A stretch of DNA of 64,000 nucleotides from assembly GCA_028280505.1 (NCBI GenBank), contig JANQLO010000019.1:62001-126000 (forward strand), read 5' to 3'. The position numbers and the translations under genes were made by a program. Below the pieces are notes generated by a model, which had not been told where the DNA came from, searched no databases, and worked only from the letters and a program-made list of their open reading frames with translations. The DNA comes from Chromatiales bacterium. Lineage in GTDB: Bacteria; Pseudomonadota; Gammaproteobacteria; Chromatiales; Chromatiaceae. Positions 1-64,000 of the stretch are shown here, in pieces. How positions within the stretch are numbered: position 1 is the first letter of the stretch; every line of letters starts with the position of its first letter.

Positions 1-261
1 ACCGCAAGCGAACTGTCCGACAAGGTCAAGGACGCGGCAGGCGAAGTATCGGACAAGGTATCGGAAGGTTTCGGCGATCTGCGCCAAAAGGTCGCCGGCA
101 AGTCAGGTTCGGCAACTACCAAGGCTACCAAGAAGACCACGGCCAAAAAGGCGAAGAAAAAGGTCGCAAAAAAAGCCGCGGCCAAAAGGAAGGCCGGTAA
201 GAAGAAAGCGGCGCCCAAGGCGGCGGCTACGGACAATACGACAAGTCAGGCTGACGAATAA
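1..261 (+). CDS. C-terminal part of a Lys/Ala-rich histone-H1-like protein (5' truncated)
   Basis: Frame 1 is open from the first base of the window to a TAA at 259-261 (86 residues), so the start lies outside. The first 35 or so residues are amphipathic and repetitive, with ELSDKVKDAAGEVSDKV-like heptads typical of a helical protein. The rest is a tail of Lys and Ala with short KK(A/T) runs, as in bacterial histone-H1-like or phasin-like proteins whose basic tail binds DNA or polyanions. Nucleoid binding is inferred from composition only. The preceding part of the gene is needed for a family name. Confidence 0.75.
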   Translation, partial: TASELSDKVKDAAGEVSDKVSEGFGDLRQKVAGKSGSATTKATKKTTAKKAKKKVAKKAAAKRKAGKKKAAPKAAATDNTTSQADE

Positions 262-306
262 GACCACCCGATCGACATACCGCTCGGCCACGGCAACGCC
301 GGCAAG

Positions 307-726
307 CTAACGCAGCAGTGTCGATTGGTAACGCAACATGTGCAGACCGGCAAAGACGACGAACGCCTTGCCGAAACGGATATGTGCTTTTTTATTACCG
401 AGGTATCCGTAAGCCAATGACGTGGCCAGCGTTGTCGCCATACCGACCTTGGTGGCCTTGTTGGCATAGCGACTGATGGTTTTTTTTGCGTTGCTCGTTG
501 CAGGCTTGGGCGGCATGCAGAGCGCTTCCAGCCGATCCTCCAGCTCGATCGTATCGACAGCACGCGTGTCGTAACTCACGACAAGACTACCCGCGGCGGG
601 GTTGCTGCGTACGTCGGTTACCCCTTCCAGCGCTTCGGCCTCTCGTAGAATCCTGCTGGCTGTTTTCTTTGATTTCAACCGGTTGGATCGGATACGGATA
701 CGTCCGGAAACGGTACTGACGATCAT
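307..726 (-). CDS. HMA-like domain protein
   Basis: A 139-residue protein. The start is the ATG at 726, preceded by an AAGGGCAG-type ribosome-binding site; the frame is open further upstream without a better start. Residues 1-70 look like an HMA-like (heavy-metal-associated type 2) fold, with the pattern SGRIRIRSNRLK, a GV-type turn and a SLVVSYD strand. There is no CxxC motif, so metal binding is not implied. Residues 75-139 hold a basic linker and a hydrophobic, glycine-rich stretch that may be membrane associated. It is divergent from, and paralogous to, the gene at 882. The function is unknown; such domains often sit beside iron or metal transport genes. Confidence 0.7.
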   Translation of the reverse strand: MIVSTVSGRIRIRSNRLKSKKTASRILREAEALEGVTDVRSNPAAGSLVVSYDTRAVDTIELEDRLEALCMPPKPATSNAKKTISRYANKATKVGMATTLATSLAYGYLGNKKAHIRFGKAFVVFAGLHMLRYQSTLLR

Positions 727-881
727 GAACTGCCCTTGAACGACTGACTTCGGGATACCGGGGAATAAATAGAGTTGCGAATGGTAACGATTCGCAATAT
801 TGTATCGGGCAACCCGATGATTGTCACGGCAATGCAACAAGCCTCTGCGTAAATCGAGGCAAACCTGAGGGAGTAACCGCC

Positions 882-1262
882 ATGACGGACTATCTGCATC
901 ATGTTCCCGGCCGCCTGCGTGTTCGTTCAAAAACGCTGCGTTGCGAAACCGCGTCATGCGGCACCACGTTACGCAAGCTACGTGCATTGACCGGCGTGCG
1001 AAGCGTGCGGCATAACGCCAAAGCCGGCAGCATAACGGTCTGTTATGACAGCCGCGTGGCCGACCCGGACGCTATTCTCAATGTGATAAACACCGAATGT
1101 CTGCAATCACGGCCGGTGCGCCCTGTCGTTTCACACAACAAGCAAGCGACATCGAAGAGCAGCGGTAAGCTCACCGCCGAAATCGGCCGTATGGCGCTTG
1201 GCGCGCTGGTCAGCCGCAGCGTCGGTTATTCGATCTCATCACTGTTTGGGGTGCGAACCTGA
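882..1262 (+). CDS. HMA-like domain protein, paralogue of the divergent neighbour
   Basis: A 126-residue protein starting at ATG 882 with GAGGGAG ideally placed upstream. It shares the layout of the protein at 307-726: an opening VPGRLRVRSK motif, a GVRSVRHN turn, a GSITVCYDSR strand, then a Lys/Ser linker and a hydrophobic C-terminal segment from about residue 103. It lacks CxxC, so the canonical HMA metal site is absent. The two genes share a 155-base divergent promoter region and probably arose by duplication. The role is not known. Confidence 0.72.
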   Translation: MTDYLHHVPGRLRVRSKTLRCETASCGTTLRKLRALTGVRSVRHNAKAGSITVCYDSRVADPDAILNVINTECLQSRPVRPVVSHNKQATSKSSGKLTAEIGRMALGALVSRSVGYSISSLFGVRT

Positions 1263-1343
1263 GGAACGCACCCCCATTGTCTCAATTGCATCTTCTTTCA
1301 GCGATGAAGACGGAAACTCCGTTGTGTTGCCATCGCTCTGAAA

Positions 1344-2303
1344 TCAATTCACCAATGCATTGATTAAGGTACGCCATATCCAGGGATCCTTGTGATCCTC
1401 ATCCGGTGCGGCTGCAAAGGTCGCGATGGTACGCCAATGCTCATCGAACAAGCGAATGGCGTGCCGTCTTTGCTGACGCACATCCAGTCGGATGACCGAC
1501 GCGACGGCAATACCGTCCTGATCCAGTTCGAATGTGGCGGAGCTCCCGCGCAGCTTCGTTCTACGTCCTTCGATGCGGGAGTCGTAGAATTCACCCGTGT
1601 ACCGTTGAAAAACACCGAGATTGCCCACGGAAACACAGACGCGACAGGCCTGCTCGGCGATCACCTCGAGAAACGGGGTAATCAATGTCGGGTCGACACG
1701 TTGACCGACACGGCACAAGGGCATCGCATCGGCACCGTCACGCTTGATGTACCAGTTGTCGGCAAAATCGGGCATCGAGAGATACGATTGATGCTGCTGC
1801 CGCTGTAGTTCATCCAAAGCATCGATCACATTGCGATTCGGCGCACCGACAATCGAGCTTGGCGCACCGCGTTTTGCCCATTGCCGAGCGAGCACGGCAT
1901 GAAAGCTCGACCAAGCGCTCTTATCGGTCAGGCGAACTGTCAATGCCTCGTTGTCGGACCAGTCCATGCATCGCAACACATGGTCGGCCGCCTGCTTGGC
2001 CCGTCCGTTTTCGATAGTCGTTCCCGACAGATTACGTAACGCCGCCACGAGTCTGATATCGGGGCCGTTCAGCAAGGCCGCGGTGCGCTCGACAATCGCA
2101 TGGCGAAGTGCTGTGGTACAGAACAAACGCGCAAACGGATTGGCCACTTGCACATCAACGGGCCCGAAGGTCGTGACATCGGTCAACAAACGCTGCCAAT
2201 CACACTGGAGCGGTATCTGATGACCGACATCATGTAATTGTTTGCCCGGTTTGGTCGGTGCATTCAAATGCAGGCGTAGGCGTACATTGTCACCCGACAT
2301 CAT
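1344..2303 (-). CDS. HemS/ChuX-superfamily haem-utilisation protein
   Basis: A 319-residue soluble protein resembling the HemS/HmuS/ChuX superfamily, which binds or degrades haem in the cytoplasm. The best landmark is VSVGNLGVFQRYTGEFYDS near residue 225, matching the VGNRGCIQIHTG signature of HemS, followed by a SATFELDQDGIAVA strand pair where HemS has its Trp-Leu strand. Length fits the two-repeat HemS family (about 340). The start overlaps the stop of the upstream gene as ATGA, so the two are translationally coupled. A Fur-like site upstream and hemP beyond it support a haem/iron role. Sequence similarity looks distant, so degradation versus transport is undecided. Confidence 0.65.
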   Translation of the reverse strand: MMSGDNVRLRLHLNAPTKPGKQLHDVGHQIPLQCDWQRLLTDVTTFGPVDVQVANPFARLFCTTALRHAIVERTAALLNGPDIRLVAALRNLSGTTIENGRAKQAADHVLRCMDWSDNEALTVRLTDKSAWSSFHAVLARQWAKRGAPSSIVGAPNRNVIDALDELQRQQHQSYLSMPDFADNWYIKRDGADAMPLCRVGQRVDPTLITPFLEVIAEQACRVCVSVGNLGVFQRYTGEFYDSRIEGRRTKLRGSSATFELDQDGIAVASVIRLDVRQQRRHAIRLFDEHWRTIATFAAAPDEDHKDPWIWRTLINALVN

Positions 2304-2590
2304 CGCACCGCCTCCGAATACGATACGCCGCCGGGCATTTCACCCTTACCTGCCGCCAACCAACGCCACTGCTGAGCCAAACGCCGATAGCGGCAACGTT
2401 GTTCATCCGAGCCCTCGAATTCCGGATGCCGGCATAAAGCTTCGGCATAGTGCACGACCAACCAGGCACGCAACGCCGAACGGCTCGACTGATAAGTCCG
2501 CAGTAAGCATTCCAAACCGTTTTGCAGATCATGCGGCGCCAGGGCCATGAAGGGATTTTCCGAGGGTGGATCGTAAGACGGGCTCAACAT
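2300..2590 (-). CDS. Small helical protein, first of three family copies in the window
   Basis: A 96-residue protein starting at ATG 2590 behind a strong AAGGAGT site. After a short N-terminal tail it is predicted helical, with the pattern LLRTYQSSRS, VHYAEALCRHP and YRRLAQQWRWLA. The same layout appears in the proteins at 8103-8351 and 32926-33186, all beside iron or redox genes. It is cotranscribed with the HemS-like gene by a 4-base overlap. No known domain was recognised; a regulatory or adaptor role in iron metabolism is only an inference from location. Confidence 0.72.
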   Translation of the reverse strand: MLSPSYDPPSENPFMALAPHDLQNGLECLLRTYQSSRSALRAWLVVHYAEALCRHPEFEGSDEQRCRYRRLAQQWRWLAAGKGEMPGGVSYSEAVR

Positions 2591-2670
2591 CGCAAGCGAC
2601 TCCTTGTTGCTGACAGACCAATGGGCTGGCTGTCGGGAGCGGGCATTCCCAAGTAGCTTGCTTATTCGTA

Positions 2671-2689
2671 AATGATAATCGTTATTATT
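2671..2689. promoter_or_regulatory. Probable Fur box for the HemS-like operon
   Basis: The site aatgataatcgttattatt matches 12 of 19 positions of the classical GATAATGATAATCATTATC consensus, counted by hand. It lies about 80 bases upstream of the divergently read 2590 start. Confidence 0.7.
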
Positions 2690-2723
2690 CTCTTTGCAAG
2701 ATCCCGATGTGAATTTTATTGAT

Positions 2724-2742
2724 GAGAATGATTCTTATTGAC
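2724..2742. promoter_or_regulatory. Probable Fur box for hemP (first copy)
   Basis: The site gagaatgattcttattgac matches 13 of 19 consensus positions and lies 57 bases upstream of the hemP start. A near-identical site precedes the second hemP at 7749. Confidence 0.78.
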
Positions 2743-2798
2743 ATTATTGCAACGCACGGTACACTCAGACCCAATAGACCGTTGACGAGCAAGACTTC

Positions 2799-2987
2799 GT
2801 GGCCGAAACCCTATCCACACTGCCGATACAACTTCCGAAAACCGCTGCCAAAGCCCCGTCGACAGCGCTTCCCAAAATCAGCAGCGACCGTTTGTTTTCC
2901 GGCGGCAATATCCTGCTGATCGAACACAACGGCATCGACTACGTGCTGAGAAAGACACGTAACGGCAAATTGATTCTGACCAAATAA
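2799..2987 (+). CDS. hemP: Hemin uptake protein HemP, first copy
   Basis: A 62-residue protein with a GTG start at 2799. The C-terminal 36 residues carry the HemP signature: ISSDRLFSGG, then IEHNGIDYVLRKTRNGKLIL and a terminal TK. HemP is a short, Fur-regulated protein found with haem uptake operons; in Burkholderia-type bacteria it is reported to act as an activator of haem receptor genes, but its mechanism is not settled. The N-terminal 25 residues are Ala/Pro-rich and unlike the second copy at 7824. A Fur box sits upstream and the gene is divergent from the HemS-like operon. Confidence 0.9.
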   Translation: MAETLSTLPIQLPKTAAKAPSTALPKISSDRLFSGGNILLIEHNGIDYVLRKTRNGKLILTK

Positions 2988-3069
2988 GCCGGCACAGCGA
3001 TTAAGACTGGACGCAGGCACCTTACGATACTCGCCGCAACGACAAACGAGACGACACGCGTAATCTCCC

Positions 3070-3513
3070 GTGAAACGAATCATTCCGCCCGTGCTGTTTT
3101 TTATATGCATCAGCGTAATAGTGCTGCTTTGGGCCTTCGCGCCATGGCACGAATTCCTAGCCTATCCCATCAATCTGTCCGGCCTTCCGCTCATCGTGCT
3201 CGGGGTCGGACTCGCCATGCGCGGCTCCAAGGTGTTCGAAACAGTGGGCACCAATATCGAGACTTTCGAAAAACCGAACGTTCTTGTGACCGACGGCCTG
3301 TTCAAGATCAGCAGGAATCCCATGTACCTGGGGTTTGGCCTGGCGCTGCTCGGGTTAGCGCTCGTTTTGGGAAATGTTTCGTCCTTGCTCGTGGTTATCG
3401 TTTTCTTTGTCATCACCGACCGCTGGTACATCGCATTCGAAGAAGAACTTATGGTGAAACAGTTCGGAGATCGGTATGTCGAGTATTCGAAACGCACAAG
3501 GCGTTGGCTCTGA
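3070..3513 (+). CDS. ICMT/phospholipid methyltransferase-family membrane protein
   Basis: A 147-residue integral membrane protein with about four hydrophobic segments. The motif RNPMYLGF near residue 80 and the C-terminal ELMVKQFGDRYVEYSKRTRRWL are hallmarks of isoprenylcysteine carboxyl methyltransferase-like proteins, which use S-adenosylmethionine; bacterial members methylate unknown small or lipid substrates. It starts at GTG 3070 with a poor ribosome-binding site, so the start is tentative. It lies 82 bases behind hemP and could be read from the same promoter. The link to iron is positional only. Confidence 0.82.
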   Translation: MKRIIPPVLFFICISVIVLLWAFAPWHEFLAYPINLSGLPLIVLGVGLAMRGSKVFETVGTNIETFEKPNVLVTDGLFKISRNPMYLGFGLALLGLALVLGNVSSLLVVIVFFVITDRWYIAFEEELMVKQFGDRYVEYSKRTRRWL

Positions 3514-3848
3514 TCCGTCTAAATGGTGGCTATCCGGACCGGCCGAAAATCGCGTAACGGCGATTCGGTCGGATCAAAGCCCGGCACCATCACCACCGCA
3601 CTTCTCTAAATAATTGAATAAATTATAAAAAGTCAAAAATCTGGCCGACACAAGCATAGATCAGTAGCAAAGGACTTAATCATAACGATAGTTATTGTTA
3701 TTTGCATTTGTAACCTATTCGGCGTTAACGTCGGCTCGCGTGCCGAGCAGTAAAGCGCAGGACAGCCAACCATCTTAGATAGCGATGATCCGTTACCCGT
3801 CGACGCCCGGCCGCGAAGACGAACCAATTCGATAAAGAGGAAAATGAA
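3514..3848. other. AT-rich intergenic region with the promoter of the ferric-iron binding protein
   Basis: This 335-base stretch has no convincing gene. It contains an AT-rich segment at 3605-3640, the Fur-like site at 3681-3699 and a good ribosome-binding site just before 3849. Confidence 0.6.
3681..3699. promoter_or_regulatory. Probable Fur box of the ferric-iron binding-protein gene
   Basis: The site cataacgatagttattgtt matches 13 of 19 Fur consensus positions and lies 150 bases upstream of the start at 3849. Confidence 0.65.
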
Positions 3849-4874
3849 ATGCAACGACCAGGATTTCTGGCGGCGGTCGCAGGGCTGTCGCTTCTTTTCG
3901 TAGGTCAGGCACAGGCGGCAGGTGAGCTTAACCTGTACTCGTCTCGCCACTACGATACGGATGAGCGACTGTACAGCCAGTTCGAAGAGAAGACCGGGAT
4001 CAAGATCAACCGCATCGAGGACAAGGCCGATGCGTTGATCGCCCGCATGAAGGCAGAGGGCAAGAACAGCCCTGCGGACGTGCTGCTCACCGTTGACGCC
4101 GGGCGGCTCTGGCGAGCCGATCAGGCCGGTTTGTTGCAGCCGGTCAAGTCCGAGACACTCGATGCCCGGATCCCGCAGTGGCTGCGTCACCCGGACGGCC
4201 ACTGGTACGGTTTCTCTCAACGGATTCGGATCCTGTTCTACGACAAGACCAAAGTGAATCCGATGGATATCTCGACCTACGAATCACTCGCCGACCCAAA
4301 GTTGAAAGACAAAGTGTGTACGCGTAGCTCCGGAAACATCTACATGCTGTCTTTGATGGCGGCAATGATCGAACACCATGGCGCCGATAAGGCCAAAGCC
4401 TGGGCGGAGGGTATGTGGAACAACCGGGCTCGTGATCCCGCGGGCGGCGACACCGATCAGTTGCGCGGAATTGCTTCGGGCGAGTGCGCAATCGCCGTGT
4501 CCAACACCTATTACTTCGCGCGGGCGCTGCGCAAGCAAGTCCGAGGGCTCGACGAAGCCGCCATGGCCAAGATCGGTTGGGTCTTCCCCAACCAGGACAG
4601 CACCGGCTCGCACGCGAACATTTCCGGTGCAGGCGTGGCCAAACACGCACCAAACCGTGAAAATGCCATCAAGTTCCTGGAATACCTTGCCAGCGATGCC
4701 GCGCAGGAATACTTCTCCGCCGGTAACGACGAATACCCCGCCGTCATGGGAGTCGGTCTTTCCGACAGCGTTGCGAAGCTCGGTATCTTCCGCTCGGATA
4801 CGGTAAATCTGTCTGCCCTCGGCAAGAACCAAACACAGGCACAAAAACTCTACGACCAGATCGGTTACAAGTAA
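3849..4874 (+). CDS. fbpA: Ferric-iron ABC transporter, periplasmic binding protein (FbpA/FutA type)
   Basis: A 341-residue precursor with a signal peptide (residues 1-23, cleavage after AQA) behind an AAAGAGGAAA ribosome-binding site. The mature start GELNLYSSRHYDTDERLYSQF is the typical opening of class-1 ferric binding proteins. The paired tyrosines in NTYYFAR (about residue 222) are the expected iron ligands near the C-terminal lobe. It captures Fe(3+) in the periplasm and delivers it to a permease of the kind encoded at 4983. It stands alone with its own Fur site and terminator. Permease and ATPase are not in the same operon, which is unusual for this family. Confidence 0.92.
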   Translation: MQRPGFLAAVAGLSLLFVGQAQAAGELNLYSSRHYDTDERLYSQFEEKTGIKINRIEDKADALIARMKAEGKNSPADVLLTVDAGRLWRADQAGLLQPVKSETLDARIPQWLRHPDGHWYGFSQRIRILFYDKTKVNPMDISTYESLADPKLKDKVCTRSSGNIYMLSLMAAMIEHHGADKAKAWAEGMWNNRARDPAGGDTDQLRGIASGECAIAVSNTYYFARALRKQVRGLDEAAMAKIGWVFPNQDSTGSHANISGAGVAKHAPNRENAIKFLEYLASDAAQEYFSAGNDEYPAVMGVGLSDSVAKLGIFRSDTVNLSALGKNQTQAQKLYDQIGYK

Positions 4875-4907
4875 GCGGTCAACCGTAAACTCACGTCAGA
4901 CTGACGA

Positions 4908-4937
4908 CGGCCTCGACAATGTCGGGGCCGTTTTTTT
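4908..4937 (+). terminator. Rho-independent terminator of the binding-protein gene
   Basis: A ten-base-pair stem (CGGCCTCGAC with GTCGGGGCCG, one G-T pair) with a three-base loop is followed by seven T, 33 bases after the stop at 4874. The T-run is on the plus strand, so it stops transcription of this gene and not of the convergent permease. Confidence 0.88.
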
Positions 4938-4982
4938 ATGTCGACGCTGTACGTTGATCGCTGGGCGGGGCCCTTAACAAGC

Positions 4983-6674
4983 CTAGGATTGAGCAACCAA
5001 CTGGGTAGACGTAGACGGTTTGTCCGCAGCACGCGACCCCGGCCGCGAACGCATGATGGCCCGGCTCATGACGAGTATCGGCAACAAGCCACAAGCCACA
5101 ATAACCAGCGAAGGTGTCGCCGCCTGCGCGAGGCGTTCGTCTTTGGCCAGGTTGTAAGCCTGAATCGCCAGGGTATCGAAATTGAACGGGCGCATGATCA
5201 AAGTCGCCGGCAGTTCCTTCATGACGTCGACAAACACGATCAGGCCCGCTGTCAACATACCGCCGGTCAGCATCGGCAGATGGATCCGCCAACCGGTCGA
5301 GAAAACACCGTGCCCCAAGGACTGTGCCGTGTGTTCCATCTGTGGCGTGATTTTTACCAGACTGGATTGAACCGTATGTAGCGCCGCCGCCATGAAACGG
5401 ACGAGATAGGCGAATACCAGTGCCGCGATGGTGCCACTTAAGATCAGGCCGGTACGTATCCCAAACTGTGCTTCCATCCAGGCACTGACCGCGTTGTCGA
5501 AAGCGGCTAAGGGAATCAGGATACCTACCGCAACGATCGATCCGGGAATCGCATAGCCCATGCCGGCAATCCGGTTGGTCAGCGCCGCGAGTTTCGATTT
5601 TTCAATCCGCGCGGCATAACTCAGCAGCAAAGCCAAAATGATGGCAAGCACCGCCGTAATGGATGCCAGCGTCACGCTGTTCAACGTTAACGTAATGTAA
5701 CGCGGGCTCATCAGATCGTGACCCGCCGTAATCGCCATCCATAGCAGTATCAGGAATGGCGCGATGAATCCGACGAGCAGCGGCAGCAGGCAGAACGCCG
5801 TCGCGGCAACGGCCCGGCCTCCGCTCAGATGAAACCGACGAATGAGCTGATAGCTGCCGTTCAATTGATGAAACCGGGCACGATAGCGACTGTACTGTTC
5901 GAGTAACAGCAAGGCGAAAACAAAAGCGAAAAGGATGCTCGACAACTGCGCGGCCGCGACCCGATCGCCCATCGACGTCCAGGTCCGGTAGATACCGGTC
6001 GTGAAGGTATTGATCCCGAAATGCGCCACGGTGCCGAAATCGGCAAGGGTCTCCATGAGCGCGAGGGCCACACCGGCGGCGATTGCCGGACGGGCCATCG
6101 GCACGGCGACTTTGACAAAACCGTTCCAGGGCGTGCGACCCAGAGTACGCGCCGCTTCGAAGGCCGAAACCGATTGCTCGAGGAATGCGGTGCGGGCCAG
6201 CAGGTATACATAAGGCATGAGCACCGCCGAAAAAATCATGACGGCGCCGCCGAGGCTGCGAATCTCAGGAAACCAGTAGTCTCTTATGCCCCAACCTGTG
6301 GCATCGCGGATCCAGGTCTGCAAGGGGCCTGCGGCCTGAAGAAAATCGGTATAGGCATAGGCAACGACGTAGGCCGGCATCGCCAACGGCAGAATCAGCG
6401 CCCATTCGAAAAAACGGCGGCCGGGAAATCGACACATGACGACGAGCCAGGCCAGTCCAACGCCGATGAAAGAGACCCCGACGGCCACACCGACCATCAA
6501 TAGGAAACTGTTGGTGATATAGCTCGGCAGCACCGTATCGACCAGGTGCGGCCAATTGCCCTGCCCCGGCTGGAAAATGCTCCAGACGACGCTCGCGATA
6601 GGTACGATGATCAGCGTCGCGATGAGTACGGCAATGCCGGTCAGCCATCGAAAACGCCCTCTTTTTCCTCTCAT
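4983..6674 (-). CDS. fbpB: Ferric-iron ABC transporter permease (FbpB type)
   Basis: A 563-residue inner-membrane permease with about twelve transmembrane segments in two homologous halves. Each half has the cytoplasmic EAA loop that docks the ATPase: EAARTLGRTPWNGF near residue 180 and EHTAQSLGHGVFSTGW near residue 450. Fused double permeases of this length are typical of FbpB/SfuB ferric-iron importers. The gene is convergent with the binding-protein gene at 3849 instead of following it, and the only matching ATPase in the window lies 25 kb away at 31256. The C-terminal 25 residues are polar and cytoplasmic. Confidence 0.92.
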   Translation of the reverse strand: MRGKRGRFRWLTGIAVLIATLIIVPIASVVWSIFQPGQGNWPHLVDTVLPSYITNSFLLMVGVAVGVSFIGVGLAWLVVMCRFPGRRFFEWALILPLAMPAYVVAYAYTDFLQAAGPLQTWIRDATGWGIRDYWFPEIRSLGGAVMIFSAVLMPYVYLLARTAFLEQSVSAFEAARTLGRTPWNGFVKVAVPMARPAIAAGVALALMETLADFGTVAHFGINTFTTGIYRTWTSMGDRVAAAQLSSILFAFVFALLLLEQYSRYRARFHQLNGSYQLIRRFHLSGGRAVAATAFCLLPLLVGFIAPFLILLWMAITAGHDLMSPRYITLTLNSVTLASITAVLAIILALLLSYAARIEKSKLAALTNRIAGMGYAIPGSIVAVGILIPLAAFDNAVSAWMEAQFGIRTGLILSGTIAALVFAYLVRFMAAALHTVQSSLVKITPQMEHTAQSLGHGVFSTGWRIHLPMLTGGMLTAGLIVFVDVMKELPATLIMRPFNFDTLAIQAYNLAKDERLAQAATPSLVIVACGLLPILVMSRAIMRSRPGSRAADKPSTSTQLVAQS

Positions 6675-7748
6675 GTTCTAGTGTGTCCCGTTTCCCACCG
6701 CGCCGCGATACCGGTAACCGGTCCGTTGCAACACCATTGACGCCGTCAAACGCGTTAAAACAAACGCCAACCATGTTGCCTTCACAGTTGGCTCCGTTCG
6801 GGGCCGGATGCATGATCTCCCAAACGGGAAAGTCACATTGAACGGCAACTCAAAACCCGCACAATCATTGCCCCGGCAGACCCTGGGACAAAAGCCCATT
6901 TGACCGTCCTCATTGCACCCTCGAATTCCGGGCTGAACGAACGGCCACGCGTTTTTAATGCATGACATTTACATCTCGGATGCGATTTTTCTGCGGACTG
7001 AGCGATACGTAAACAAAGAGCGTCGGTTTCACCGCCTGACAATCGGGTGTCCCGAGCCAGAAATCCGTTATGGCTCAAGCAAGACATACCGTGCAGAAGA
7101 AAAGCGGTGGAAGCTGCGCTTGCGTGGTGACGCATCCGTTCACCGGATGCGATCCGTGCTCATTTTATCGTTGTCAGTACCGCTGATCCAGTCCTGCACC
7201 CGATCCGATAGGACATTGGCCGGAGCGCCATGGCGCAAGAAACTCATGTACAACACGCTTTGCTTGGTCTGCGGCGCAACGTGCACAGCTTTCGTCGACG
7301 TCAGAGCAATGTGGCCGTTCTTCATCAACTCGGAGAAACGAAAGTCATCCACCTCCACGTTAACCAAGGATGGCAAATACCGCCTGGCCGTGCAGTTCGA
7401 CAGCATCACCGATGAGAAGTACCGGACGCTGCTAAACGCCTTATCGGATGTCGAAATCGGTTTGAACATCACACCAACGGTAAAATGAGTAATGGCCAAG
7501 GCATTGCAAACTGGATCGCTCAATCACGTCGCTCCGCTACCCGGCGGCAGAGTACGTCGGCCGCAACGTTCTCCGACCACATACCGCCGCCCTCACCACC
7601 CACCATCGTGTTCACCGATCCCAAAACTGGTTCGACTCCGACATCCGCAGAGTCGCCTGTAAGCATTTGGGAGTCTTTCCCGGCCAGCCGTTCGAACGCA
7701 TACCAACGGTGGTACATCCCATAAATGTACAATAACCTACACACAATT
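6675..7748. other. One kilobase without a confidently assigned gene
   Basis: Open frames exist on both strands (plus strand 6958-7488; minus strand 7140-7523) and overlap each other, and neither has a recognised family or a good ribosome-binding site. The end of the plus-strand frame, with YRLAVQFDSITDEKYRTLL, resembles the tail of a PilZ-like domain, so a decayed gene is possible. The minus-strand frame has no landmark. I do not call a gene here. Confidence 0.4.
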
Positions 7749-7767
7749 GCGAATGATTCGTATTGAC
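7749..7767. promoter_or_regulatory. Probable Fur box of the second hemP operon
   Basis: The site gcgaatgattcgtattgac differs from the Fur-like site of the first hemP (2724) at only three of 19 positions. It matches 11 of 19 positions of the classical consensus and lies 57 bases upstream of the hemP start, the same distance as in the first copy. Confidence 0.75.
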
Positions 7768-7823
7768 TTTTCTCGCCTGCGCATTACACTTCGGTGAAAA
7801 GCAGATGATCGAATCCGAATCGA

Positions 7824-8012
7824 TTGAGCGACGACCACCCTACTCAGCCAAATCGAGCTCCGCAGGATGCAGACGATGACTCGCCTGGCAAAGTGCCCCG
7901 CATCAGCAGCGAATCCTTATTCGCAAAAAGTGACATGGTTTTGATCGAACATCAGGGTGACGTATACGCGCTCAGAAAAACACGCAACGGTAAATTGATT
8001 CTGACCAAGTGA
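7824..8012 (+). CDS. hemP: Hemin uptake protein HemP, second copy
   Basis: A 62-residue protein. The first usable codon in frame is TTG 7824; no ATG is available in frame near it. The C-terminal half repeats the HemP pattern: ISSESLFAKSDMVLIEHQGD, YALRKTRNGKLILTK. The last 12 residues are identical to the first copy (2799), while the acidic N-terminal tail differs. It heads a string of small protein, DUF2325 protein and two FeoA-domain proteins that are probably cotranscribed from a Fur-controlled promoter. Confidence 0.88.
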   Translation: MSDDHPTQPNRAPQDADDDSPGKVPRISSESLFAKSDMVLIEHQGDVYALRKTRNGKLILTK

Positions 8013-8102
8013 ATCGACAACGACCAGCAGCAAGCCAGGGATCCATTTCCACCCGAAGCCAGCCACCCGCTCGTTAATTGCAGCAAAACCGGAGGCTTGC
8101 AT

Positions 8103-8351
8103 ATGTGTGGGACAGCTCCCCCGATCGACCGGGCGGCCGATGCCGTCGCTCGGCACCTTGGGCCTTTAATCAGACATTACGGTGAGACGCGTTCGCCTCG
8201 GATCGCTCAAACGGTCGCCCGGCAGATAGACATCATGTGTGACCGGCATGCTGTCGAGGGTGGCGTTGCTGAACGCAGCGCGTATTTGCGGTTACGTGCA
8301 CATTGGCGACTATTGGCGATGGCACCCATGCCACCCGACGCTAGTCCGTAA
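8103..8351 (+). CDS. Small helical protein, second of three family copies
   Basis: An 82-residue protein. ATG 8103 is chosen because GGAGG sits seven bases upstream; an upstream TTG at 8097 would be too close to it. It shares the layout of the proteins at 2300-2590 and 32926-33186: LGPLIRHYGETRSPRIAQT, DIMCDRH and YLRLRAHWRLLA. It lies between hemP and the DUF2325 gene. The function is unknown; repeated occurrence beside hemP suggests an iron-related regulatory or scaffolding role. Confidence 0.78.
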   Translation: MCGTAPPIDRAADAVARHLGPLIRHYGETRSPRIAQTVARQIDIMCDRHAVEGGVAERSAYLRLRAHWRLLAMAPMPPDASP

Positions 8352-8356
8352 CCGCT

Positions 8357-9886
8357 ATGTGCCGGTCTAACAACCACACGCACGGCAACCGGACTTCAAC
8401 GTATGGATCATCGATGACCGACGATGGTCAACCGTTACGATTCACCATCGAACTGGATAGCGCAACAGCCCGCATACGTGTTTTGGATTACACATCCGGT
8501 GATGTGCTCACCGAGTTCGACGAACAAACCCGTCGAACACTGCTGGCCGAAAGTGACGATGAGTCAGTCAGTGCCACCGCTTTGAGCAAAGCAGTTCTGA
8601 ATATGGTGCGACCCACGCATGCACCGGAACCGCTCACCTATGGCCTGACCTCACAAATGCCCGAAGAGCAGCAGGTTGCGGAAAGCGGCCAATGCAATCG
8701 CCGCAAGACACGGCGCAAGCTCTGGGAGCTCGCGCATAAGCTGCACTGCCCGGTCATCGGTACCTGTCTCGATACCGATGAGCTACGCCAAATCGCACGC
8801 AAGGCAGGGGCCAAACCCAGCGGCGTGCTAACCGACTACGACGTCCACCTTAGCTTCGTGTCGGCGGCCGATGACAAGAATCCGTTGTCACTTGCCGCAC
8901 ATAAAGCGCTGGACAAAAAGTACGCGAGCCAGGTCAAACGCTTTAGCCGCGCCAAGACCTTGGAGCAACTCACGGAGTTATGGGAAGAAGGCCTCGCCCG
9001 GGGCGAGGCGCCCAGTGCACTCTGGGCCACATTGACACACCCTGCTTGTGACGATGCCCTGAAAGCTCGCACATTCGAAGAGATCCATATGCTGTCGCAC
9101 CAGATCGGTGCCGGGCAGCGTGCCGATCTCAAACGGCTAAAAGAGGCCGAAGCGGAATTACAGACCCTGCAACGCGACTTCGATGCCGCACAGAAGCGCC
9201 ATTGGTGCCAGCTTGAAGAGCGCGAGCACCGAATCTCCGTGCTCGAAAGGGAACTCAACGAGGCCAATCAACACTGTCGAGGGCTGCTCAAAACCGAGTC
9301 ACAATTACGCCACGATATCGCTGAAATACGCACGCACAGTAGCCAGCAACACATTGATGAATTGACTGACAGCCTGGCCAATCACGAACACCGGTTAACT
9401 GTTCTCCGGCATCGAGCCGAAACGCTCGAATCCGCGCTGACTGCCGCCGAGCAAGAAGCCGCCCAATTGCAATCCGAAAATGCAGAACTGACAGCTGAAT
9501 GCGCCGCCATGGAAGGCTTCATTACGCAGTCACTGGATGTCTGTGACGCCTGCGAAAAACCTGATTACGAGGACAACCCGGATCTCGGCGGTCGCCGTAT
9601 CCTCTGTGTCGGAGGCCGTAGCCGCCTGATAGATCAATATCGTGAACTGGTGACACGCTTCAATGGACGCTTCGAACACTATGACGGCGGTATCGAAGAC
9701 AACCGTCAACGCCTGTACGCGCTGCTATCGTCCGCCGATGCCGTGGTCTGTGCGACAGATAACGTCAGCCACGATGCCTACTATCGGCTAAAACGGTATT
9801 GTAAGCGCAGCGAGACACCACACGTATTCCTACGCAGTTCAGGCATCTCCTCATTCACCCGTGCACTTTATGGCATGGCGCCCTGA
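8357..9886 (+). CDS. DUF2325-domain protein with coiled coil
   Basis: A 509-residue cytoplasmic protein. Residues 250-395 form a long heptad-rich coiled coil with many Glu/Gln/Leu. The C-terminal 95 residues are a DUF2325 domain: RRILCVGGRSRLIDQYR, HYDGGIED, SADAVVCATDNVSHDA and a final SSGISSFTRAL. DUF2325 proteins are of unknown biochemical function and recur near hemP and FeoA-like genes. The CDACEKPDYEDN segment just before that domain has two cysteines that could bind metal, which is an inference. ATG 8357 lies six bases after the preceding stop; ATG 8414 is an alternative start. Neither has a good ribosome-binding site. Confidence 0.85.
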   Translation: MCRSNNHTHGNRTSTYGSSMTDDGQPLRFTIELDSATARIRVLDYTSGDVLTEFDEQTRRTLLAESDDESVSATALSKAVLNMVRPTHAPEPLTYGLTSQMPEEQQVAESGQCNRRKTRRKLWELAHKLHCPVIGTCLDTDELRQIARKAGAKPSGVLTDYDVHLSFVSAADDKNPLSLAAHKALDKKYASQVKRFSRAKTLEQLTELWEEGLARGEAPSALWATLTHPACDDALKARTFEEIHMLSHQIGAGQRADLKRLKEAEAELQTLQRDFDAAQKRHWCQLEEREHRISVLERELNEANQHCRGLLKTESQLRHDIAEIRTHSSQQHIDELTDSLANHEHRLTVLRHRAETLESALTAAEQEAAQLQSENAELTAECAAMEGFITQSLDVCDACEKPDYEDNPDLGGRRILCVGGRSRLIDQYRELVTRFNGRFEHYDGGIEDNRQRLYALLSSADAVVCATDNVSHDAYYRLKRYCKRSETPHVFLRSSGISSFTRALYGMAP

Positions 9887-9890
9887 TCGT

Positions 9891-10148
9891 ATGAGCGACA
9901 AGTATGCACCTTATCCGCTCAGTGCCACCTTACCCGGTATCGACGTCTACATCACGGAGGTCACTGCGCCTCTGGCCGCCGAACGCTTGGAAAACCTCGG
10001 CGTTTGGATCGGTGACTGCCTGAATGTCGGCCGACTGACTCGCCACGGCGTATTTGTGACCGCCGCCAACCGCGCGCCTATATTGCTACCGCAACATCTT
10101 GCCCGATCGATCATGGTCCGACGACGCAATACGGCCGACACGGGATAA
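9891..10148 (+). CDS. Stand-alone FeoA-domain protein, first of a tandem pair
   Basis: An 85-residue protein starting at ATG 9891, five bases after the DUF2325 stop; an in-frame ATG at 9870 is possible. The second half follows the FeoA SH3-like pattern: LENLGVWIGDCLNVGRL, HGVFVTAANRAPILLPQHLARSIMV. FeoA normally supports the FeoB ferrous-iron channel, but no feoB is present in the window. Together with the next gene it forms an isolated FeoA pair tied to DUF2325 and hemP, so a regulatory or adaptor role is more likely than direct transport. Confidence 0.78.
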   Translation: MSDKYAPYPLSATLPGIDVYITEVTAPLAAERLENLGVWIGDCLNVGRLTRHGVFVTAANRAPILLPQHLARSIMVRRRNTADTG

Positions 10149-10153
10149 AGCCT

Positions 10154-10423
10154 GTGATCATACAAACCCGGGCCGACAAAGCATCGAAACGCAAGCGCCT
10201 CAGCGAGGTGCTGACCGGCGAACGTGCCGTCATTGTGTGTTCGGAAAGTCCGATCATCGATCGGCGCATGATGGTGCTCGGCCTGATCGACGGCGTGGAA
10301 ATCGAAATCGAGACCCGAGGCAGACGCGGTGATCTAATTCTCGTTACCGAAGGCAAACGTTTCCATATCCTTTCCCACTACGCCAACAAGATCTGGGTCG
10401 ACCCAATCTTCGCGAGCCAGTAG
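10154..10423 (+). CDS. Stand-alone FeoA-domain protein, second of a tandem pair
   Basis: An 89-residue protein with a GTG start at 10154, six bases after the previous stop. It is a clearer FeoA match than its neighbour: LSEVLTGERAVIV, RRMMVLGLIDGVEIEIETRG and HILSHYANKIWV follow the usual order of FeoA strands. FeoA domains are small SH3-like modules that act with FeoB or as C-terminal parts of iron regulators. It ends the hemP/DUF2325 string; a perfect eight-base-pair inverted repeat overlaps its stop. Confidence 0.82.
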   Translation: MIIQTRADKASKRKRLSEVLTGERAVIVCSESPIIDRRMMVLGLIDGVEIEIETRGRRGDLILVTEGKRFHILSHYANKIWVDPIFASQ

Positions 10424-10446
10424 GATCTGAAACACAGCTCAGATCC
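10423..10446 (+). repeat. Inverted repeat at the end of the hemP/FeoA string
   Basis: GGATCTGA and TCAGATCC form a perfect eight-base-pair stem around an eight-base loop directly at the stop codon. There is no T-run behind it, so it is not a standard terminator, but it could protect the 3' end of the message. Confidence 0.45.
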
Positions 10447-10823
10447 AAGCACTCCAGTCAAGATTTTCTGATCGAACAAGATGTGGCCGTAGATTTCACA
10501 TCGGCAACCCCAACCACTCGCGATGACCTGGACAAAAGTCGATTCGGGCCAAATTTTCCCCAATACAACGCATTCACGTATCCGAGCGACAGAAAATCAG
10601 CCCGTGCCAAATCATTTGAGCTTCAAATAAAAATTTCAATAAATCAATTAGTTAAATAAAATTTTAATAGCAGATTCAATAACTCGATTACGCAATATCG
10701 GCTGATGCCCGAAAAACCTTAATGCGAATCGTTGCTATTTCGTTTTCCCTTTGCTAGATTACGCCGCAAGCGTCGTAGAGAAAGTTTTTCCGTACTGAAG
10801 TTACATGAACGTAGATTTAATCG
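10424..10823. other. AT-rich promoter region of the 20 kb pilus/imelysin block
   Basis: These 400 bases hold no convincing gene. Around 10620-10690 the sequence is strongly AT-rich, unlike the coding DNA. A weak Fur-like site lies at 10724-10742 and the first gene of the block starts at 10824 or 10830. Confidence 0.55.
10724..10742. promoter_or_regulatory. Weak Fur-like site ahead of the 20 kb block
   Basis: The site gcgaatcgttgctatttcg shares GCGAAT, TT and TATT at the same spacing with the second hemP site (7749), but matches the classical Fur consensus at only about eight of 19 positions. It lies 80-100 bases upstream of the first gene. Confidence 0.4.
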
Positions 10824-11042
10824 ATGCCCATGGCCAAGAGCACAACCGAAAACAAGGAAATTCTTGAGAAGCTGCAACAGCTTTACCGAGAGATCTTTGC
10901 CCACGACGGTTACGGCGATCTGCGTGTCGAAATGCGCATCCTCCGCCGTGGGCAAAAAGAAGTGATCATCCATTGCGGCAAACAGTATCGCTATGTCGTG
11001 GATTATGAATCCAACGCACTGATTGCCGAACAATCGAGCTGA
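10824..11042 (+). CDS. Small protein, paralogue of the one that closes the block at 30324
   Basis: A 72-residue protein (ATG 10824; ATG 10830 is equally possible). The pattern ILEKLQQLYREIFAHDGYGD, then LRVEMRILRRGQKEVIIHCGKQYRYVV is shared almost position by position with the protein at 30324-30725 (helix, HEGYGD, RLLNR, GKEYRYQV). The predicted fold is one helix followed by three strands. No known family was recognised. Its place in front of the pilus-like genes, 83 bases behind a Fur-like site, suggests a regulatory or adaptor role for the block. Confidence 0.72.
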   Translation: MPMAKSTTENKEILEKLQQLYREIFAHDGYGDLRVEMRILRRGQKEVIIHCGKQYRYVVDYESNALIAEQSS

Positions 11043-11294
11043 GGGGAGCTATCGGTTCGACAAAAAATCCTGGTTTCATACCTCACCAGGTACAACCGAT
11101 GGCCAAGGTCGGCAATCGAGGCTCCCGGGCAGGGAAGCCACCTCTTTCAGACGACGGCGAGGGGCCGTGTCGAAGAATCGGTGCGATGTGCGCGGCGCGC
11201 ATGCACCAAAACTAGAAGACAGACACAAACCCCAGGCACATGGTCCCCCGCGGGCGGGGAGATGCGGCCGACAGATTGAAAGAGAGACATCTTG

Positions 11295-12347
11295 ATGAAC
11301 ATGAAATCTATCCTGAAGCACTTCGACCGTATCGAAGCGTCTTCTATCACCGATGCCAAAACCGCTAAACGCGTCGCCAAACTACAGGCCAAGCGTAAGC
11401 AGGGTGGCTTCACGCTGCTGGAACTCCTGGTCGTCGTCGCCATCCTGGCCGCAATCGCCGGTACCGCCACCATCGCACTGCAAGACACCGACGCACGTGC
11501 ATCGGCCGCCGCGCACGTGGCTATGATGGACGAACTCAACGAGGGTATTCGTACCTATCGGGTGTTGAACAAAAACACCTACCCGACCAACTTCGATTCC
11601 TTGATCGAGACCACGTCCAATGACACCTCCTTCACCGGTGCCGCACTCATCGACATCGCCGCACTCGAGGATCTACAGGCCGTTACGCTGACCGTGGACG
11701 CCGCCGAGCGTATGTCGGACATCGGCATCAACGGTTTGATGGTCGCACACAACGATGCTGGTTCAAACCCGGACGGCGACGGCGATTGCTCGGACTTTGC
11801 CGGCCTGATCGCCAGCCGGGGCAACGCGGTGGTTGCCGGCAACATCTTCCTGACACCGGCCGCCAACGGTTGCGGCTACCAGTGGCAGAACATCGACAGT
11901 GACGATACAACCGACGGTTTCCAGCTCAACGGCACCCCCAGCGTCATGATCTGGAACGGCGGCTATGAGCGCATCCTCGGCTTCGACGGTATCGCGATGG
12001 ACGCCCAGATGACCGCGGACGCAGACGGCAATTACACCACCTTCACCGCGGATGCCGACGATGACACGGCCGATCCGATCGTGCTGATGGCGGTCGGTCT
12101 CGGCCCGTCATCCAACCTGTTCAACGCCAATGAACTCGGTGGCCTGACCTCGGTGCCGGTTTACCGCCACGTATCCGAAACCGAGTACAACCGTTTCATC
12201 GCACTGTTCAATATCGGCACCTTCGTTACCGGCGGTATCACCTACACCCCGGCCGACCAGGTGACCCTGGTAACCATCATCGATGGTGCCGGCGACACCA
12301 AGGAAGAGGAATTGGGCGAGTGGGACGGCACGCGTAACACCATCTAA
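11295..12347 (+). CDS. Large pilin/pseudopilin with long leader (GspG-like)
   Basis: A 350-residue prepilin. ATG 11295 follows AGAGAG. The type IV prepilin signal is clear: GG at residues 37-38, then FTLLELLVVVAILAAIAG with Phe at +1 and Glu at +5, so a prepilin peptidase should cut after residue 38. The leader is unusually long (38 residues against 5-20). The mature protein of 312 residues is over twice the size of GspG and has Asp-rich loops such as DADGNYTTFTADADDD that may bind calcium. A terminator follows the gene, as expected for a major subunit that is made in excess. No prepilin peptidase gene lies in the window. Confidence 0.85.
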   Translation: MNMKSILKHFDRIEASSITDAKTAKRVAKLQAKRKQGGFTLLELLVVVAILAAIAGTATIALQDTDARASAAAHVAMMDELNEGIRTYRVLNKNTYPTNFDSLIETTSNDTSFTGAALIDIAALEDLQAVTLTVDAAERMSDIGINGLMVAHNDAGSNPDGDGDCSDFAGLIASRGNAVVAGNIFLTPAANGCGYQWQNIDSDDTTDGFQLNGTPSVMIWNGGYERILGFDGIAMDAQMTADADGNYTTFTADADDDTADPIVLMAVGLGPSSNLFNANELGGLTSVPVYRHVSETEYNRFIALFNIGTFVTGGITYTPADQVTLVTIIDGAGDTKEEELGEWDGTRNTI

Positions 12348-12767
12348 CCCGATGGTTGGCTGAACGCCATCGTGTACCAGGCCACAAGGACGTGGCCGAT
12401 GCGAAATACACGCAGGTTTTCGTGTGACTCCAATTGGCCGGCTGGTCCGCCAGCCGGCATTTTTTCGACGCTTGCGATCAGATCATCACGCGCCGTATCG
12501 CTACACGGTGATCTGATCGGAGCCTTCGAAAGGCAAGCAAAAACAGGCAAAAGACGTCAAGGGGACGATGAATGCCGACTGTCGAAACCACATCTTCGGC
12601 AGCATAAAACCGGGCTTTGCGGACAATACCGCAACCGTGTGAAGACCATTCCGGCAAACGGTTCCCGACAACGGGCACGCATCGGAATCACGTGTCTTCA
12701 TTCACGCCATGGTTTCGTACCCTCCCCTGCGCGTCCGGCGCCATACGAAAGTGCCAAGAGAAAACCC
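12348..12767. other. Gap between first pilin gene and the rest of the operon
   Basis: This 420-base stretch has no supported gene. The reading frame of the next pilin is open through it but has no credible start before 12768. It contains the strong terminator at 12437-12465, so most transcripts of the first pilin gene should end here. Confidence 0.6.
12437..12465 (+). terminator. Intra-operon Rho-independent terminator
   Basis: A perfect nine-base-pair stem (GCCGGCTGG with CCAGCCGGC) with a TCCG loop is followed by a run of six T. It lies 90 bases behind the first pilin gene and should lower expression of the downstream machinery relative to that pilin. Confidence 0.85.
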
Positions 12768-13712
12768 GTGAAGCGCGTAACAACCTTCCAACAACCCGAC
12801 AACGGCCGAGTGGGCGTTCGCACTAAAGCGATAGGCCCGCGCTCGCGGCATGCCGGTTATAGCCTGCTGGAGTTGCTGGTAGTGGTCAGTATTCTGGTAG
12901 CGGTTGCCCTCATCGCCACGGGTTCGATGGACGGTGTGGATCGCGCCGCACAAGCGAATATCGTTAGTGCCGAAATGCTGGAAATCGCCAAGGCGATCAA
13001 GCAATTCAAGGCGGATACCGGCTACTACCCGGGTCAAGGGCCGTTCGCACTGCTGGAAGACGTCAATGTGGGGGCTTATACATGCGCCAATGATGCAGCC
13101 GACTCGCCAGGTGCCGTCGATATCGATGATCCGTCGATCGTTTCGCGCGCATGGTTCGAATCACCTGCAAACCTGGTTCAACTGCTCGAGAGACCGATAC
13201 TCTGTACCGGCCATCCACTCGCATGGCTCGCCGACGACTGGGATCCGGTCACCCGCCGAGGGTGGCGCGGCCCGTATCTGCAAACCCTGGGCGAGGGCTT
13301 CGTATCCATCGGCGATGACACCAACCCCGACGAGGCCTACGAAACCGGTGATCCGGAAATCGTCGCGACTGCGCAAATCGATGATGTTCCGGGGATTGCC
13401 GACCCTTTCGAGCACCGTCCTGTAAATGGACTCATGGCCTGGAGTGCCACACCGATCGCGGACGGCGGTATGCAACGCAAGGTGGCGGGCCGTCCTTATC
13501 TTGTGTTTCTCAACGATTACGGTGCCGGCGGTGGGATCGTCACATCGCTCGAACACCCTCGCATCGTCAGCATGGGGCCGGATGGCCTGTACGCCGGTTG
13601 CTATGACGATAACGGTGACGGCGACTGTAACGACCCGGGGGATGGAGAAAACCCATGTCTGCCCAACATCGACGGCGTAGAAACCGACGACATCATTCTG
13701 TGCCTGGAGTAG
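12768..13712 (+). CDS. Large pilin-like protein (second)
   Basis: A 314-residue protein. GTG 12768 is chosen because AAGAG lies just upstream and gives a 30-residue leader; an ATG further upstream would give an implausible leader of 160 residues. The prepilin signal reads AG, then YSLLELLVVVSILVAVALI with Glu at +5; Tyr at +1 is less common than Phe. The mature part begins with the usual helix (AEMLEIAKAIKQFKADTGYYP), as in GspG/PilE proteins, and ends in a loop with DDNGDGDCNDPGDGEN that looks like a calcium site. It is probably a minor subunit of the fibre. Confidence 0.82.
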   Translation: MKRVTTFQQPDNGRVGVRTKAIGPRSRHAGYSLLELLVVVSILVAVALIATGSMDGVDRAAQANIVSAEMLEIAKAIKQFKADTGYYPGQGPFALLEDVNVGAYTCANDAADSPGAVDIDDPSIVSRAWFESPANLVQLLERPILCTGHPLAWLADDWDPVTRRGWRGPYLQTLGEGFVSIGDDTNPDEAYETGDPEIVATAQIDDVPGIADPFEHRPVNGLMAWSATPIADGGMQRKVAGRPYLVFLNDYGAGGGIVTSLEHPRIVSMGPDGLYAGCYDDNGDGDCNDPGDGENPCLPNIDGVETDDIILCLE

Positions 13713-13716
13713 AACG

Positions 13717-14223
13717 ATGAAATCATCCCGCTTCTCCAATCCACTCAGTCGCATACTGCTGGCGGCTGGCGTCGGTCTATCGCTTGCGATCCTCGCGATC
13801 ATCGTAGAAGGCGCGGCGATATCGAAGCGTCCCGATCAGACCCTGACCGTGACATTCAAACCGATCGATATCGATCGATTCGTCGCCGAACAACGCCCCA
13901 CAAGAGAAGGATCGACGTCGCTGATGCAACCCAGCCCGGTGATTTTCGAGGCCGGCATCAAACAGTACCCGCATAAACGAAAAGTCACTTACATGTATAC
14001 GGTGCTCGAGTTCTTTCCCATGGCACCCCGCCCCGAGGTCAACCACCGTATGTTCGTCACCACACCCGGTGGCCACATCATGCCGGTATATGTCGACGAC
14101 AGCATCGTCGACTCGATCAAACGTCGCCTGAAGGAAGACGGCAAGCGCGTGAGCTTCTACGGCTACCACATGTACAACTACTCGAAGGGCCCAGCCATTC
14201 TCGTGACCGGGTTCCGCGAATAG
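13717..14223 (+). CDS. Membrane-anchored protein of the pilus block, unknown function
   Basis: A 168-residue protein starting at ATG 13717, four bases after the preceding stop. One transmembrane segment spans residues 12-32, with the rest predicted outside in the periplasm. The soluble part contains PHKRKVTYMYTVLEFFP, VTTPGGHIMPVYVD and VSFYGYHMYNYSKGPAILVTGF, suggesting a small beta-rich domain. No family was recognised. It lies between two pilin-like genes and is probably a structural or assembly component of the same machine. Confidence 0.72.
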   Translation: MKSSRFSNPLSRILLAAGVGLSLAILAIIVEGAAISKRPDQTLTVTFKPIDIDRFVAEQRPTREGSTSLMQPSPVIFEAGIKQYPHKRKVTYMYTVLEFFPMAPRPEVNHRMFVTTPGGHIMPVYVDDSIVDSIKRRLKEDGKRVSFYGYHMYNYSKGPAILVTGFRE

Positions 14224-14233
14224 ACAGGCCATC

Positions 14234-15388
14234 ATGATCGCGGCGCGTACTTTATCGACGACACAGAACGGCATGACCTTGCTGGAACTGCTGCTGGTCG
14301 TGACGATTCTTTCCGCGGTCGCCTTCATGTCGTTGGCGACGGTTACCGATAACACCAGCCAGGTGCGTTACGACGATACGCGCAACCGTATCGAGGCAGT
14401 GAAGCTGGCGGTAATAGGCGACCCCAACCGGACAATTAACGGAGAACCGGAGGTGCGCGGTTTCGTTGCCGATATGGGACGACTACCAAACAATCTGCAG
14501 GAGTTGATCAACCGTGAATACTGCTCAAATCCCCAGTATCCCGACAGCGGTTCGTGCACAGCTGCGACGGAAACATGGACCAGCCTGCCTGCGTATGCCT
14601 ACGACGCCGCTACGGGTATCTGGTCCGGGTGGAATGGCCCTTACCTGGCAGCCTCACCGGATTCGGACTACGCGAAGTATCGAGACGGCTGGGGAAACGA
14701 CGACGGCAGTAACGACTTTGGATGGAATTTTGCCCTCAACGCGGATGCACTGGAGCTACAAAGCCTGGGTTTGGACAACGCCACTGGCGGCTCGGACTAC
14801 GAAGCAGATTATCCTCCAGCCGGTTACGAGACCGTCGTTTATCAAAACGACTACCGTACACTGATCACGGATTCCAAGACTCCAACGCAGAACAACGATG
14901 GGACTGGTGGCCTCTCCATTGATTTCGGTGCACCCGTTCCATGCTGGCGCTGTTCGGATGGCATTTCCGTTAACAGATCTACTTGTGAAAGTAGCGGTAA
15001 TAGTTGGAGTACCGACACCACCATCACCGACAACGCGACATGCATCGCGGCCCCGGGGCAATGGCAACCATCCGAATCGATTTGTATGCGGATCACCTAC
15101 CGCAGTAACGGTGCACTCAGCACTTACGTGTCGTCAGGCCTTACCGGTAACCACACTTTGACTTGGAACGGCACCGTGCAAACAGCACGCTTTACTTTCG
15201 AAGACACAACGACTCCATTCGATGAAGACACCTATCTACCAATGGGACAAATGGCGTACCGGGTTTTCGAATATGACACGGGCACAAACACCTGCACGCC
15301 CAATGAATATCCCAAAGGCTCCGATTGGCGCCTATTCACGCTGGTACCCAAAACCGCCATACAGCCACTCAAGTGGGCAGTCAACTGA
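14234..15388 (+). CDS. Large pilin-like protein (third)
   Basis: A 384-residue protein with a 13-residue leader and a clear class III signal: G at 13, then MTLLELLLVVTILSAVAF with Glu at +5. The mature N-terminal helix is followed by DDTRNRIEAVKLAVIGDP and a PNNLQELINREYC segment as in GspG-like proteins. The C-terminal 250 residues contain six or more cysteines and many Thr/Ser/Gly, giving a large head domain, possibly an adhesin or tip subunit. The stop overlaps the ATG of the PilM-like gene (ATGA). Confidence 0.82.
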   Translation: MIAARTLSTTQNGMTLLELLLVVTILSAVAFMSLATVTDNTSQVRYDDTRNRIEAVKLAVIGDPNRTINGEPEVRGFVADMGRLPNNLQELINREYCSNPQYPDSGSCTAATETWTSLPAYAYDAATGIWSGWNGPYLAASPDSDYAKYRDGWGNDDGSNDFGWNFALNADALELQSLGLDNATGGSDYEADYPPAGYETVVYQNDYRTLITDSKTPTQNNDGTGGLSIDFGAPVPCWRCSDGISVNRSTCESSGNSWSTDTTITDNATCIAAPGQWQPSESICMRITYRSNGALSTYVSSGLTGNHTLTWNGTVQTARFTFEDTTTPFDEDTYLPMGQMAYRVFEYDTGTNTCTPNEYPKGSDWRLFTLVPKTAIQPLKWAVN

Positions 15389-16455
15389 TGAAAAACCCCA
15401 TCACCATTCTCAACAACATCCAGCTCGGCAAACCGAACAACCTGTTGGTACTGCACCACGACGGGTTCGTTCTGGAAGGTGTGGTGGTACATGCCGGTTT
15501 AACGGGTCAAGAAATCCAGGCCAGTGGTTCTTCACGTGCGATCGACTGGGTCACCGCAGTCGGTGAAGTATTGGAACAAATAAAAACCGCGGGCATCAAA
15601 AAGCCGCCAAAAAAAGCGATTCTGGTCACGGCATCGGCGATGTCGGCACTGATCGACCTGCCCGTGAACCCCGAACGACCGAGGGCACCGGAGCAAATGC
15701 GCGAAATGGTGCGTTGGGAACTCGAGCCGCTGTTCGCCCAACAGCATGAGCGCTGGTGCATCGGTTCCTTATTGATGGGGCGCGGTTACCTGGAACAGGA
15801 AAAACGTGCGGAGGTCATGAGCGAGGTACTGGCACGCAATGCGGCTTCCAACAACCGCATGACGGTACGCTTCGGCGAGGTCGCGCAGGGCCTCGGTTTT
15901 GTCACGCGTACACATATCGACGAATGCCTGTCGTTGCAGGAACGTCTGATACAACTCGATGACGAAGCCTGTTGCGGTTGGGCGGCTCAAAAACTCCCGG
16001 AAGACTTCGAGATCGACGACGAGGCGCCACGCTACCCATGGCTGGCGACAGGCATCGGTGACAACCTACGCAAACTGTGGGTAAAGGCCTGCCAACGCCA
16101 TAAGCTCTTTTTGCAGGCGATCTATCCCTCTCTCGGCGTCGGCTTCGAGTCCTTGGATACGAGCGACAACCGTGAAGAACTTTACATCGACATACAGCAA
16201 GAGCAGTTCGCCGTTCTACGCGGCCTACCCGGCGCATTGCGCACCTACCGCGTCGAAGATGCACAAGACGGTGAAATAATCCCCGAACAGATCGCCGGAC
16301 TTTGTCATGAAGAGATGCGCCCGGATATCACACGCATCACGCTCAATGCCGCACAGGCACGCTTCGATGTCGTGGCGCCGATGTTGCAGCAGCGCATGGA
16401 ACGTCCGGTCGTTCCGCCGCCGGGCGCGGACGCGGGCGGCAAGGTGGCTGCATGA
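15388..16455 (+). CDS. PilM/GspL-like cytoplasmic assembly protein
   Basis: A 355-residue soluble protein starting at ATG 15388, overlapping the previous stop by one base. Its place directly before PilN- and PilO-like genes, its length, and opening strands such as NLLVLHHDGFVLEGVVV fit the actin-like PilM / cytoplasmic GspL / MshI role: a platform that links the assembly ATPase to the inner-membrane ring. The typical PilM nucleotide motifs are not obvious, so the assignment depends mainly on gene order. Two neighbouring cysteines (DDEACCGWAA) are unusual. Confidence 0.62.
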   Translation: MKNPITILNNIQLGKPNNLLVLHHDGFVLEGVVVHAGLTGQEIQASGSSRAIDWVTAVGEVLEQIKTAGIKKPPKKAILVTASAMSALIDLPVNPERPRAPEQMREMVRWELEPLFAQQHERWCIGSLLMGRGYLEQEKRAEVMSEVLARNAASNNRMTVRFGEVAQGLGFVTRTHIDECLSLQERLIQLDDEACCGWAAQKLPEDFEIDDEAPRYPWLATGIGDNLRKLWVKACQRHKLFLQAIYPSLGVGFESLDTSDNREELYIDIQQEQFAVLRGLPGALRTYRVEDAQDGEIIPEQIAGLCHEEMRPDITRITLNAAQARFDVVAPMLQQRMERPVVPPPGADAGGKVAA

Positions 16456-17165
16456 GCAAAAGCCGGCCGGTACCACTCAAGCGCGTAACATCCGAAGTGC
16501 GTAATGACGTGCTCGGTGCATCGGCCCATGCCATGGGCCGGGCCGGTGGCAGCGGTCTGGCCGTACTGCAGGCCCAACCACCGGCGCCGCCGCTGTGGCG
16601 GCGCACCCACCTATACCCCTACCTGTTGTCGCTATTGGTCGTCGTCGGGCTGATCGGCTTCGAAATCACCATGCGCTTACAGATACAAGCCAACGAACAA
16701 CGCCTCGACGATCTCGAGACCGAATTCAGCCAACGACTACAGGTCACGCGGATGGCTCAGGCAACGGCCTCGGAAGCCAACAGATTGAAGGCTCAAACGA
16801 AATCCACCAGGAACACCGTTGCAAGCCTACGCGATCGTAAACAGGCACTGGACGGGTTGCTCGAACGTCAGCAATCCGCACCGGCAATGCTCGCTGCATT
16901 CCAGGAAGCGGTCACCGACGAAGTGATGTTGAGCGAGTTCGGCTATGACTCGGGCGGAGACGGCCTGTATTACATCTCGGCCTGGGCGTTGACCAATACC
17001 GCCGGTCAGTTGTTCGTCAACAATCTCGGTCGACATCTCACCCTGTGGAACCTGCGCGTACAGGATTATCGGATACGTACAGGCACCAATCGTTTCAAGG
17101 CATTGGGCTACGAAGTCGAGGTCTGGCTGAAAACATCGGCCAAACCGGGCGGGAAGGCATCCTGA
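16452..17165 (+). CDS. PilN-like inner-membrane assembly protein
   Basis: A 237-residue bitopic protein overlapping the PilM-like gene by four bases. Residues 1-50 are cytoplasmic and proline-rich, followed by one transmembrane segment (about 54-73, LSLLVVVGLIGFEITM), a coiled coil (75-145), and a periplasmic ferredoxin-like domain. This is the layout of PilN, the partner of PilM and PilO in the alignment complex of type IV pili and MSHA-like systems. The cytoplasmic arm is longer than the short PilN peptide that binds PilM. Confidence 0.7.
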   Translation: MSKSRPVPLKRVTSEVRNDVLGASAHAMGRAGGSGLAVLQAQPPAPPLWRRTHLYPYLLSLLVVVGLIGFEITMRLQIQANEQRLDDLETEFSQRLQVTRMAQATASEANRLKAQTKSTRNTVASLRDRKQALDGLLERQQSAPAMLAAFQEAVTDEVMLSEFGYDSGGDGLYYISAWALTNTAGQLFVNNLGRHLTLWNLRVQDYRIRTGTNRFKALGYEVEVWLKTSAKPGGKAS

Positions 17166-17830
17166 TGACATCGATGATCAAACGTTGGAAGGCACTCGCC
17201 TTCAAAGAGCGCATGACCTGGCTGGCGATCGGTACCCTGACGATCGCGGGCCTGTATGGTTTGCTGTTGTATCCGAATACCCATAAGGCGGTGACGCATG
17301 CGGAAAACATGGTCAACCGCAAACTCAATCGTATCGAGACACGGACCAAATCGGTCGACAAACTGGGACCGAGCACCGGCAGCCTGAAATCGGAGATCAA
17401 ATCGCTACGCAAGACCCAGGAAACGCTGGAGGCCGAGCTTGCCGGTCTGGAAGCACGCTTCGTCGCCGAGGGTGACGTCAATGAGCAATCCCTGCTGCTC
17501 GACATCTCGGCCTTGGCCCAGCGTAGCGGCCTGGCAATCCGTAGCCAAGGCAATCTTGCCGGCCAGGCGCGGCCGGAAGACGCACCTGCCAAGCGCCGCG
17601 ACCGGCGAACCGGTCGACCGGTCATCACGCTGTCGGCACGCGGGGGCTACTGGGAGCTGTTGGACTTCCTCGAGGGCCTCAAACGCCTCGAATACATCAG
17701 CGCACCGATCGCCTTGCACCTCACACCGGCAACGCTCAACACACCGGAAACCGACGCTGCAGAAAGCGGCAAAAGTGCCGCACCGATGCCGTTGAGCTTC
17801 CTCGATGTACAGATGACCCTGACGCTGTGA
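17165..17830 (+). CDS. PilO-like inner-membrane assembly protein
   Basis: A 221-residue protein whose ATG overlaps the PilN-like stop by one base. It has one transmembrane segment (about residues 18-36), a long coiled coil rich in Lys/Glu (40-110) and a small periplasmic domain with GGYWELLDFLEGLKRLEYIS, the common PilO/GspM pattern. PilO pairs with PilN in the inner-membrane ring and contacts PilP. Four-gene order M-N-O then ATPases supports the assignment. Confidence 0.75.
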   Translation: MTSMIKRWKALAFKERMTWLAIGTLTIAGLYGLLLYPNTHKAVTHAENMVNRKLNRIETRTKSVDKLGPSTGSLKSEIKSLRKTQETLEAELAGLEARFVAEGDVNEQSLLLDISALAQRSGLAIRSQGNLAGQARPEDAPAKRRDRRTGRPVITLSARGGYWELLDFLEGLKRLEYISAPIALHLTPATLNTPETDAAESGKSAAPMPLSFLDVQMTLTL

Positions 17831-17833
17831 ATC

Positions 17834-18919
17834 ATGAACGCCACCGATCGACTCAACCAGCTGCTGCATCAACTCATCGAGAAAGGCGCGTCCGACCTGC
17901 ACCTGACTTCGGGAGCGGCACCCTGTCTGCGGGTACACGGCCTGCTGCAACGACTGCAAGCCGAGACAGTCGATGCCGATCTGATCCGAACCATGCTGCA
18001 AAGCATCTGCAGCGAACACCAATGGCAGGAATTCCAGGATCGACACACCGTCGATATCGGTTACGGTACACCGGACGGCGAACGCTTCCGTATCAACGCT
18101 TATCACGAGCTTGGCCGTCCCACCATTGCGGCAAGGCACCTGGATCAACGGATGCTGTCTCTCGAGGAATTGCATCTGCCAACGGCGATCGGTGCTTTGT
18201 CCCAGTTCCGATCCGGCTTGGTGCTGGTGACCGGTGCGACCGGCAGCGGCAAGTCCACCACGCTGGCCGCGTTGATCGATCGCATCAATGCCAGCCGTGC
18301 CTGCCATATCCTGACCATCGAAGACCCGGTCGAATTCGTGCACCAGGCCAAACTCGGCCTGGTGCACCATCGTGAACTGCATACCGACGTGCCCAGCTTT
18401 GCCGAGGCCGTACGTGCCTCCTTGCGCGAAGACCCCGACGTCATACTGGTCGGCGAGATGCGCGATCTCGAGACCATGCGTGCGGCATTGACTGCAGCCG
18501 AAACCGGTCATCTCGTGTTTTCGACGCTACATACCGGCGAGGCGATCGGCTGCGTCGAACGTCTCATCGGCAGCTTCCCCGGTGACGAACAAGACGTCGC
18601 CCGCCATCGCATCGGCATGGCACTGCGCGCAGTCGTCGCCCAACACCTGATACCGGTCACCAAAGGCCGGGGCCGCGTACCCGCGGTCGAGATCCTGATC
18701 GTCAACCCTGCGGTCGCCAATATGATCGCCAATGGAAAGACACGCCAGATCTTTTCCGTCATGGAATCCGGTAGCAACGACGGTATGCAGACCCTGGATC
18801 AATCGTTGGCCGGGCTGGTCCGCGACCGTTTGCTCAGCGCCGAAGAAGCATTGCTGCATTGCCACGATCCCCAGGCCATCGATCGCCTGCTGAACCACGG
18901 CAACCGGAGGATAGGCTGA
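17834..18919 (+). CDS. PilT/PilU-like ATPase
   Basis: A 361-residue hexameric ATPase of the PilT/VirB11 type. It opens with GASDLHLTSGAAPCLRVHG, typical of PilT. Walker A is GATGSGKSTT near residue 133; the Asp box, a Walker B with REDPDVILVGEMRD, and a His box HLVFSTLHTGEA follow in order. It lacks the tetracysteine zinc element of assembly ATPases, so it resembles retraction motors. Classic type II secretion systems do not have such a motor, which argues that the machine is a dynamic pilus. The stop overlaps the start of the next ATPase gene. Confidence 0.88.
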   Translation: MNATDRLNQLLHQLIEKGASDLHLTSGAAPCLRVHGLLQRLQAETVDADLIRTMLQSICSEHQWQEFQDRHTVDIGYGTPDGERFRINAYHELGRPTIAARHLDQRMLSLEELHLPTAIGALSQFRSGLVLVTGATGSGKSTTLAALIDRINASRACHILTIEDPVEFVHQAKLGLVHHRELHTDVPSFAEAVRASLREDPDVILVGEMRDLETMRAALTAAETGHLVFSTLHTGEAIGCVERLIGSFPGDEQDVARHRIGMALRAVVAQHLIPVTKGRGRVPAVEILIVNPAVANMIANGKTRQIFSVMESGSNDGMQTLDQSLAGLVRDRLLSAEEALLHCHDPQAIDRLLNHGNRRIG

Positions 18920-20553
18920 TGGCGGTCACCGAATCCGCGCTGATCAATGCCGGGGTGCAGGCCGGACTGATCGATGCCGCCGGGATACCTCAGCTCAAGC
19001 TGCAAGCCCGGCGCGAACGTATCGGCCTGCTTGAGGCCATCATGCGTGCCGGACGTTTTCCAGAGGCCGCACTGTATCAGGCACTCGCCGATTTGCGCGG
19101 CATCCGATTCCTGTTGCCGCGAGACCTGGTGCCCGACCCGGTGGCAATGGACAAACTCCCGAAAAACATATTACAGCGCCGTGCCATGGTGCCGGTCCGG
19201 CACATCGATGAACAGCTCCTGCTCGCGCTGGCCGACCCGGACGACACACTGGGCCTGGAGACCGCTCAGCGCGCCACCGGTCTGCGCTTCGAACTCGCGT
19301 TGGCCGCGCCCGAGGCCTTACGCGCGTCGGTAAGGCGTTGGTTGAAGACCCAACAACAGGATAACGATACCGAGGCCGTGGTCGCCGAAACCGATGCAAC
19401 CGGTTTGTTCGACGATGTGATGAAAGACGCCTTTCTGCGCCGCGCTACCGACGTTCACCTGGAACCCGACAAACAGGGCATGCGCGTAAGGCTGCGCGTC
19501 GACGGTCATCTACAGGAATACCACAAGCCCTTGAGTCACACCGAGGGCGAAGCCGTGATCACACGGGTCAAGGTGCTGTCGGGACTGGACATCGCCGAAC
19601 AACGCACCGCGCAAGACGGCGGCATGACCTACCAGATACGGCAATGGGACGTGGCAGCTACCGACATTCGCGTCGCCAGCGTGCCGACACGCTGGGGCGA
19701 ACGCATCACGCTGCGCTTACTCGGCCAGGATACGACCGGACTCGGGCTGGGCAGGCTGGGTATGCCCGACTTCATACTCGAACCCTTTCGTGCCGCGGTG
19801 AACCGACCGCACGGCATCGTGCTGGTCACCGGCCCAACCGGTAGCGGCAAGTCGACGACGCTGTACGCGGCACTGCGCGAGCTGGATGCGGATCAATTGA
19901 ACATACTGACGGTGGAGGATCCGGTCGAACAGATCATTCCGGGCATCTCGCAGGTCCAGGTCAGCAACAAGGTCGACTTCGCACAGGCGCTGCGCTCGTT
20001 CCTGCGCCACGATCCGGACGTGATTCTGGTCGGCGAGATACGCGACCTGGAGACGGCCGAAACGGCATTGAAGGCGGCGATGACCGGCCACCTGGTACTC
20101 TCGACACTGCATACCAACGATGCGATCAGCGCGGTCACGCGTCTGGCCGATATCGGCGTGCCCCACTATCTGATCGGCTCGACGCTCAGCGGCGTCATGG
20201 CACAACGCCTGGTGCGCCGTCTGTGTCCGCATTGCCGCGAAGCACAGATGCCCGATCAAGCACTGCGGCAACGTCTCGGCCTCTCGGAAAATAACGATGT
20301 CCCGATATTCGTGCCGCACGGCTGCCCCGTGTGCCTGGGTACCGGCTATCTGGGGCGTGTCGGCCTTTTCGAATCCTTGTGGGTCGATCGCGCGCTCGGC
20401 GAACGGATCGCCGCCGGTGCACGCGAAGACGAGCTACGCGCCGAGGCCGGCGAACGCTACCACACCTTATGGCAAGACGGCCGGCAGAAAATCGTTGCCG
20501 GCCTGACCAGCGTAGCCGAGGTAGAACACTTGATCATGGGGACGGAGGACTGA
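18919..20553 (+). CDS. GspE/PilB-like assembly ATPase
   Basis: A 544-residue protein. ATG 18919 is chosen since it overlaps the previous stop (TGATGG) and has GGAGG upstream. Domains: an N-terminal GspE/PilB domain (residues 1-150), a linker, and the ATPase core with Walker A GPTGSGKSTT (near 304), Walker B RHDPDVILVGEIRD and His box HLVLSTLHTNDA. The tetracysteine zinc element CPHC...CPVC (about 436-470) marks an extension ATPase. It powers fibre or pseudopilus assembly from the inner membrane, and it is paired with the PilT-like motor just upstream. Confidence 0.92.
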   Translation: MAVTESALINAGVQAGLIDAAGIPQLKLQARRERIGLLEAIMRAGRFPEAALYQALADLRGIRFLLPRDLVPDPVAMDKLPKNILQRRAMVPVRHIDEQLLLALADPDDTLGLETAQRATGLRFELALAAPEALRASVRRWLKTQQQDNDTEAVVAETDATGLFDDVMKDAFLRRATDVHLEPDKQGMRVRLRVDGHLQEYHKPLSHTEGEAVITRVKVLSGLDIAEQRTAQDGGMTYQIRQWDVAATDIRVASVPTRWGERITLRLLGQDTTGLGLGRLGMPDFILEPFRAAVNRPHGIVLVTGPTGSGKSTTLYAALRELDADQLNILTVEDPVEQIIPGISQVQVSNKVDFAQALRSFLRHDPDVILVGEIRDLETAETALKAAMTGHLVLSTLHTNDAISAVTRLADIGVPHYLIGSTLSGVMAQRLVRRLCPHCREAQMPDQALRQRLGLSENNDVPIFVPHGCPVCLGTGYLGRVGLFESLWVDRALGERIAAGAREDELRAEAGERYHTLWQDGRQKIVAGLTSVAEVEHLIMGTED

Positions 20554-20556
20554 CAC

Positions 20557-21801
20557 GTGCCGACTTTCGCCTATGTCGCCCTGGATCAAAAAGGACGGGA
20601 ACATACCGGCCGGGTCGAGGCCACCAACGCCCGCGACGCCGCCACGGCGCTGCGTAATCAATCGATCTATGTCGTCTCGATCAAAGAAGGAGATACCTAC
20701 GACACACATATCTCGGGACTGGCGAACTGGCGCGACTTCCGCGAAACCTTGTCACCACGTCAGTACCTACCGGTGCGCGCACAAGATCTGGTGTTCCTGT
20801 TCCACCAGATCGCACTGATGCTGCGTTCCGGTCACACCGTGGTGCAGGCACTCGAAGCGAATCAACAGATGACCAGCAAACGCGCCTTGCGCAAAGCCTT
20901 GCGACACATGGGCGAGGATATCCAGAGGGGCGGCAGCTTCTCACGCGCGGTCGCCGCGCAAAAGTCACTGTTCCCCCCACAAGTCAACAAACTGCTGGAG
21001 GCCGGCGAGCAAAGCGGCGAGATCGACACCATCCTCGAGCGCCTGGCAGACGACCTGGAGCGTCGTGTCGACGTCAAGCGACAATTGGCCACTGCCCTGA
21101 CCTATCCCGGCATCGTGTTCACGATGGCCATCGGTGTATCGGCCGCACTAATCGGTTGGGTGATACCGCGCTTTGCCCATTTTCTCACCAGCCGTGACGT
21201 CACATTGCCGCCGATTACCCAGTTTCTGCTCGACGTGGCCGACTGGTTTCAGACTTGGGGCGGCATAACCGGAGCGATCGCGCTGACAACGGTCTTCGGC
21301 GTGCTGGCGGCATCGACGACCAAACGCGGCAAAAAGGTGATCGATCGTGCGGTATTGCATCTGCCGGTCGTCGGCAAGGTCATCATCGCGTCCGGTCTCG
21401 CTCAGGCAACCTGGACACTGGCGATGCAGCTACGCAGTGGTATATCGCTGCTACCCGGGCTGCGAATCACCAGCGACGTCACGAGCAATCGTGTACTGGC
21501 TGACGCGTTCGGCCGAGCAAGCGATGACATCCTGGCCGGGCAAGCTTTATCGACTGCACTGCAAAAAAGCGCAATCCCACCGTTGGTCGTGCATATGGCA
21601 GCAATCGGTGAGCGCAGCGGCGAACTTGACGGTGTTATGACCGCGCTCGGTGAGTTTTACCGTAAGGACCTGCAGGCGCGTGTGAAGATGCTCGCGGCCT
21701 GGGTCGAACCGGCCCTGATCATCATCGTTGGTGGCATGGTCGCCGTCGTTTATCTCGCCTTTTTTCAGGCCGCTCTCCAAGTCTCCAGCGGCGGGATGTA
21801 A
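20557..21801 (+). CDS. GspF/PilC-like inner-membrane platform protein
   Basis: A 414-residue polytopic protein with GTG 20557 behind GGAGG. It has the two-domain GspF architecture. The N-terminal opening reads PTFAYVALDQKGREHTGRV, each repeat has a GEQSGEIDTILERLADDLE-like motif (near residues 149 and 350), and three transmembrane segments are present. It forms the platform under the ATPase that moves pilin subunits out of the membrane. The second repeat has GERSGELDGVMTALGEFY, matching the family. It follows the GspE-like ATPase as in nearly all such operons. Confidence 0.92.
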   Translation: MPTFAYVALDQKGREHTGRVEATNARDAATALRNQSIYVVSIKEGDTYDTHISGLANWRDFRETLSPRQYLPVRAQDLVFLFHQIALMLRSGHTVVQALEANQQMTSKRALRKALRHMGEDIQRGGSFSRAVAAQKSLFPPQVNKLLEAGEQSGEIDTILERLADDLERRVDVKRQLATALTYPGIVFTMAIGVSAALIGWVIPRFAHFLTSRDVTLPPITQFLLDVADWFQTWGGITGAIALTTVFGVLAASTTKRGKKVIDRAVLHLPVVGKVIIASGLAQATWTLAMQLRSGISLLPGLRITSDVTSNRVLADAFGRASDDILAGQALSTALQKSAIPPLVVHMAAIGERSGELDGVMTALGEFYRKDLQARVKMLAAWVEPALIIIVGGMVAVVYLAFFQAALQVSSGGM

Positions 21802-21813
21802 AGGAACAGGAAA

Positions 21814-22467
21814 ATGAACAAACACCTGATGAGCGCGATGCCAGCGACATTGGCCATGCTGCTCAGCACCGGACTACCGGCCGAACCGTCACTCGATGAA
21901 GGTTCCCTGCTGAAAAGCATCGGTGACATCAACCGTTACTACCAACGCGTACAGGAAAAGCTGGGCGGCGACGTCGACTCGGCAACCGACCAATCGGCTG
22001 TCTCGCCGGACGAATCGGATCCCGTGACACGCAGAGTCATCCTGCAACCCGGCCAGCAAAACACCGCACCAAACTGGCTCGACCGCGTCGACTCCGGATT
22101 CCGTTCACTCACACTCGATGGCAAACACGAGGGATATCGCCAGGGCAGGCGCAATCCATTCGCACCGACCCAGTTGATTCTCGCCGCAATCGAACGCGGT
22201 GGCAGCAGTGCCGCAAATCTGGCGTTACAACCGGTACAGCAGGCAACACCTATCCCACGTATGCATCTGCGCGGACTGATCAACGACGGCGCGGTACAGG
22301 CTGCGCTGCTCGAGATCGAAAACGCCGGCGTCTACATCGTCCGCGAGGGCGACACGGTCGGCCTCTACGAGACGGGCTCCAATGCGGTAGTACGGATACG
22401 CGAAATCAACCGTCTCAACCTGGTGGTCGAAGCCGGTTCGCTGGGCCAATTGTTCATCGTGCGCTGA
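21814..22467 (+). CDS. PilP/GspC-like periplasmic protein
   Basis: A 217-residue exported protein: a signal-like N-terminus (residues 1-23), a low-complexity linker, then GYRQGRRNPFAPTQLI near residue 110, the RNPF motif typical of PilP, followed by a small beta-sandwich (MHLRGLINDGAVQAALLEIE, GVYIVREGDTVGLYE). This is the HR-type domain of PilP/GspC that contacts the secretin and PilO. There is no lipobox, unlike PilP, so it may stay anchored by its N-terminal helix or be soluble. Located directly before the secretin gene as expected. Confidence 0.75.
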   Translation: MNKHLMSAMPATLAMLLSTGLPAEPSLDEGSLLKSIGDINRYYQRVQEKLGGDVDSATDQSAVSPDESDPVTRRVILQPGQQNTAPNWLDRVDSGFRSLTLDGKHEGYRQGRRNPFAPTQLILAAIERGGSSAANLALQPVQQATPIPRMHLRGLINDGAVQAALLEIENAGVYIVREGDTVGLYETGSNAVVRIREINRLNLVVEAGSLGQLFIVR

Positions 22468-22484
22468 CGGTCCGGGAAAACATC

Positions 22485-24833
22485 ATGTACAGAGCCATTT
22501 TGATCGTCGCACTCGTCCTCGGAGCCGCGCTGCTTTTTCATTTCCCCGCGCAGGCCGTCGACGGGCGCGATATCTATGCCCACTCGGATCCAAAAAAGAT
22601 CGGCGAAGGACGCATCGAGGAAATCGAATTCAAGGATACGCGGGTGCAGGACGCGATTCGGGTCATCTCGGAACTGACCGGCGTGAACATCGTCGCAACC
22701 ACCGAGGCCGGTAACCGAACCTTCACCCTGTTCCTGCGCGACATACATGTGGCCGACGCGATCGACAGCATCTCGCGTGTTGCCGGGATCTGGTACAGAC
22801 ACAATACCAAAACCAACGTCTACACCGTGCTGACCACCGAGGAGTATTTCAAGGACATTATCGTGTTCCGCGAGGAGCGCACCCAGGTATTCACCCTGAA
22901 GTACCAGAACGTGGTCAAGATCGCACGCACCATAGAGGCCATGTTCGGCGATGACCGCGTCGAGGCCGATCTACAGACCGACTTCGACGATGATTTGGAA
23001 GTACCGGGCGCCACACTCGATTCCGGTGGGAACTCGACCTCGTCGAGTGGCAACTCGCGCCGCAATCGCCGTAACAATCGTCGCTTCGACCGCACGTCAC
23101 GGCGTGTCGGCGGCAATTCGAACAGAAGTGGTACCGATGACGACCTCAAGGAAGAAATCGGTGAAATGACCACTGAACAGATTGCGCTACTCGAAAGTGC
23201 CCAGGCAAAACTCGGGAGCCAACCGTTGCAGGTCTCCGAGACCACTCTGGCCAGCGTGCGTAAACGCAGCAACGTACCGATCTTCGTGTCGGTAAACCGC
23301 GAACACAATCTTTTGTTCGTACGTACCGCCGACGAAGAAGCGATGAAAGAGGTCCAACGCATCGTGCGCGAATCCGATCGTCCTACCCCCCAGGTGCTAC
23401 TGGAAATGAAAGTGATGTCGGTACAGCTCGATGACGGCTTCCGCTCGGCCTTCGATTTCAGCTACACCGGCGGCGGCAACAGTGCCGGACCACCCGATGG
23501 CCAAGCCCCCAACCCTCTGAGTCCGTCCACGGATATCGGTCCCAAAACGATACTGGGTCTCGTCGGTGCCGGGCTCAAGGAAAACAGCAGCCTGGTGTTC
23601 CAGCTCATGAACGACCATGTTCGTGCACGCCTGCAACTGCTCGAGAACGAAGGTCGTATCAACATCCTGGCGACACCCGTACTGCTCGCGTCGAACAATC
23701 GCCCGGCCAAGATCTTCATCGGTGAACAAACCGTGTTGACCACCGGCTTCTCACAGCAGTTCACCGGCACGGGCGGCGGCAACAATACCTTCGTCGGCAC
23801 CCCGGTACCCGAAACCGAGGTCGTCGAGGTCGGTAACACCCTCACCATACTGCCGAGTATCAATGCCGATCGGACGGTGCTGATGCGACTGCTACAGGAG
23901 GCCTCTACGGTCAACCCCAACGGCGGTCAAATCCCGATCGTCGCCAACGGCAGCGTGACCAACGTGCCCATTGACACGGTCGACACCTCGACCATCGAAG
24001 GTACGGCAATGGCCAAAGACGGCCTGACCGTCATGATCGGCGGAATGATCACCCAATCCCGATCCTTCATCGAGAAAAAAGTACCCTTGCTCGGCGACAT
24101 CCCCGTGATGGGTGCGTTGTTTCGGGATACCGAGAAAACGGACGACAAGCAGGAACTGATCCTGTTGATTACGCCCCATGTATTCACCACACCGGAAGAA
24201 GCGGAGGCGATCTCACGCCAACGGGTCGATAAGATCACGTCGCACCCGAATTCGATCGACATATACCTGGACGAACTCGACCGTACGCGTGCCAAGAGTG
24301 CCCAGGGCAATAACCAGGCCAGTGCGGTGGCCCCTGTCACGCCCACAGACGATGACAGCAAGCTACAGCAGGCCTACTTGGATCTCACGCGCTTCGCTGC
24401 CGGCGCGATGCACCAACCCGCTACGATAGAGCAACGTGGCTCATTGCGTGAGACACCGTTGAAATCGCGGGCGCCTTTACGCCTGCTGCCGGACACCAGT
24501 GTGATCGCGAAACCGGTACAAAGCTGGCAAGACGGCATACTGTACGTAACGACGGTCCGGTTGACCAACCATGCCGCCGTTCCCAAGCAACTGCATGAGA
24601 GCATGCTGATGGGTGATTGGCTGGCCGCCACATTGGAGACCACCCATGTCGCGCCCTCCCGATCCACTTATGTCTATCTGATCTCCGATACGCCTTTCGA
24701 CCAGGCCAGTCGGCTTGTCGCTCGCAGCGATTCGACGCAAGACCCGTCGATTTTGATACAGCTACCGGAAGAGAAGCCCCCGACGGACAAATTCGGCGAC
24801 GAAGAGAACTATGACTTCCTGTTCGGGCAGTAA
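22485..24833 (+). CDS. Secretin (PilQ/MshL/GspD type) with an extra TraK-like C-terminal domain
   Basis: A 782-residue outer-membrane channel protein with a signal peptide (about residues 1-24). After the N-terminal secretin domains (IEEIEFKDTRVQDAIRVISE, then a NolW-like YQNVVKIARTIEAMFGD) comes a low-complexity Ser/Arg/Asn linker (about 185-225). The secretin core follows, with VLLEMKVMSVQLDDGF, NILATPVLLASNNRPAKIF and GLTVMIGGMI. Beyond it, residues 625-775 form a separate domain with LTRFAAGAMHQP, WQDGILYVTTVRLTNHA and MGDWLAATLETTHV, ending in TYVYLISDTPF. This matches my memory of the TIGR03749/DUF3438 TraK-like family of integrative conjugative elements. A fusion like this is not known to me. 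Confidence 0.88.
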   Translation: MYRAILIVALVLGAALLFHFPAQAVDGRDIYAHSDPKKIGEGRIEEIEFKDTRVQDAIRVISELTGVNIVATTEAGNRTFTLFLRDIHVADAIDSISRVAGIWYRHNTKTNVYTVLTTEEYFKDIIVFREERTQVFTLKYQNVVKIARTIEAMFGDDRVEADLQTDFDDDLEVPGATLDSGGNSTSSSGNSRRNRRNNRRFDRTSRRVGGNSNRSGTDDDLKEEIGEMTTEQIALLESAQAKLGSQPLQVSETTLASVRKRSNVPIFVSVNREHNLLFVRTADEEAMKEVQRIVRESDRPTPQVLLEMKVMSVQLDDGFRSAFDFSYTGGGNSAGPPDGQAPNPLSPSTDIGPKTILGLVGAGLKENSSLVFQLMNDHVRARLQLLENEGRINILATPVLLASNNRPAKIFIGEQTVLTTGFSQQFTGTGGGNNTFVGTPVPETEVVEVGNTLTILPSINADRTVLMRLLQEASTVNPNGGQIPIVANGSVTNVPIDTVDTSTIEGTAMAKDGLTVMIGGMITQSRSFIEKKVPLLGDIPVMGALFRDTEKTDDKQELILLITPHVFTTPEEAEAISRQRVDKITSHPNSIDIYLDELDRTRAKSAQGNNQASAVAPVTPTDDDSKLQQAYLDLTRFAAGAMHQPATIEQRGSLRETPLKSRAPLRLLPDTSVIAKPVQSWQDGILYVTTVRLTNHAAVPKQLHESMLMGDWLAATLETTHVAPSRSTYVYLISDTPFDQASRLVARSDSTQDPSILIQLPEEKPPTDKFGDEENYDFLFGQ

Positions 24834-24853
24834 CGGCATACGAGATTGAGACA

Positions 24854-26107
24854 TTGCAACAGGCGCCACAAAAAACGGCCTGGCCGGCGATCGCTGCATT
24901 GCTGCTGTCGTTGACGGCCGGATGCAGCCATACGGCAACGAGCGGCACGGGCATGCGCCCTATAGATTCGGAGTCACTCAGGCCCTACGTTTTCAACCGC
25001 GTGCGCAAAACACAAACCAAGACGGTAGATCACGCCGTTGGTGCGGAAACCCGTCGCGCCGCATTGTCCGCCCTGACGATCGCTCGACGCACGACACATT
25101 CATCCACTGTCACGACTTATCCGTCGTTGGCGCGCCACCCCCACGTATTCAACGATCCTCGACACGCAGGAAAAACACATCACACAGCGGCAACGAGAAC
25201 TGACATGAGGGCACCCATTAACGAAGACCCGAGCACGACAACGGCAATCGCACAGGAACTGACCATCACGACCGGCTACCGGCGCGACGATTTCGATTGG
25301 AACATCGCCGCTCCCGGCGGCACGCCCAACATCTTGTCGGAACTGACCTGGAGTGACCTGGATACCTGGACCATCAGCGGTCAACTCGATCTACCGATCA
25401 AGGACCGATGGCGTTCACGCGTCAAACTGGACCTCGGTACGACACTGAACGGCGATAATCAGGACTCGGACTATCTCGGCAACCATCGTACGCTCGAGTT
25501 CTCGCGTTCGAACAACAATGTCGAGAAAGGCACCCTGATCGATTTCTCCGTCGGCATCGGCCGCACGTCGACATTGCTGGCGACCGATCGGGCGACATTC
25601 AGCTTGACTCCGTGGCTCGGTTATTCAACGCATTTGCAAAACCTGCGCATGAACGACGGCAGGCAGACGGTCTCCGAACCGCCCATGTCGTTACCGCTCG
25701 GTCCCTTCGACGGTCTGGACAGCAGCTACGACGCCTTCTGGCACGGCCCCTGGGTCGGTCTACAGGGCGACCTGGCACTCGATGACCGTCATACCTTGTC
25801 CGGTCAGATCGAGTACCACTGGGCCGACTATGACGCCGAAGCCGAGTGGAATCTGCGCACCGATCTGGCACAGCCGGTCAGCTTCGAACACGATGCCGAC
25901 GGCCACGGCATAAACGCGCTGTTGAGTTGGCGCTACCGAGCACCCAAAGGCCCGACGTGGCAACTGAGTTTGGGCCACCAGGACTGGCAGGCCGGGCCCG
26001 GTGACGTCACCGTCCATACCGCCGGCGGCGACCGCCTGAATACCCGACTTAACGAAGTCAACTGGCGCAGCACCAAGATCGATCTCGGGGTGAACTATGC
26101 CTTTTGA
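24854..26107 (+). CDS. Lipoprotein with C-terminal outer-membrane beta-barrel
   Basis: A 417-residue protein starting at TTG 24854, 20 bases after the secretin. The signal ends in a lipobox LTAGC (Cys24), predicting an N-terminal lipid anchor. Residues 25-140 are low complexity (Thr/His/Arg). The remainder consists of alternating strands and loops (FDWNIAAP, LSELTWSDLDTWTISGQ, KLDLGTTLNG, WLGYSTHLQ, LSGQIEYHWADYD) and ends in a terminal Phe, as in outer-membrane barrels. The family is not recognised, but it resembles proteins annotated as Protochlamydia-type outer-membrane proteins. It probably supports the secretin or fibre passage. Confidence 0.7.
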   Translation: MQQAPQKTAWPAIAALLLSLTAGCSHTATSGTGMRPIDSESLRPYVFNRVRKTQTKTVDHAVGAETRRAALSALTIARRTTHSSTVTTYPSLARHPHVFNDPRHAGKTHHTAATRTDMRAPINEDPSTTTAIAQELTITTGYRRDDFDWNIAAPGGTPNILSELTWSDLDTWTISGQLDLPIKDRWRSRVKLDLGTTLNGDNQDSDYLGNHRTLEFSRSNNNVEKGTLIDFSVGIGRTSTLLATDRATFSLTPWLGYSTHLQNLRMNDGRQTVSEPPMSLPLGPFDGLDSSYDAFWHGPWVGLQGDLALDDRHTLSGQIEYHWADYDAEAEWNLRTDLAQPVSFEHDADGHGINALLSWRYRAPKGPTWQLSLGHQDWQAGPGDVTVHTAGGDRLNTRLNEVNWRSTKIDLGVNYAF

Positions 26108-26194
26108 ATCCTACTTCACACCGGTTCCCGTGGGGGGTAACGGTGGTTTTCATACCACTGAGGTCAAACGACCTCCAACACGAGGAAAACCTTG

Positions 26195-27766
26195 ATGAGT
26201 ACGACAAGCGAACACTTGGAAAAAATCGCCCGATCGAGAAAACGCAGGGAACGCTCAATACCGTTGAAATTCAGCCTGCCCGTACTGGCGATAGCACTCG
26301 CTGCGCTGGGGTTCACGTCATACAAAGCTTTTGTCACGCCTTGGGCGGCCTATGGCGACGACGACATGAGCTACCTACAGCGTGTCGACCCGCGCTCGCT
26401 GTCCGGCGGCGACCTCACCCACTACCACTTCGGACCGCTGGCCTACGAGCAGGAGGCGCCGAACCTCGCATGGGCCTGGTCGAAACTCTTTGACGACGGC
26501 GACGGTGTGTTCGAACGCATCGTGACGCCGGCGTTGCCGAGCGACTATCGTCACGATGCCGATGGTGTCGGCCCCATTTATAACAACCATGCCTGCGAGG
26601 CCTGCCATGTCGCAGACGGTCGGGCGCAACCACAACTGGAAAATCCGCTCGCACCACAGGAAGGCCTGCTGATAAGGCTGTCGGTGCCCGGACAAGGCGC
26701 ACACGGCGGCCCCAATCCACATCCGGTTTACGGAGGCCAATTCGGCGACCGCGGCCTGCCGGGTAAGGGTGTCGACTTCGGCGATACCGATTACCTTAAT
26801 CTTTATCAGGGAGAAGGGGCCGTAAAACCCGAGGGTCGGGTGGTGATCCGCTACGAGGAGATCACTGGCCAGTACGGAGACGGCACGCCATATACCCTTA
26901 CCAAACCCGCCTACGAACTGGTCGATCTGAACTACGGACCACTCGGTGACGACACCATGACCTCACCACGTGTCGCACCCGCCGTGCATGGCCAGGGATT
27001 ACTCGAGGCAATCCCGGAGGCCGCGATCCTGACCAATGCCGACCCGGAAGACAAAAACAAAGATGGGATCTCCGGAAAACCACAGTACGTGTGGGATCCC
27101 GAAACCCAAAGCAAACGGCTCGGAAGATTCGGCTGGAAAATGGAGACCGCCAGCGTCGCCCATCAATCGATGGACGCCGCCGTTAATGATATGGGTGTGA
27201 CCAACCCCATGTTCCGCCAACAAACTTGCACCAATGCACAGGTCGATTGCACCAAATCACTGCATGGTGGCACACCGGCCAACCCCGAGTTCACGCCCGA
27301 CCAGATGGAACAGGTCGTCGTCTACCTGCAACTGCTGGGCGTACCCGGCCGCCGCGGTGTGCGTGAAGAGAAGGTACTGCACGGTGAACGGATGTTTCGC
27401 GAGGCGGGCTGCAACAGTTGTCATGTCGAGACCTTCGAAACCGCCGGACACGAGATCGAACGCCTGAACGGCCAAACCATTCACCCCTATACCGATCTGT
27501 TGCTGCACGACATGGGCGAAGGCCTGGCCGACAACAGGCCGAGTTACGACGCCAACGGCCGGGAGTGGCGCACTGCACCGCTCTGGGGGGTCGGTTTGGT
27601 ACCGACCGTGAACGGTCACTCGCGTTATCTGCACGACGGCCGTGCACGTAGCCTAGAAGAGGCCATCCTCTGGCATGGCGGCGAAGCCACCGGTGCCCAA
27701 GCCAAGTTCGTCGCAATGGACAAGGCCGACCGCGAAGCACTGTTGTTCTTCCTCGAATCGATGTAA
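26195..27766 (+). CDS. Di-haem oxidoreductase (DUF1111 / thiol oxidoreductase type)
   Basis: A 523-residue c-type cytochrome with ATG 26195 behind CGAGGAAAA. An N-terminal transmembrane anchor spans residues 28-50. Two haem-binding motifs CEACH (near 134) and CNSCH (near 406) are present, as are the family segments PRVAPAVHGQGLLEAIPE and EWRTAPLWGVGLV followed by HSRYLHDGRARSLEEAILWHGGEA. Members are periplasmic di-haem proteins related to cytochrome c peroxidases; they are often encoded with imelysin and DUF1513 proteins in iron-regulated loci. The electron partner and substrate are not established. Confidence 0.88.
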   Translation: MSTTSEHLEKIARSRKRRERSIPLKFSLPVLAIALAALGFTSYKAFVTPWAAYGDDDMSYLQRVDPRSLSGGDLTHYHFGPLAYEQEAPNLAWAWSKLFDDGDGVFERIVTPALPSDYRHDADGVGPIYNNHACEACHVADGRAQPQLENPLAPQEGLLIRLSVPGQGAHGGPNPHPVYGGQFGDRGLPGKGVDFGDTDYLNLYQGEGAVKPEGRVVIRYEEITGQYGDGTPYTLTKPAYELVDLNYGPLGDDTMTSPRVAPAVHGQGLLEAIPEAAILTNADPEDKNKDGISGKPQYVWDPETQSKRLGRFGWKMETASVAHQSMDAAVNDMGVTNPMFRQQTCTNAQVDCTKSLHGGTPANPEFTPDQMEQVVVYLQLLGVPGRRGVREEKVLHGERMFREAGCNSCHVETFETAGHEIERLNGQTIHPYTDLLLHDMGEGLADNRPSYDANGREWRTAPLWGVGLVPTVNGHSRYLHDGRARSLEEAILWHGGEATGAQAKFVAMDKADREALLFFLESM

Positions 27767-27833
27767 CAAGTCCGCGCGGAACATCACGCCATGTTCCGCG
27801 CAAACGATCCAAGCGCAAAAGGAAATTCGAATC

Positions 27834-28139
27834 ATGAAACCGATCAAATCAGGCGCGGTAATCGCGGCGTCATTGGCGCTCGTCGCCTGTTCCAGTCCGG
27901 AAACCGAAAAAATGCTCAACGGCCTGGCAAAGGCCGGACTGTCACCCGATCAGGCAAGCTGCTACAGCAACACACTGGAACCGGCAGTCGGTACCGACGC
28001 CTACAACCAAATCGCGGATTATCTTTTCAAGGGCGAGACGCTGGCGAAAGCCCTGAATCGGACCCGACGCAAGTTCGGCGGCGATTTCAGTACCGAACTG
28101 GGAAAAGTGAAAAAGGCGCTCGACGCCTGTACGCAGTAA
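27834..28139 (+). CDS. Small lipoprotein between the di-haem and imelysin genes
   Basis: A 101-residue lipoprotein: the signal ends in LVAC with Cys19 as the lipidation site. The mature part is helical with two further cysteines (at SCYSN and at the terminal DACTQ) that could pair. It contains TDAYNQIADYLFKGETLAKALNRTRRKFG. No family was recognised. ATG 27834 is preceded by GGAAATT. It is embedded in the imelysin operon and may be a periplasmic partner of one of the neighbouring proteins. Confidence 0.75.
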   Translation: MKPIKSGAVIAASLALVACSSPETEKMLNGLAKAGLSPDQASCYSNTLEPAVGTDAYNQIADYLFKGETLAKALNRTRRKFGGDFSTELGKVKKALDACTQ

Positions 28140-28157
28140 ATCAGGCCGTCATCGATC

Positions 28158-29195
28158 ATGTTTAAAATCCTATCCCTGATCGGCGTAATCGGCTACACGC
28201 TGCTGATCGCCGGTTGTTCGCAAGAACCCGCTGTCGACCTGCAACCGGCATCGCCACAAGAGTTCGTCACGGCCGCACTGAAACAGATCGCGGTACCCGG
28301 CTTTGAAAAACTCGCACAACGCAGTGCGGCGTTCCAACAATCCGTCGAGGCATTGTGTACGACGCCGGGTGATTCACAATTGGCGGCTGCGCGGGACAGC
28401 TGGCGTGGGCTGAGTGCAAGCTGGCGGTCACAACGACCGCTGATGTTCGGGCCGGCGCGTGATATGAACGTGCGCCGCAGTATCGATCACTGGCCACCGA
28501 ATGACGTGGTCGCACACGCCGCGATCCAGCCCGGTGCCGAAATCTATACGCGTGAAGAACGTTCGGCACGTGGTTTCGCCGCGGCAGAATTCTTATTGTT
28601 CGGCGATACACGTTATCCGGTTGGCGTTGCGCAATGGCACGAACCTGGGCGTTGTACACACATGCGCGACATCAATGCCGAGATCGCCCGATTAAGCACC
28701 GAGATACTGCGCCGCTGGAACCGAGACTTTGCCGACATGATGATCGAAGGCGACCCGTCGGCCGCCGCCAGCCTGATCATTGCCGAGACGCTCAACACCA
28801 CGGAGGCGATACTGTGGCAACGCCTCGGTGTGCCGACCAATTTCTTCCGTGGGAATCCGAAACCGGAGCAGCTCGAGGCCTGGCGCAGCGGTGAATCACT
28901 GGCCGGCATCAAGGCAAGTCTGCGAACGATCGAGCAATTGATCGGCGGTACACACGGCCAGGCGGGTATTGCGTCACTGCTGATTGCGACCGAGCCTGAC
29001 AAGGCGACATCGCTGATAGAGGCATCGCGTTTGGCATTGGCTACCGCCGATTCTATTCCGGCACCACTACGAAACGCCTTGGGAAACGGCGAAACCGAGG
29101 ACTTGTTCAATGCCGTCCAGGATCTGAAAAACGAGTTGCTGGATACCGCCGCACTGCTTGGCCTTTCGATTCAATTCGAATCGGATGGAGACTAG
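28158..29195 (+). CDS. Imelysin-family lipoprotein
   Basis: A 345-residue lipoprotein with lipobox LIAGC (Cys20). The body is helical and follows the imelysin (M75-like) plan: WRGLSASWRSQRPLMFGPA, NVRRSIDHWP, RGFAAAEFLLFGD and a C-terminal LKNELLDTAALLGLSIQFES. Imelysins are iron-regulated outer-surface or periplasmic proteins. The GxHxxE motif proposed as a metal or active site reads GFAAAE here: the His is replaced by Ala. It is therefore unlikely to act as a metallopeptidase, and a role in iron binding or transfer is more plausible. Confidence 0.87.
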   Translation: MFKILSLIGVIGYTLLIAGCSQEPAVDLQPASPQEFVTAALKQIAVPGFEKLAQRSAAFQQSVEALCTTPGDSQLAAARDSWRGLSASWRSQRPLMFGPARDMNVRRSIDHWPPNDVVAHAAIQPGAEIYTREERSARGFAAAEFLLFGDTRYPVGVAQWHEPGRCTHMRDINAEIARLSTEILRRWNRDFADMMIEGDPSAAASLIIAETLNTTEAILWQRLGVPTNFFRGNPKPEQLEAWRSGESLAGIKASLRTIEQLIGGTHGQAGIASLLIATEPDKATSLIEASRLALATADSIPAPLRNALGNGETEDLFNAVQDLKNELLDTAALLGLSIQFESDGD

Positions 29196-29199
29196 CCCG

Positions 29200-30324
29200 G
29201 TGTCATCCATAGACCATAATCGCCGCCACCTGTTAAAGGCACTTGCAGCGGCCGGACTGATGCCCGGCATGACGATCGGCGCAAACACCCCGCGTCCGTC
29301 GCTGCTGGTATCCGCCTACTACCATGTTCATGCCGGCAAACTCGACAATCGCTTATGTTGGACCGACCCCGCGACCGGTGAACTGCGCACGATAAATACC
29401 GGCTTCCGCGGCCATGGCCTATACCCTCATCCGGTCAAACCGTCACGCCTGGTTCTTTTTGCACGCCGCCCCGGGCGACGACTGATCGAGATCGATCTTC
29501 GCAACGCCAACGTCGTACGGCAGGTCGAGGCCGGCAGGAACCGGCATTTCTACGGCCACGGCGTGTTCACGGGCGACGGACGATACCTGTATACGACCGA
29601 AAACGACTTTGAACGCGGCCGGGGAATGATCGTTGTACGCGATGGCGACACGCTGGCGGTCGTCAACGAGTTCCCGAGCGAGGGAATCGGCCCGCATGAC
29701 ATTCGAATGCTATCGGACGATCAAACGCTCGTCATCGCCAATGGCGGCATCCTCACCCATCCCGATCGACCGAGGCGCAAGTTGAACCTCGACGATATGC
29801 AGCCCAACCTGGCCTATCTCGATCGCCAAAGCGGCCAACTGTTGGAACAACACCACCTGTCCGATCATCAACTCAGCATCCGACATCTGGCAGTAACGCA
29901 AGACGACCAGGTAATCGCCGTACAGCAATACGAGGGTAGTCGTAAACGTCTGCCACCCTTGGTGATGCTGCACCGGCCCGGCCAGGCCATACGCACCGCT
30001 CTGGCGGACGATGCGACACAACGCCGAATGGACTGGTACACCGCCAGTGTGGCGGCAGACAGTCATACATCGACGGCACTCGTGACAAGCCCTCGAGGCA
30101 ATCTGGTGACGCTATGGGATATCGATCGTGACCGCCTCATCCGCAGTTTCGACATACGTAAACCCTATGGCGCCGCACTGGCTCCGAACAGCAGCCACTA
30201 TGCGATCAGTTGTGCAGACGGCGCCCTGTATAGCATGGCAATGGACGGCAGCAAGCTGCATATGTTGAAAACACCGGGCGACGGCGCCTGGGACAATCAT
30301 ATGATATGGACGGATTTAACTTGA
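29200..30324 (+). CDS. DUF1513 Tat-exported protein (beta-propeller)
   Basis: A 374-residue protein. GTG 29200 has GGAG nine bases upstream; ATG 29185 would overlap the imelysin stop. The N-terminus carries a twin-arginine signal (RRHLLKALAAAG). The body has repeated strand motifs (GHGLYPHPVKPSRLVLFARR, HFYGHGVFTGDGRYLYTTEN, GIGPHDIRMLSDDQTLVIANGG) consistent with the DUF1513 propeller-like family. DUF1513 proteins accompany imelysin and di-haem oxidoreductase in iron-regulated loci of Pseudomonas and relatives. Export in folded form hints at a cofactor. The precise role is unknown. Confidence 0.85.
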   Translation: MSSIDHNRRHLLKALAAAGLMPGMTIGANTPRPSLLVSAYYHVHAGKLDNRLCWTDPATGELRTINTGFRGHGLYPHPVKPSRLVLFARRPGRRLIEIDLRNANVVRQVEAGRNRHFYGHGVFTGDGRYLYTTENDFERGRGMIVVRDGDTLAVVNEFPSEGIGPHDIRMLSDDQTLVIANGGILTHPDRPRRKLNLDDMQPNLAYLDRQSGQLLEQHHLSDHQLSIRHLAVTQDDQVIAVQQYEGSRKRLPPLVMLHRPGQAIRTALADDATQRRMDWYTASVAADSHTSTALVTSPRGNLVTLWDIDRDRLIRSFDIRKPYGAALAPNSSHYAISCADGALYSMAMDGSKLHMLKTPGDGAWDNHMIWTDLT

Positions 30325-30725
30325 TGAATGAACACAAAGGTGCCGCGACAGACGAATCACTGGCCTTTTTGAACAAATTCGTCGAACTGTTCGAAGAAAT
30401 CATCCAGCATGAGGGTTATGGCGATATCAGCGTGAGTGTACGACTCCTTAATCGAAACACGCGCCTGATCGTACTGGGCAGTGGCAAAGAGTATCGATAT
30501 CAGGTTCAACAACCGCTCGGTCGCCAGGATTGCACAGGCAAACCTCGCTTCAGGATCAGCCAGAACAAAGCCGCTACCCAACGTCCTTGCCAGGGCCCGT
30601 TCGATCGCCGCCACGGAAAGGATCGACGCAAGGAGGAACGGCGTAAGAACCGGGAACCACGTAATTTCCGCCTGGAACGCCGGCTGGGTGGCGATCGCCG
30701 GCGCCGGGATCGCCGCGGACGATGA
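30324..30725 (+). CDS. Small protein with Arg-rich tail, paralogue of the block's first gene
   Basis: A 133-residue protein whose ATG overlaps the stop of the DUF1513 gene (TGATG). Residues 15-65 match the protein at 10824-11042 nearly throughout: LNKFVELFEEIIQHEGYGD, SVRLLNRNTRLIVLGSGKEYRYQV. The added C-terminal 60 residues are extremely Arg-rich (RRHGKDRRKEERRK, RRLGGDRRRRDRRGR), likely to bind nucleic acid or other polyanions. The two paralogues bracket a 20 kb collinear gene block. No family was recognised. Confidence 0.75.
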   Translation: MNEHKGAATDESLAFLNKFVELFEEIIQHEGYGDISVSVRLLNRNTRLIVLGSGKEYRYQVQQPLGRQDCTGKPRFRISQNKAATQRPCQGPFDRRHGKDRRKEERRKNREPRNFRLERRLGGDRRRRDRRGR

Positions 30726-30736
30726 GCTTGAACCGA

Positions 30737-30910
30737 TTAGCGCAGATAGAGATGCCAAAGACAGCGGCTGAGGTCGTTCCGATAACGTGCCGACAGTTGG
30801 GTACCATAGCAACGCAACAAACAAATACCGACAACCAGCAAAATCAACCCGGGCCGCCACCGGAACAACGGCAACCAGACTGGAGAGAGCAACGCCCTTG
30901 TAGACGGCAT
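30737..30910 (-). CDS. Possible 57-residue membrane protein
   Basis: A short frame on the minus strand starting at ATG 30910 with an excellent GAAGGAG site seven bases upstream. The product has a single hydrophobic segment (LPLFRWRPGLILLVVGICLL) followed by a basic tail. It lies between the small Arg-rich protein and a pseudogene. No family is recognised and the length is small, so it rests on the ribosome-binding site and hydrophobic segment alone. Confidence 0.35.
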   Translation of the reverse strand: MPSTRALLSPVWLPLFRWRPGLILLVVGICLLRCYGTQLSARYRNDLSRCLWHLYLR

Positions 30911-30986
30911 ATTGCGGCTCCTTCAAACCCGTTGATGACGTTAGCGCTCGACATGGATCAGGCTTGAGTTCGAGTAATCACGCCAT

Positions 30987-31222
30987 GTGACGCATTTGTT
31001 CGATCTGAAGTTCTTTTTCACGGTATTTCTAGCCGAAATCGGCAACAAAACACGGTTCGCCACGCCGCTTATGCAGCCGGGAATGGCTCGAAAAGGCTGG
31101 GGGTCTTCGTGGCAGCTTCCATGGCATTGCTTTTCGCAACCGCGATCAGCCTAACGGTACCGGGCTGTTATCGCATCTGGAAGTTTGTCGACGTGCGGCA
31201 AGCAACGTTCAAACGCTTGTGA
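30987..31222 (+). pseudogene. Frameshifted, truncated TMEM165/UPF0016-family gene
   Basis: Two plus-strand frames together give the N-terminal half of a UPF0016/GDT1-like transporter, a family of manganese and calcium exporters. The first frame reads FFFTVFLAEIGNKTRFATPL. After a frame change near 31090-31100 the second frame continues with KRLGVFVAASMALLFATAIS and FVDVRQATFKRL, then TGA at 31220-31222. The family signature E-x-G-D-K-T is present as EIGNKT, with Asp changed to Asn. The second half of the protein is missing. A possible start is GTG 30987. This is best read as a decayed manganese exporter gene. Confidence 0.68.
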
Positions 31223-31255
31223 CGAGCAAACCGTGACGCAGCCCCGTATCTTTGT

Positions 31256-32290
31256 TTATCTACCGAAATACACAGGATCCTGCACAGCCAGCCTAACCTG
31301 TACCTGATCACCAGGCTCGTAACTGTGATGGGCCGGAAAGTAACTGACGAGACCGTCCACAAAGTCGGTAACGAGCGTATACAGGATCCTAGAACCGCGA
31401 AACCTCCGCTGACGCACAGTCGCAGTGATACCGCTTTCCTCAGCCGGAACGATGTCCTCTGCGCGTAAATAGACATCCACCGGTGTGCCTGCCGCATAGC
31501 GGCATATCTGATCGCAATCGATGGCACCCAAATCCGTCGTCAAACGATTGGCATCCTCCACCCGACCGCGAACGAAGGCGCCTCGACCGACGAACTCGGC
31601 AACGCAACGCTCCGCCGGCCGTTGATACAACTCCGCGGGCGTACCCCATTGCGCCAATCGACCTTCCCACAGCATGCCCACCTGATCGGCGAAGGCGAAG
31701 GCCTCATCTATATCATGAGTAACCAAAACCGCCGTGGTACCGGTTCGAACCAGTACATCCCTTACCTCGGCGGCAAGGACCGTTCGCATACGCTGATCGA
31801 GACTGGCAAAAGGCTCATCGAGCAACAATACCGACGGCTGCGGTGCCAGCGCACGCGCCAGCGCGACCCGCTGCTGCTGGCCACCGGACAGCTCATGCGG
31901 ATAGCGATGGGCCAAATCCTGCAACGCCACGGCTTCCAACAGTTCGGACAGCCGCTCCCCACGTTCTACCGCACTTAATCGCGACAAACCGAAGGTAATG
32001 TTCGCTGCCACATTCAGTTGGGGAAACAACACATGATCCTGAAACACGATGCCGACACCGCGCTGCTCCGGCAGCACTTTTAGGCCAGCGGCACTGACCG
32101 GCCGGCCGGCAATTTCGATTACACCCCGCTTGACGGGTTCGAAACCGGCAATGGCACGCAGCAACGTAGTCTTACCGCAGCCGCTGGGGCCGACCAGACT
32201 GGTGAGACACCCTTTCGGGATCGACATCGAAAGGCCATTCAATACCGGCTGTACGCCATAACTGGCGACTATGTCTTTGATTGATAGCAT
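31256..32290 (-). CDS. fbpC: Ferric-iron ABC transporter ATPase (FbpC type)
   Basis: A 344-residue ATPase from ATG 32290. Motifs in order: Walker A GPSGCGKTTLL (about 35), Q-loop VFQDHVLFPQ, signature LSGGQQQRVALARAL, Walker B LLLDEPFASLD and switch His in LVTHDIDEA. The C-terminal 110 residues form the TOBE-like domain of the Fbp/Pot ATPases (VYLRAEDIVPAEE). It probably drives the permease at 4983 and the binding protein at 3849, which lie 25 kb away. It has a weak ribosome-binding site; an upstream start at 32320 is possible. Confidence 0.85.
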   Translation of the reverse strand: MLSIKDIVASYGVQPVLNGLSMSIPKGCLTSLVGPSGCGKTTLLRAIAGFEPVKRGVIEIAGRPVSAAGLKVLPEQRGVGIVFQDHVLFPQLNVAANITFGLSRLSAVERGERLSELLEAVALQDLAHRYPHELSGGQQQRVALARALAPQPSVLLLDEPFASLDQRMRTVLAAEVRDVLVRTGTTAVLVTHDIDEAFAFADQVGMLWEGRLAQWGTPAELYQRPAERCVAEFVGRGAFVRGRVEDANRLTTDLGAIDCDQICRYAAGTPVDVYLRAEDIVPAEESGITATVRQRRFRGSRILYTLVTDFVDGLVSYFPAHHSYEPGDQVQVRLAVQDPVYFGR

Positions 32291-32536
32291 ATTTGGCAAA
32301 ATCCGGACTGATCGGGCCAAGTCATCGAAAACCCGTGCTTCCTAACCGAGGCGCCAAGTCTGAAACACCAGCGTTAACGATTCGCGTTATTATTTCAACT
32401 CTGGGGCGATGCGAATGGAAATATCACACGGACAGGCAGCAGCTCGAATCACCGCGAACACACTTGGTCGCATGTTGGTTTGATGCAGTCATATCGCAGC
32501 GACGCCGTACAACATCACCAAGACGGATATCTATAC

Positions 32537-32878
32537 ATGTCAAACAAAAGCTGGCTGGTTTTCCAACTCACCGAACTGCTTTCCAAGGTCGAGCCCGGTG
32601 AGGTTCGCTTTCACGAGTTTCTGCGCACCCCCTCGCTGAGTTGTTCGGTGTATCACGTACCGGCCGGCTCGAAGGAAATGCAAAGCGCACACGTCGAAGA
32701 CGAACTGTATTTCGTACTCGAAGGCAAGGCGCGCCTGCGCGTCGAGGAAGATGAGCATCCTGTCGAGAAAGGCACGATGCTCTACGTCAAGGCCGACAGC
32801 GAACACACCTTCTTCGAGATCGAGGAAGATCTCACCGTGTTGGCGTTCTTTGGCTCCACATCCGGCATCGGCGCTTGA
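32537..32878 (+). CDS. Single-domain cupin protein
   Basis: A 113-residue protein from ATG 32537. It has both cupin motifs: SAHVEDELYFVLEGKARLRVEED and EKGTMLYVKADSEHTFFEIEEDL. The metal ligands are plausible as His (SAHVEDE), Glu and His (EHTFF). Cupins of this size bind a single metal, often iron or manganese, and act as small dioxygenases, isomerases or sensors. No substrate can be named. It stands between the ATPase gene and the small protein/ahpC/oxyR group. Confidence 0.8.
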   Translation: MSNKSWLVFQLTELLSKVEPGEVRFHEFLRTPSLSCSVYHVPAGSKEMQSAHVEDELYFVLEGKARLRVEEDEHPVEKGTMLYVKADSEHTFFEIEEDLTVLAFFGSTSGIGA

Positions 32879-32925
32879 TCACGAGCTCGCGGCCAACGGC
32901 ATCCACCTCCGTTTGAGGTGCCCTT

Positions 32926-33186
32926 TTAGTGCAGATCGGTTCGAGCGGCGGCGCGCGCCGCCGCTGCGCAGTCGGTCGTCGGCTGTTCGTTCGACTGCCA
33001 CTGCAACATCAAGCGGTGGCAGGTCTTGCGCAACATCGGCTGTCGGGCGGTATCCGGATGATTCGCCAGCCAATCCAAATGTTCTCGAATCGGCGCAGCC
33101 AGCGAAACGCCGGGATTTTTGGCCTGGCGGTTCAACATAAACATCAACGCACACAACAACTGTTCGGTATCGTTCTGGCCTTTCAT
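32926..33186 (-). CDS. Small helical protein, third of three family copies
   Basis: An 86-residue protein; ATG 33186 is chosen as the last Met before the conserved region. It shares the layout of the proteins at 2300 and 8103: EQLLCALMFMLNRQ, IREHLDWLANHP and RKTCHRLMLQWQ. The tail is Ala/Arg-rich. It lies directly behind ahpC on the same strand (89 bases), and may be cotranscribed with it. As with the other copies, no function is known. Confidence 0.65.
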   Translation of the reverse strand: MKGQNDTEQLLCALMFMLNRQAKNPGVSLAAPIREHLDWLANHPDTARQPMLRKTCHRLMLQWQSNEQPTTDCAAAARAAARTDLH

Positions 33187-33274
33187 ATTAACTATCCGGC
33201 TGAGCATTCGAATTCGGCCGCACCAAACCCTGACACGACCGCACACAATATGTCGGAGAGCTGACAGCGCACGG

Positions 33275-33838
33275 TCAGATCCTGCCGACCAGCTCAATAC
33301 CCGGGCGCAAAGTTTCTTGCCCCTGCTCCCACGCGGCGGGACACACCTCGCCGTCGTGTTCGGCGACATACTGCGCGGCCTTCACCTTGCGCAGCATGTC
33401 CCTGGCCGAACGACCAATGCCGAGATCGTGAATCTCGCAGACCTTGATGATGCCGTCGGGATCGGCCAGAAAGGTGCCGCGCAGCGCCAATCCCTCTTCT
33501 TCGATCATGACGTCGAAACCGCGCGATAACACGCCGTTCGGGTCGCCGATCATCGGAAAGGCGATCTTACGGATCGCGTCGCTGGCGTCATGCCAGGCTT
33601 TGTGCACATAGTGCGTATCGGTCGACACGGCATAGACCTCGACGTTGAGATCTTTCAGTTCCTCGTAGTGATTGGCCATATCCTCGAGTTCAGTCGGGCA
33701 CACGAAGGTGAAATCGGCCGGGTAGAAAAGGAAGATCGACCACCGACCTTTGACGTCGTCGCTGCTAATCGTCCTGAAATCGCCGTTGTGGAAGGCCTCC
33801 GCGGAGAATTCGGGGATGGGTTGATTGATTTTCGCCAT
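33275..33838 (-). CDS. ahpC: Alkyl hydroperoxide reductase subunit C (peroxiredoxin)
   Basis: A 187-residue 2-Cys peroxiredoxin that reduces hydrogen peroxide and organic peroxides in the cytoplasm. ATG 33838 gives exactly the usual AhpC length; an ATG at 33850 would add four residues. The peroxidatic Cys47 is in FTFVCPTE and the resolving Cys166 in EVCPAAW. The reductase partner AhpF is not in the window, so another thioredoxin-like donor must serve. It is divergent from oxyR, which probably regulates it. Confidence 0.95.
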   Translation of the reverse strand: MAKINQPIPEFSAEAFHNGDFRTISSDDVKGRWSIFLFYPADFTFVCPTELEDMANHYEELKDLNVEVYAVSTDTHYVHKAWHDASDAIRKIAFPMIGDPNGVLSRGFDVMIEEEGLALRGTFLADPDGIIKVCEIHDLGIGRSARDMLRKVKAAQYVAEHDGEVCPAAWEQGQETLRPGIELVGRI

Positions 33839-33937
33839 GGGCTCCTGCATCCAAATTGCTTTGATTTAAAGGGTTGAACACCGCTTTCGCTCATAGGTGG
33901 CTAGCCTAAAGACTGGCATCAATTTACGAAAGCGAAT

Positions 33938-33956
33938 AATATCGATTCTCATTATC
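33938..33956. promoter_or_regulatory. Probable Fur box in the ahpC/oxyR divergent promoter
   Basis: On the minus strand the site reads gataatgagaatcgatatt, matching 15 of 19 Fur consensus positions. It lies 100 bases upstream of ahpC and 22 bases upstream of the oxyR start. Confidence 0.78.
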
Positions 33957-33977
33957 GGTTATTCAGATCAAGCCGGA

Positions 33978-34907
33978 ATGATCTCGCTGAAGCAACTGCA
34001 TTACGCCCTGGCGGTGGAGAAAACCCTGCATTTCAAACGCGCGGCGGAACTCTGCTCGGTTTCGCAATCGGCATTGAGCAACGCCATCATCGAATTGGAA
34101 AAACAACTCGACACGCAGATTTTCGAACGCAACCGCAAGCAGATCCTGATCACTCCCTTGGGCCGGCAGATACTGGCAAAGGCCCGAGGCATCAAGACCC
34201 GGGTCGACGAGCTAAGCCAATTGGCAAACACTGAGAAACGCCCTTTGAGCCATGCCTTGACGATCGGTGTGATTCCTACGATCGGCCCGTACCTGTTGCC
34301 GAAAGTGTTACCGGTCATGCAGGCGCAATATCCGGATTGCGCGCTGCGAGTCGTCGAGGAATCGTCGCACGCGCTTATAGACGGGGTTCACAATGGCGAG
34401 ATCGATACCGCGATCATCGCCCTGCCCCACCAAACACCCGGCCTTCACGCGTTCGAGTTCTGGCAGGAAAATTTCTACCTTGTCGCCCACCATTCGGCGA
34501 CGTTCACAACGCGAGACGGCATCCGTGGCGAGGCGCTCGGCAACACACGGTTGATGCTGCTGAATGACGGTCACTGTCTCAAGGACCATGCGATTGCCGC
34601 CGCCAAGCTGAAAGCCGATGACATCGACCGGACCTTCGCCGCCTCCAACCTGCATACATTGACAACGCTGGTCGCCGCATGTATCGGCACCACCTTGGTG
34701 CCGGCCATGGCACTGGAACAATTGTTGGCAGACTCGCCGGAACTGCGCGCGATTCGTCTCGACGAACCCGGACCGCATCGACGCATCGCCTTCGTTACCC
34801 GGCTGAATTACACCGATGTCGAAAGCATCGGTCTGTTACGCGATCTGTTCCGGAACACGCTGGCGGGCAATGATGTAGCGCCGCGAAGATCATCGGCGGA
34901 ACAGTGA
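33978..34907 (+). CDS. oxyR: OxyR-type LysR regulator lacking the second redox cysteine
   Basis: A 309-residue LysR-family regulator from ATG 33978: an N-terminal helix-turn-helix (LHFKRAAELCSVSQSALSNAI) and an OxyR-type sensor domain. The sensing cysteine is present at residue 200 in NDGHCLKDHAI, the equivalent of C199 in E. coli OxyR. The partner C208, which forms the disulphide in E. coli, falls on Ala here (IAAAKL). The protein would therefore sense peroxide by a single cysteine or not by that disulphide. It is divergent from ahpC, its likely target. Confidence 0.9.
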   Translation: MISLKQLHYALAVEKTLHFKRAAELCSVSQSALSNAIIELEKQLDTQIFERNRKQILITPLGRQILAKARGIKTRVDELSQLANTEKRPLSHALTIGVIPTIGPYLLPKVLPVMQAQYPDCALRVVEESSHALIDGVHNGEIDTAIIALPHQTPGLHAFEFWQENFYLVAHHSATFTTRDGIRGEALGNTRLMLLNDGHCLKDHAIAAAKLKADDIDRTFAASNLHTLTTLVAACIGTTLVPAMALEQLLADSPELRAIRLDEPGPHRRIAFVTRLNYTDVESIGLLRDLFRNTLAGNDVAPRRSSAEQ

Positions 34908-35231
34908 ACACTCAGCAATGCCGGCCGGTGCCGAGCATTGCCGGGATGCGGACACGCGATGCCCGATCGACCGGGCGCGAACGACGAAACATGCCGCAAA
35001 CCCCGATGGGAAATCACTTGACCCCGGTCAAGTACGAATAAGAATCAATCTGATCTTCTATAGCCATCGACTTCCGCCAGCCAACCGACTTGTCCGCTAC
35101 ACGAGCAACACGTCGAAGCGTACGCCAGCAGCTTGATAAACGAGGTAAGCGCTTATCCGGCCGATGCGCCCGACCAAGGCATCGATCCGGAAGCGGCCAC
35201 CGATTTCTGAATTTTGCAGAGGACATCGACC
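34908..35231. other. Promoter region of the NitT/TauT-NnrS operon
   Basis: These 324 bases carry no credible gene. The only clear signal is the 18-base palindrome at 35016-35033. Confidence 0.5.
35016..35033. promoter_or_regulatory. CRP/FNR-type palindrome (FNR/DNR/NnrR-like)
   Basis: ACTTGACC and GGTCAAGT form a perfect inverted repeat with a two-base centre; it contains TTGAC-N4-GTCAA, the form recognised by FNR/DNR-family regulators responding to low oxygen or nitric oxide. It lies about 200 bases upstream of 35232 and the operon ends in nnrS, a nitric-oxide-related gene. Confidence 0.65.
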
Positions 35232-36215
35232 ATGATCAATCGACGCGAATTCCTGGCCTGGATGGGCGCCGCCGGCACCTCGCTGATCGGCTTGCCCGGC
35301 TCGGCACACGGCAAGGAGAACGACCGCCTGCCGATGTACGGTCCACCGGCCGCACCGTCGCTGGCACTGGCCCATATCGCGGACACCGGAGGATTGGACC
35401 CACGCTATGGCGCCGTCGATTTCAAAGTCTACCGCGACCCGGATCAGCTGCGTACGGGCTTTGTTTCGGGACGCTGGGATCTGGCCGGAACGCCGAGCTA
35501 TGTCGCGGCCAATATGGCCAACCGCAAGTTACCGGTATACCTGCTCAACGTCATGACCGTCGGCCTGCTGTACGTAGTCTCGCGCGACGGCGGCGTAAAC
35601 CGTTTCGAAGACCTCGCCGGCAAGACGACCGGCATGTTCTTCAAGGGCGATATGCCCGATCTGGTATGCCAGTACATCGCCAATCGCAAGGGCATGACGA
35701 TCGGCAGGGACCTGCGTCTGCAATACGTCGCCAGCCCGGTCGAGGCCATCCAGTTGTTGTTGGCCGGACGCATCGATCATGCGGTATTGCCCGAGCCCGC
35801 CGCGACCGGGGCGATCATGCGTGGCATGAAGGCCGCGCAAAAACTCCATCGCGTCATCGATCTGCAACAGGCCTGGGCCGAGGCCACCGGCGGATCGTCC
35901 GAGATACCGCAGGCGGGCATGATGATCTCGCAGGCCTTGCTCGATCGACACCCGGGCATCGCCACGAACCTGCAGCAGGCGTTCGCGACATCGGCCGACT
36001 GGGTCAACGACAACCCGTCCGACGCCGCCCGTCTCGGCGAGGCCTATATGCCCATGAAGGCACCGGTGATCCAACAATCCGTGCGCTATTCCAATATCCG
36101 GTCGCAGACCGCAAAGGCCGCGCGCACGTCGCTCGAAGACTTCTACGAAAAACTGGCCGAACTCAACCCGGGGATCATCGGCGGCCGCCTGCCGGATGCC
36201 GGCTTCTATCTGTGA
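35232..36215 (+). CDS. NitT/TauT-family ABC transporter binding protein with Tat signal
   Basis: A 327-residue exported protein from ATG 35232 with GAGG upstream. The N-terminus has a Tat motif (NRREFLAWMGAAG). The body follows the NMT1/SsuA-like binding proteins: VSGRWDLAGTPSYVAANMA, RFEDLAGKTTGMFFKGDMP and AVEAIQLLLAGRIDHAVLPEPAA-like segments (seen as VEAIQLLLAGRIDHAVLPE). The substrate is unknown; related transporters take nitrate, taurine, sulphonates or pyrimidines. Linkage to nnrS and an FNR-type site suggest a role in denitrification or nitrosative stress. Confidence 0.85.
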   Translation: MINRREFLAWMGAAGTSLIGLPGSAHGKENDRLPMYGPPAAPSLALAHIADTGGLDPRYGAVDFKVYRDPDQLRTGFVSGRWDLAGTPSYVAANMANRKLPVYLLNVMTVGLLYVVSRDGGVNRFEDLAGKTTGMFFKGDMPDLVCQYIANRKGMTIGRDLRLQYVASPVEAIQLLLAGRIDHAVLPEPAATGAIMRGMKAAQKLHRVIDLQQAWAEATGGSSEIPQAGMMISQALLDRHPGIATNLQQAFATSADWVNDNPSDAARLGEAYMPMKAPVIQQSVRYSNIRSQTAKAARTSLEDFYEKLAELNPGIIGGRLPDAGFYL

Positions 36216-36272
36216 TCTCGGTGTTCCCCCGTTGAGACAACCACAGACAATCGATACACAGGGACAAAGGCA

Positions 36273-36749
36273 ATGACAGAACTGGGGCTGGCACGCGTAC
36301 TACATGTACTCGGGGTGGTGTTGTGGATCGGCGGGGTGGCCATGGTGACCACGGTGATCCTGCCCGCGGTCAAACGCCTGGCCACGGCGGAAGAGCGCGT
36401 CGCCTTGTTCGAGAAGATCGAACATCGCTTCGCCTGGCAGGCGCGGGTAACGACCCTGATCACCGGTCTGAGCGGTTTCTATTTGATCCACGCCCTGCAG
36501 TTATGGGATCGCTTCGGCATCCCCGCGTATTGGTGGATGCATGCGATGGTACTGGTCTGGGTGTTGTTCACGATGATGCTGTTCGTACTCGAACCGCTGG
36601 TGCTACGGCGATTGTTTTTGAAGCACGCGGCCAAGCATCCGAAACGGGTGTTCGCCATTATGCAGCGCATGCACTGGGTGCTGCTGACGCTGAGCCTGGT
36701 CACCGTGGCCGGCGCGGTCGCCGGCAGCCACGGTTGGTTATGGCTCTAA
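36273..36749 (+). CDS. Four-helix integral membrane protein (CopD/DUF2269-like)
   Basis: A 158-residue protein with four transmembrane segments, starting LARVLHVLGVVLWIGGVAMVT. The His near position 11 and the GG motif are common in CopD/HemJ-like membrane proteins that may bind haem or copper. Further histidines occur in the loops (EHRFAWQARV, YLIHAL, WWMHAM, MQRMHW), which would allow haem coordination. It is encoded in the middle of an ABC transporter operon and overlaps the next gene by ten bases. A redox or cofactor role is inferred, not shown. Confidence 0.72.
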   Translation: MTELGLARVLHVLGVVLWIGGVAMVTTVILPAVKRLATAEERVALFEKIEHRFAWQARVTTLITGLSGFYLIHALQLWDRFGIPAYWWMHAMVLVWVLFTMMLFVLEPLVLRRLFLKHAAKHPKRVFAIMQRMHWVLLTLSLVTVAGAVAGSHGWLWL

Positions 36750-37537
36750 CGCGATTGTTCGATCGTCTCGGCGGTGCACTGGCCTACCTGTGGAGCGGCT
36801 GGGGCGCGATCGCCAGCCTACTGCTTTTTCTCGCGCTCTGGGACTTCGGCAACCGGATCTATGGCAGCTTCATTCTGCCCTCGCCGCTCGAGGCCTTCGC
36901 GGCGTTGTTGGACCTGTTCGCGCAAGGCCGGGCGCAAGAGCAGCTCGCGGCCACGCTGTATCGCGCGGCGAGCGGCTTCGGTATCGCCGTGGCCGGCGGC
37001 ACCCTGCTCGGTATCGTTGCCGGTCTGTCGATGACCGCGGCAATGGCCTCGCGCCCGCTGGTGACCGTGTTACTCGGTGTACCGCCGATCGCATGGATCG
37101 TACTGGCCCTGCTATGGTTCGGCGCATCCGACGGCACACCGATTTTCACCGTTGCCGTCGCGACATTGCCGATTACCTTCGCCGGCGCCATGCAGGGCGG
37201 ACGCACGCTCGACGGTGATTTGCGCAACATGGCGATCGCATTCCGGGCCCGCCCTTTGTTGCGTTTCACCGACGTCTATCTGCCGCACATCCTGTCTTAT
37301 CTTTTCCCGGCGTGGATCACGGCACTCGGCGTATCGTGGAAGGTCGTCGTGATGGCCGAACTGCTGTCGACGCCGGACGGTGTGGGTGCCGGGCTGGCCG
37401 CGGCACGCATCAATCTGGATACCGCACAGACGCTGGCCTGGATCGTCGCCGTGATCGGCACCTTGTTGGCGGCCGAGTATCTGCTGCTGGAACCCGTCAA
37501 GCGACATCTGGAGCGTTGGCGTAACGATGCCGTCTGA
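36740..37537 (+). CDS. NitT/TauT-family ABC transporter permease
   Basis: A 265-residue inner-membrane protein with six predicted transmembrane segments. ATG 36740 overlaps the upstream gene by ten bases. The cytoplasmic docking loop is at RNMAIAFRARPLLRFTDVYLPHILSYLFPAW (residues 167-190), equivalent to the EAA motif of SsuC/TauC proteins. It forms the channel for the binding protein at 35232 and the ATPase at 37527. All four are tightly packed, indicating one operon. Confidence 0.88.
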   Translation: MALTRLFDRLGGALAYLWSGWGAIASLLLFLALWDFGNRIYGSFILPSPLEAFAALLDLFAQGRAQEQLAATLYRAASGFGIAVAGGTLLGIVAGLSMTAAMASRPLVTVLLGVPPIAWIVLALLWFGASDGTPIFTVAVATLPITFAGAMQGGRTLDGDLRNMAIAFRARPLLRFTDVYLPHILSYLFPAWITALGVSWKVVVMAELLSTPDGVGAGLAAARINLDTAQTLAWIVAVIGTLLAAEYLLLEPVKRHLERWRNDAV

Positions 37538-38276
37538 AACACTGCTGATCGAAGGACTGTCGCACCGTTTCGGCATTACCGACATCCTCGACGACGTTTC
37601 CCTACGCATCTCGCCCGGCGAGGTCGTTGCGCTGGTCGGCCCGTCCGGTTGCGGCAAGACCACGCTGCTGCACCTGGCCGCCGGCCTGCTCGACGCGGTG
37701 GACGGCCGTATCGACAACGGTTTCGCATCCCACGCGGTCATGTTCCAGGAGCCGCGCCTGCTGCCGTGGTTCAGTGCGCGCGACAATATCGCCTGGGGCC
37801 TGAAGGCACGCGGACTGCCGCGCGAACGACGTAACGAACGGGCCGATGAACTCGCCCGCGAGGTCGGCCTGAGCGGGGAGGACCTGGACAAGTATCCGCA
37901 CGAACTGTCCGGCGGCATGCGCCAACGCGTCTCGTTGGCGCGTTCACTGGCGGTAAAGCCCGGCCTGTTGTTATTGGACGAACCCTTCAGCGCACTCGAC
38001 ATCGGGCTGCGCCGCGAACTACAAGATCTGCTGGTGCGTGAGATTCGCGAACGCAACCTTGCAGTACTGCTGGTAACACATGATCTGGCCGAGGCCGTGC
38101 GCCTGAGCCATCGTATCCAGGTGCTGGCGCCCGAACCCGGTCGTATCGTGCATGAAGAAATCATCGACACCGACTGGTCGGCACGCAGCCGCCAGTTCTT
38201 GTTCGGTCGGGTGTCGGCAATGCTCGACAACCCGACGGTAGCCGATGCATTCGGCACGGAAGGTACGGCCTGGTGA
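37527..38276 (+). CDS. NitT/TauT-family ABC transporter ATPase
   Basis: A 249-residue ATPase overlapping the permease gene by eleven bases. Walker A is GPSGCGKTTLLHLAAG (about 40), followed by Q-loop FQEPRLLPW, signature ELSGGMRQRVSLARSL, Walker B LLLLDEPFSALD and switch region LLVTHDLAEAVRLS. Length and motifs fit SsuB/TauB/NrtD-type importers. The stop overlaps the GTG start of nnrS, so the two are translationally coupled. Confidence 0.92.
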   Translation: MPSETLLIEGLSHRFGITDILDDVSLRISPGEVVALVGPSGCGKTTLLHLAAGLLDAVDGRIDNGFASHAVMFQEPRLLPWFSARDNIAWGLKARGLPRERRNERADELAREVGLSGEDLDKYPHELSGGMRQRVSLARSLAVKPGLLLLDEPFSALDIGLRRELQDLLVREIRERNLAVLLVTHDLAEAVRLSHRIQVLAPEPGRIVHEEIIDTDWSARSRQFLFGRVSAMLDNPTVADAFGTEGTAW

Positions 38277-39487
38277 GTACACCATACATCGCACCGTCGA
38301 TCGCACCTGGCAAGATAAATAGGTTGCTGGCCTACGGCTTTCGGCCGTTCTTCCTGCTCGCCGCCGGCTATGCCGTAATCGGCATTCTCGCGTGGAGCGG
38401 CTTTCTGCTCGGCTGGCTGCCGCCACCACCCGGCGATCCGTTCACCTGGCATATGCACGAGATGGTGTATGGCTTCGGCGGTGCCGCACTGGCCGGCTTT
38501 CTGCTGACCGCGGTACCCGAATTCACCGGCGATCCGCCGCATACCGGCCGCACGCTGGCCATCTTGGTGTTGTGCTGGTTGCTGGCGCGCCTTGCAATGT
38601 GGCTGTCCGGTATGTTCGGTGTTCTACCCGCAGCCGTCCTCAACCTGATGTTTCTCGGCGCACTGATCGGTCTGGTCGGTCCGTCGCTTTGGTCACGGGC
38701 GCTCGGTCGTCACCGCGCTTTCCTGTATGCCCTGATCGCCCTGTGGCTGATCCAGACGGCAAGCTTTTATGCCTGGGACAATACCGCCTTATGGACGGTA
38801 CGCGACGGACTCAATACCGCCGTCGGGCTATTCGCCATACTGATTATCGTCGCGCTGGCCCGCATCTCGATGGTGATCGTCAACGGCGCGTTGGAAAAGG
38901 CCGGCGAGACCGAAACGAGCTACCTCGCCAGGCCACCGCGCCGCAAGCTGGCAATCTTCGCCATCGCCCTGTTCCTGTTGCTCGACGTCGTACAGCCCGG
39001 CCAGACGCTGACCGGCTGGGTCGCCCTCGCCGCGATGGCCGCCACGCTGAACATCCTCAACGACTGGCATCTGCCGCGCACCTTACGCGATCCTTACGTG
39101 CTGGCCCTCTACGGGACCTTCTGGTTCATCGCACTGGGCTTCGGCAGCATCGGCATTGAAAACCTGACCGGGGGCTGGGCCGGACGCGGCGGGCGCCACC
39201 TGTTGTCGGTTGGCGCCATGGGGTTGGCCGTTCTCGCGGTACTGAGCATTGCCGGACAAGTCCATACCGGGCGCGAACTGGCCTACACCTGGCAGATCAA
39301 ACTGAGCTTTGCGCTGATGATCCTTGCCGGTCTGGCACGTGCCGTACCGCCGCAGTGGGCGAGTGACAGCTACACCATGATCGCCTATGGCATGTCCGGT
39401 CTGTTATGGGTTGGGGCATTCTGTCTGTATCTGGTGCATATCGGACCGATGCTTTGGCGGCCGCGTGCCGATGGTGAACCGGGCTGA
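38273..39487 (+). CDS. nnrS: NnrS-family membrane protein
   Basis: A 404-residue protein with about twelve transmembrane segments, GTG 38273 overlapping the preceding stop. NnrS landmarks are LLAYGFRPFFLLAAGYAVI near the start, GDPFTWHMHEMVYGFGGAALAGFLLTAVP, and a later segment with WQIKLSFALMILAGLARAVPP. NnrS is a haem- and copper-containing inner-membrane protein expressed during denitrification that relieves nitrosative stress. The conserved histidines in WHMHEM could ligate haem. Coupling to an ABC transporter is unusual but is known in some denitrifiers. Confidence 0.92.
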   Translation: MSTPYIAPSIAPGKINRLLAYGFRPFFLLAAGYAVIGILAWSGFLLGWLPPPPGDPFTWHMHEMVYGFGGAALAGFLLTAVPEFTGDPPHTGRTLAILVLCWLLARLAMWLSGMFGVLPAAVLNLMFLGALIGLVGPSLWSRALGRHRAFLYALIALWLIQTASFYAWDNTALWTVRDGLNTAVGLFAILIIVALARISMVIVNGALEKAGETETSYLARPPRRKLAIFAIALFLLLDVVQPGQTLTGWVALAAMAATLNILNDWHLPRTLRDPYVLALYGTFWFIALGFGSIGIENLTGGWAGRGGRHLLSVGAMGLAVLAVLSIAGQVHTGRELAYTWQIKLSFALMILAGLARAVPPQWASDSYTMIAYGMSGLLWVGAFCLYLVHIGPMLWRPRADGEPG

Positions 39488-39667
39488 CGGGTGGACTGTT
39501 GCGTGCGTGCAATGAAACAGTATGCAGGCTTCCGCAAATCCACCAGGTTGTCTAACCCGCGCCCATGTTGTCGGAGACATCCAACACCATGGCACGCCAG
39601 CGATATCGGTCAACCGAATCTCTGCTGTTAAGGCGGATCGGTGACGCATACGGTTAGATTGAATCGT

Positions 39668-41620
39668 TCAGAACGTCAGGATACTCGTCAGGCTGAACGA
39701 TCTGCCCGGCTCGAGCAACGGCTCGACCCGCGTGGAATTTATGCCATCCGAACTGCGGCTCGAGTATCGCCGGTCGAGGACGTTCTGAATGTCGAGACGC
39801 AATTCCAGGTTATTTACCTGTCGCGGCTGATAACTCAAATAGAGGTCGAATACCTCATAAGCGGGCAAACTCGCCTCTGCATCGTTGTTTTCGAGCGCAA
39901 TCTCTGAGGTGCCACCCAGGGTAAATTGGTCATTGAAATCCCAGGCCGCTTCCGCTGCAAGAATATGGCCAACCGGTCGTCCAAGGTAGTAAGCGGTGGT
40001 GCTGATGATTTCGCCATCCAATTCAACATCTGCGTAGGTGTAGTTCAGGCGGGCAAAACCGTGTGACCAGCCATAAGCAATGCTCGCTTCAACGCCTTTG
40101 GATTCGAGGTCGGAATTGGCACCACGCATTCCGCCGGCCGGTAGAATATCGTTGATGTCACTGATGTCGGTCTGGAATACAGCGGCGGCTGCCATGAATC
40201 CGCCGTCCTCGAAGCGCAGACCAAGCCGCTTGGCAACCGAACGCGAATCGGTAAAGCCATCGTAATTCCAGGTGCTGCCGAAGTTGATTAACGCAGCCTC
40301 ACCCAACTCGAAGCCACCCCAGGTCGAGGCAATACCGGCATTCAGGTTTAATGTGTCGCTCAGGATCACGTCGACTGAAACATTACCGCTGATACCGCTT
40401 TCATCGAACTCCTGGCCGTCTGCGGTCTCGAACTCTTGCCAATCGGTGCGCGCACCATAGGAGACCGAGAAACGCTCCCCCAAGTTTTGCCGTACCTGCG
40501 CAAAGACACCGATGTTGCGATGTTCCTCTTCACCGGAACTGGCGAACGGGCCGGGACCGCGCCCCTCGCCTTCGGCAGACTCGTCGAAAAAATCCACCCC
40601 GGCGGAGACAAAACCGTCAGCGATCGGAAACTTGTTCATAAAGGTTCCGCTGAAGCTTTCGTTTATACCGGCGACGCCGCTGACATCGATCTCTTGCTCG
40701 TTGTAAGTCAACTGTATAGTCGGGTCGTACCAACCTTGCGGAGCGAGTGTGGTGTAAGTGCCCGTATAAGACTTGCGCCGCGATAGACCTTCCAGAAAGA
40801 CCGAGTTGGCCCCAACGACCCCGGCAAAGTCCGGACGCAAAAAGATGATACCCCCGGGGCCGGCTTGTCCCGCACGCGTGCCTTCGTCCTCGGTTTCCGA
40901 GGCCACGAACTCCAGCCTGTGCCCGCCCTGGGTGGTAAAGGCGATCTTGCCCGTGTAGTCGGTCAGATCAGCCTCGGTACCCGGTACTTTGTCGCCATCG
41001 CCATCCTCGTAATCATTGCTGACGCTGCGCGCACCGCTCAAAATGTACTCGAAGCCCCCACTGGTACCGTAAAGCGCCAAGGTGCTACGGAAGGCATCCC
41101 GATTATCGCCCGCACGCAGCATCAAACGGCCACCGAAATCCTCACCAGGCTTCAGCAAATCGGCCGCATCTTTCGTCTCGTAGGCCAGCGAGCCGCCTAG
41201 CCCGCCCGGTCCGGCATCGGCTGGCGCCAGGCCTTTGCTGATTTCGACCGCTTTCAACAGGTGGGGATCGATCAACACATTCCCGGTGTGATGAAACGGC
41301 GACTTGTTTTGGCGTGCGCCATCGATGGTCACGGACAACAAGCTCTCTTCAATGCCGTTGACCAACACCTTGGTGGCAATCGCAGCGCCACCGCTGGTAG
41401 TCACCGAGGATTCACCGGCAAATACATCGCGAACGGACGCCGGGTTTCTTTGCTCAATGTCTTCGGGAGTGATCCTATCGTTACCCAACAGTTCCTGCGC
41501 GACCTGCGCTTCGATCCGAATAGTCTCCAAGACGATGGGGGCATCTTCAGCGCGGACGGTTACTGCGGCCAGCAAGATCGATGTCGCCAGCAACGAGCGG
41601 TTAAAGCGGGGATTTCTCAT
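39668..41620 (-). CDS. TonB-dependent outer-membrane receptor (siderophore or haem module)
   Basis: A 650-residue receptor. ATG 41620 has AGGAC upstream and gives a normal signal peptide (residues 1-22, ending VRA). The plug domain covers about 25-160 (NDRITPEDIEQRNPASVRDVF, VEISKGLAPADAGPGGLGGSL), and the barrel ends in SFSLTSILTF with the terminal Phe. An aromatic repeat with NLELRLDIQNVLDRRYSSRS closes the barrel. Substrate not determinable; it belongs with the FecB/C/E-like transporter at 42173-45466. A Fur box lies 99 bases upstream. Confidence 0.92.
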   Translation of the reverse strand: MRNPRFNRSLLATSILLAAVTVRAEDAPIVLETIRIEAQVAQELLGNDRITPEDIEQRNPASVRDVFAGESSVTTSGGAAIATKVLVNGIEESLLSVTIDGARQNKSPFHHTGNVLIDPHLLKAVEISKGLAPADAGPGGLGGSLAYETKDAADLLKPGEDFGGRLMLRAGDNRDAFRSTLALYGTSGGFEYILSGARSVSNDYEDGDGDKVPGTEADLTDYTGKIAFTTQGGHRLEFVASETEDEGTRAGQAGPGGIIFLRPDFAGVVGANSVFLEGLSRRKSYTGTYTTLAPQGWYDPTIQLTYNEQEIDVSGVAGINESFSGTFMNKFPIADGFVSAGVDFFDESAEGEGRGPGPFASSGEEEHRNIGVFAQVRQNLGERFSVSYGARTDWQEFETADGQEFDESGISGNVSVDVILSDTLNLNAGIASTWGGFELGEAALINFGSTWNYDGFTDSRSVAKRLGLRFEDGGFMAAAAVFQTDISDINDILPAGGMRGANSDLESKGVEASIAYGWSHGFARLNYTYADVELDGEIISTTAYYLGRPVGHILAAEAAWDFNDQFTLGGTSEIALENNDAEASLPAYEVFDLYLSYQPRQVNNLELRLDIQNVLDRRYSSRSSDGINSTRVEPLLEPGRSFSLTSILTF

Positions 41621-42172
41621 GAGCAGGTCCTGAATCTGGGCTGTTTTCCGAGTAGGAGATACAGTTGGCAGGCTGCTGTTATCAGCCACTAACTGTTGAA
41701 GTTTCGATGACCGTATATAGTAATGATTCTCATCATCATTTAACTTTGCGAAACCGCCAAAGGGCTTTGCACAATCGTCAATCGGGTCGGAAACAGGGCA
41801 TTGGCAGGCTGTCAAAAGGTAAAAGCGAACCGGGACATGCATGCGCACTGCCATTTGACCAGGCCGATTAACACGCCCTGACCATCGTTGGGCTGCGGGC
41901 CATGCATGAGCACTTCACCATGCCGCCCAAAGTCACCGCTTCGTCGATGCTCGAAAGCGAGTTCGCTTCGGGCCTGGAATGGCCGGCGGGTACACACTCG
42001 TTGGCGGAGGATTCGGACGCGGAAGCCATCGTCAGGTTTGGCAGCGACGTCGATTTGTTTGGGTTGCCCGTGGGAGCGTTACTGGCCGACAACCGCTTTA
42101 AAAAGAAAAGCACCGAAACCAAAGCGTTCGAACACTGTCATGTGCCTAATGGCTCATGCTTCTGAGACGATT
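41621..42172. other. Receptor promoter region and unassigned DNA
   Basis: The Fur box at 41719-41737 serves the receptor. Between 41868 and 42172 both strands have short open frames (87 codons plus, 84 codons minus) that overlap and show no family features. I call no gene there. Confidence 0.45.
41719..41737. promoter_or_regulatory. Probable Fur box of the receptor gene
   Basis: On the minus strand the site reads gatgatgagaatcattact, matching 15 of 19 Fur consensus positions, 99 bases upstream of the receptor start. Confidence 0.82.
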
Positions 42173-42949
42173 CTAGTTACCCGCCAAGCTGGCACCGACC
42201 ATGTGGGTTCCATCGTCGGCACGCCTCAGTTCGATCTTCACACCATAGGTTTCCGCCAGCACGGGAGAAGCGAGAATATCGGCCGTGGTACCGGACGCAC
42301 GTATTTCCCCATCGCGCATCAACATCAGATGGTCGGCGAAACGGGCGGCCAGGTTCAGATCGTGCATGGCGGCGATAGTGACCGCTTCGCGCTCTGCGGT
42401 TATCTCACGGAGTGTCTGCATCACCTCCAGTTGATGCCGCAAGTCGAGTGCACTGGTCGGCTCATCGAGTAAAAACAATTCCGCCGGCCTTACCAGCGCC
42501 TGACAGATCGACACCATCTGCTGCTGACCGCCGGACAGCTCCCCAATGTAGCGCCCGGCAAGATGTTCGATGCCGAGACGTTGCAGCAAGGTCTCGACAA
42601 AGGCCGTGTCGTCGCTGCTGACCCGCCAGTCCTCCAGGTGTTTACGGGCCAATAACACCACCTCGAAAACCGTCAACGCCGCACCGCTGGCGAACGATTG
42701 CGGCATGTAGCAAACCTTTCGAATGCGTTGTGTTTGCGGCATGGCATGCAAGGCTTGCTCGTTCAACACAACGGTACCCGACTGCGGTTGCAACAGGCCG
42801 GCGATACAACGAAAGAAGGTCGACTTGCCCGCAGCATTCGGGCCAAGCAACGCAATCAGCCGACCACCCGGCAAATCGCCGCTGTCGACCTTGCGCAATA
42901 CCGTCTTGCGCGGATAGGAAAACTGCAAATCGGTGACGCGAAAGCTCAC
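42173..42949 (-). CDS. FecE/HmuV-like iron-chelate ABC ATPase
   Basis: A 258-residue ATPase starting at GTG 42949, overlapping the permease stop (GTGA). Walker A reads GPNAAGKSTFFRCIAG, signature GELSGGQQQMVSICQALV, Walker B LFLLDEPTSALDLRHQ and switch AMHDLNLAARFAD. These fit the FecE/BtuD/HmuV family that powers siderophore, haem or cobalamin import. Operon order on the minus strand is binding protein, DUF2218, permease, ATPase. Confidence 0.92.
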   Translation of the reverse strand: MSFRVTDLQFSYPRKTVLRKVDSGDLPGGRLIALLGPNAAGKSTFFRCIAGLLQPQSGTVVLNEQALHAMPQTQRIRKVCYMPQSFASGAALTVFEVVLLARKHLEDWRVSSDDTAFVETLLQRLGIEHLAGRYIGELSGGQQQMVSICQALVRPAELFLLDEPTSALDLRHQLEVMQTLREITAEREAVTIAAMHDLNLAARFADHLMLMRDGEIRASGTTADILASPVLAETYGVKIELRRADDGTHMVGASLAGN

Positions 42950-44019
42950 TGCCAGTTCCTACGCCGCACCGAGAGAATCAGACTGATGAAAAACGGGATA
43001 CCGATCAGCGCGGTAATAATACCCACCGGGTAGATGACTCCCGGTGTCACCGACTTGCTCACCAAAGAGGTCAACGACATCATCAAGGCACCGGCGAGCA
43101 TCGATAAAGGCAGAAAAAAGCGCTGATCCTCGCCCACCAGCAATCGCGCGATATGCGGGCCGACCAAACCAACGAAACCGATGATGCCAACAAAGGATAC
43201 CGCGGTGGCTGCAAGCAGAGACGCACCAATCAGAATACGGATGCGCAATTTCTGCGCATCGATGCCCAAACTGGCCGCGCGGTCGTCGCCGAGACGCAAG
43301 GCCGTCAGCGCCCAACTGCGATAAAGAAAATACGGTACGACCACGACCAACGCCACAAAACAGATGGCCAGTTTGTCCCAGCTCGCACGCGACAAAGAAC
43401 CCATCATCCAAAAGACGATCTGCATCAGCTGCACATCGGTGGCGGCATACTGTAAAAGCCCGAGCAAGGCGTTAAAGGTAAACAGCAGCGCAATACCGAT
43501 CAGCACCATGGTCTCGCTGGTCGCACCGCGCAGCCGGGTGAACAGATACAACAGACTCGCGGTAAACAACGCAAACACAAAGGCATTGATGGTAATCAGC
43601 GTATTGCCGCCGAACGGCAGCACCTCGACACCGAGCACAATCGCCAGCGCGGCCCCAAAGGCCGCGGCAGAGGAGATGCCCAAGGTGAATGGATCGGCAA
43701 GTGGATTATTCAGGATGGTCTGCATCTCCGCACCGGCGGCACCGAGCATGGCACCGACGAGCACGGCCATGAGCGCAATCGGCAGGCGCAAATCCCAAAC
43801 GATCACCTTGAGCTGAGGGCCGTGTGCGAGCGGGTCCGCCAGCACCGTAAATACCTGTGCCAAGGAATAGTTGCCGGGACCGACACCGACATCGACAAAC
43901 ACGCTCATTAGCAAGGCAACGCCGGCCAGCAGCAACATCAAACCGCGATGTCGCGAACGCCGCCGGTACAGCATGGCGGAACCGGTGGATTCGGTCATGG
44001 CGTCGGCATACGCATTCAC
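42946..44019 (-). CDS. FecCD-family iron-chelate ABC permease
   Basis: A 357-residue permease with about ten transmembrane segments; GTG 44019 overlaps the stop of the DUF2218 gene and has TGGAG just upstream. Family landmarks are LRLPIALMAVLVGAMLGAAGAEMQ, NPLADPFTLGISSAAAFGAAL and GFVGLVGPHIARLLVGED, all typical of FecCD/BtuC permeases. A single gene of this size forms a homodimer. It moves the iron chelate brought in by the TonB receptor across the inner membrane. Confidence 0.93.
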   Translation of the reverse strand: MNAYADAMTESTGSAMLYRRRSRHRGLMLLLAGVALLMSVFVDVGVGPGNYSLAQVFTVLADPLAHGPQLKVIVWDLRLPIALMAVLVGAMLGAAGAEMQTILNNPLADPFTLGISSAAAFGAALAIVLGVEVLPFGGNTLITINAFVFALFTASLLYLFTRLRGATSETMVLIGIALLFTFNALLGLLQYAATDVQLMQIVFWMMGSLSRASWDKLAICFVALVVVVPYFLYRSWALTALRLGDDRAASLGIDAQKLRIRILIGASLLAATAVSFVGIIGFVGLVGPHIARLLVGEDQRFFLPLSMLAGALMMSLTSLVSKSVTPGVIYPVGIITALIGIPFFISLILSVRRRNWQ

Positions 44020-44300
44020 CCGTCACTCCATTGCAGAGCTGCACCTTTCAACTCGCCGTAACGCACGACATGATCGGCAATGATGGTTTTAACGGCCTCC
44101 AACGCCCTTGCGTCTTCGGCGCTGCATTCAAAACACATCGCCTCGCCATCCAGCGACATCTGGCAAAGCCCCATCGGGAAATTGACCTTGGCTTTATGCG
44201 CGTCCCGTTCGACGGTGACTTTACGCGCGAAGTGTTTACAAAGGGAATCGAAGTAAGCGCCTGCCTTGATGGCACGCACGATCAGACTGGCTGAGGGCAT
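44016..44300 (-). CDS. DUF2218 protein
   Basis: A 94-residue soluble protein matching the DUF2218 family, whose members accompany siderophore transport genes. Landmarks are YFDSLCKHFARKVTV, GLCQMSLDGEAMCFECSAEDARALEAVKTIIADHVVRYG. Cysteines at LCKHF, GLCQM and CFECS could bind a metal. The role is not known; genomic context suggests handling of iron or iron chelate in the cytoplasm. It is translationally coupled to the permease gene. Confidence 0.85.
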   Translation of the reverse strand: MPSASLIVRAIKAGAYFDSLCKHFARKVTVERDAHKAKVNFPMGLCQMSLDGEAMCFECSAEDARALEAVKTIIADHVVRYGELKGAALQWSDG

Positions 44301-44305
44301 GCGGT

Positions 44306-45466
44306 CTACCTGTGAACAATGGGTCGGTGAGAAATGGCATAGGTACCGGCAAGATCGACCGGCTTGAATCCGTCGAGCAGGCGAGCGAGCGTCTGTTCGG
44401 GTCGCAGATCGTCAAACAAGTCCGGATGCAGCCACAACGCGATTTTCTGTAAGGCATAGACGTTCATCGGCGAGTTGTAAAAATGATGCCATAGTCCATG
44501 TGCCCGACCATTGAGCACCGCCGGCATACCGGCAAAGCCGTCGCGCTGCAGCACGCTGTCGAGAGTCGCTCGCGCCATGTCCACATCCACGCCGGCACCG
44601 AGTGCGATGCGCGACGGGGCCTGCCCCTGCGCCTGATCAGCGGAGCCGATTGCGGTACCGATATAGACCTCGGGTGCCGAGGCAATCACATGCTCCAAAC
44701 TGAGCTCGCCGACGGCACCGGGCAGCAAATCCTTTGCCACGTTGCAGCCACCCGCGGTCTCCACCAAATCGGCGAACATGCCGCGCGAAATCGTAATGCA
44801 ACAGCCTTGCTGAACATCGACGCGCATCTCCAGTAGCACCGACGGGCAGTGTTCCGGTGGTGCCTCGCGCAGGCGATCGGTCACCTTGGCGACCTCTGCG
44901 GCATAAAACGCCGAGAATGCCGCGGCACGGTCCTCCAAGCCCAGTATCCTGCCGACAACCTCCACGCTCTTCGTGGTGTTCTGCAAAGGCGCCTGGCGGA
45001 AGTCAATGAATACCGTCGGAATACCCGCTGCTTCGAGCCGATCGATAATGTGGCGCGAGCCCGATCCCGGTCCATGACCCTGCACTCCGAAGATCGCGAC
45101 ATCCGGCTGGGCGAGGATCGCCTGTTCGACGCTGACAGTCTGTTCGGATGTCTGACCGAAGGTGGGAATGGTATCGATCTCGGGAAAGGCGTCACGATAG
45201 CGCCCGAACCCACCGGGATCGAAGCGACGGAATTCGTTCATCATACCGGCGACACGCGACGGCGGGTGTTCAACGCCCAGTACCCCGAGCACGGCGAGAA
45301 AACGACCCTCACCCAACAGCACCTTTTGCGCCGGCCCTTGCAAGCGGACCTCGCGGCCGAGGACATCGGTAACGGTCAGCGCATAGCCCCTGCCGGCTGC
45401 GAGCATGAACAAGGCAAGCACAATGGCAGGGAAAATATTTCTATGAAACAAACCTTTATGAACCAT
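44306..45466 (-). CDS. FecB/BtuF-like iron-chelate binding protein
   Basis: A 386-residue exported protein; ATG 45466 gives a signal peptide (residues 1-29, ending GYA). It opens with TVTDVLGREVRLQGPAQKVLLG, the typical start of class III binding proteins. The periplasmic-binding pattern continues with SVEQAILAQPDVAIFG and AAGIPTVFIDFRQAPLQNTTKSV. It is longer than most (about 300), the extra part lying in the C-terminal lobe. It delivers a siderophore or haem to the FecCD-like permease. It is divergent from the AraC regulator gene with a Fur-like site between. Confidence 0.85.
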   Translation of the reverse strand: MVHKGLFHRNIFPAIVLALFMLAAGRGYALTVTDVLGREVRLQGPAQKVLLGEGRFLAVLGVLGVEHPPSRVAGMMNEFRRFDPGGFGRYRDAFPEIDTIPTFGQTSEQTVSVEQAILAQPDVAIFGVQGHGPGSGSRHIIDRLEAAGIPTVFIDFRQAPLQNTTKSVEVVGRILGLEDRAAAFSAFYAAEVAKVTDRLREAPPEHCPSVLLEMRVDVQQGCCITISRGMFADLVETAGGCNVAKDLLPGAVGELSLEHVIASAPEVYIGTAIGSADQAQGQAPSRIALGAGVDVDMARATLDSVLQRDGFAGMPAVLNGRAHGLWHHFYNSPMNVYALQKIALWLHPDLFDDLRPEQTLARLLDGFKPVDLAGTYAISHRPIVHR

Positions 45467-45583
45467 GTACAGGATACCGCCTTGATGCCGGCGACCGCGC
45501 TCAACGGTTCGCCACAAAATGCGCCCCGTTCGATCCACGCTGGGCACAAAGCCGAAATGTTTGAAAAACCAAGCAGTTTAGAT

Positions 45584-45602
45584 GATAATGATTCGCAACA
45601 CT
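45584..45602. promoter_or_regulatory. Probable Fur box between binding-protein and AraC genes
   Basis: The site gataatgattcgcaacact matches 12 of 19 consensus positions and lies between the divergent starts at 45466 and 45707. Confidence 0.62.
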
Positions 45603-45706
45603 ATTTGCCTTTGACCGATCGTCGAACAGTTTTGCGCAATCGCAATTATCCAATATGGGAACGAAATGACCCGGCCGCCGATGGGAGAGCCCAGGCCGGG
45701 CTTTTC

Positions 45707-46633
45707 ATGCAGAACCGGCCTGTCGATCCATTCGTCGCCAGCGACAATACGCGTGTCTCCGAACTGCTCGAAGGCCGATGTACTTTTAGTCAAATCGATT
45801 TCGACTTGCAGATTCACGTCAACGACACCTTGGAAATGGCATCGGCACACGCAAGCTTCGTGATACCACCGAAACTAACCGTGGTGCTGATGCTCGAAGG
45901 CGATCTCGACGCGGCGATCGATGGGCGACCACTGGCCATGACGGCGCAACGCGGACCGACCGGATACCTTTGGATCAATCGTCAGCCCGCACGTTTGGAA
46001 CGTTGGATACGGGCCGGCCAACGCGTGCGTAAAATCACGATCAGCCTGCCGTTGGCGAAGCTGTCGGCACTCTCCGATGTCGCAGACGACGTGTTTTCGG
46101 ATGCATGCGCCGAAACCGATCGGGATATCACCGTCATGCAGTGGCAGGCCAATGCACAGTCGCTGCGTTCCGCGGAAGAGATTCTCAAACTGGACGCGGA
46201 CGAGTCGTCCGCGGATCGTTTGTCAAGCAGCATCGCCGCATTGACCGTGGTGCGTAACGCCTTGTCGCAGCTCGACGACAGACAAACGACCCGGGTTCCT
46301 CAGCCCATGAGTACCCGAGACGTGAATCGCGCGAGACTGGCCAGGGAATTCATCCTGCAGCACATCGACCGCCCCCTGCCGATCAAAGAGGTCGCCCGTA
46401 GCACGGGCATGAGCATCAGCACGCTGCAGCGTGTGTTCAAAGGGTGCTTCGGCGCCACCGTGATGGAGTTCGTGCGTACCAGAAGACTGGAGCTGGCCCG
46501 TCTCGCCCTGCTGGAAGACGGCGTGACGGTCGGCGAAGCGGCCTTCAGCGCCGGTTACTCCAGCCCGGCCAATTTCTCCACCGCGTTCCAGCGCGAGTTC
46601 GGCTACCCGCCTTCCTCCTGCACCCGCAACTGA
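45707..46633 (+). CDS. PchR-like AraC-family regulator
   Basis: A 308-residue regulator. The frame is open far upstream, but the Fur-like site at 45584 and absence of a good start before it favour ATG 45707. The C-terminal 100 residues have two helix-turn-helix motifs typical of AraC: PLPIKEVARSTGMSISTLQRVFKGCFG and VTVGEAAFSAGYSSPANFSTAFQREFG. The N-terminal part resembles PchR-type sensors that bind ferric siderophores and activate the receptor genes. It probably controls the adjacent receptor and transporter. Confidence 0.85.
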   Translation: MQNRPVDPFVASDNTRVSELLEGRCTFSQIDFDLQIHVNDTLEMASAHASFVIPPKLTVVLMLEGDLDAAIDGRPLAMTAQRGPTGYLWINRQPARLERWIRAGQRVRKITISLPLAKLSALSDVADDVFSDACAETDRDITVMQWQANAQSLRSAEEILKLDADESSADRLSSSIAALTVVRNALSQLDDRQTTRVPQPMSTRDVNRARLAREFILQHIDRPLPIKEVARSTGMSISTLQRVFKGCFGATVMEFVRTRRLELARLALLEDGVTVGEAAFSAGYSSPANFSTAFQREFGYPPSSCTRN

Positions 46634-46653
46634 GCGCCAAGGCACACAGCCAG

Positions 46654-47091
46654 CTAAAGCGACCCGCGTCCTTTCTCACAGTGCATCTCACGCAATACGG
46701 CGGGCACCGGCAAACCGACGAGGCCGATCACTGCCGCGAATCCACTTGAAAGCATTGAGACGATCGGGCAGGCTATCTTCAACAGGCCTCGAAACGCGAA
46801 CCGGGTCAACGAATGCCTGCCCATATAAACATCGAACAGGGCGCTAAATATCAGACCGGCAGAAATCCCAAGCCATAAACGACCCGACAAGGCACCCAAC
46901 ATGACGCCATAGGTCAGCGGCACAAGCCGAATGAGCGTCCGCGACATCGCCTCCGAAGATTCATCGCTTAGCTCATGTGTATAGCGCACCCGCCGTCCTC
47001 GACGGATGTTCTGACGCGGTCCGGCATACTCGTCCGTCCCGGTATCATCACGCGCATTATCCGATCGCTGATCGCTCTCTTCCCTGGGCAT
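46654..47091 (-). CDS. Small integral membrane protein
   Basis: A 145-residue protein from ATG 47091 with a G-rich site upstream; an internal Met at 46947 is also possible. The first 48 residues are polar and charged. Residues 50-130 have two or three transmembrane segments (LVPLTYGVMLGALSG, LGISAGLIFSALFDVYM, LLKIACPIVSMLSSGFAAVIGLVG). No family is recognised. It lies downstream of the small exported protein at 47144 on the same strand. Confidence 0.5.
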   Translation of the reverse strand: MPREESDQRSDNARDDTGTDEYAGPRQNIRRGRRVRYTHELSDESSEAMSRTLIRLVPLTYGVMLGALSGRLWLGISAGLIFSALFDVYMGRHSLTRFAFRGLLKIACPIVSMLSSGFAAVIGLVGLPVPAVLREMHCEKGRGSL

Positions 47092-47143
47092 TTGCGCCCC
47101 CCATCTAAATGGACTACGTCGATTGGCAATGCTTCACACGGCA

Positions 47144-47383
47144 TCAGCCGTCGAAGTGCCTTATAGACTTTTGAGAATCGCGCGTACTGGTTCGGTCGAT
47201 GCGATTGAGGTAGTAGGAACGCCAATCCAGCTGTGAATCGACATACCCATCGGTGACTTGGCCTGCCTGTTCGGGGTTCGCGTAGGTGCTGCCAGCCTCG
47301 GAGGCCTTTCCGGTATGGTCCGCGGCACCCAGGGTATTTGAGAGCAACAGCATCATCGCTGCCATAAAGATCGTCCTAAACAT
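47144..47383 (-). CDS. Small exported protein
   Basis: A 79-residue protein; ATG 47383 has GGAG eight bases upstream. The N-terminus is a signal peptide (MFRTIFMAAMMLLLSNTLGA). The mature 58 residues are polar, with WRSYYLNRIDRTSTRDSQKS. No family is recognised. A Fur-like site 65 bases upstream suggests iron control. Together with the membrane protein at 46654 it may form a small operon. Confidence 0.6.
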   Translation of the reverse strand: MFRTIFMAAMMLLLSNTLGAADHTGKASEAGSTYANPEQAGQVTDGYVDSQLDWRSYYLNRIDRTSTRDSQKSIRHFDG

Positions 47384-47446
47384 ACTACTTCTCCGTTTTG
47401 GGCCGAATAGCGAGCAAGCGGTGAACATGAGGAGCATCATTTTTTT

Positions 47447-47465
47447 ATTAATGCTACTCATTCTC
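47447..47465. promoter_or_regulatory. Probable Fur box of the small exported protein gene
   Basis: On the minus strand the site reads gagaatgagtagcattaat, matching 13 of 19 Fur consensus positions, about 64 bases upstream of 47383. Confidence 0.65.
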
Positions 47466-47940
47466 AATTAAGTTATAGCTTATATTCGAAACATTTCCAA
47501 GCGTTTCGAGCAAATCAGCCCGATATCGGTCGAGAAGATCGGGATTTTGTCGATCAGTACACAAAATGCACACAGGTCGGCGAACTTCCACACCGGGTCA
47601 TACGGAACCACGGCATCCCAACCCCGAAAAAAGGCTTACGCATGCGGAATCTTAAACGGCGGGCCCCACCGCGAGCCGGTGTCCCCCTCGGGAAACAGCA
47701 AGATCAGGCTGGAAACGTCTCAGGCTCCCACCCTGCATAACGATCTCCCGCAGGATTGCCCGGGATGCCACATGAATCACACCAACCCGCATCGGGTGCG
47801 GCGTCGGGGAATCAATGCCTTGATCGCCGTCCGTTCATCCCCTGATCGCATCTTGGCAACCGGACCGCTTGACATCCCGGCAGCGGCCGTCCCCAGCAGA
47901 GTCAAGGATAGGAAACCGTCGCGCTTTACAAGAACTTCAT
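47466..47940. other. Intergenic DNA with stem-loops and short repeats
   Basis: This 475-base stretch has no recognised gene. At 47630-47780 it holds a GC-rich cluster of features. These are the hairpin CACCG-CGAGC-CGGTG, the direct repeat TCAGGCT twice with a nine-base spacer, the stem CCTGC/GCAGG, and further on ACCCG-CAT-CGGGT. The density suggests a structured RNA, but no family could be named. Confidence 0.4.
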
Positions 47941-48752
<812 letters not shown>

Positions 48753-48756
<4 letters not shown>

Positions 48757-49157
48757 GGCGCAGCGGGTAAAGTCAAAAGCCGCAAACGCTCCGCCCCTGC
48801 TTCGCGCAACCCCTCCATCAGCAATACCACCCGGTTACCGGCAGTCTGCGCATCGGCCTTGAGCTGAATCCGGAGTGCGGGGTCGGTAGCAAGCCGCGTC
48901 TTGAGCTGCTCCAGCAATGCCGCCTCCGGCATCACCTCACCGTCCAACGCCAATTGCCCGTCCGGACCGAGCAGGATACTCATCGAAACAGGCTCGCGCG
49001 CCGTCTCGCTGATCGAGTCAGGTGCCGTTACGTCGAACGGCTCGGTGACGCTCAGGCTACCGGCCACCATGAAAAAGATCAGCAACAGAAACACCACGTT
49101 TATCAGCGGCAGGATACGCGCTTCGCTGTCGTCTTTGCGGGGCTCTTCGAATCGCAT
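48753..49157 (-). CDS. exbD: ExbD-family protein (second of two)
   Basis: A 134-residue biopolymer transport protein with an N-terminal cytoplasmic stub, one transmembrane helix and a periplasmic domain. The conserved membrane segment is [23 protein letters not shown]; the usual Asp of ExbD is replaced by Asn in this helix (LINVVF). The next gene at 49164 has the normal LIDVVF. The Asn suggests that this copy cannot carry protons in the normal way and may be a structural partner. Confidence 0.9.
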
Positions 49158-49163
49158 CGTCCT

Positions 49164-49622
49164 CTACCGCTTTACATCGCCGGAAACAGACCAACTGCGG
49201 TCACGAACCATGGCCAATCGAGTGATACCGGCAAGCTTGAGCTCATCCAGGACTGCCACCACGGCCTGCAGCGATGTGTCCCCCAGCGGCTGCACACGTA
49301 CGGTGGCGTTCGGATCGGCATCGAGACGCTGCTGCAGGCGTGGCAACAGGACATCCATACTGAGCGGTTCACCGTTCAGTCGCGTCTGTTCCGCGCTCAC
49401 GCTGAGCAATAAGGGACGTTGATCGGTGGCCTGACGACTGCTGGGGGGAGGCAACACGGTATCCAGCGTAATCGAACGCCAATCGAGAAAGCTCGATGCC
49501 AGCATGAAGAACACCAGCAGAATGAACACCACATCGATCAGCGGCGTCAGGCTGATAACCGCGCGTCGATGCGGCTGGTGCAGTACCAGCTTAGACGGTG
49601 TGTAGGGTTCGGGCGTCTGCAT
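49164..49622 (-). CDS. exbD: ExbD-family protein (first of two)
   Basis: A 152-residue protein from ATG 49622, overlapping the exbB stop by 32 bases. It has the proper proton-carrying Asp in AVISLTPLIDVVFILLVFFM. The periplasmic domain ends in VVAVLDELKLAGITRLAMV. With ExbB it forms the proton-driven motor for TonB. The gene order exbB, exbD, exbD, tonB on the minus strand is an arrangement seen in several gammaproteobacteria. Confidence 0.94.
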   Translation of the reverse strand: MQTPEPYTPSKLVLHQPHRRAVISLTPLIDVVFILLVFFMLASSFLDWRSITLDTVLPPPSSRQATDQRPLLLSVSAEQTRLNGEPLSMDVLLPRLQQRLDADPNATVRVQPLGDTSLQAVVAVLDELKLAGITRLAMVRDRSWSVSGDVKR

Positions 49623-50466
49623 CGTGCGATACGTTCGGCAGGGGCGACGGCTGCGACACATCCGGTACCGCAAGTTGATCATTCACCGGCACGGCTATCG
49701 AAAGATCTTCGGTAAACACCTGGGTGACCAGATTATCCATGTCGTGTGCCAGATGATCGACGCGCCGTTCCAACCAGTTCAGCAATGCCACCACGGGTAT
49801 GGCGACACACAGGCCGACAGCCGTGGTCAACAAGGCCTCCCAGATACCGCCGGACAAGATCGCCGGATTAACTTGGTTGCCGGCTGCCTCCAATTGTTGA
49901 AAGGCCTTGATCATGCCCAGCACGGTACCCAACAAACCGAGCAGCGGCGCCAACGAACCGATCACCTCGAGGGGTCGCAAGCCACGCCGCAATTGAAACA
50001 GAACATCGTTACCGTATCGCAGCACCTCTTCGCGAACCTTACCCTCCGGCAAGCCGCTTTGCCGGCCCTGGATCGCGCGCAGCAGCACCTGTGCAGTCGG
50101 GTTGCGGCGACCGTCGACAAAAGCCAATGCCTGTTCCGGCTGGCCGGCACGCCAATAGCGTAATGCGCTGACTGCCGGTCGGCGCTGCCCGATTCTCAGC
50201 CAACCGAACTGCAATAACTTAACCACGACGATCGTCAACGCCACGAACGACATCAATAGCAAAACAGCCACTACCGGGCCACCGATTTCCAACATCGATT
50301 GAACGCGTTCCAACACGCCCGGCAATGGTGCCATCTCGGTCGTCACGGCCGACATGACCTCCGGTCCGGTCGTCGCGACGGTACTTTCGACCGCTATCGG
50401 CTGAACGGTTGGCGGGCCGTTCACAGCGGCGGTCTGCACAACCGTATCGTTCAATGCATCTGTCAC
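49591..50466 (-). CDS. exbB: ExbB/TolQ-family proton channel
   Basis: A 291-residue MotA/TolQ/ExbB protein. After a 55-residue Thr/Val-rich N-terminal region lies the first transmembrane helix (GGPVVAVLLLMSFVALTIVVV), then the cytoplasmic domain and the conserved block PLLGLLGTVLGMIKAFQQLE. It ends with ILSGGIWEALLTTAVGLCVAIPVVALLNWL and the C-terminal tail. It forms the inner-membrane pentamer that feeds proton energy to TonB. The N-terminal extension is longer than in E. coli ExbB and may be in the periplasm. Confidence 0.94.
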   Translation of the reverse strand: MTDALNDTVVQTAAVNGPPTVQPIAVESTVATTGPEVMSAVTTEMAPLPGVLERVQSMLEIGGPVVAVLLLMSFVALTIVVVKLLQFGWLRIGQRRPAVSALRYWRAGQPEQALAFVDGRRNPTAQVLLRAIQGRQSGLPEGKVREEVLRYGNDVLFQLRRGLRPLEVIGSLAPLLGLLGTVLGMIKAFQQLEAAGNQVNPAILSGGIWEALLTTAVGLCVAIPVVALLNWLERRVDHLAHDMDNLVTQVFTEDLSIAVPVNDQLAVPDVSQPSPLPNVSHDADARTLHTV

Positions 50467-50510
50467 GTTAATGTCCTCGATAAACTACAAATCGTCGACG
50501 CCGACTTTCA

Positions 50511-50786
50511 TCAACGCCGAACGGCATGAACCCGCGTCAGCAACCAGCCGACGACGAAAATGAATCCCAGCGCGATCAATGTATCGACCGTACTGCCGCG
50601 CATTACGCCGTAATAAACCGGCAGTGGAATCCAGGTAAAAAACAACCACCTCGGAAACCCCATAAAACGACTGTCCACGGTAGCCGGCTTGCCGGCTAGT
50701 AGCCTTCTTGGATCGTATCGGATCACGATGGCCAGCCCCGCTGCGGCATACAGATAGGTCAGAACATTCTCGGTGACTTCGTTCAT
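50511..50786 (-). CDS. Small membrane protein of the PepSY-TonB operon
   Basis: A 91-residue protein; ATG 50786 overlaps the stop of the PepSY gene by four bases. It has about three hydrophobic segments (ENVLTYLYAAAGLAIVIRYD, WLFFTWIPLPVYYGVM, LIALGFIFVVGWLL). No family was recognised. Its place between PepSY and exbB suggests an accessory role in iron uptake. Confidence 0.7.
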   Translation of the reverse strand: MNEVTENVLTYLYAAAGLAIVIRYDPRRLLAGKPATVDSRFMGFPRWLFFTWIPLPVYYGVMRGSTVDTLIALGFIFVVGWLLTRVHAVRR

Positions 50787-52423
50787 TCCGGCTCCGGCCT
50801 GTGTTTGCTTATGACCAATTCCACCTGCCAACCCGAGTGGCCGCCGACAAACCAGCGCATCAAAGCCGTGACTCCTGCAATCACCAATAACACATCCATC
50901 GCCGGCACAGCGGTCCACCCGCCGCCGAGCGCATCGATCCAGGACGGGCCACCGCCGAGCAAGCGCATCGGTACGATCGCCAGCAACGCGACGGCGATGC
51001 CAAGCAACAAACGACTACGCAGCATATCGAGATCGGCGACACGCCATGCCAGCAAAGAAACACCGGCAACGGCTGCCAAGAACGTACCTTTGACCGCAGT
51101 ACTCGGATCAAACGGCAGCCAGGTCGCCGCAAAAAAGCCCAGCGCACAAACGACCAACGCCAGCGGCAGCCCGTATCCCATCCAGACCGTCGCCTTTTCC
51201 ATCGGCAGCCAACCCAGCGCACGCCGCCGGTGCGTCCACAGCAGCAATCCGGTCACGACAACATAGGCCGACGCACATCCCAGGCCGAACCAAACCGCTT
51301 TCGACGCTACGCCGCCAAAGTTACCGAAATGCAATGGGCCGATCAGTCCGAGCACATCGTTACCGAGCGACGGTTGTTGCCCGATATTGGGCTTATCGCG
51401 AACAAAGGTACCGGTCGCACCGTCGTATACCAAGGTTGTTCCGCTCAGGGTCCCGTAAGACGGGCTCATGTTGACCATGACGACGGCATCCGCGCGGCCC
51501 CAGCGCATCACATTGAGCGAAACCGGGCGGCTGGTGCTGTCCGTCGCACGAGTGCGCGCATCGGCCAGAATCATGTCGAGGTCGGCCAATTCCGCCGGGC
51601 TTGCGTCATGCGCCTCGGGCAAGGCGACCACCGTCTCGATCAACTTTTCCTGGTCGCCGCCGGAGGCCACCATTGCCATCATCGGCAAACCGAAACTGCC
51701 TGCGAAACTGAAAAAACAGCCGGTAAAAGCCAAAAGGAAGGCAAACACCAAGTTCCAACTACCGGCGACGACATGCCGGTCCCGTGCCGTCAGCAGCGCG
51801 TTGCGGGCACTGATACGCTGCACGAACAGATTTTTGATCAGCTTGCGATGAACAATCAGCCCGGTCACCGCGGCAACCATCATCGCCAAACCCAGGATCC
51901 CCGTCAGCAACAGGCCCCATGGATCGGGTAGATACAGGCGCACATGCAGATCGATCAGGAAACGGGCCAGGGCCGCATCGTTATCACCGGCGCGGATGTC
52001 GGACGCTTCGCCTTCGCGTCGATCGAGTATCTGCCAAGTGGAGGGGTCGTACTCGATTTCGACACCCTCTTCGACAATGCCCCCTCCCTCGGTATGCACA
52101 TGGCCATGAAAGAACGCCGACAGGCGTTCTCCCGTACCGGCACGAATACCGACTTCGTCATAGAACTGCGGGTCGACCGTTTCGGCCACGCTACGCAGCG
52201 CCCGGTCCAAGCCCGGCTGCAAGACATCCTCGGGATGAACCGGTAATGGGCTCGACCAATGTCCGATCTCTTCGGCAAACACCGCGATGGTGCCGGTCAG
52301 GATCACGGCATAAAGCAGCAGGCCGAGGCCGACACCCGACCAACCGTGGATCCTGAACAAACGCTGCACCCGGGTGCTACGCTGGGTCTCCGCGCGACCG
52401 TCTTGCGTATCTACCGATATCAC
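50783..52423 (-). CDS. PepSY-associated membrane protein (first copy)
   Basis: A 546-residue protein from GTG 52423 with an AGAGG site. It has about eight transmembrane segments and PepSY_TM landmarks: LFRIHGWSGVGLGLLLYAVILTG near the start, a large periplasmic loop, IHRKLIKNLFVQR, and LSGTTLVYDGATGTFVRD before LGLIGPLHFGNFGG. PepSY_TM proteins are common in iron-uptake operons and are thought to act as ferric-siderophore reductases in the inner membrane. A paralogue lies at 57613. Confidence 0.9.
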   Translation of the reverse strand: MISVDTQDGRAETQRSTRVQRLFRIHGWSGVGLGLLLYAVILTGTIAVFAEEIGHWSSPLPVHPEDVLQPGLDRALRSVAETVDPQFYDEVGIRAGTGERLSAFFHGHVHTEGGGIVEEGVEIEYDPSTWQILDRREGEASDIRAGDNDAALARFLIDLHVRLYLPDPWGLLLTGILGLAMMVAAVTGLIVHRKLIKNLFVQRISARNALLTARDRHVVAGSWNLVFAFLLAFTGCFFSFAGSFGLPMMAMVASGGDQEKLIETVVALPEAHDASPAELADLDMILADARTRATDSTSRPVSLNVMRWGRADAVVMVNMSPSYGTLSGTTLVYDGATGTFVRDKPNIGQQPSLGNDVLGLIGPLHFGNFGGVASKAVWFGLGCASAYVVVTGLLLWTHRRRALGWLPMEKATVWMGYGLPLALVVCALGFFAATWLPFDPSTAVKGTFLAAVAGVSLLAWRVADLDMLRSRLLLGIAVALLAIVPMRLLGGGPSWIDALGGGWTAVPAMDVLLVIAGVTALMRWFVGGHSGWQVELVISKHRPEPE

Positions 52424-52437
52424 ACCGACCTCTACTG

Positions 52438-52902
52438 CTAAATGATATGTAAGGTGACCACGACAACCTGCAAGGCCGCGATGCCGCCCACGACCCAGAA
52501 ACCTCTGGCCACGCGAGCCGTCAGACAGGCGTAGAAGAACAATGCCGCCCAGAACACCGGAAACAACACCAGCGGCATGACGATGTTATCGACCCCCGCC
52601 ACACCTTTCGGCATCCAGACCGCGCCACCTGACATAACCAACACAGCAGTGATGAACACCAATGGACCGGCCAGCCAAAAACGTGCCGAACGCAGGAAGT
52701 CCCAAGGATGGAGCACGCGCCTTTCAACCCCCTGCACTTTCATCACCATCGAAGCTCCCCGCGGGTTGCAATCAACCTGACTGGCAGCCAACCCTTCGGC
52801 TCGTCGCGCGAAGGCGTCCTCGCCAATCGGCAACACAACAGCGGGCGGCATGATCACGGTATCCAGGACCGGTCCGCGAAGCCCATGGTTGAGAAACAGC
52901 AT
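52438..52902 (-). CDS. Membrane protein, paralogue of the C-terminal domain at 56967
   Basis: A 154-residue protein with three transmembrane segments in its C-terminal half: FWLAGPLVFITAVLVMSGGAV, MPLVLFPVFWAALFFYACL and GGIAALQVVVVTL. The same block is found in the protein at 56967-57620. The N-terminal 50 residues are unlike that copy and contain MPPAVVLPIGED. It starts the PepSY-exbB-exbD-exbD-tonB operon. The family is unknown. Confidence 0.72.
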   Translation of the reverse strand: MLFLNHGLRGPVLDTVIMPPAVVLPIGEDAFARRAEGLAASQVDCNPRGASMVMKVQGVERRVLHPWDFLRSARFWLAGPLVFITAVLVMSGGAVWMPKGVAGVDNIVMPLVLFPVFWAALFFYACLTARVARGFWVVGGIAALQVVVVTLHII

Positions 52903-53001
52903 CGTTTGTTCCCATTTTCATTGTTTATCTGATGTATGCCCCGCGAAAAAAGGAAAAGGGAACCGACAATCGAAAATAATTGCCGGCGGCCGACTGCGAG
53001 C

Positions 53002-53025
53002 CAAAGGGGTCAGTTTCGATTGATC
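53002..53025. repeat. Left inverted repeat of the RAYT element
   Basis: The 24-base left end (CAAAGGGGTCAG, then TTTCGATTGATC) matches the right end at 53791-53814 in inverted orientation with a single mismatch. It brackets the transposase gene. Confidence 0.85.
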
Positions 53026-53083
53026 CGGCAGGACATCAATGCAAAACTGACCTTCAGTATCAGGCACCAGACAAGGACGTCCA

Positions 53084-53806
53084 ATGCCCAGACCACCTCG
53101 TTTCATTCTTCCCGGCTACCCACAGCATGTAATTGTGCGGGGAAACAATCGAAATCCGATATTCGGCTGCGACAGCGACTACGAAGCATATTTGGAATGG
53201 CTGCTTCAGGCCTCGCGGAAACACCGTTGCGTCATTCATGCCTATGTGCTGATGACCAATCATGTTCACCTTCTGGTTACCCCGGCTACGGCGTACGGTC
53301 TAGGCAAAACGGTGCAGATGATCGGGCGTTACTACGTGCAGTACTTCAATCGCCGCTACCAACGTACAGGCACGCTATGGGAAGGGCGTTACAAGGCGAG
53401 CTTGATCGACAGCGAGCGTTACTTGTTGACCTGTCAGCGGTATATCGAGCTGAATCCGGTGCGTGCGAGCATAGTGCAACATCCCGTCGAATATCCATGG
53501 TCAAGTTATCGTAACAACGCCACGGAAGAGCAATCCGAGTTGATTACCCCGCACGAGACCTACCAGCACTTAGGCCAAACAGGAAGTGAACGGCAATCAG
53601 CGTATCGAGCTCTGTTCGCGGATGCAATCTCTGCAAAGACGTTGTTCGAAATTCGTGATGCCGCGAACAAAGGATGGCCGCTGGGCGGTCCTGGTTTCGT
53701 AAAAAAGATTGAAAATCTTGTCGATCGGCCGGCGCATCGCCAAGCCAGGGGCGGCGATCGCAGGTCTGAAGCATATAGGCTGTACAGAGCGATCGATCGA
53801 AACTGA
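53084..53806 (+). CDS. REP-associated tyrosine transposase (RAYT/Y1 type)
   Basis: A 240-residue Y1 transposase of the TnpA_REP type. Landmarks are PRFILPGYPQHVIVRGNNRN, HAYVLMTNHVHLLVTP with the HUH motif (HVH), and the C-terminal RYIELNPVRASIV. The catalytic Tyr is probably in IGRYYVQYFNRRYQRTG. These enzymes process REP-like hairpins at their ends. The gene has matching inverted repeats at both sides (53002 and 53791), and its stop lies within 15 bases of the right one. It interrupts the stretch between receptor and PepSY/TonB operon. Confidence 0.92.
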   Translation: MPRPPRFILPGYPQHVIVRGNNRNPIFGCDSDYEAYLEWLLQASRKHRCVIHAYVLMTNHVHLLVTPATAYGLGKTVQMIGRYYVQYFNRRYQRTGTLWEGRYKASLIDSERYLLTCQRYIELNPVRASIVQHPVEYPWSSYRNNATEEQSELITPHETYQHLGQTGSERQSAYRALFADAISAKTLFEIRDAANKGWPLGGPGFVKKIENLVDRPAHRQARGGDRRSEAYRLYRAIDRN

Positions 53807-53814
53807 CCCCTTTG
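53791..53814. repeat. Right inverted repeat of the RAYT element
   Basis: The 24-base right end (GATCGATCGAAA, then CTGACCCCTTTG) is the inverted copy of the left end at 53002-53025 with one mismatch. It overlaps the end of the transposase gene and lies 17 bases before the receptor stop. Confidence 0.85.
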
Positions 53815-53830
53815 ACTCGCCTTTGATTCG

Positions 53831-56290
53831 CTAGAAGCGCGCGCTCACGCCAAGCTCGAGACGCAGGGGATCACCGACACCGACGTTGTTCCGACCGGCG
53901 GCCGTCGTGTAGTACTCTTCGTCAGTCAGGTTCTTCACGATGACAAAGGCGTCTGAATCCTGACCGAACCGGTATCCGGCCCCCAGATTCAGGCGTGTCG
54001 AGGAAGGTAGTTCGGTCTTGATGATCGCCGAGGTATCGGTCAGCTTTTCATCTTCATAGACGACACTGCCGAATACACGAAACCCCGCCAAGGCACCCCC
54101 ATTGAATCGGTAGGCCGCCTGCAACGAGGCTGCATTGCGCGGTATGTTGCGCAAGCGGGTGCCGGACGGCAGCGACGGGGTATCCGACCGGGTACGCGTA
54201 TCGGTATAGGCGTAGCTGAGCCCGATGCTCAGGTTGTCGTTGACTTCACCGGAAAGATCAAACTCGGCACCTTGCCCGCGCACTTTGCCCAGATTGACGG
54301 CACTGAGCCCGAACGGGTCGCTGGGATCGGTCTCCAGTACATTCTCTTTGTCTGCACGGTAGACCGCCAGGGTACCGCCGAGACGACCGTCCGGACTTTC
54401 CATCTTGATGCCCACTTCGTAGTTCTTGGCGGTTTCCGCATCGACGGCGTCACCTGATGAATCGGCGAAAGCAAAAGCGGTGACCGGCGGCCGATAGGAT
54501 TCGGCGAATGATACGTAGATGCTCGCATAATCGAGCGGCTGAAAGACGACACCGAACCGGGGCGAAACATGGCTGTCTTCGAAATCCGCATCTTTCGACT
54601 GCGGAACGAATGTGCCGACGTTGAAACCGCCATCCAACTTTCCGTTGAGATCGACGCTATCCCAACGCGCCCCCAGCAGTAACTTCCAACGTTCGCTCAG
54701 GTCTATCTGGTCTTGCAGGTAAAGACCGACGCTGTTCCCTTCGACAATGGAATCGAAAAGCGCCGTACCAAGTATCGACAACGTGGGGTCGACCGCCGGC
54801 ACGGGGATCGAGAAGTCGGGATTCAATACATCGATTGCACCGCCATTCGGACCGACGAGGCCGTAAAACTCGCGCTTTTCGCGTTGGAAGTCCGCACCGA
54901 TCAGCAAGGTGTGTTCGATTTCGCCCATTTGGAATGACCCGGTGATCTCCGGTTGTAAAGTGAACAACCGATCTCGCACATCGACTTCACGACGCTGGCG
55001 TTGAACCGACGTGCCGGTAATCCGCCCCTGCTGTACCGCATCGCCCTCGCGCTTGTCGTCACTCATGTAGACGCCGACACGGCCCTTCCAACCGGGCATG
55101 AATGCATGCTCGAAGCGAAACGTACCCGACGTGTAGTCTTTGTCGATCTGGCCGGTGTTACCTTCGGAGACGTTGAAGTCCAATGGCAGAATCAGCTCAT
55201 CGTTCACAAAGAACACACCCCGATCGAACGTATCCTCACGTTTCTGGTGAATGATCTCGATATTGACGATGGTGCGGTCGTTGATCTGATAGTCGAACAC
55301 CGGTGAAACAAACAACAGGGATTCATCGACATCTTGGCGGAAGCTGCGCTCGTCTTGCACGGCGGCATTCAATCGATAGCGCAAACGCCTGTCTTCGGTC
55401 AATGGCCCACCGAGGTCGATGGCCACACGCCCCTGTTGTAACCGGCTTCCGTCACCACCGAGACCGGCGGCACCCGAAACAGTGACCTCGTGAAACGGTT
55501 CGGCGAGCGGTTGCTTGGTGATGACATTGATCAAACCGCCCGGGTCACCCTTACCGAACAGGGTGGCAATCGGCCCCCGCAATACCTCCAAGCGTTCGAC
55601 GTTGGCTGTATCGAGCGTAGAGGCGCTGGACGTTCGATTACCGTTGGTCAGGATGTTGTCGGTTTCGAAACCGCGAACAATGTACTCGTCACCCTGCAAA
55701 CCACCTTGGGTGTTATCCCGAGTGACACCGGCTAGAAAATCGTAACCGTCCGCCAATGTCTCGGCACCAATATCCTGCAAAGCCTGGCGAGTGATCGATT
55801 GCGCCGACTGCGGTATCTCGATCAAGGGTGTATCGGTACGCGTCGCCGCGAATGAATCCGGTGCACTGTAGCTTGTCGTGACAGCACCCTCGAGCACGGC
55901 ATCGACGGCAATCGGCGCGAGCTGCAGGGGTACCGATACCGCCAAGGGCTTCAGCGTGATCGCCGCGCCTTTACGCTCGGCGCTCAAGCCCGACCCCTCG
56001 AGCAAACGATCAAGGCCCTGTTGCAAAGTAAAGCGGCCACGCAAGCCGGCACTCGTCTTACCGGCAGTCAAACCGGCATCGAACGACAACACCAAACCGG
56101 TCTCCGTAGCGAAACGGGTCAACACGGTACTGAGCGGCCCGGGTGGGATGTCGTAGGCGCGGGCGGCGATGGAATCACGCTCCGTTCCGGCATGACTCGT
56201 TTCGGCAAACACCATCGCCAATAAGATCGTCATCAGAACAAACGACGCGCTCGATACCAGTACGCGGCCCTCTCGGCTGGTAAACCACAT
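53831..56290 (-). CDS. TonB-dependent siderophore receptor with STN signalling domain
   Basis: An 819-residue receptor. Signal peptide about residues 1-34, then an N-terminal secretin/TonB short domain (YDIPPGPLSTVLTRFATETG, 45-115) used for transcriptional signalling through an anti-sigma factor. The plug covers 140-270 (DTPLIEIPQSAQSITRQALQ, NVERLEVLRGPIATLFGKGD) and the barrel follows to the terminal LELGVSARF. It belongs to the FpvA/FhuE-like siderophore receptor class. No fecI/fecR pair adjoins it directly; the closest is at 59980 on the opposite strand. Confidence 0.95.
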   Translation of the reverse strand: MWFTSREGRVLVSSASFVLMTILLAMVFAETSHAGTERDSIAARAYDIPPGPLSTVLTRFATETGLVLSFDAGLTAGKTSAGLRGRFTLQQGLDRLLEGSGLSAERKGAAITLKPLAVSVPLQLAPIAVDAVLEGAVTTSYSAPDSFAATRTDTPLIEIPQSAQSITRQALQDIGAETLADGYDFLAGVTRDNTQGGLQGDEYIVRGFETDNILTNGNRTSSASTLDTANVERLEVLRGPIATLFGKGDPGGLINVITKQPLAEPFHEVTVSGAAGLGGDGSRLQQGRVAIDLGGPLTEDRRLRYRLNAAVQDERSFRQDVDESLLFVSPVFDYQINDRTIVNIEIIHQKREDTFDRGVFFVNDELILPLDFNVSEGNTGQIDKDYTSGTFRFEHAFMPGWKGRVGVYMSDDKREGDAVQQGRITGTSVQRQRREVDVRDRLFTLQPEITGSFQMGEIEHTLLIGADFQREKREFYGLVGPNGGAIDVLNPDFSIPVPAVDPTLSILGTALFDSIVEGNSVGLYLQDQIDLSERWKLLLGARWDSVDLNGKLDGGFNVGTFVPQSKDADFEDSHVSPRFGVVFQPLDYASIYVSFAESYRPPVTAFAFADSSGDAVDAETAKNYEVGIKMESPDGRLGGTLAVYRADKENVLETDPSDPFGLSAVNLGKVRGQGAEFDLSGEVNDNLSIGLSYAYTDTRTRSDTPSLPSGTRLRNIPRNAASLQAAYRFNGGALAGFRVFGSVVYEDEKLTDTSAIIKTELPSSTRLNLGAGYRFGQDSDAFVIVKNLTDEEYYTTAAGRNNVGVGDPLRLELGVSARF

Positions 56291-56613
56291 GGATGACTCC
56301 CGGTTTTTTCATGTTGTCAGGTATTGCTGGGGTTGCCCCACGAGAGTCAAAAAGGGGAACCCGGAAGAAAATCACAAAGACACCTATGGGACTTGCGATA
56401 CGGAACACGCAGTGGCTTTGGAAAATGCGTCTAGCCACGCCATGCCGTGAGCATTCGGAGCGGATGTTTGCAACGCTTACGTCAGTGTAACGGTTGCGTT
56501 CTACTATGATGGAAAACGCTAGATCAGCAGGCCTTCAACTGTCGACAAACGGGATTTTCCTGACAGTCTGGCTGTGGATGCGAATCTCTAACGAGATTTC
56601 GTCAAGCCATCGT
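56291..56613. other. Upstream region of the receptor gene
   Basis: These 323 bases have no recognised gene or clear Fur box. A hairpin AATCTC-TAAC-GAGATT lies at about 56584-56599, without a T-run. Confidence 0.4.
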
Positions 56614-56865
56614 CTATGAAAATCGTTGCTGAAAACCATGAACCGTGGCGACGACCATCACCCCGAGCATCGAAACCCATATCGCCGTTTGGCCACCGAG
56701 CATTTCCCAAACAAAGCCGATCAACGTAAAGCCGATGGCCGTCGTCACCGCATACAAGAGATAAAAGAAACCGAAAGCCGCCCCTTTATCGGTGGCTTCT
56801 TTGCCGGTAAACGAGCGAATGGCATGCAATGACACTACCTCGTGAGCACCGAAGACGTAACGCGG
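56614..56865 (-). pseudogene. Remnant of an MFS transporter (C-terminal end)
   Basis: An open stretch of 83 codons reads YVFGAHEVVSLHAIRSFTG, then GAAFGFFYLLYAVTTAIGFTLIGFVWEMLGG and VSMLGVMVVATVHGFQ. This is the pattern of the last two transmembrane segments of a major facilitator. A stop codon (TAA at 56866-56868) cuts it off upstream and the rest of the protein is missing. It may be what is left of a siderophore exporter, judging by its neighbours, but the family cannot be narrowed. Confidence 0.6.
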
Positions 56866-56966
56866 TTATCCGCACGTTTTCACGAATACCGGAAGATCGA
56901 TGAAACGCCCAAAACTCAGCGCTTGATCAAAGTCTGCCGGATTGCCCCGATTGTTACAACGCCGGC

Positions 56967-57620
56967 TTATCCATGTAGGTGCAATCCGATCAACCCTACC
57001 TGCGACATTGCTAGCAAACCCATCACCATGAATCCCCGCGAAACACCTTTGACCAGGCAGGCGTAGAAGAACAGCACGGCCCAGATCAACGGAAACAACA
57101 CCAACGGCAGCACGACATTGTCGACACCCGCCGCACCGCCCGGCATCCATACCGCCGCGCCGGCCATGACCAAAACGGCAGTCAAAAACGTTAGCGGACC
57201 GGCCAACCAGAAACGCGGGTAGCGGCCGACGAAACCGCCCAGCACCATTGCGCCGTCGCGTAACCGTGCGCCAACCGAAGGCCGGCTACCGTCCGGTTGA
57301 TGTGATGTCTGCCCCCAGGGCCACAAGATGCGCAACCAATGCGGCCGCCAGGCCAACGTCAGCCCGATCAGCGGCGCGGCACCCGCAAGCAGCATCACCC
57401 ACACCAGCACGGCCATCGAGGGCCGATCGGCAAGCAAGCACAATCCCGCCGATACGACGAGGCCCGCCGTACCCAACACACGCAGTATGATCCTCTCCTT
57501 ATCCCCGGGACCCGCTGTGCCCTGTACCTGCCGCCAGTGGACCGGCATCGCCAGCGCCAACCAAGCAAGACCGGCAACGACGAAGACAACCGCCAGAGTC
57601 AACCATACCGTTTCACCCAT
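56967..57620 (-). CDS. DUF3325-like protein fused to the 52438-type membrane domain
   Basis: A 217-residue protein; ATG 57620 overlaps the PepSY stop by eight bases. The N-terminal 100 residues resemble DUF3325 (LTLAVVFVVAGLAWLALAMPVHW, GLVVSAGLCLLADRPSMAVLVWVM), a family found in iron-uptake operons with PepSY_TM and DUF3649. The C-terminal 90 residues match the membrane protein at 52438-52902 (FWLAGPLTFLTAVLVMAGAAV, LVLFPLIWAVLFFYACLV). A fusion of the two is notable. The role is unknown. Confidence 0.75.
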   Translation of the reverse strand: MGETVWLTLAVVFVVAGLAWLALAMPVHWRQVQGTAGPGDKERIILRVLGTAGLVVSAGLCLLADRPSMAVLVWVMLLAGAAPLIGLTLAWRPHWLRILWPWGQTSHQPDGSRPSVGARLRDGAMVLGGFVGRYPRFWLAGPLTFLTAVLVMAGAAVWMPGGAAGVDNVVLPLVLFPLIWAVLFFYACLVKGVSRGFMVMGLLAMSQVGLIGLHLHG

Positions 57621-59340
57621 GGCTGGCCTTCGCGTCCGGGTAAAGCGTGGTGTCGGCATCCTCGGACGCTGCAGCATCGTGGGCTGCGCCCGCGCGCTCC
57701 CGTCGCGCAAGCCGGCCCGCCGCCACAATCGCCAGACCGGCCGTCGCCAGCAGACTCAGGTCGACGCCGGCCACCGGCCAGTAAGTCTCGGTAAAGACCG
57801 TCTTGATGAGGTGATCACCGGTCGTGATCCAGTTCAGCAACACGGCGGTGACGGCCAGCCCGGCCAACGCCCAGCATTGCTCACGCCAGGCCGGATTGAA
57901 TCGCGCTTTGGCCACCGGCGCACTGCGCCACGCGGCGTGCACGAAGCTCAGTATCCAGGCACCCCAGAACGCCGCTTTTTCCCATTCACCCTTACCGACC
58001 AATTCGGCCGGCAGCAGACGATTGGCCGCCAGCATCGCAACCGCTGCGATGACGATACCGGTCACGGTGGCCACCGCCACGGCATCGACCGCACGCGCAC
58101 CCTGCGAGCCGGCTTCGGCAAGCTGGCGCTTGCGTTTGCCGACGAAGAAAATGAAACCGGTGGCGATGCACACCGAGCCCAGCAGCCCACCGATTACGTA
58201 CAGCCAGCGCAACAGCCAATGCTCGAAATGCTGCAGGTGCAGACCGGTGAGGAATTCATCGATTTCGGACACCACGCTGCGCGGCGGGTCTTCATGCAAC
58301 ACGTCCCCGGTGCTGGCATTGAAATGAATCCCCTCGCCGATCAACGCAACACGATCACTGCCTGCGCGATAAATGGACACATAACCATTGACATCGCCCA
58401 CGTGGGTGACCCTCAGTAAGCCCACCTCACCGGCCATATCGCGCGCCGCCCAGCGGCGTTTCGCTTCGGTCACCATGGCATCCACCGACGCGAGTGGCGC
58501 AGCCACCCCCGCCGGCTCGTGCGGCAGGCCGGTGGCGGCCGCTTCTTCAGCTTCGTGCTGCAGGTGCAAGGGTTGCAGCAAGGTACCGCTCACGGGGAAG
58601 TAAAGCCAGCTGGCGAAAATCACCAGCCCGGTAAAGGCGAAGAAGAAATGAAACGGCAAGGCCACCACGCCGGTCATGTTGTGCAGATCCAGCGTGCTGC
58701 GCTGCGGCTGTTTCTGGGGTCTGAAGGTAAAAAACTCGCGAAACAGCTTGCGATGGATGATCACGCCGCTGACCAGGGCGACAAGCATGCCCAGCGAGGC
58801 CAATCCGACGAGCCAGTAGCCGAGGTTTTTCCACTGCCAATTCAGGCTGTAGTGCATGGGATAGAACCATCTGCTACCGATCTTCAGCGCATCGCTTGAA
58901 ACCGGCTCGCCGGTGCGCGGATCGATGGTGACATCGCCATGGATGTGATTGTGCGCATCCGGATCTTTGGGATGAGGCACCCCGAAACCCGCGCCCATGA
59001 TAAGCACCGGATCCCGGTGCGTCGTGTAGGCCCAGTATTCTTCGACCGGCAATGCCAGGCGCGGCGTCATCGGCCCCTGACCGGCATCGTGGAATGCAGG
59101 CATATTGTCAGCGTAGTCTTTCTCGTCCGGCTCGACCTGTTGAAGAATCGGCAGCAGCATGCTGTCGAAAGACGGCATCGGCTGCGGATCGAAACGCGTC
59201 TCGGGTATCGCCCAGCGATCGATCTCACGGTCGAACACCGACAATGCGCCGAAGAAAAAACAGATCATGAGCACGAAACCCAGCACCAGGCCGAACCACG
59301 TATGTAGCCAGGTCATGGACAGTCGAAAGCTGGAAAACAT
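57613..59340 (-). CDS. PepSY-associated membrane protein (second copy)
   Basis: A 575-residue protein with about eight transmembrane segments and the PepSY_TM pattern: MTWLHTWFGLVLGFVLMICF, HNHIHGDVTIDPRTGEP, the SGVIIHRKLFREFFTFR segment and LHLQHFEHWLLRWLYVIGGLLG. It is similar in plan to the protein at 50783 but longer, with a multi-helix C-terminal extension. Histidines in the loops could bind haem. It is thought to help release iron from siderophores at the inner membrane. It forms an operon with DUF3649 and the DUF3325-like gene. Confidence 0.9.
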   Translation of the reverse strand: MFSSFRLSMTWLHTWFGLVLGFVLMICFFFGALSVFDREIDRWAIPETRFDPQPMPSFDSMLLPILQQVEPDEKDYADNMPAFHDAGQGPMTPRLALPVEEYWAYTTHRDPVLIMGAGFGVPHPKDPDAHNHIHGDVTIDPRTGEPVSSDALKIGSRWFYPMHYSLNWQWKNLGYWLVGLASLGMLVALVSGVIIHRKLFREFFTFRPQKQPQRSTLDLHNMTGVVALPFHFFFAFTGLVIFASWLYFPVSGTLLQPLHLQHEAEEAAATGLPHEPAGVAAPLASVDAMVTEAKRRWAARDMAGEVGLLRVTHVGDVNGYVSIYRAGSDRVALIGEGIHFNASTGDVLHEDPPRSVVSEIDEFLTGLHLQHFEHWLLRWLYVIGGLLGSVCIATGFIFFVGKRKRQLAEAGSQGARAVDAVAVATVTGIVIAAVAMLAANRLLPAELVGKGEWEKAAFWGAWILSFVHAAWRSAPVAKARFNPAWREQCWALAGLAVTAVLLNWITTGDHLIKTVFTETYWPVAGVDLSLLATAGLAIVAAGRLARRERAGAAHDAAASEDADTTLYPDAKASHG

Positions 59341-59352
59341 GTACGGATTCCT

Positions 59353-59646
59353 TCAGGAGACCAAATAGTGTTGTAGACCCCAGGCCGCAGCAACCATGAA
59401 CACGGCCCCGCCGCCCAGTACCTTCCAGACACGATAGAGATTGGCAGCGGCAAAGGCCCAGATGAACAGGCCTAGATAGACGATGAAGGCAAGCAGCATC
59501 GCAGCCGTTTCGGCCTCGTGGAAGTCGATACCCAAACCGACCGACCCGGCAATGAAAAGCGCGGTAAAGCCCCAGGTAAAGGCATAGCCGCCGAACAGTG
59601 CCGCACTGACGCGATTGATTACGCTCACATGACTTGGCTTGAACAT
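59353..59646 (-). CDS. DUF3649-like membrane protein
   Basis: A 97-residue protein with three transmembrane segments (LFGGYAFTWGFTALFIAG, EAETAAMLLAFIVYLGLFIWAF, VLGGGAVFMVAAAWGLQHY). This is the pattern of DUF3649 proteins that precede PepSY_TM genes in iron-uptake operons. It is separated by 12 bases from the PepSY gene and forms the head of the minus-strand operon 59646-56967. The function is unknown. Confidence 0.82.
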   Translation of the reverse strand: MFKPSHVSVINRVSAALFGGYAFTWGFTALFIAGSVGLGIDFHEAETAAMLLAFIVYLGLFIWAFAAANLYRVWKVLGGGAVFMVAAAWGLQHYLVS

Positions 59647-59979
59647 CGGGTGCTTCCTTCGTAAAACCGGCCGGATGTGGCCGTTCGGCGCGCGGCGACG
59701 CCACGCCTAAACAAGAGACTGACCATCGAGCCCCCATATTGCGCGACGGCGGAGCCGGATCACCGTCGCCTTCTGTGGACATAACGAACTCGAACCCCGG
59801 TTTTCTACATCCACCACGGCAGAATCGAAGTTACTCCGGACAAGCCGAATCACGACAGAGATGTATTGCGGAACAGCCGTTTGGCAATCTATCATAATTG
59901 AGAATGAATCTCAATTACGCCAGACCGCCCACGTGACGCTCGATGCCCCCCGTGTCCTGTCCAGAAGGAACTCGCAGCG
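59647..59979. other. Divergent promoter region between DUF3649 and fecI
   Basis: No gene was found in these 333 bases. The only clear element is the palindromic Fur-like site at 59896-59916. Confidence 0.5.
59896..59916. promoter_or_regulatory. Probable Fur box of fecI
   Basis: The 21 bases aattgagaatgaatctcaatt minus the first base form an inverted repeat with AATTGAGA and TCTCAATT arms and a short centre. It lies 63 bases upstream of fecI and 250 bases upstream of the DUF3649 operon. Confidence 0.8.
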
Positions 59980-60492
59980 TTGAGTCAGGATACGACGACC
60001 CTCGGTCTTTTCATGATGCATCGGCACGCGCTCGTGAACTACGCGAGCAATATCGTCGGGAGTCGTGCGCAGGCGGAGGAACTTGTTCAGGAGGCCTGGC
60101 TGCGCTTCGACAAAGCCTCTAGAGGACGCCTCCTGGAGGACGCGACCGGATATCTTTACCGCATCGTTCGCAACCTGGCACTCGATGGCCGGCGGCGCAT
60201 GGCCCGCGAAAGCCAGCTCATCACGGACGAGAATTTCGAAGAGGCCGCCGTAACCTGCCCCGACGCCAACCCCTCGGCGGAGACCGTCGCGCTTTACGAG
60301 GACGAGTATGCGCGCGTCATGGAAGCCTTGGCGGAACTGCCGGAGCGCACGCGCATAGCGTTTGAAATGCACCGCTTCGGTGACGCCAAGCTCAGGGAGA
60401 TAGCCGCTGTCCTGGATATTTCTCTTCCGTTGGCTCACAGGCTGGTCGCCGACGCCGTGCAGCACTGCAAGGAACGGCTTGGATGGCCATGA
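59980..60492 (+). CDS. fecI: ECF sigma factor of the FecI type
   Basis: A 170-residue ECF sigma factor. TTG 59980 has AAGGAA upstream; the Met at 60013 is an alternative. Region 2 spans MHRHALVNYASNIVGSRAQAEELVQEAWLRF, and region 4 spans ALAELPERTRIAFEMHRFGDAKLREIAAVLDIS. FecI-like factors direct RNA polymerase to the linked receptor gene when the anti-sigma FecR signals that the receptor is loaded. A Fur box upstream supports iron control. It forms a unit with fecR and the receptor gene at 61853. Confidence 0.92.
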   Translation: MSQDTTTLGLFMMHRHALVNYASNIVGSRAQAEELVQEAWLRFDKASRGRLLEDATGYLYRIVRNLALDGRRRMARESQLITDENFEEAAVTCPDANPSAETVALYEDEYARVMEALAELPERTRIAFEMHRFGDAKLREIAAVLDISLPLAHRLVADAVQHCKERLGWP

Positions 60493-60622
60493 CCGTGGCA
60501 GTAAAGTGGGAAATTTGTAGAAAAGGCGGCGGCGCATGCGTTTCGTCAGTAGAACGCTTCTCAAGCTATGGTCAAAGACCGCGGACATCGCGTCCTGCGC
60601 TGATCGAGGCTAAGCAAAAGGC

Positions 60623-61690
60623 ATGACTGGAAACTCAGACCAGGTGCAGAAACAAGCGTCGACGGAGGCAACGGACTGGCTGATTCTGCTCAAGGACGAC
60701 CCGGAGGATGGCGCGCTGCAGCAGGCGTTCGAAGCATGGCGCCGGCAAAGCCCGGTCAATGCCGCCGCCTGGGAGTCGATGCGGCAGGCATCGAAAGCGA
60801 TGGACAAGGCGACGCCGGTCCATGCCGAGCGTTGGCAACCGGCTCTCGCCGAATTGCGTGGCGCAGCGCATGACGATGACACGGCGGGCACTATGCCGTC
60901 GAGAATCGCCCCAACACGTCACGCCAACGGTCCGAAAGGCAGGCATTCGGTCGGCCGCATCGGTCGCCGGCAAGCGCTCCGCGTCGGCGGGATAGCCGCC
61001 GTAGTCTGTCTTTTGGCACTCGTTGTCGGACCGGATTTATGGCTCGATCTGCGGGCGGACTACGCAACCGGCACGGCGGAAACCAAAACAATACGCCTCT
61101 CCGACGACAGTACCGTAACGCTGGCGCCGCGCAGCGCAATCACCGTCGCCTACACACGCGGTGAGCGGCGCATCCACCTCCTCGCCGGCGAGACCTTCTT
61201 CCAGGTGACGCCGAACGCGGGGCACCCGTTCCGGGTCACCGCCAGAACGATCGATGTCACCGTACTCGGCACCCGCTTCGATGTCCGCCACGAGGACAAC
61301 GGAGCCACCGTCGCCGTTGAAAAGGGCGTGGTGCGTGTCGGCCGTCCCACCGCCGATCCACCCGTGGCCGAAACGCTGACTGCGGGTCAATCGGTCCGGA
61401 TGAGCTGGGCGGGCCGAGCCGAACGAAGCGACCAGCCGGTCGATCAGATCGCCGCCTGGCGCCGCAACCAGCTCATTGCCCGCGACCAGCCGCTCGGCGC
61501 GGTGGTGGACGCACTCCACCGCTACTACACCGGCAAAATCATCGTCACGGACGCGGCGCTCGCCGCACGACCGGTGACCGGTGTGTACAACCTGGCCGAT
61601 CCCATCGCTGCACTACATGGCATTGCCCGCGCCCAGAACGCCGTCGTTCGACGCATCACACCCTGGTTGATCTTCGTTTCCGCATCATAA
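60623..61690 (+). CDS. fecR: FecR-type anti-sigma sensor protein
   Basis: A 355-residue protein. The cytoplasmic N-terminal domain has EATDWLILLKDDPEDGALQQAFEAW, matching the FecR DUF4880 sigma-binding part. One transmembrane segment (about residues 121-142) follows, then the periplasmic FecR domain (TKTIRLSDDSTVTLAPRSAI, LLAGETFFQVTPNAGHPF, VTVLGTRFDVR). The C-terminal part (GAVVDALHRYYTGKIIVTD, with PVTGVYNLADPIAALHG) resembles the STN-binding domain. It controls fecI at 59980. Confidence 0.92.
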   Translation: MTGNSDQVQKQASTEATDWLILLKDDPEDGALQQAFEAWRRQSPVNAAAWESMRQASKAMDKATPVHAERWQPALAELRGAAHDDDTAGTMPSRIAPTRHANGPKGRHSVGRIGRRQALRVGGIAAVVCLLALVVGPDLWLDLRADYATGTAETKTIRLSDDSTVTLAPRSAITVAYTRGERRIHLLAGETFFQVTPNAGHPFRVTARTIDVTVLGTRFDVRHEDNGATVAVEKGVVRVGRPTADPPVAETLTAGQSVRMSWAGRAERSDQPVDQIAAWRRNQLIARDQPLGAVVDALHRYYTGKIIVTDAALAARPVTGVYNLADPIAALHGIARAQNAVVRRITPWLIFVSAS

Positions 61691-61852
61691 AAAACGCCGT
61701 GGAGCATCAATCGATTCTCCGGCCTTGAAAATTTTTAGAGAAAAACCATCCCCACCGGCGTTCCATCTATAAGGGCGCGATTAGGTCGCAGTTGCCAATA
61801 AACACCTGCGCGCTTCCGCGACCGAGATGACAACATGATACGGGGATTGACC

Positions 61853-64000
61853 ATGATGACGGGTATGAAGGCGGGATTTCCCGCCGGCAATCGGCAAGCG
61901 ATTCTGGCGAGTGCTTTGGTGGTGGTTACCGCACTGACTTCCGCGTTTACAGCGACGCCCGCCCGGGCTCAGCAAGCGGGGAATTCGACCCCGATGATGA
62001 CACAACTGCAGTCGGAAAAACGCTTCGACATTCCGGCGCAGCCGCTGACCGACGCGCTCGTCGCCTTCGGCCGGCAGTCCGGCATTCAGGTTACGGTCGA
62101 TGGAACACTTGCGCGTCACCGCTCCTCTCCCGCCGTGCACGGCACGATGAGCGGTGCAGAAGCCCTCACCCGCCTTCTCGCCGGCAGCGGCCTCACCTAT
62201 ATCGTCGCGGACGAAACGACAGTCGCGATCGAAAAGCCGGGCCAGCAAAGCGACGCCGGCCCGATCGTGCTCGGTCCGATCACGGTGGAAGGCAAAACAG
62301 GGTCAGCCTACGGACCGGTTGACGGCTATGTGGCCACACGTAGCGCAACGGCGACCAAGACAGACACGCCGATTATCGAAACGCCGCAATCAATCAGTGT
62401 CATCTCGCGCGAGGAAATGGATGATCGCGACGTTCGTGATGTCGGGGAAGTTGTTTCTTACACCTCCGGCGTTTTCGCTGGCGGCACCGGTGAAACGAAG
62501 TTGTTTGGGGGTAGCAGTGTTCGCATCCGCGGGTTTGGCGGAGGCGGTACCGCGGGGGCCTCCTTCAACGAATATCTGGACGGCTTGAAACTGCAGGGCT
62601 CCAACTATGTCGTTTCCAACTTCGACCCATGGTTATTTGAGCGTGTCGAAGTCCTCAAAGGCCCCACATCCGTTTTGTTTGGACAGACACAGCCGGGCGG
62701 CATCGTCAATATGATCAGCAAGCGTCCCCACGCGGACATGGTCAATGCGATCCGTCTGGGAACCGGCAATTTCGACCATGGCAATGCGGCACTGGATGTT
62801 GGCGGCGAATTGAATGACGAGTGGCGTTTTCGTTTGGTCGGCCTCGGCCTGACGGGAGACACGCAACAAGACCACAGTGACCGGAAACGCTCGCTCGTGG
62901 CTCCGGCGTTGCATTGGACAGACGGCAGGACGGACCTCACCTTACTGTCACATTATCAGCACGATGATATTAACGCTTCGATATTGAGCATTATTCCGCG
63001 TGACGGCGTCTTCTCAAATCCCAATGGGCGTGTACCGCTGAGTTTTCGAGTGGGCGATCCGGGTTTTGAGTTCTGGGACCGAACAACCTGGTCAATCGGC
63101 TATCTATTCAGCCATAGCATTAATGACAGTCTGACGTTTAGGCAGAATCTGCGCTACACGAAGAACAAGCAAAACTCCAGGTGGATTTACCGCTCCTCCC
63201 TGGATTCCGACCAACGCACACTCAACCGCCGAAGCTTTGCATCCGAAGAGGACAGCCGGATTCTATCGCTCGACAATCAGCTTGAGTGGAAAACAACCAC
63301 AGGCATAGCTGAACACACTTTGTTGGCGGGTTTTGACTATCAGAATTTCTCGGACGAAGGGCGTGCGGCCGGCGGAGCGGCGCCCACGATCGATTTGTTC
63401 GCACCCGTCTATTATCAAACGATCCCAGCATCAACTTCGGTTTTTTGGGATGACGAAGACGATATACGTCAATTGGGTTTTTATTTGCAGGATCAGATCA
63501 AGATTGGTTCTTTGTCGCTACTCGTCGGCGGCCGTTATGATGACGCAAAAACCTCAAGTAAAGACAACCTCGGCATGACGACCATCACGGAATCGGATCA
63601 CGAATTCACGGGACGCGTCGGCGCCATCTACAGTTTTGCCAATGGTTTTGCACCCTATGCGAGCTACACGGAGTCTTTCGAGCCTGTTAGCGGCACCGCT
63701 TTTGACGGTTCTCGATTTGAACCGACGAAAGGTGAACAATATGAGGTCGGTGTCAAATATCAGCCGCTTGGTGCGGATCATCTCGTTACCGTAGCGGCGT
63801 TCGACCTGACACAAACAAACGTGCTAACCGCCGATCCCGTCAATACCGGCTTCAGCATTCAGACGGGCGAAGTCAGAACACGCGGCATCGAGGTCGAAGG
63901 CAAAATCAGCCTCAGTAAAAACTTGGATGTTACGGCCGCGTATACATTTCTTGATGACGAAGTGACCCAAAGCAACAATGGCGACGAAGGCAATCGGCGC
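61853..64000 (+). CDS. TonB-dependent siderophore receptor with STN domain (3' truncated)
   Basis: The frame is open from ATG 61853 (or 61856) to the end of the window (716 codons), so the C-terminus lies outside. Signal peptide residues 1-40. A secretin/TonB short domain (RFDIPAQPLTDALVAFGRQSG, 60-130) interacts with FecR. The plug has TDTPIIETPQSISVISREEMDD and FERVEVLKGPTSVLFGQTQPGG; the barrel segments follow. It is probably the outer-membrane partner of the FecIR system directly upstream. The missing end should hold the last barrel strands and terminal Phe. Confidence 0.95.
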   Translation, partial: MMTGMKAGFPAGNRQAILASALVVVTALTSAFTATPARAQQAGNSTPMMTQLQSEKRFDIPAQPLTDALVAFGRQSGIQVTVDGTLARHRSSPAVHGTMSGAEALTRLLAGSGLTYIVADETTVAIEKPGQQSDAGPIVLGPITVEGKTGSAYGPVDGYVATRSATATKTDTPIIETPQSISVISREEMDDRDVRDVGEVVSYTSGVFAGGTGETKLFGGSSVRIRGFGGGGTAGASFNEYLDGLKLQGSNYVVSNFDPWLFERVEVLKGPTSVLFGQTQPGGIVNMISKRPHADMVNAIRLGTGNFDHGNAALDVGGELNDEWRFRLVGLGLTGDTQQDHSDRKRSLVAPALHWTDGRTDLTLLSHYQHDDINASILSIIPRDGVFSNPNGRVPLSFRVGDPGFEFWDRTTWSIGYLFSHSINDSLTFRQNLRYTKNKQNSRWIYRSSLDSDQRTLNRRSFASEEDSRILSLDNQLEWKTTTGIAEHTLLAGFDYQNFSDEGRAAGGAAPTIDLFAPVYYQTIPASTSVFWDDEDDIRQLGFYLQDQIKIGSLSLLVGGRYDDAKTSSKDNLGMTTITESDHEFTGRVGAIYSFANGFAPYASYTESFEPVSGTAFDGSRFEPTKGEQYEVGVKYQPLGADHLVTVAAFDLTQTNVLTADPVNTGFSIQTGEVRTRGIEVEGKISLSKNLDVTAAYTFLDDEVTQSNNGDEGNRR

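Follow-up and report, generated by a model that had tools for sequence, protein, structure and literature searches.

A five-gene string in the 64,000-nucleotide stretch of Chromatiales bacterium DNA analysed here (hereafter, the window) is probably a Fur-repressed iron-starvation operon whose core would be a cytosolic metal-handling protein with FeoA-like docking partners, and which would have ModE-controlled counterparts for molybdenum. The genes (hemP, a gene for an 82-aa protein, a long DUF2325 gene and two genes for FeoA-like proteins) lie head to tail on the plus strand with short gaps (Table 1). Reading frames, Pfam matches and a Fur-like site in front of the string agree with the arrangement described in an earlier note made from the letters alone: hemP, DUF2325 (PF10087) and the second FeoA (PF04023) exceed their curated Pfam cut-offs, while the first FeoA match covers nearly the whole profile at a score below the cut-off, so that we call this protein FeoA-like only. 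On the strength of its genes, of the conservation of the Fur-like site, of the iron and haem neighbours of related loci and of the split of the family between Fur-like and ModE-like promoters, each, like the separate clade of the second FeoA protein, observed by computation, we assign the operon to the iron-starvation response, a predicted role whose link to iron is well supported by sequence.

Table 1 Features of the five-gene operon and of other genes and sites in the window.
Feature	Position	Strand	Basis or remark
HemS/ChuX-domain haem protein	1344..2303	-	Behind second 82-aa homologue; Pfam HemS 33.3 bits, cut-off 24
Second homologue of 82-aa protein	2300..2590	-	Homology within window
Second copy of Fur-like 19-mer	2724..2742	-	Between divergent hemP2 and second 82-aa homologue
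Second hemP (hemP2)	2799..2987	+	Pfam hemP 59.2 bits
ABC transporter solute-binding protein	3849..4874	+	Pfam SBP_bac_8 and others
Two-domain ABC permease	4983..6674	-	Pfam BPD_transp_1
Fur-like site	7749..7767	- (strand matched; near-palindromic)	Overlaps -35 hexamer TTGACT
Sigma-70-like promoter, TTGACT-16-TACACT	7763..7790	+	Sequence pattern
hemP (HemP/HmuP family small regulatory protein)	7824..8012	+	Pfam hemP 59.6 bits, cut-off 25; TTG start
82-aa helical protein, unnamed family ('small')	8103..8351	+	Between hemP and DUF2325
Long DUF2325 protein, ~490 aa	8414..9886	+	Pfam DUF2325 88.4 bits, cut-off 33.6; full-length family
N-side Cys/His domain, residues 95-240	8699..9136	+	HC-xxx-GTC, H144, H208, HMLxH
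Long coiled coil, helix 213-373	9053..9535	+	AF2 model and coiled-coil database matches
DUF2325 domain, Pfam alignment 394-484	9596..9868	+	Invariant CVGG, DGG, SHD, C462
FeoA-like protein 1, divergent	9891..10148	+	20.9 bits, below Pfam cut-off 23
FeoA-like protein 2	10154..10423	+	35.1 bits, cut-off 23
72-aa gene 3' of operon	10824..11042	+	Homologue directly behind TonB receptor in haem locus L090

Scored against an E. coli-type Fur consensus, the site at 7749–7767 matches at 12 of 19 positions, which is equalled by 33 of 300 shuffles and is weak on its own. What places the operon in a putative Fur regulon is the conservation of this 19-mer over the −35 hexamer: it recurs with at least 16 of 19 identities in all five related loci searched (L009, L010, L021, L022 and L023, of which L009 is the paralogue from the same genome), with a −10-like element adjoining most copies and flanking sequence that differs between loci. 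The intergenic region that holds the second copy in the window contains Fur-consensus matches of 15/19. The 72-aa gene downstream is an uncertain member of the operon, and no Fur-like site above shuffle level stands in front of it.

The long protein combines, in order, a Cys/His domain, a coiled coil and the DUF2325 domain, to which Pfam assigns no function, as the earlier note had it; in the literature searched, DUF2325 is seldom named and PF10087 never. The HC-xxx-GTC motif, H144, H208 and HMLxH are invariant in 14 sequences that include both the iron and the molybdenum sides of the family, and residues 95–240 match no family above cut-off in Pfam or NCBIfam. The core protein belongs to an undescribed family, apparently used under iron or molybdenum control. 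Its AF2 model, built from three input sequences, is poor overall (pLDDT 62, pTM 0.25), with helix 213–373 as the well-scored part, and gives no guide to the fold. Coiled-coil-type hits among the matches listed by a PDB sequence search were read as chance, and we took the same view of the SMC, Rad50 and PADLOC models that the coiled coil matched. Viral contigs yielded no relative.

The family is sparse: among 369 genomes sampled from the class, 19 have it (at class, phylum and order level alike, the samples were drawn from larger groups and are not complete surveys). Its genes often stand near hemP, TonB receptors, bacterioferritin and haem genes. Across 26 loci, the neighbours were TonB receptors (10), hemP (9), the small protein (6), bacterioferritin (6), FeoA (4), HmuY (4), CobN/HmuS-like proteins (3) and ABC permeases (3); the labels 'Fbp', 'ModE_HTH' and 'HmuS' are ours, taken from seed sequences and verified on representatives by Pfam. 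Among 15 hemP-bearing genomes, hemP and the long DUF2325 gene are no more than 1 kb apart in 6 and no more than 5 kb apart in 8, against 0.02 and 0.08 expected under uniform placement, and three of the six closest cases are in the genus of the window and three in other families. These counts support a link of DUF2325 with hemP and FeoA that recurs in other loci, with hemP proximity far above chance. The sensing or storage role proposed in the earlier note is not demonstrated by them; some relatives do adjoin bacterioferritin, but TonB receptors are the commoner neighbours.

The same neighbourhoods could be read as those of a regulator or co-sensor, the Cys/His domain of the long DUF2325 protein reading a metal and acting on HemP (iron) or on a one-domain ModE-like HTH protein (molybdenum) to tune uptake genes. 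Regulator genes are indeed often direct neighbours on both sides (hemP; HTH_1-only proteins), and two papers describe HemP as a regulator (PMC9131926, PMC9241770), the former reporting haem binding and receptor gene regulation by HemP relatives. We nevertheless consider this reading unlikely, as profile searches find no DNA-binding domain in the long protein, many loci (for example, L076–L078 and L082) have no nearby regulator among the labels searched, and 10 of the 25 genomes holding the family have no hemP.

Promoter boxes divide the family. Scored against dinucleotide shuffles within 350 bp, 19 of 62 loci had a Fur-like box only, 17 a ModE-like box only, none both and 26 neither, the last class being inflated in part by hemP or the small gene standing first. 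In the tree, 16 of the 17 ModE-like rows form one clade (SH-aLRT 99); the seventeenth (L150) lies apart, next to genes for a one-domain HTH protein and a molybdopterin oxidoreductase. Of the 32 rows that fall outside the molybdenum clade, 23 had a Fur-like box of at least 13/19, versus 0 of 13 inside it (Fisher 7e-6; random control windows could overlap the site); counting only rows with a G+C of at least 0.55 gave 14 of 20 versus 0 of 12. Among loci fetched later, for which control windows were barred from overlapping, 7 of 17 had neither box, including L148 and L152 (bacterioferritin and TonB-labelled neighbours) and L153 (CobN and TonB neighbours). For the box tests, gene starts were approximated from the HC motif; trees and box counts left out the short or broken forms L120, L121, L122 and L032, and the first tree labelled L028 as molybdenum by MoeA alone and L031 by a weak ModB match, both of which have ModE-like boxes. 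The HTH proteins beside ModE-side homologues match HTH_1 only, with no molybdate-binding domain.

The window copy falls on the Fur side of this tree, its ModE-like score (12/22) being equalled by 161 of 200 shuffles, whereas homologues of the core protein stand among ModE-regulon genes (modABC, NifQ, molybdoenzymes). A ModE-side copy is also carried by a plasmid of the laboratory strain Methylorubrum extorquens CM4. Because these homologues sit under ModE-like boxes among molybdenum genes, we rejected a haem-only role as a general rule for the core protein. One branch of the family sits behind an iron switch and another behind one for molybdenum, an arrangement suggestive of a general role in coping with metal shortage, and the clean split, together with the same invariant residues, yields a concrete, testable claim on the handling of two unrelated metals.

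The short DUF2325 protein Cj1384c of Campylobacter jejuni offers a comparison, sharing the domain, a Fur repression motif and an iron response. In PMC4491227, cj1384c is among the genes bearing the Fur repression motif and is termed highly iron responsive; PMC9426514 places it next to katA and a haem-trafficking gene, and gives a 352-fold increase under bactericidal violet-blue light and seven Cys in the product. Cj1384c has only 104 residues, whereas the long family possesses the Cys/His domain and coiled coil besides. The light response, the Cys content and the katA neighbour would suit a thiol or redox protector, produced under metal shortage or peroxide, that carries no metal, but such a role is improbable for the long family, whose invariant set is His-rich as well as Cys-rich and whose members lie under Fur-like or ModE-like boxes, molybdate control fitting a peroxide role poorly. 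The window operon also resembles HemP/HmuP-led haem operons (hemPRSTUV, chuPRSTUV, hemP-hemA-smlt0796-smlt0797) in that hemP comes first after the Fur site, and some relatives of the module sit in haem loci with TonB receptor, HmuY, ExbB-like and CobN-like genes. Unlike those operons, it has no receptor or haem permease, and its core consists of the long DUF2325 and FeoA-like proteins.

The earlier note had taken feoB to be missing, yet it is absent from the operon only: the genome has two feoB genes, one of which shares the contig with the operon and precedes it by about 14 kb. Each is paired with its own feoA, so the case that the note feared for its novelty, an feoB elsewhere that has lost its FeoA, does not arise. 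FeoA-like protein 2 groups with DUF2325-module copies from L010, L022 and L069 (SH-aLRT 99) in a clade that spans two bacterial families, apart from 20 FeoB-adjacent FeoA proteins; of the 19 stretches fetched for this comparison, 18 had feoB, L171 giving neither FeoA (by seed profile) nor feoB, and L170 feoB but no FeoA row. FeoA-like protein 1 has a very long branch and an unsure placement, the match of the L010 FeoA frame is confined to its first ~40 residues, and FeoA stands 3′ of DUF2325 in only 4 of the 26 loci.

Two feoB genes would allow for an ordinary Feo accessory locus, both FeoA-like proteins serving an FeoB elsewhere and the other genes being incidental. We regard this as highly improbable, given that each feoB already has its feoA, that the second module FeoA belongs to the DUF2325-linked clade and that the link between DUF2325 and hemP persists without FeoA. 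Feo transport by the five-gene set itself was rejected on the location of FeoB and the separate clade; with the FeoA-FeoB-FeoC system the operon has FeoA-family proteins in common. The claim of an iron module instead of a Feo transporter therefore keeps its support from the Fur-like site and the recurring DUF2325/hemP/FeoA link, and loses its argument from a missing FeoB. FeoA-family proteins thereby gain a non-FeoB setting, which bears on what FeoA does.

In the iron-starvation operon that we favour, a drop in iron would release Fur from its predicted site, and the putative promoter would yield one message for hemP, the 82-aa protein, the long DUF2325 protein and both FeoA-like proteins. By analogy with studied relatives, HemP may tune haem and siderophore receptor genes. 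The long DUF2325 protein would be a cytosolic product of metal shortage, paired through its coiled coil, that binds a metal or metal cofactor via the invariant HC-xxx-GTC/His/HMLxH set and either hands over metal coming from uptake or storage or signals its arrival, with the FeoA-like proteins docking to it and not to FeoB. What the protein does biochemically, whether it handles a metal or cofactor or senses one, is our inference, as are the metal binding, the direction of activity and the partnership with FeoA. On two or more occasions the family would have come under the control of ModE, where it could do a matching job in molybdenum shortage. More tentatively, long DUF2325 proteins may form an undescribed cytosolic metal-shortage class in which one Cys/His chemistry serves iron or molybdenum depending on control by Fur or ModE, with two or more switches of regulator, a genome or genomes that keep a copy under each, and an FeoA of its own recruited as partner in the lineage of the window.

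The 82-aa protein has no match in Pfam, PHROGs or PADLOC; its AF2 model has three helices (pLDDT 87) and matched nothing in the PDB at E 0.001 or better. Homologues stand 5′ of DUF2325, or adjoin HemS, hemP and haem receptors. At L088, a 327-aa gene beside one homologue matched the HemS seed but no Pfam family at 0.001. Elsewhere in the window, we read the solute-binding protein as FbpA-like and the ABC permease as FbpB-like, all NCBIfam matches of the permease being under cut-off. To the left of the window lies a P-type ATPase cluster, for which we take a ferrosome (fez) to be a candidate reading.

The DUF2325 module is an operon of five genes, all on the + strand, with a conserved Fur-like promoter and an iron neighbourhood. 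By score, its Fur-like 19-mer is modest (12/19, equalled in 33 of 300 shuffles); matches to it at 16 or more of the 19 positions recur at the genome's own paralogous locus (L009), in the related loci L010, L021, L022 and L023 and at window position 2724, while its surroundings have diverged save for a -10-like element in most copies. No terminator-like site was found on the + strand within 7500-11200. To the right lie a 72-aa gene without a Pfam family (10824-11042), whose L090 homologue follows a TonB receptor and has HemS and a periplasmic binding protein nearby, and genes that by reading alone are pseudopilin-like (11292-13712; GFTLLELLVVV-type N-terminal segments).

Features of the operon and its promoter in the window
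Feature	Position	Strand	Basis
Fur-like 19-mer	7749-7767		overlaps promoter -35
Promoter TTGACT-16-TACACT	7763-7790		sigma-70-like
hemP	7824-8012	+	Pfam, above cut-off
82-aa protein	8103-8351	+	assigned to no family
Long DUF2325 protein	8414-9886	+	Pfam DUF2325, above cut-off
FeoA-like protein 1	9891-10148	+	20.9 bits, below Pfam cut-off of 23
FeoA-like protein 2	10154-10423	+	Pfam FeoA, above cut-off

An iron island takes up the window's leftmost 11 kb and ends with the operon. Ahead of the operon it carries a HemS/ChuX-domain protein, together with a homologue of the 82-aa protein, opposite a second hemP; then come two ABC transporter genes, one for a solute-binding protein and one for a two-domain permease, that we read as FbpA/B-like. 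The HemS/ChuX-domain gene is headed by the 82-aa homologue (1344-2590, - strand) and the second hemP is divergent (2724-2987 stretch), with the Fur-like motif of the genus in between. The window's contig also carries a feoA-feoA-feoB set, near 53.4-56.2 kb and about 14 kb before the operon, and a feoA-feoB set lies on another contig together with the genome's second long DUF2325 gene, which is headed by an 82-aa homologue and has a hemP at 2.9 kb. Adjoining feoA-feoA-feoB, on the stretch that overlaps the window's left edge (L007 11867-16733, contig C63), are genes for a DUF2202 ferritin-like protein, a P-type ATPase with HMA_2, a YtxH-like protein and HMA_2 proteins, a cluster that may resemble ferrosome clusters.

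Relatives of the long DUF2325 gene, hereafter the core gene, were found in 19 of the 369 genomes of a class draw, the window's genome included. Among a first set of 26 loci (2 from the window's genome, 6 from relatives and 18 from the draw), neighbours named by Pfam on representatives included TonB receptors (10), hemP (9), bacterioferritin (6), FeoA (4), HmuY (4), CobN/HmuS-like proteins (3) and ABC permeases (3); the 82-aa protein family neighboured the core gene in 6 loci by BLAST clustering and in 8 by profile (E of 1e-4 or better). Fifteen of the 25 genomes having the core gene carry hemP, which lies within 1 kb of it in 6 (0.02 expected under random placement), within 5 kb in 8 (0.08) and within 30 kb in 12 (0.41); in the other 3 it is not on the core gene's contig. 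The six nearest cases comprise three from the window's genus and three from three other families. That the operon answers iron starvation is highly probable.

Several further gene arrangements were observed. A small Cys-conserved family recurs beside the core gene (L009 13585-13935, L070 7482-7751, L082 8516-8767, L085 2396-2641), with no Pfam match in the two members scanned and one homologue adjoining the 82-aa family in L091. In haem loci, a second small family lies immediately next to hemP or the core gene (L073 5734-6093, L075 8267-8740, L079 5866-6186; no Pfam match in the one member scanned). In L024 the core gene is flanked by feoB and nifE/nifN-like genes and has a weak Fur-like site, and in L121 about 2 kb separates a hemP (8320-8556) from a DUF2325 gene of the short form.

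The FeoA-like proteins were compared in 25 rows, 5 from modules of this type and 20 adjoining feoB; the feoB-linked rows come from the window's genome and from 19 fetched stretches, one of which, L171, yielded neither FeoA nor feoB. One clade (SH-aLRT 99) unites four of the five copies from modules, which represent two bacterial families, and FeoA-like protein 1 of the window has a very long branch that permits no placement. An FeoA frame in L010 (7299-7598), perhaps frameshifted, resembles module FeoA for its first ~40 residues only.

A second side of the family is associated with molybdenum. On Burkholderiales and Rhizobiales replicons, homologues accompany modABC, NifQ, gephyrin-like MoeA and a one-domain HTH protein. 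This is not universal: no clear molybdenum gene is annotated near the copies examined from Azospirillum, Shinella and Ensifer. In a 45-protein tree, all 11 rows with molybdenum neighbours fall inside one fork of 16 (support 82/75), which contains no row with iron neighbours and within which a fork of 13 is nested (100/98); of the 29 rows outside, 20 have iron neighbours, 2 have neighbours of both kinds and 7 have neither kind. Such clustering was matched by 0 of 500 label shuffles for iron and 0 of 500 for molybdenum.

Promoter boxes were scored against Fur and ModE consensus sequences. Within 960 bases around the start, 23 of the 32 rows that fall outside the 13-row clade have Fur-like sites (at least 13/19), versus 0 of the 13 within it (Fisher 7e-6; 14/20 versus 0/12 at G+C of at least 0.55), and ModE-like sites (at least 15/22) occur in 13 of 13 inside versus 1 of 32 outside (L080, 35% G+C). 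Seventeen later-fetched loci, some of them close relatives of one another or of rows already in the set (L160-L079, L154-L156), gave 6 Fur-like, 4 ModE-like, 7 neither and none with both. A tighter test on 62 loci (350 bases plus 60; 200 dinucleotide shuffles each, at most 4 scoring as high) gave 19 Fur only, 17 ModE only, 26 neither and 0 both, the window being scored as neither because its Fur-like site precedes hemP, ~650 bases away. A quick 62-row tree gathers 16 of the 17 ModE rows into a clade that contains no other row (SH-aLRT 99); the seventeenth, L150, groups beside L148 outside it. L150 has a ModE-like box of 20/22, and its neighbours include a molybdopterin oxidoreductase and a gene for a one-domain HTH protein. 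On this tree, then, ModE control was gained at least twice or lost more often. Both kinds occur in one genome, G663 (L115 ModE-like, L118 Fur-like).

The family is thus divided between Fur-like and ModE-like promoters, with identical invariant residues on both sides. Thirty are common to 14 gamma-, beta- and alphaproteobacterial homologues, including H110, C111, G115, T116, C117, H144, H208, H224, M225, L226 and H228 in the N-terminal domain, which matched no Pfam or NCBIfam family above cut-off in six members tried, and G399, G400, D423, G424, G425, H452 and C462 in the DUF2325 domain; a coiled coil connects the two. The AlphaFold model was poor and was kept out of further analysis. A general role in metal shortage appears likely for the family. 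The core protein may bind a metal or cofactor and help the cell to exploit remaining or incoming metal, with the FeoA-like proteins as candidate partners. In the main rival reading, the core protein would serve HemP (on the iron side) or the HTH protein (on the molybdenum side) as a co-sensor. We tentatively prefer metal handling and regard sensing as less probable; the full explanation, an iron-starvation operon whose core protein would handle metal, seems somewhat probable with its conditional steps kept conditional.

Four papers in the literature searched name DUF2325. Among them, Cj1384c is treated as a DUF2325 protein (PMC9426514), an Ensifer DUF2325 gene served in qPCR (PMC6637203) and DUF2325 appears as possible encapsulin cargo (PMC6934571). 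Elsewhere, cj1384c is listed among genes with a Fur repression motif and cj1383c-cj1384c is described as highly iron responsive (PMC4491227). HemP has been studied (PMC9131926, PMC9241770), and nothing bearing on the module came from PMC3770913. PF10087 was not named in the literature searched, a scope outside which most subscription journals fall, and none of the titles listed for ModE with NifQ concerned the core family.

Follow-up and report, generated by a model that had tools for sequence, protein, structure and literature searches.

A Separate-Lineage, Imelysin-Linked Type IV Filament Machine, Probably under Fur Control, in a Chromatiales Bacterium

A 64,000-nucleotide stretch of a Chromatiales bacterium genome (GCA_028280505.1 JANQLO010000019.1:62001-126000; hereafter the window) carries a block of 19 genes that we tentatively read, with a chance somewhat short of even, as a horizontally spread, probably Fur-repressed, separate-lineage type IV filament machine used for iron acquisition. 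All 19 genes lie on the plus strand between positions 10824 and 30725, where the filament machine genes, encoding three prepilins, PilT-like and GspE-like ATPases, a platform and a secretin, are followed by a di-haem oxidoreductase (DHOR), a small lipoprotein, an imelysin, DUF1513 and parB (Table 1). A sequence-only reading of the same DNA had proposed this gene content on a single strand, and Pfam matches and gene calls bore it out. The small gaps that it described hold from 12810 to 30725 (at most 87 bp, with many overlaps) but not before, where gene 1 is followed by 252 bp and gene 2 by about 450 bp of intergenic DNA. Its PilM/N/O/P-like genes are consistent in order and topology, and the names rest on these properties because Pfam and NCBIfam gave no family match for PilM, PilN or PilO and a sub-threshold one for PilP (E 0.011). 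It had also called the first and last genes paralogues, which tblastn cross-hits and an alignment confirmed; parB is a longer form of parA, and its Arg-rich tail is also found on the first gene of the copy in genome G120. PilinA, the probable major prepilin, is invariant across copies both at its N-terminus and at the C-terminal IDGAGDTKEEELGEWDG; its predicted structure was unusable (pLDDT 38). An Rfam search gave no match.

Table 1. Features of the block and its immediate surroundings, in window coordinates.
Feature	Coordinates	Strand	Evidence and remarks
DUF2325 and two FeoA-domain genes	8357..10423	+	directly upstream of block
Fur-like box AATGCGAATCGTTGCTATT	10721..10739	+	overlaps -35; 13/19 versus consensus AATGATAATCATTATCATT; recurs in relatives
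parA, conserved small protein (72 aa)	10824..11042	+	no Pfam match; first gene of block
pilinA, probable major prepilin	11295..12347	+	N_methyl 6e-8; 53-63% identity over 7 copies
Terminator-like hairpin and T tract	12437..12458	+	3' of pilinA; 9 pairs, 8 G-C
pilinB, prepilin	12810..13712	+	GTG start uncertain; N_methyl 6e-5; weak GspG match
mem168, membrane-anchored/exported, conserved	13717..14223	+	no assigned family; 31-61% identity where found, including distant G120
pilinC, prepilin, CWRC motif	14234..15388	+	prepilin signal above NCBIfam domain cut-off, below Pfam cut-off; conserved
PilM-like protein, short MshEN-like stretch	15388..16455	+	no family match; profile versus PilF/MshE N-domains E 0.005
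PilN-like, single TM	16452..17165	+	position and sequence; no family match
PilO-like, single TM	17165..17830	+	position and sequence; no family match
PilT/PilU-family ATPase	17834..18919	+	TIGR01420 410 bits, cut-off 319; Walker motifs intact
Assembly ATPase, GspE/MshE-like, MshEN domain	18919..20553	+	T2SSE 1e-113, MshEN 2e-13; below GspE and PilB cut-offs
GspF/PilC-like platform	20557..21801	+	T2SSF 3.5e-55
PilP/GspC-like	21814..22467	+	PilP E 0.011, below cut-off
Secretin, C-terminal DUF3438 (TIGR03749-like) domain	22485..24833	+	Secretin 1.4e-37, DUF3438 1.5e-12
Pom-family outer-membrane barrel, probable lipoprotein	24854..26107	+	Pom 2.5e-63; 3' of secretin also in distant G187, G897
DHOR, N-terminal membrane anchor, two CxxCH	26195..27766	+	DHOR 9e-97; motifs
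Machine-linked lipoprotein (100 aa)	27834..28139	+	lipobox C19, conserved C43, C99; confined to machine-carrying genomes
Imelysin lipoprotein, GxxxxE (PA4372/IPPA) type	28158..29195	+	Peptidase_M75 1e-37; motif GFAAAE
DUF1513 beta-propeller, Tat-like signal	29185..30324	+	DUF1513 3.5e-96
parB, parA paralogue, Arg-rich tail	30321..30725	+	tblastn cross-hits and alignment
FbpC-like ABC ATPase	31256..32320	-	Fur-like box at 32376

Related machines were found with a profile of the PilM-like protein, and the genomes carrying the copies compared are given G-numbers. Of 112 relatives, 1 other carries the machine by this profile; own genome included, it was found in 5/369 genomes of the class, 7/210 of the order and 2/398 of the phylum, and the machine is therefore rare; no relatives were found on plasmids or viral contigs. 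The close set comprises the window, G314, G040, G439 and G542 together with short contigs of G543, G434 and G549, and the distant set G120, G227, G187 and G897. Every copy with its 5' end present starts with parA and a prepilin (parA lies upstream of the first pilin in 10/10 other such copies), and two distant copies had no detectable PilT-like ATPase gene. G314 belongs to another family, yet its copy repeats the gene order from parA to parB, with Pom and the lipoprotein not detected. By recA DNA identity to the window genome G314 (76%) is farther than G439 (78%) and G040 (79%), whereas its PilM-like protein is 76% identical to that of the window as against 45-46% for G040 and G439; horizontal transfer of the block between families is probable. 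In the G314 copy GspE, DHOR and parB are frameshifted and a transposase gene (insertion element) separates pilinA from pilinB; this copy may therefore be decaying or hold sequencing errors.

The block has in one locus the parts of the type IV filament (TFF) superfamily: prepilins, an assembly AAA+ ATPase, an inner-membrane platform and a secretin (Pfam N_methyl, T2SSE, T2SSF, Secretin). At NCBIfam cut-offs, however, GspE, GspF and GspD of the type II secretion system (T2SS) were missed (471/630, 283/424 and 183/351 bits), as were PilB and PilQ of the type IVa pilus (T4aP; 461/676 and 128/284 bits) and the MSHA secretin MshL (135/250 bits). MshM, among the mandatory MSHA genes (PMC6668835), was not seen in the block, which holds no third AAA protein and whose two ATPases are of T2SSE/PilT types. 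The predicted retraction ATPase passed the PilT/PilU-family model, with its AIRNLIRE-like motif diverged (AVANMIA). Controls from the same genome, its own T2SS GspEs (703 and 660 bits) and its own PilB (862 bits), pass. Because the T2SS, T4aP and MSHA cut-offs are missed and the PilT/PilU one is passed, and the genome's other machines pass theirs, we conclude that the block encodes a type IV filament machine belonging to none of the named families that we tested. In a tree built without MSHA, Tad or T4bP sequences, the GspE-like ATPases of the close and distant sets formed one clade (100/100), apart from the genome's two T2SS GspEs, its PilB and a fourth ATPase, and those of the close set alone also formed one clade (100/98). 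The machine could be among the 101 systems listed as "generic" in PMC6668835.

With T4aP (PilB/PilT/PilC/PilMNOPQ) the block shares prepilins, assembly and PilT-family ATPases, a platform, PilM/N/O/P-like order and a secretin; it differs in its sub-cut-off PilB and PilQ scores, in having no recognised PilA/FimT/PilX/PilY-type genes, and in that a separate, proper PilB is encoded in the same genome. An MshEN-bearing ATPase, PilMNOP-like genes and a locus without prepilin peptidase are shared with the MSHA pilus (PMC6668835), from which the MshL score, the lack of MshM, the DUF3438 end and the iron-gene link set the block apart. The likeness to T2SS consists of GspE/F/D-like parts and GspG-like prepilins, but the block has a PilT-family ATPase, and two proper T2SS GspEs lie elsewhere in the genome. 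The prepilins' only specific best matches are weak ones to GspG; T2SS models also give the ATPase, platform and secretin slightly higher scores than T4aP models do. These matches suit a rather unlikely alternative, in which, when iron is scarce, a type II-like secretion machine exports imelysin, DUF1513 and perhaps Pom onto the cell surface and the prepilins form a short pseudopilus. T2SS substrates are frequently encoded close to their machine, and the imelysin and the small protein bear lipoboxes. The PilT-family ATPase, not a T2SS part, speaks against export, as does gene order of PilM/N/O/P type rather than GspL/M/C; DHOR has a membrane anchor and is therefore not a simple export substrate, and the imelysin genes of G040 and G542 lie apart from the machine on the opposite strand. 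The PilT-like protein points towards a dynamic fibre; the GspG-like prepilins lend export some plausibility.

The sequence-only reading had suggested comparing gene neighbourhoods elsewhere, and homologues of the pilus genes indeed occur with imelysin in G314, G439, G040 and G542. Counting the window, imelysin is nearby in 5/5 close copies with enough flank, in differing arrangements: G439 has secretin, imelysin, imelysin and DUF1513 on a single strand; in G040 one imelysin is accompanied by an FTR1 permease and an FMN-binding protein (FMN_bind) and followed by DHOR and a second imelysin; and in G542 DHOR and imelysin lie 7-10 kb downstream of the machine. Both G040 imelysins and the only imelysin of G314 sit at the machine. 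The chance product for this adjacency in four genomes, a rough figure that assumes random gene placement, comes to 2.4e-7; leaving out the non-independent G314 copy gives 2.4e-5. DUF1513 is likewise enriched in machine carriers (5/7 versus 32/204 overall, p 0.001). It is very improbable that a pilus operon and an imelysin operon merely happen to be neighbours in one genome: the linkage recurs in four other genomes, and the G314 copy, from another family, repeats the order from parA to parB, although in the window's own genome the canonical imelysin operon, on C37, does adjoin a T2SS, an arrangement unseen in sampled relatives. A general imelysin-T2SS association was rejected, since the canonical operons of those relatives do not adjoin a T2SS. 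On these neighbourhoods, the machine-imelysin link is not accidental.

The imelysin of the block has both a Peptidase_M75 domain and the GxxxxE motif of the IPPA/PA4372 type, and all machine-linked imelysins are GxxxxE, none GxHxxE (GxxxxE being the PA4372/IPPA class; motif classes from PMC3143127). The canonical EfeUOB-like imelysin system (PMC3143127) shares imelysin, a di-haem enzyme, DUF1513 and iron regulation with the block, which in contrast has no GxHxxE imelysin and is coupled to a filament machine; the canonical operon of this genome is the separate one on C37. Canonical imelysin operons of the order are mostly without adjoining pilus genes, so the link appears specific to this type of machine; as an exception, GspF and pilin genes adjoin imelysin and DUF1513 on C520 of G543. 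Our literature search found no paper linking imelysin to pilus or T2SS machinery. Imelysin was not found near the distant copies G120, G227, G187 and G897, so this type of machine can do without a role in iron; nor was imelysin detected in G549, where the machine is present.

The 100-aa lipoprotein, earlier grouped with the imelysin genes, does lie between DHOR and imelysin, but its occurrence follows the machine: it was found in 5/204 genomes of the order, 5/5 of them machine carriers (p 7e-9), and its gene is upstream of parA in G040, G439, G542 and G543. In the window a machine part is thus interleaved with iron genes. A role as secretin pilotin is conceivable but found no support from its fold: the predicted structure was helical, with pLDDT 83, and matched no PDB entry at E <= 0.001. 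The window as a whole is, by its predicted genes, an iron-uptake island: a HemS/ChuX-like protein, a ferric-type binding protein (Fe SBP), an FbpB-like permease, DUF2325 and two FeoA genes precede the block, the FbpC-like ATPase follows it, and a TonB receptor, a FecCD permease and an AraC regulator lie farther on; several of these genes have Fur-like sites (2671, 3678, 32376 and 41722). The G314 copy has FecI/FecR-type regulators, PepSY, DUF2325 and FeoA as neighbours. We regard the machine's link to iron as well supported. Since window and G314 are iron islands, any Fur gene there would have iron neighbours, and one might suppose a pilus for adhesion or biofilms that iron starvation simply turns on, with imelysin beside it through a shared Fur regulon and island and no shared mechanism. 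Distant copies without imelysin keep parA, and G120 also keeps the Fur-like box, as this would predict; we nevertheless hold it to be fairly improbable, given linkage kept in five copies despite differing arrangements, the machine-specific lipoprotein among the window's imelysin genes, and the tight translational spacing of the genes between the secretin and parB.

The parA promoter has a -35 element TTGCTA at 10732-10737 and a -10 element TAGATT at 10755-10760. The weak Fur-like site noticed earlier 5' of the first gene scores 13/19 in the window, where alone it has p ~0.1, and recurs at the same place in relatives: eight copies carry it (scores out of 19: window 13, G314 14, G040 15, G439 13, G542 15, G543 16, G549 14, G120 16), between -73 and -117 relative to the start region, overlapping the -35 wherever a -10 is evident. 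Its recurrence gives a combined p of 1.5e-11 over 11 loci, three loci without a box counted in, for a 19-bp consensus (AATGATAATCATTATCATT) in a register picked after the other standard register had given p 5.7e-7. The predicted site in eight copies fits the Fur box over the promoter expected in a Fur regulon and supports the iron responsiveness that had been raised as possible; the parA-pilinA promoter is probably Fur-repressed. One continuous transcript across the block was not supported, given the terminator-like hairpin after the first pilin. This hairpin, the block's strongest, sits in the gap between genes 2 and 3, and similar hairpins lie 3' of pilinA in G549 and G187. No Fur-like site was found upstream of pilinB or the DHOR-imelysin part, so that iron control of later genes would need read-through.

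Our reading of the block as serving iron acquisition draws on the complete filament part set, the conserved Fur-like box at the parA-pilinA promoter, the imelysin and di-haem linkage and the machine-specific lipoprotein in the imelysin cluster; on FTR1 and FMN_bind at the G040 imelysin, FecI/FecR-type genes and PepSY at the G314 copy and the surrounding iron island; and on the PilT-family score and intact Walker motifs. It is weakened by the low score of the window's own Fur box, the hairpin and the lack of a Fur-like site before DHOR-imelysin, as well as by the copies without imelysin (the distant ones and G549), the diverged PilT-like motif and the G314 frameshifts. At low iron, Fur would leave the promoter, and pilinA, followed by the hairpin, would be made in excess; the genes past it would be expressed by read-through or from an internal promoter. 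Filament assembly through the secretin would fall to the GspE-like ATPase, and its withdrawal perhaps to the PilT-like one. We speculate that the filament or its tip could deliver iron to the envelope in the form of ferric particles, ferric chelates or haem. There the anchored di-haem enzyme would change the redox state of the iron, and the imelysin lipoprotein would then hand it to inner-membrane permeases, FbpABC here and FTR1 in G040. By analogy with competence pili fetching DNA, the block might even encode a dedicated, Fur-repressed and retractable iron-harvesting filament, passing iron via the secretin to the periplasmic di-haem enzyme and imelysin lipoprotein, a proposal we consider unlikely.

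Legionella PilA2 is a type IV pilin tied, according to its abstract, to low-iron growth (PMC13170364), and so shares with the block a type IV pilin and an iron link. It is a different pilin, its effect is described there as independent of PilT and PilD, and the abstract mentions no imelysin link. Our findings suggest, short of proof, that certain bacteria make a surface fibre or an exporter expressly in response to iron starvation. If the iron-acquisition reading is true, iron acquisition would join motility, adhesion, secretion and DNA uptake among the known tasks of TFF machines. For iron uptake by imelysin systems, this conserved, probably Fur-controlled filament machine is a candidate outer-membrane passage that can be tested genetically.

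In the type IV filament gene block, we found that a short segment of the PilM-like protein, 33 residues long, is similar (E 0.005) to MshEN, the c-di-GMP-binding domain of PilF/MshE. The secretin bears at its C-terminal end a DUF3438/TIGR03749 domain, whose known occurrences elsewhere are in integrating conjugative elements. Beside other copies of the block, we observed in G120 (distant set) a gene divergent from the first block gene, parA, and separated from it by a Fur-like box; its product, of ~2066 aa, contains TSP3 repeats as well as an OmpA domain. In G542 (close set), a second small prepilin set and a GspE-like fragment lie beside parB, the paralogue of parA, adjoining the main copy.

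Outside the window, the canonical imelysin operon of the same genome (order imelysin-DHOR-imelysin-DUF1513) abuts at its end a T2SS gspD-gspE-gspF set on the opposite strand, an adjacency that we did not see in the relatives sampled. On contig C520 of G543 (L069), a second imelysin-DUF1513 cluster is followed by GspF-like and pilin-like genes on the same strand.

Coordinates of the features described
Feature	Location	Position
PilM-like protein	window	15388-16455
Secretin	window	22485-24833
TonB/FecCD cluster	window	39668-46633
Fur-like sites in that cluster	window	near 41722 and 45581
Canonical imelysin operon	C37 (L010)	3271-14455
TSP3/OmpA protein	G120 (L023)	5714-11914
Second prepilin set, GspE-like fragment	G542 (L051)	4147-6882

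The window also holds a cluster of genes for a TonB receptor, a FecCD permease, an ABC ATPase and an AraC regulator, with Fur-like sites inside it, which probably serves siderophore uptake.
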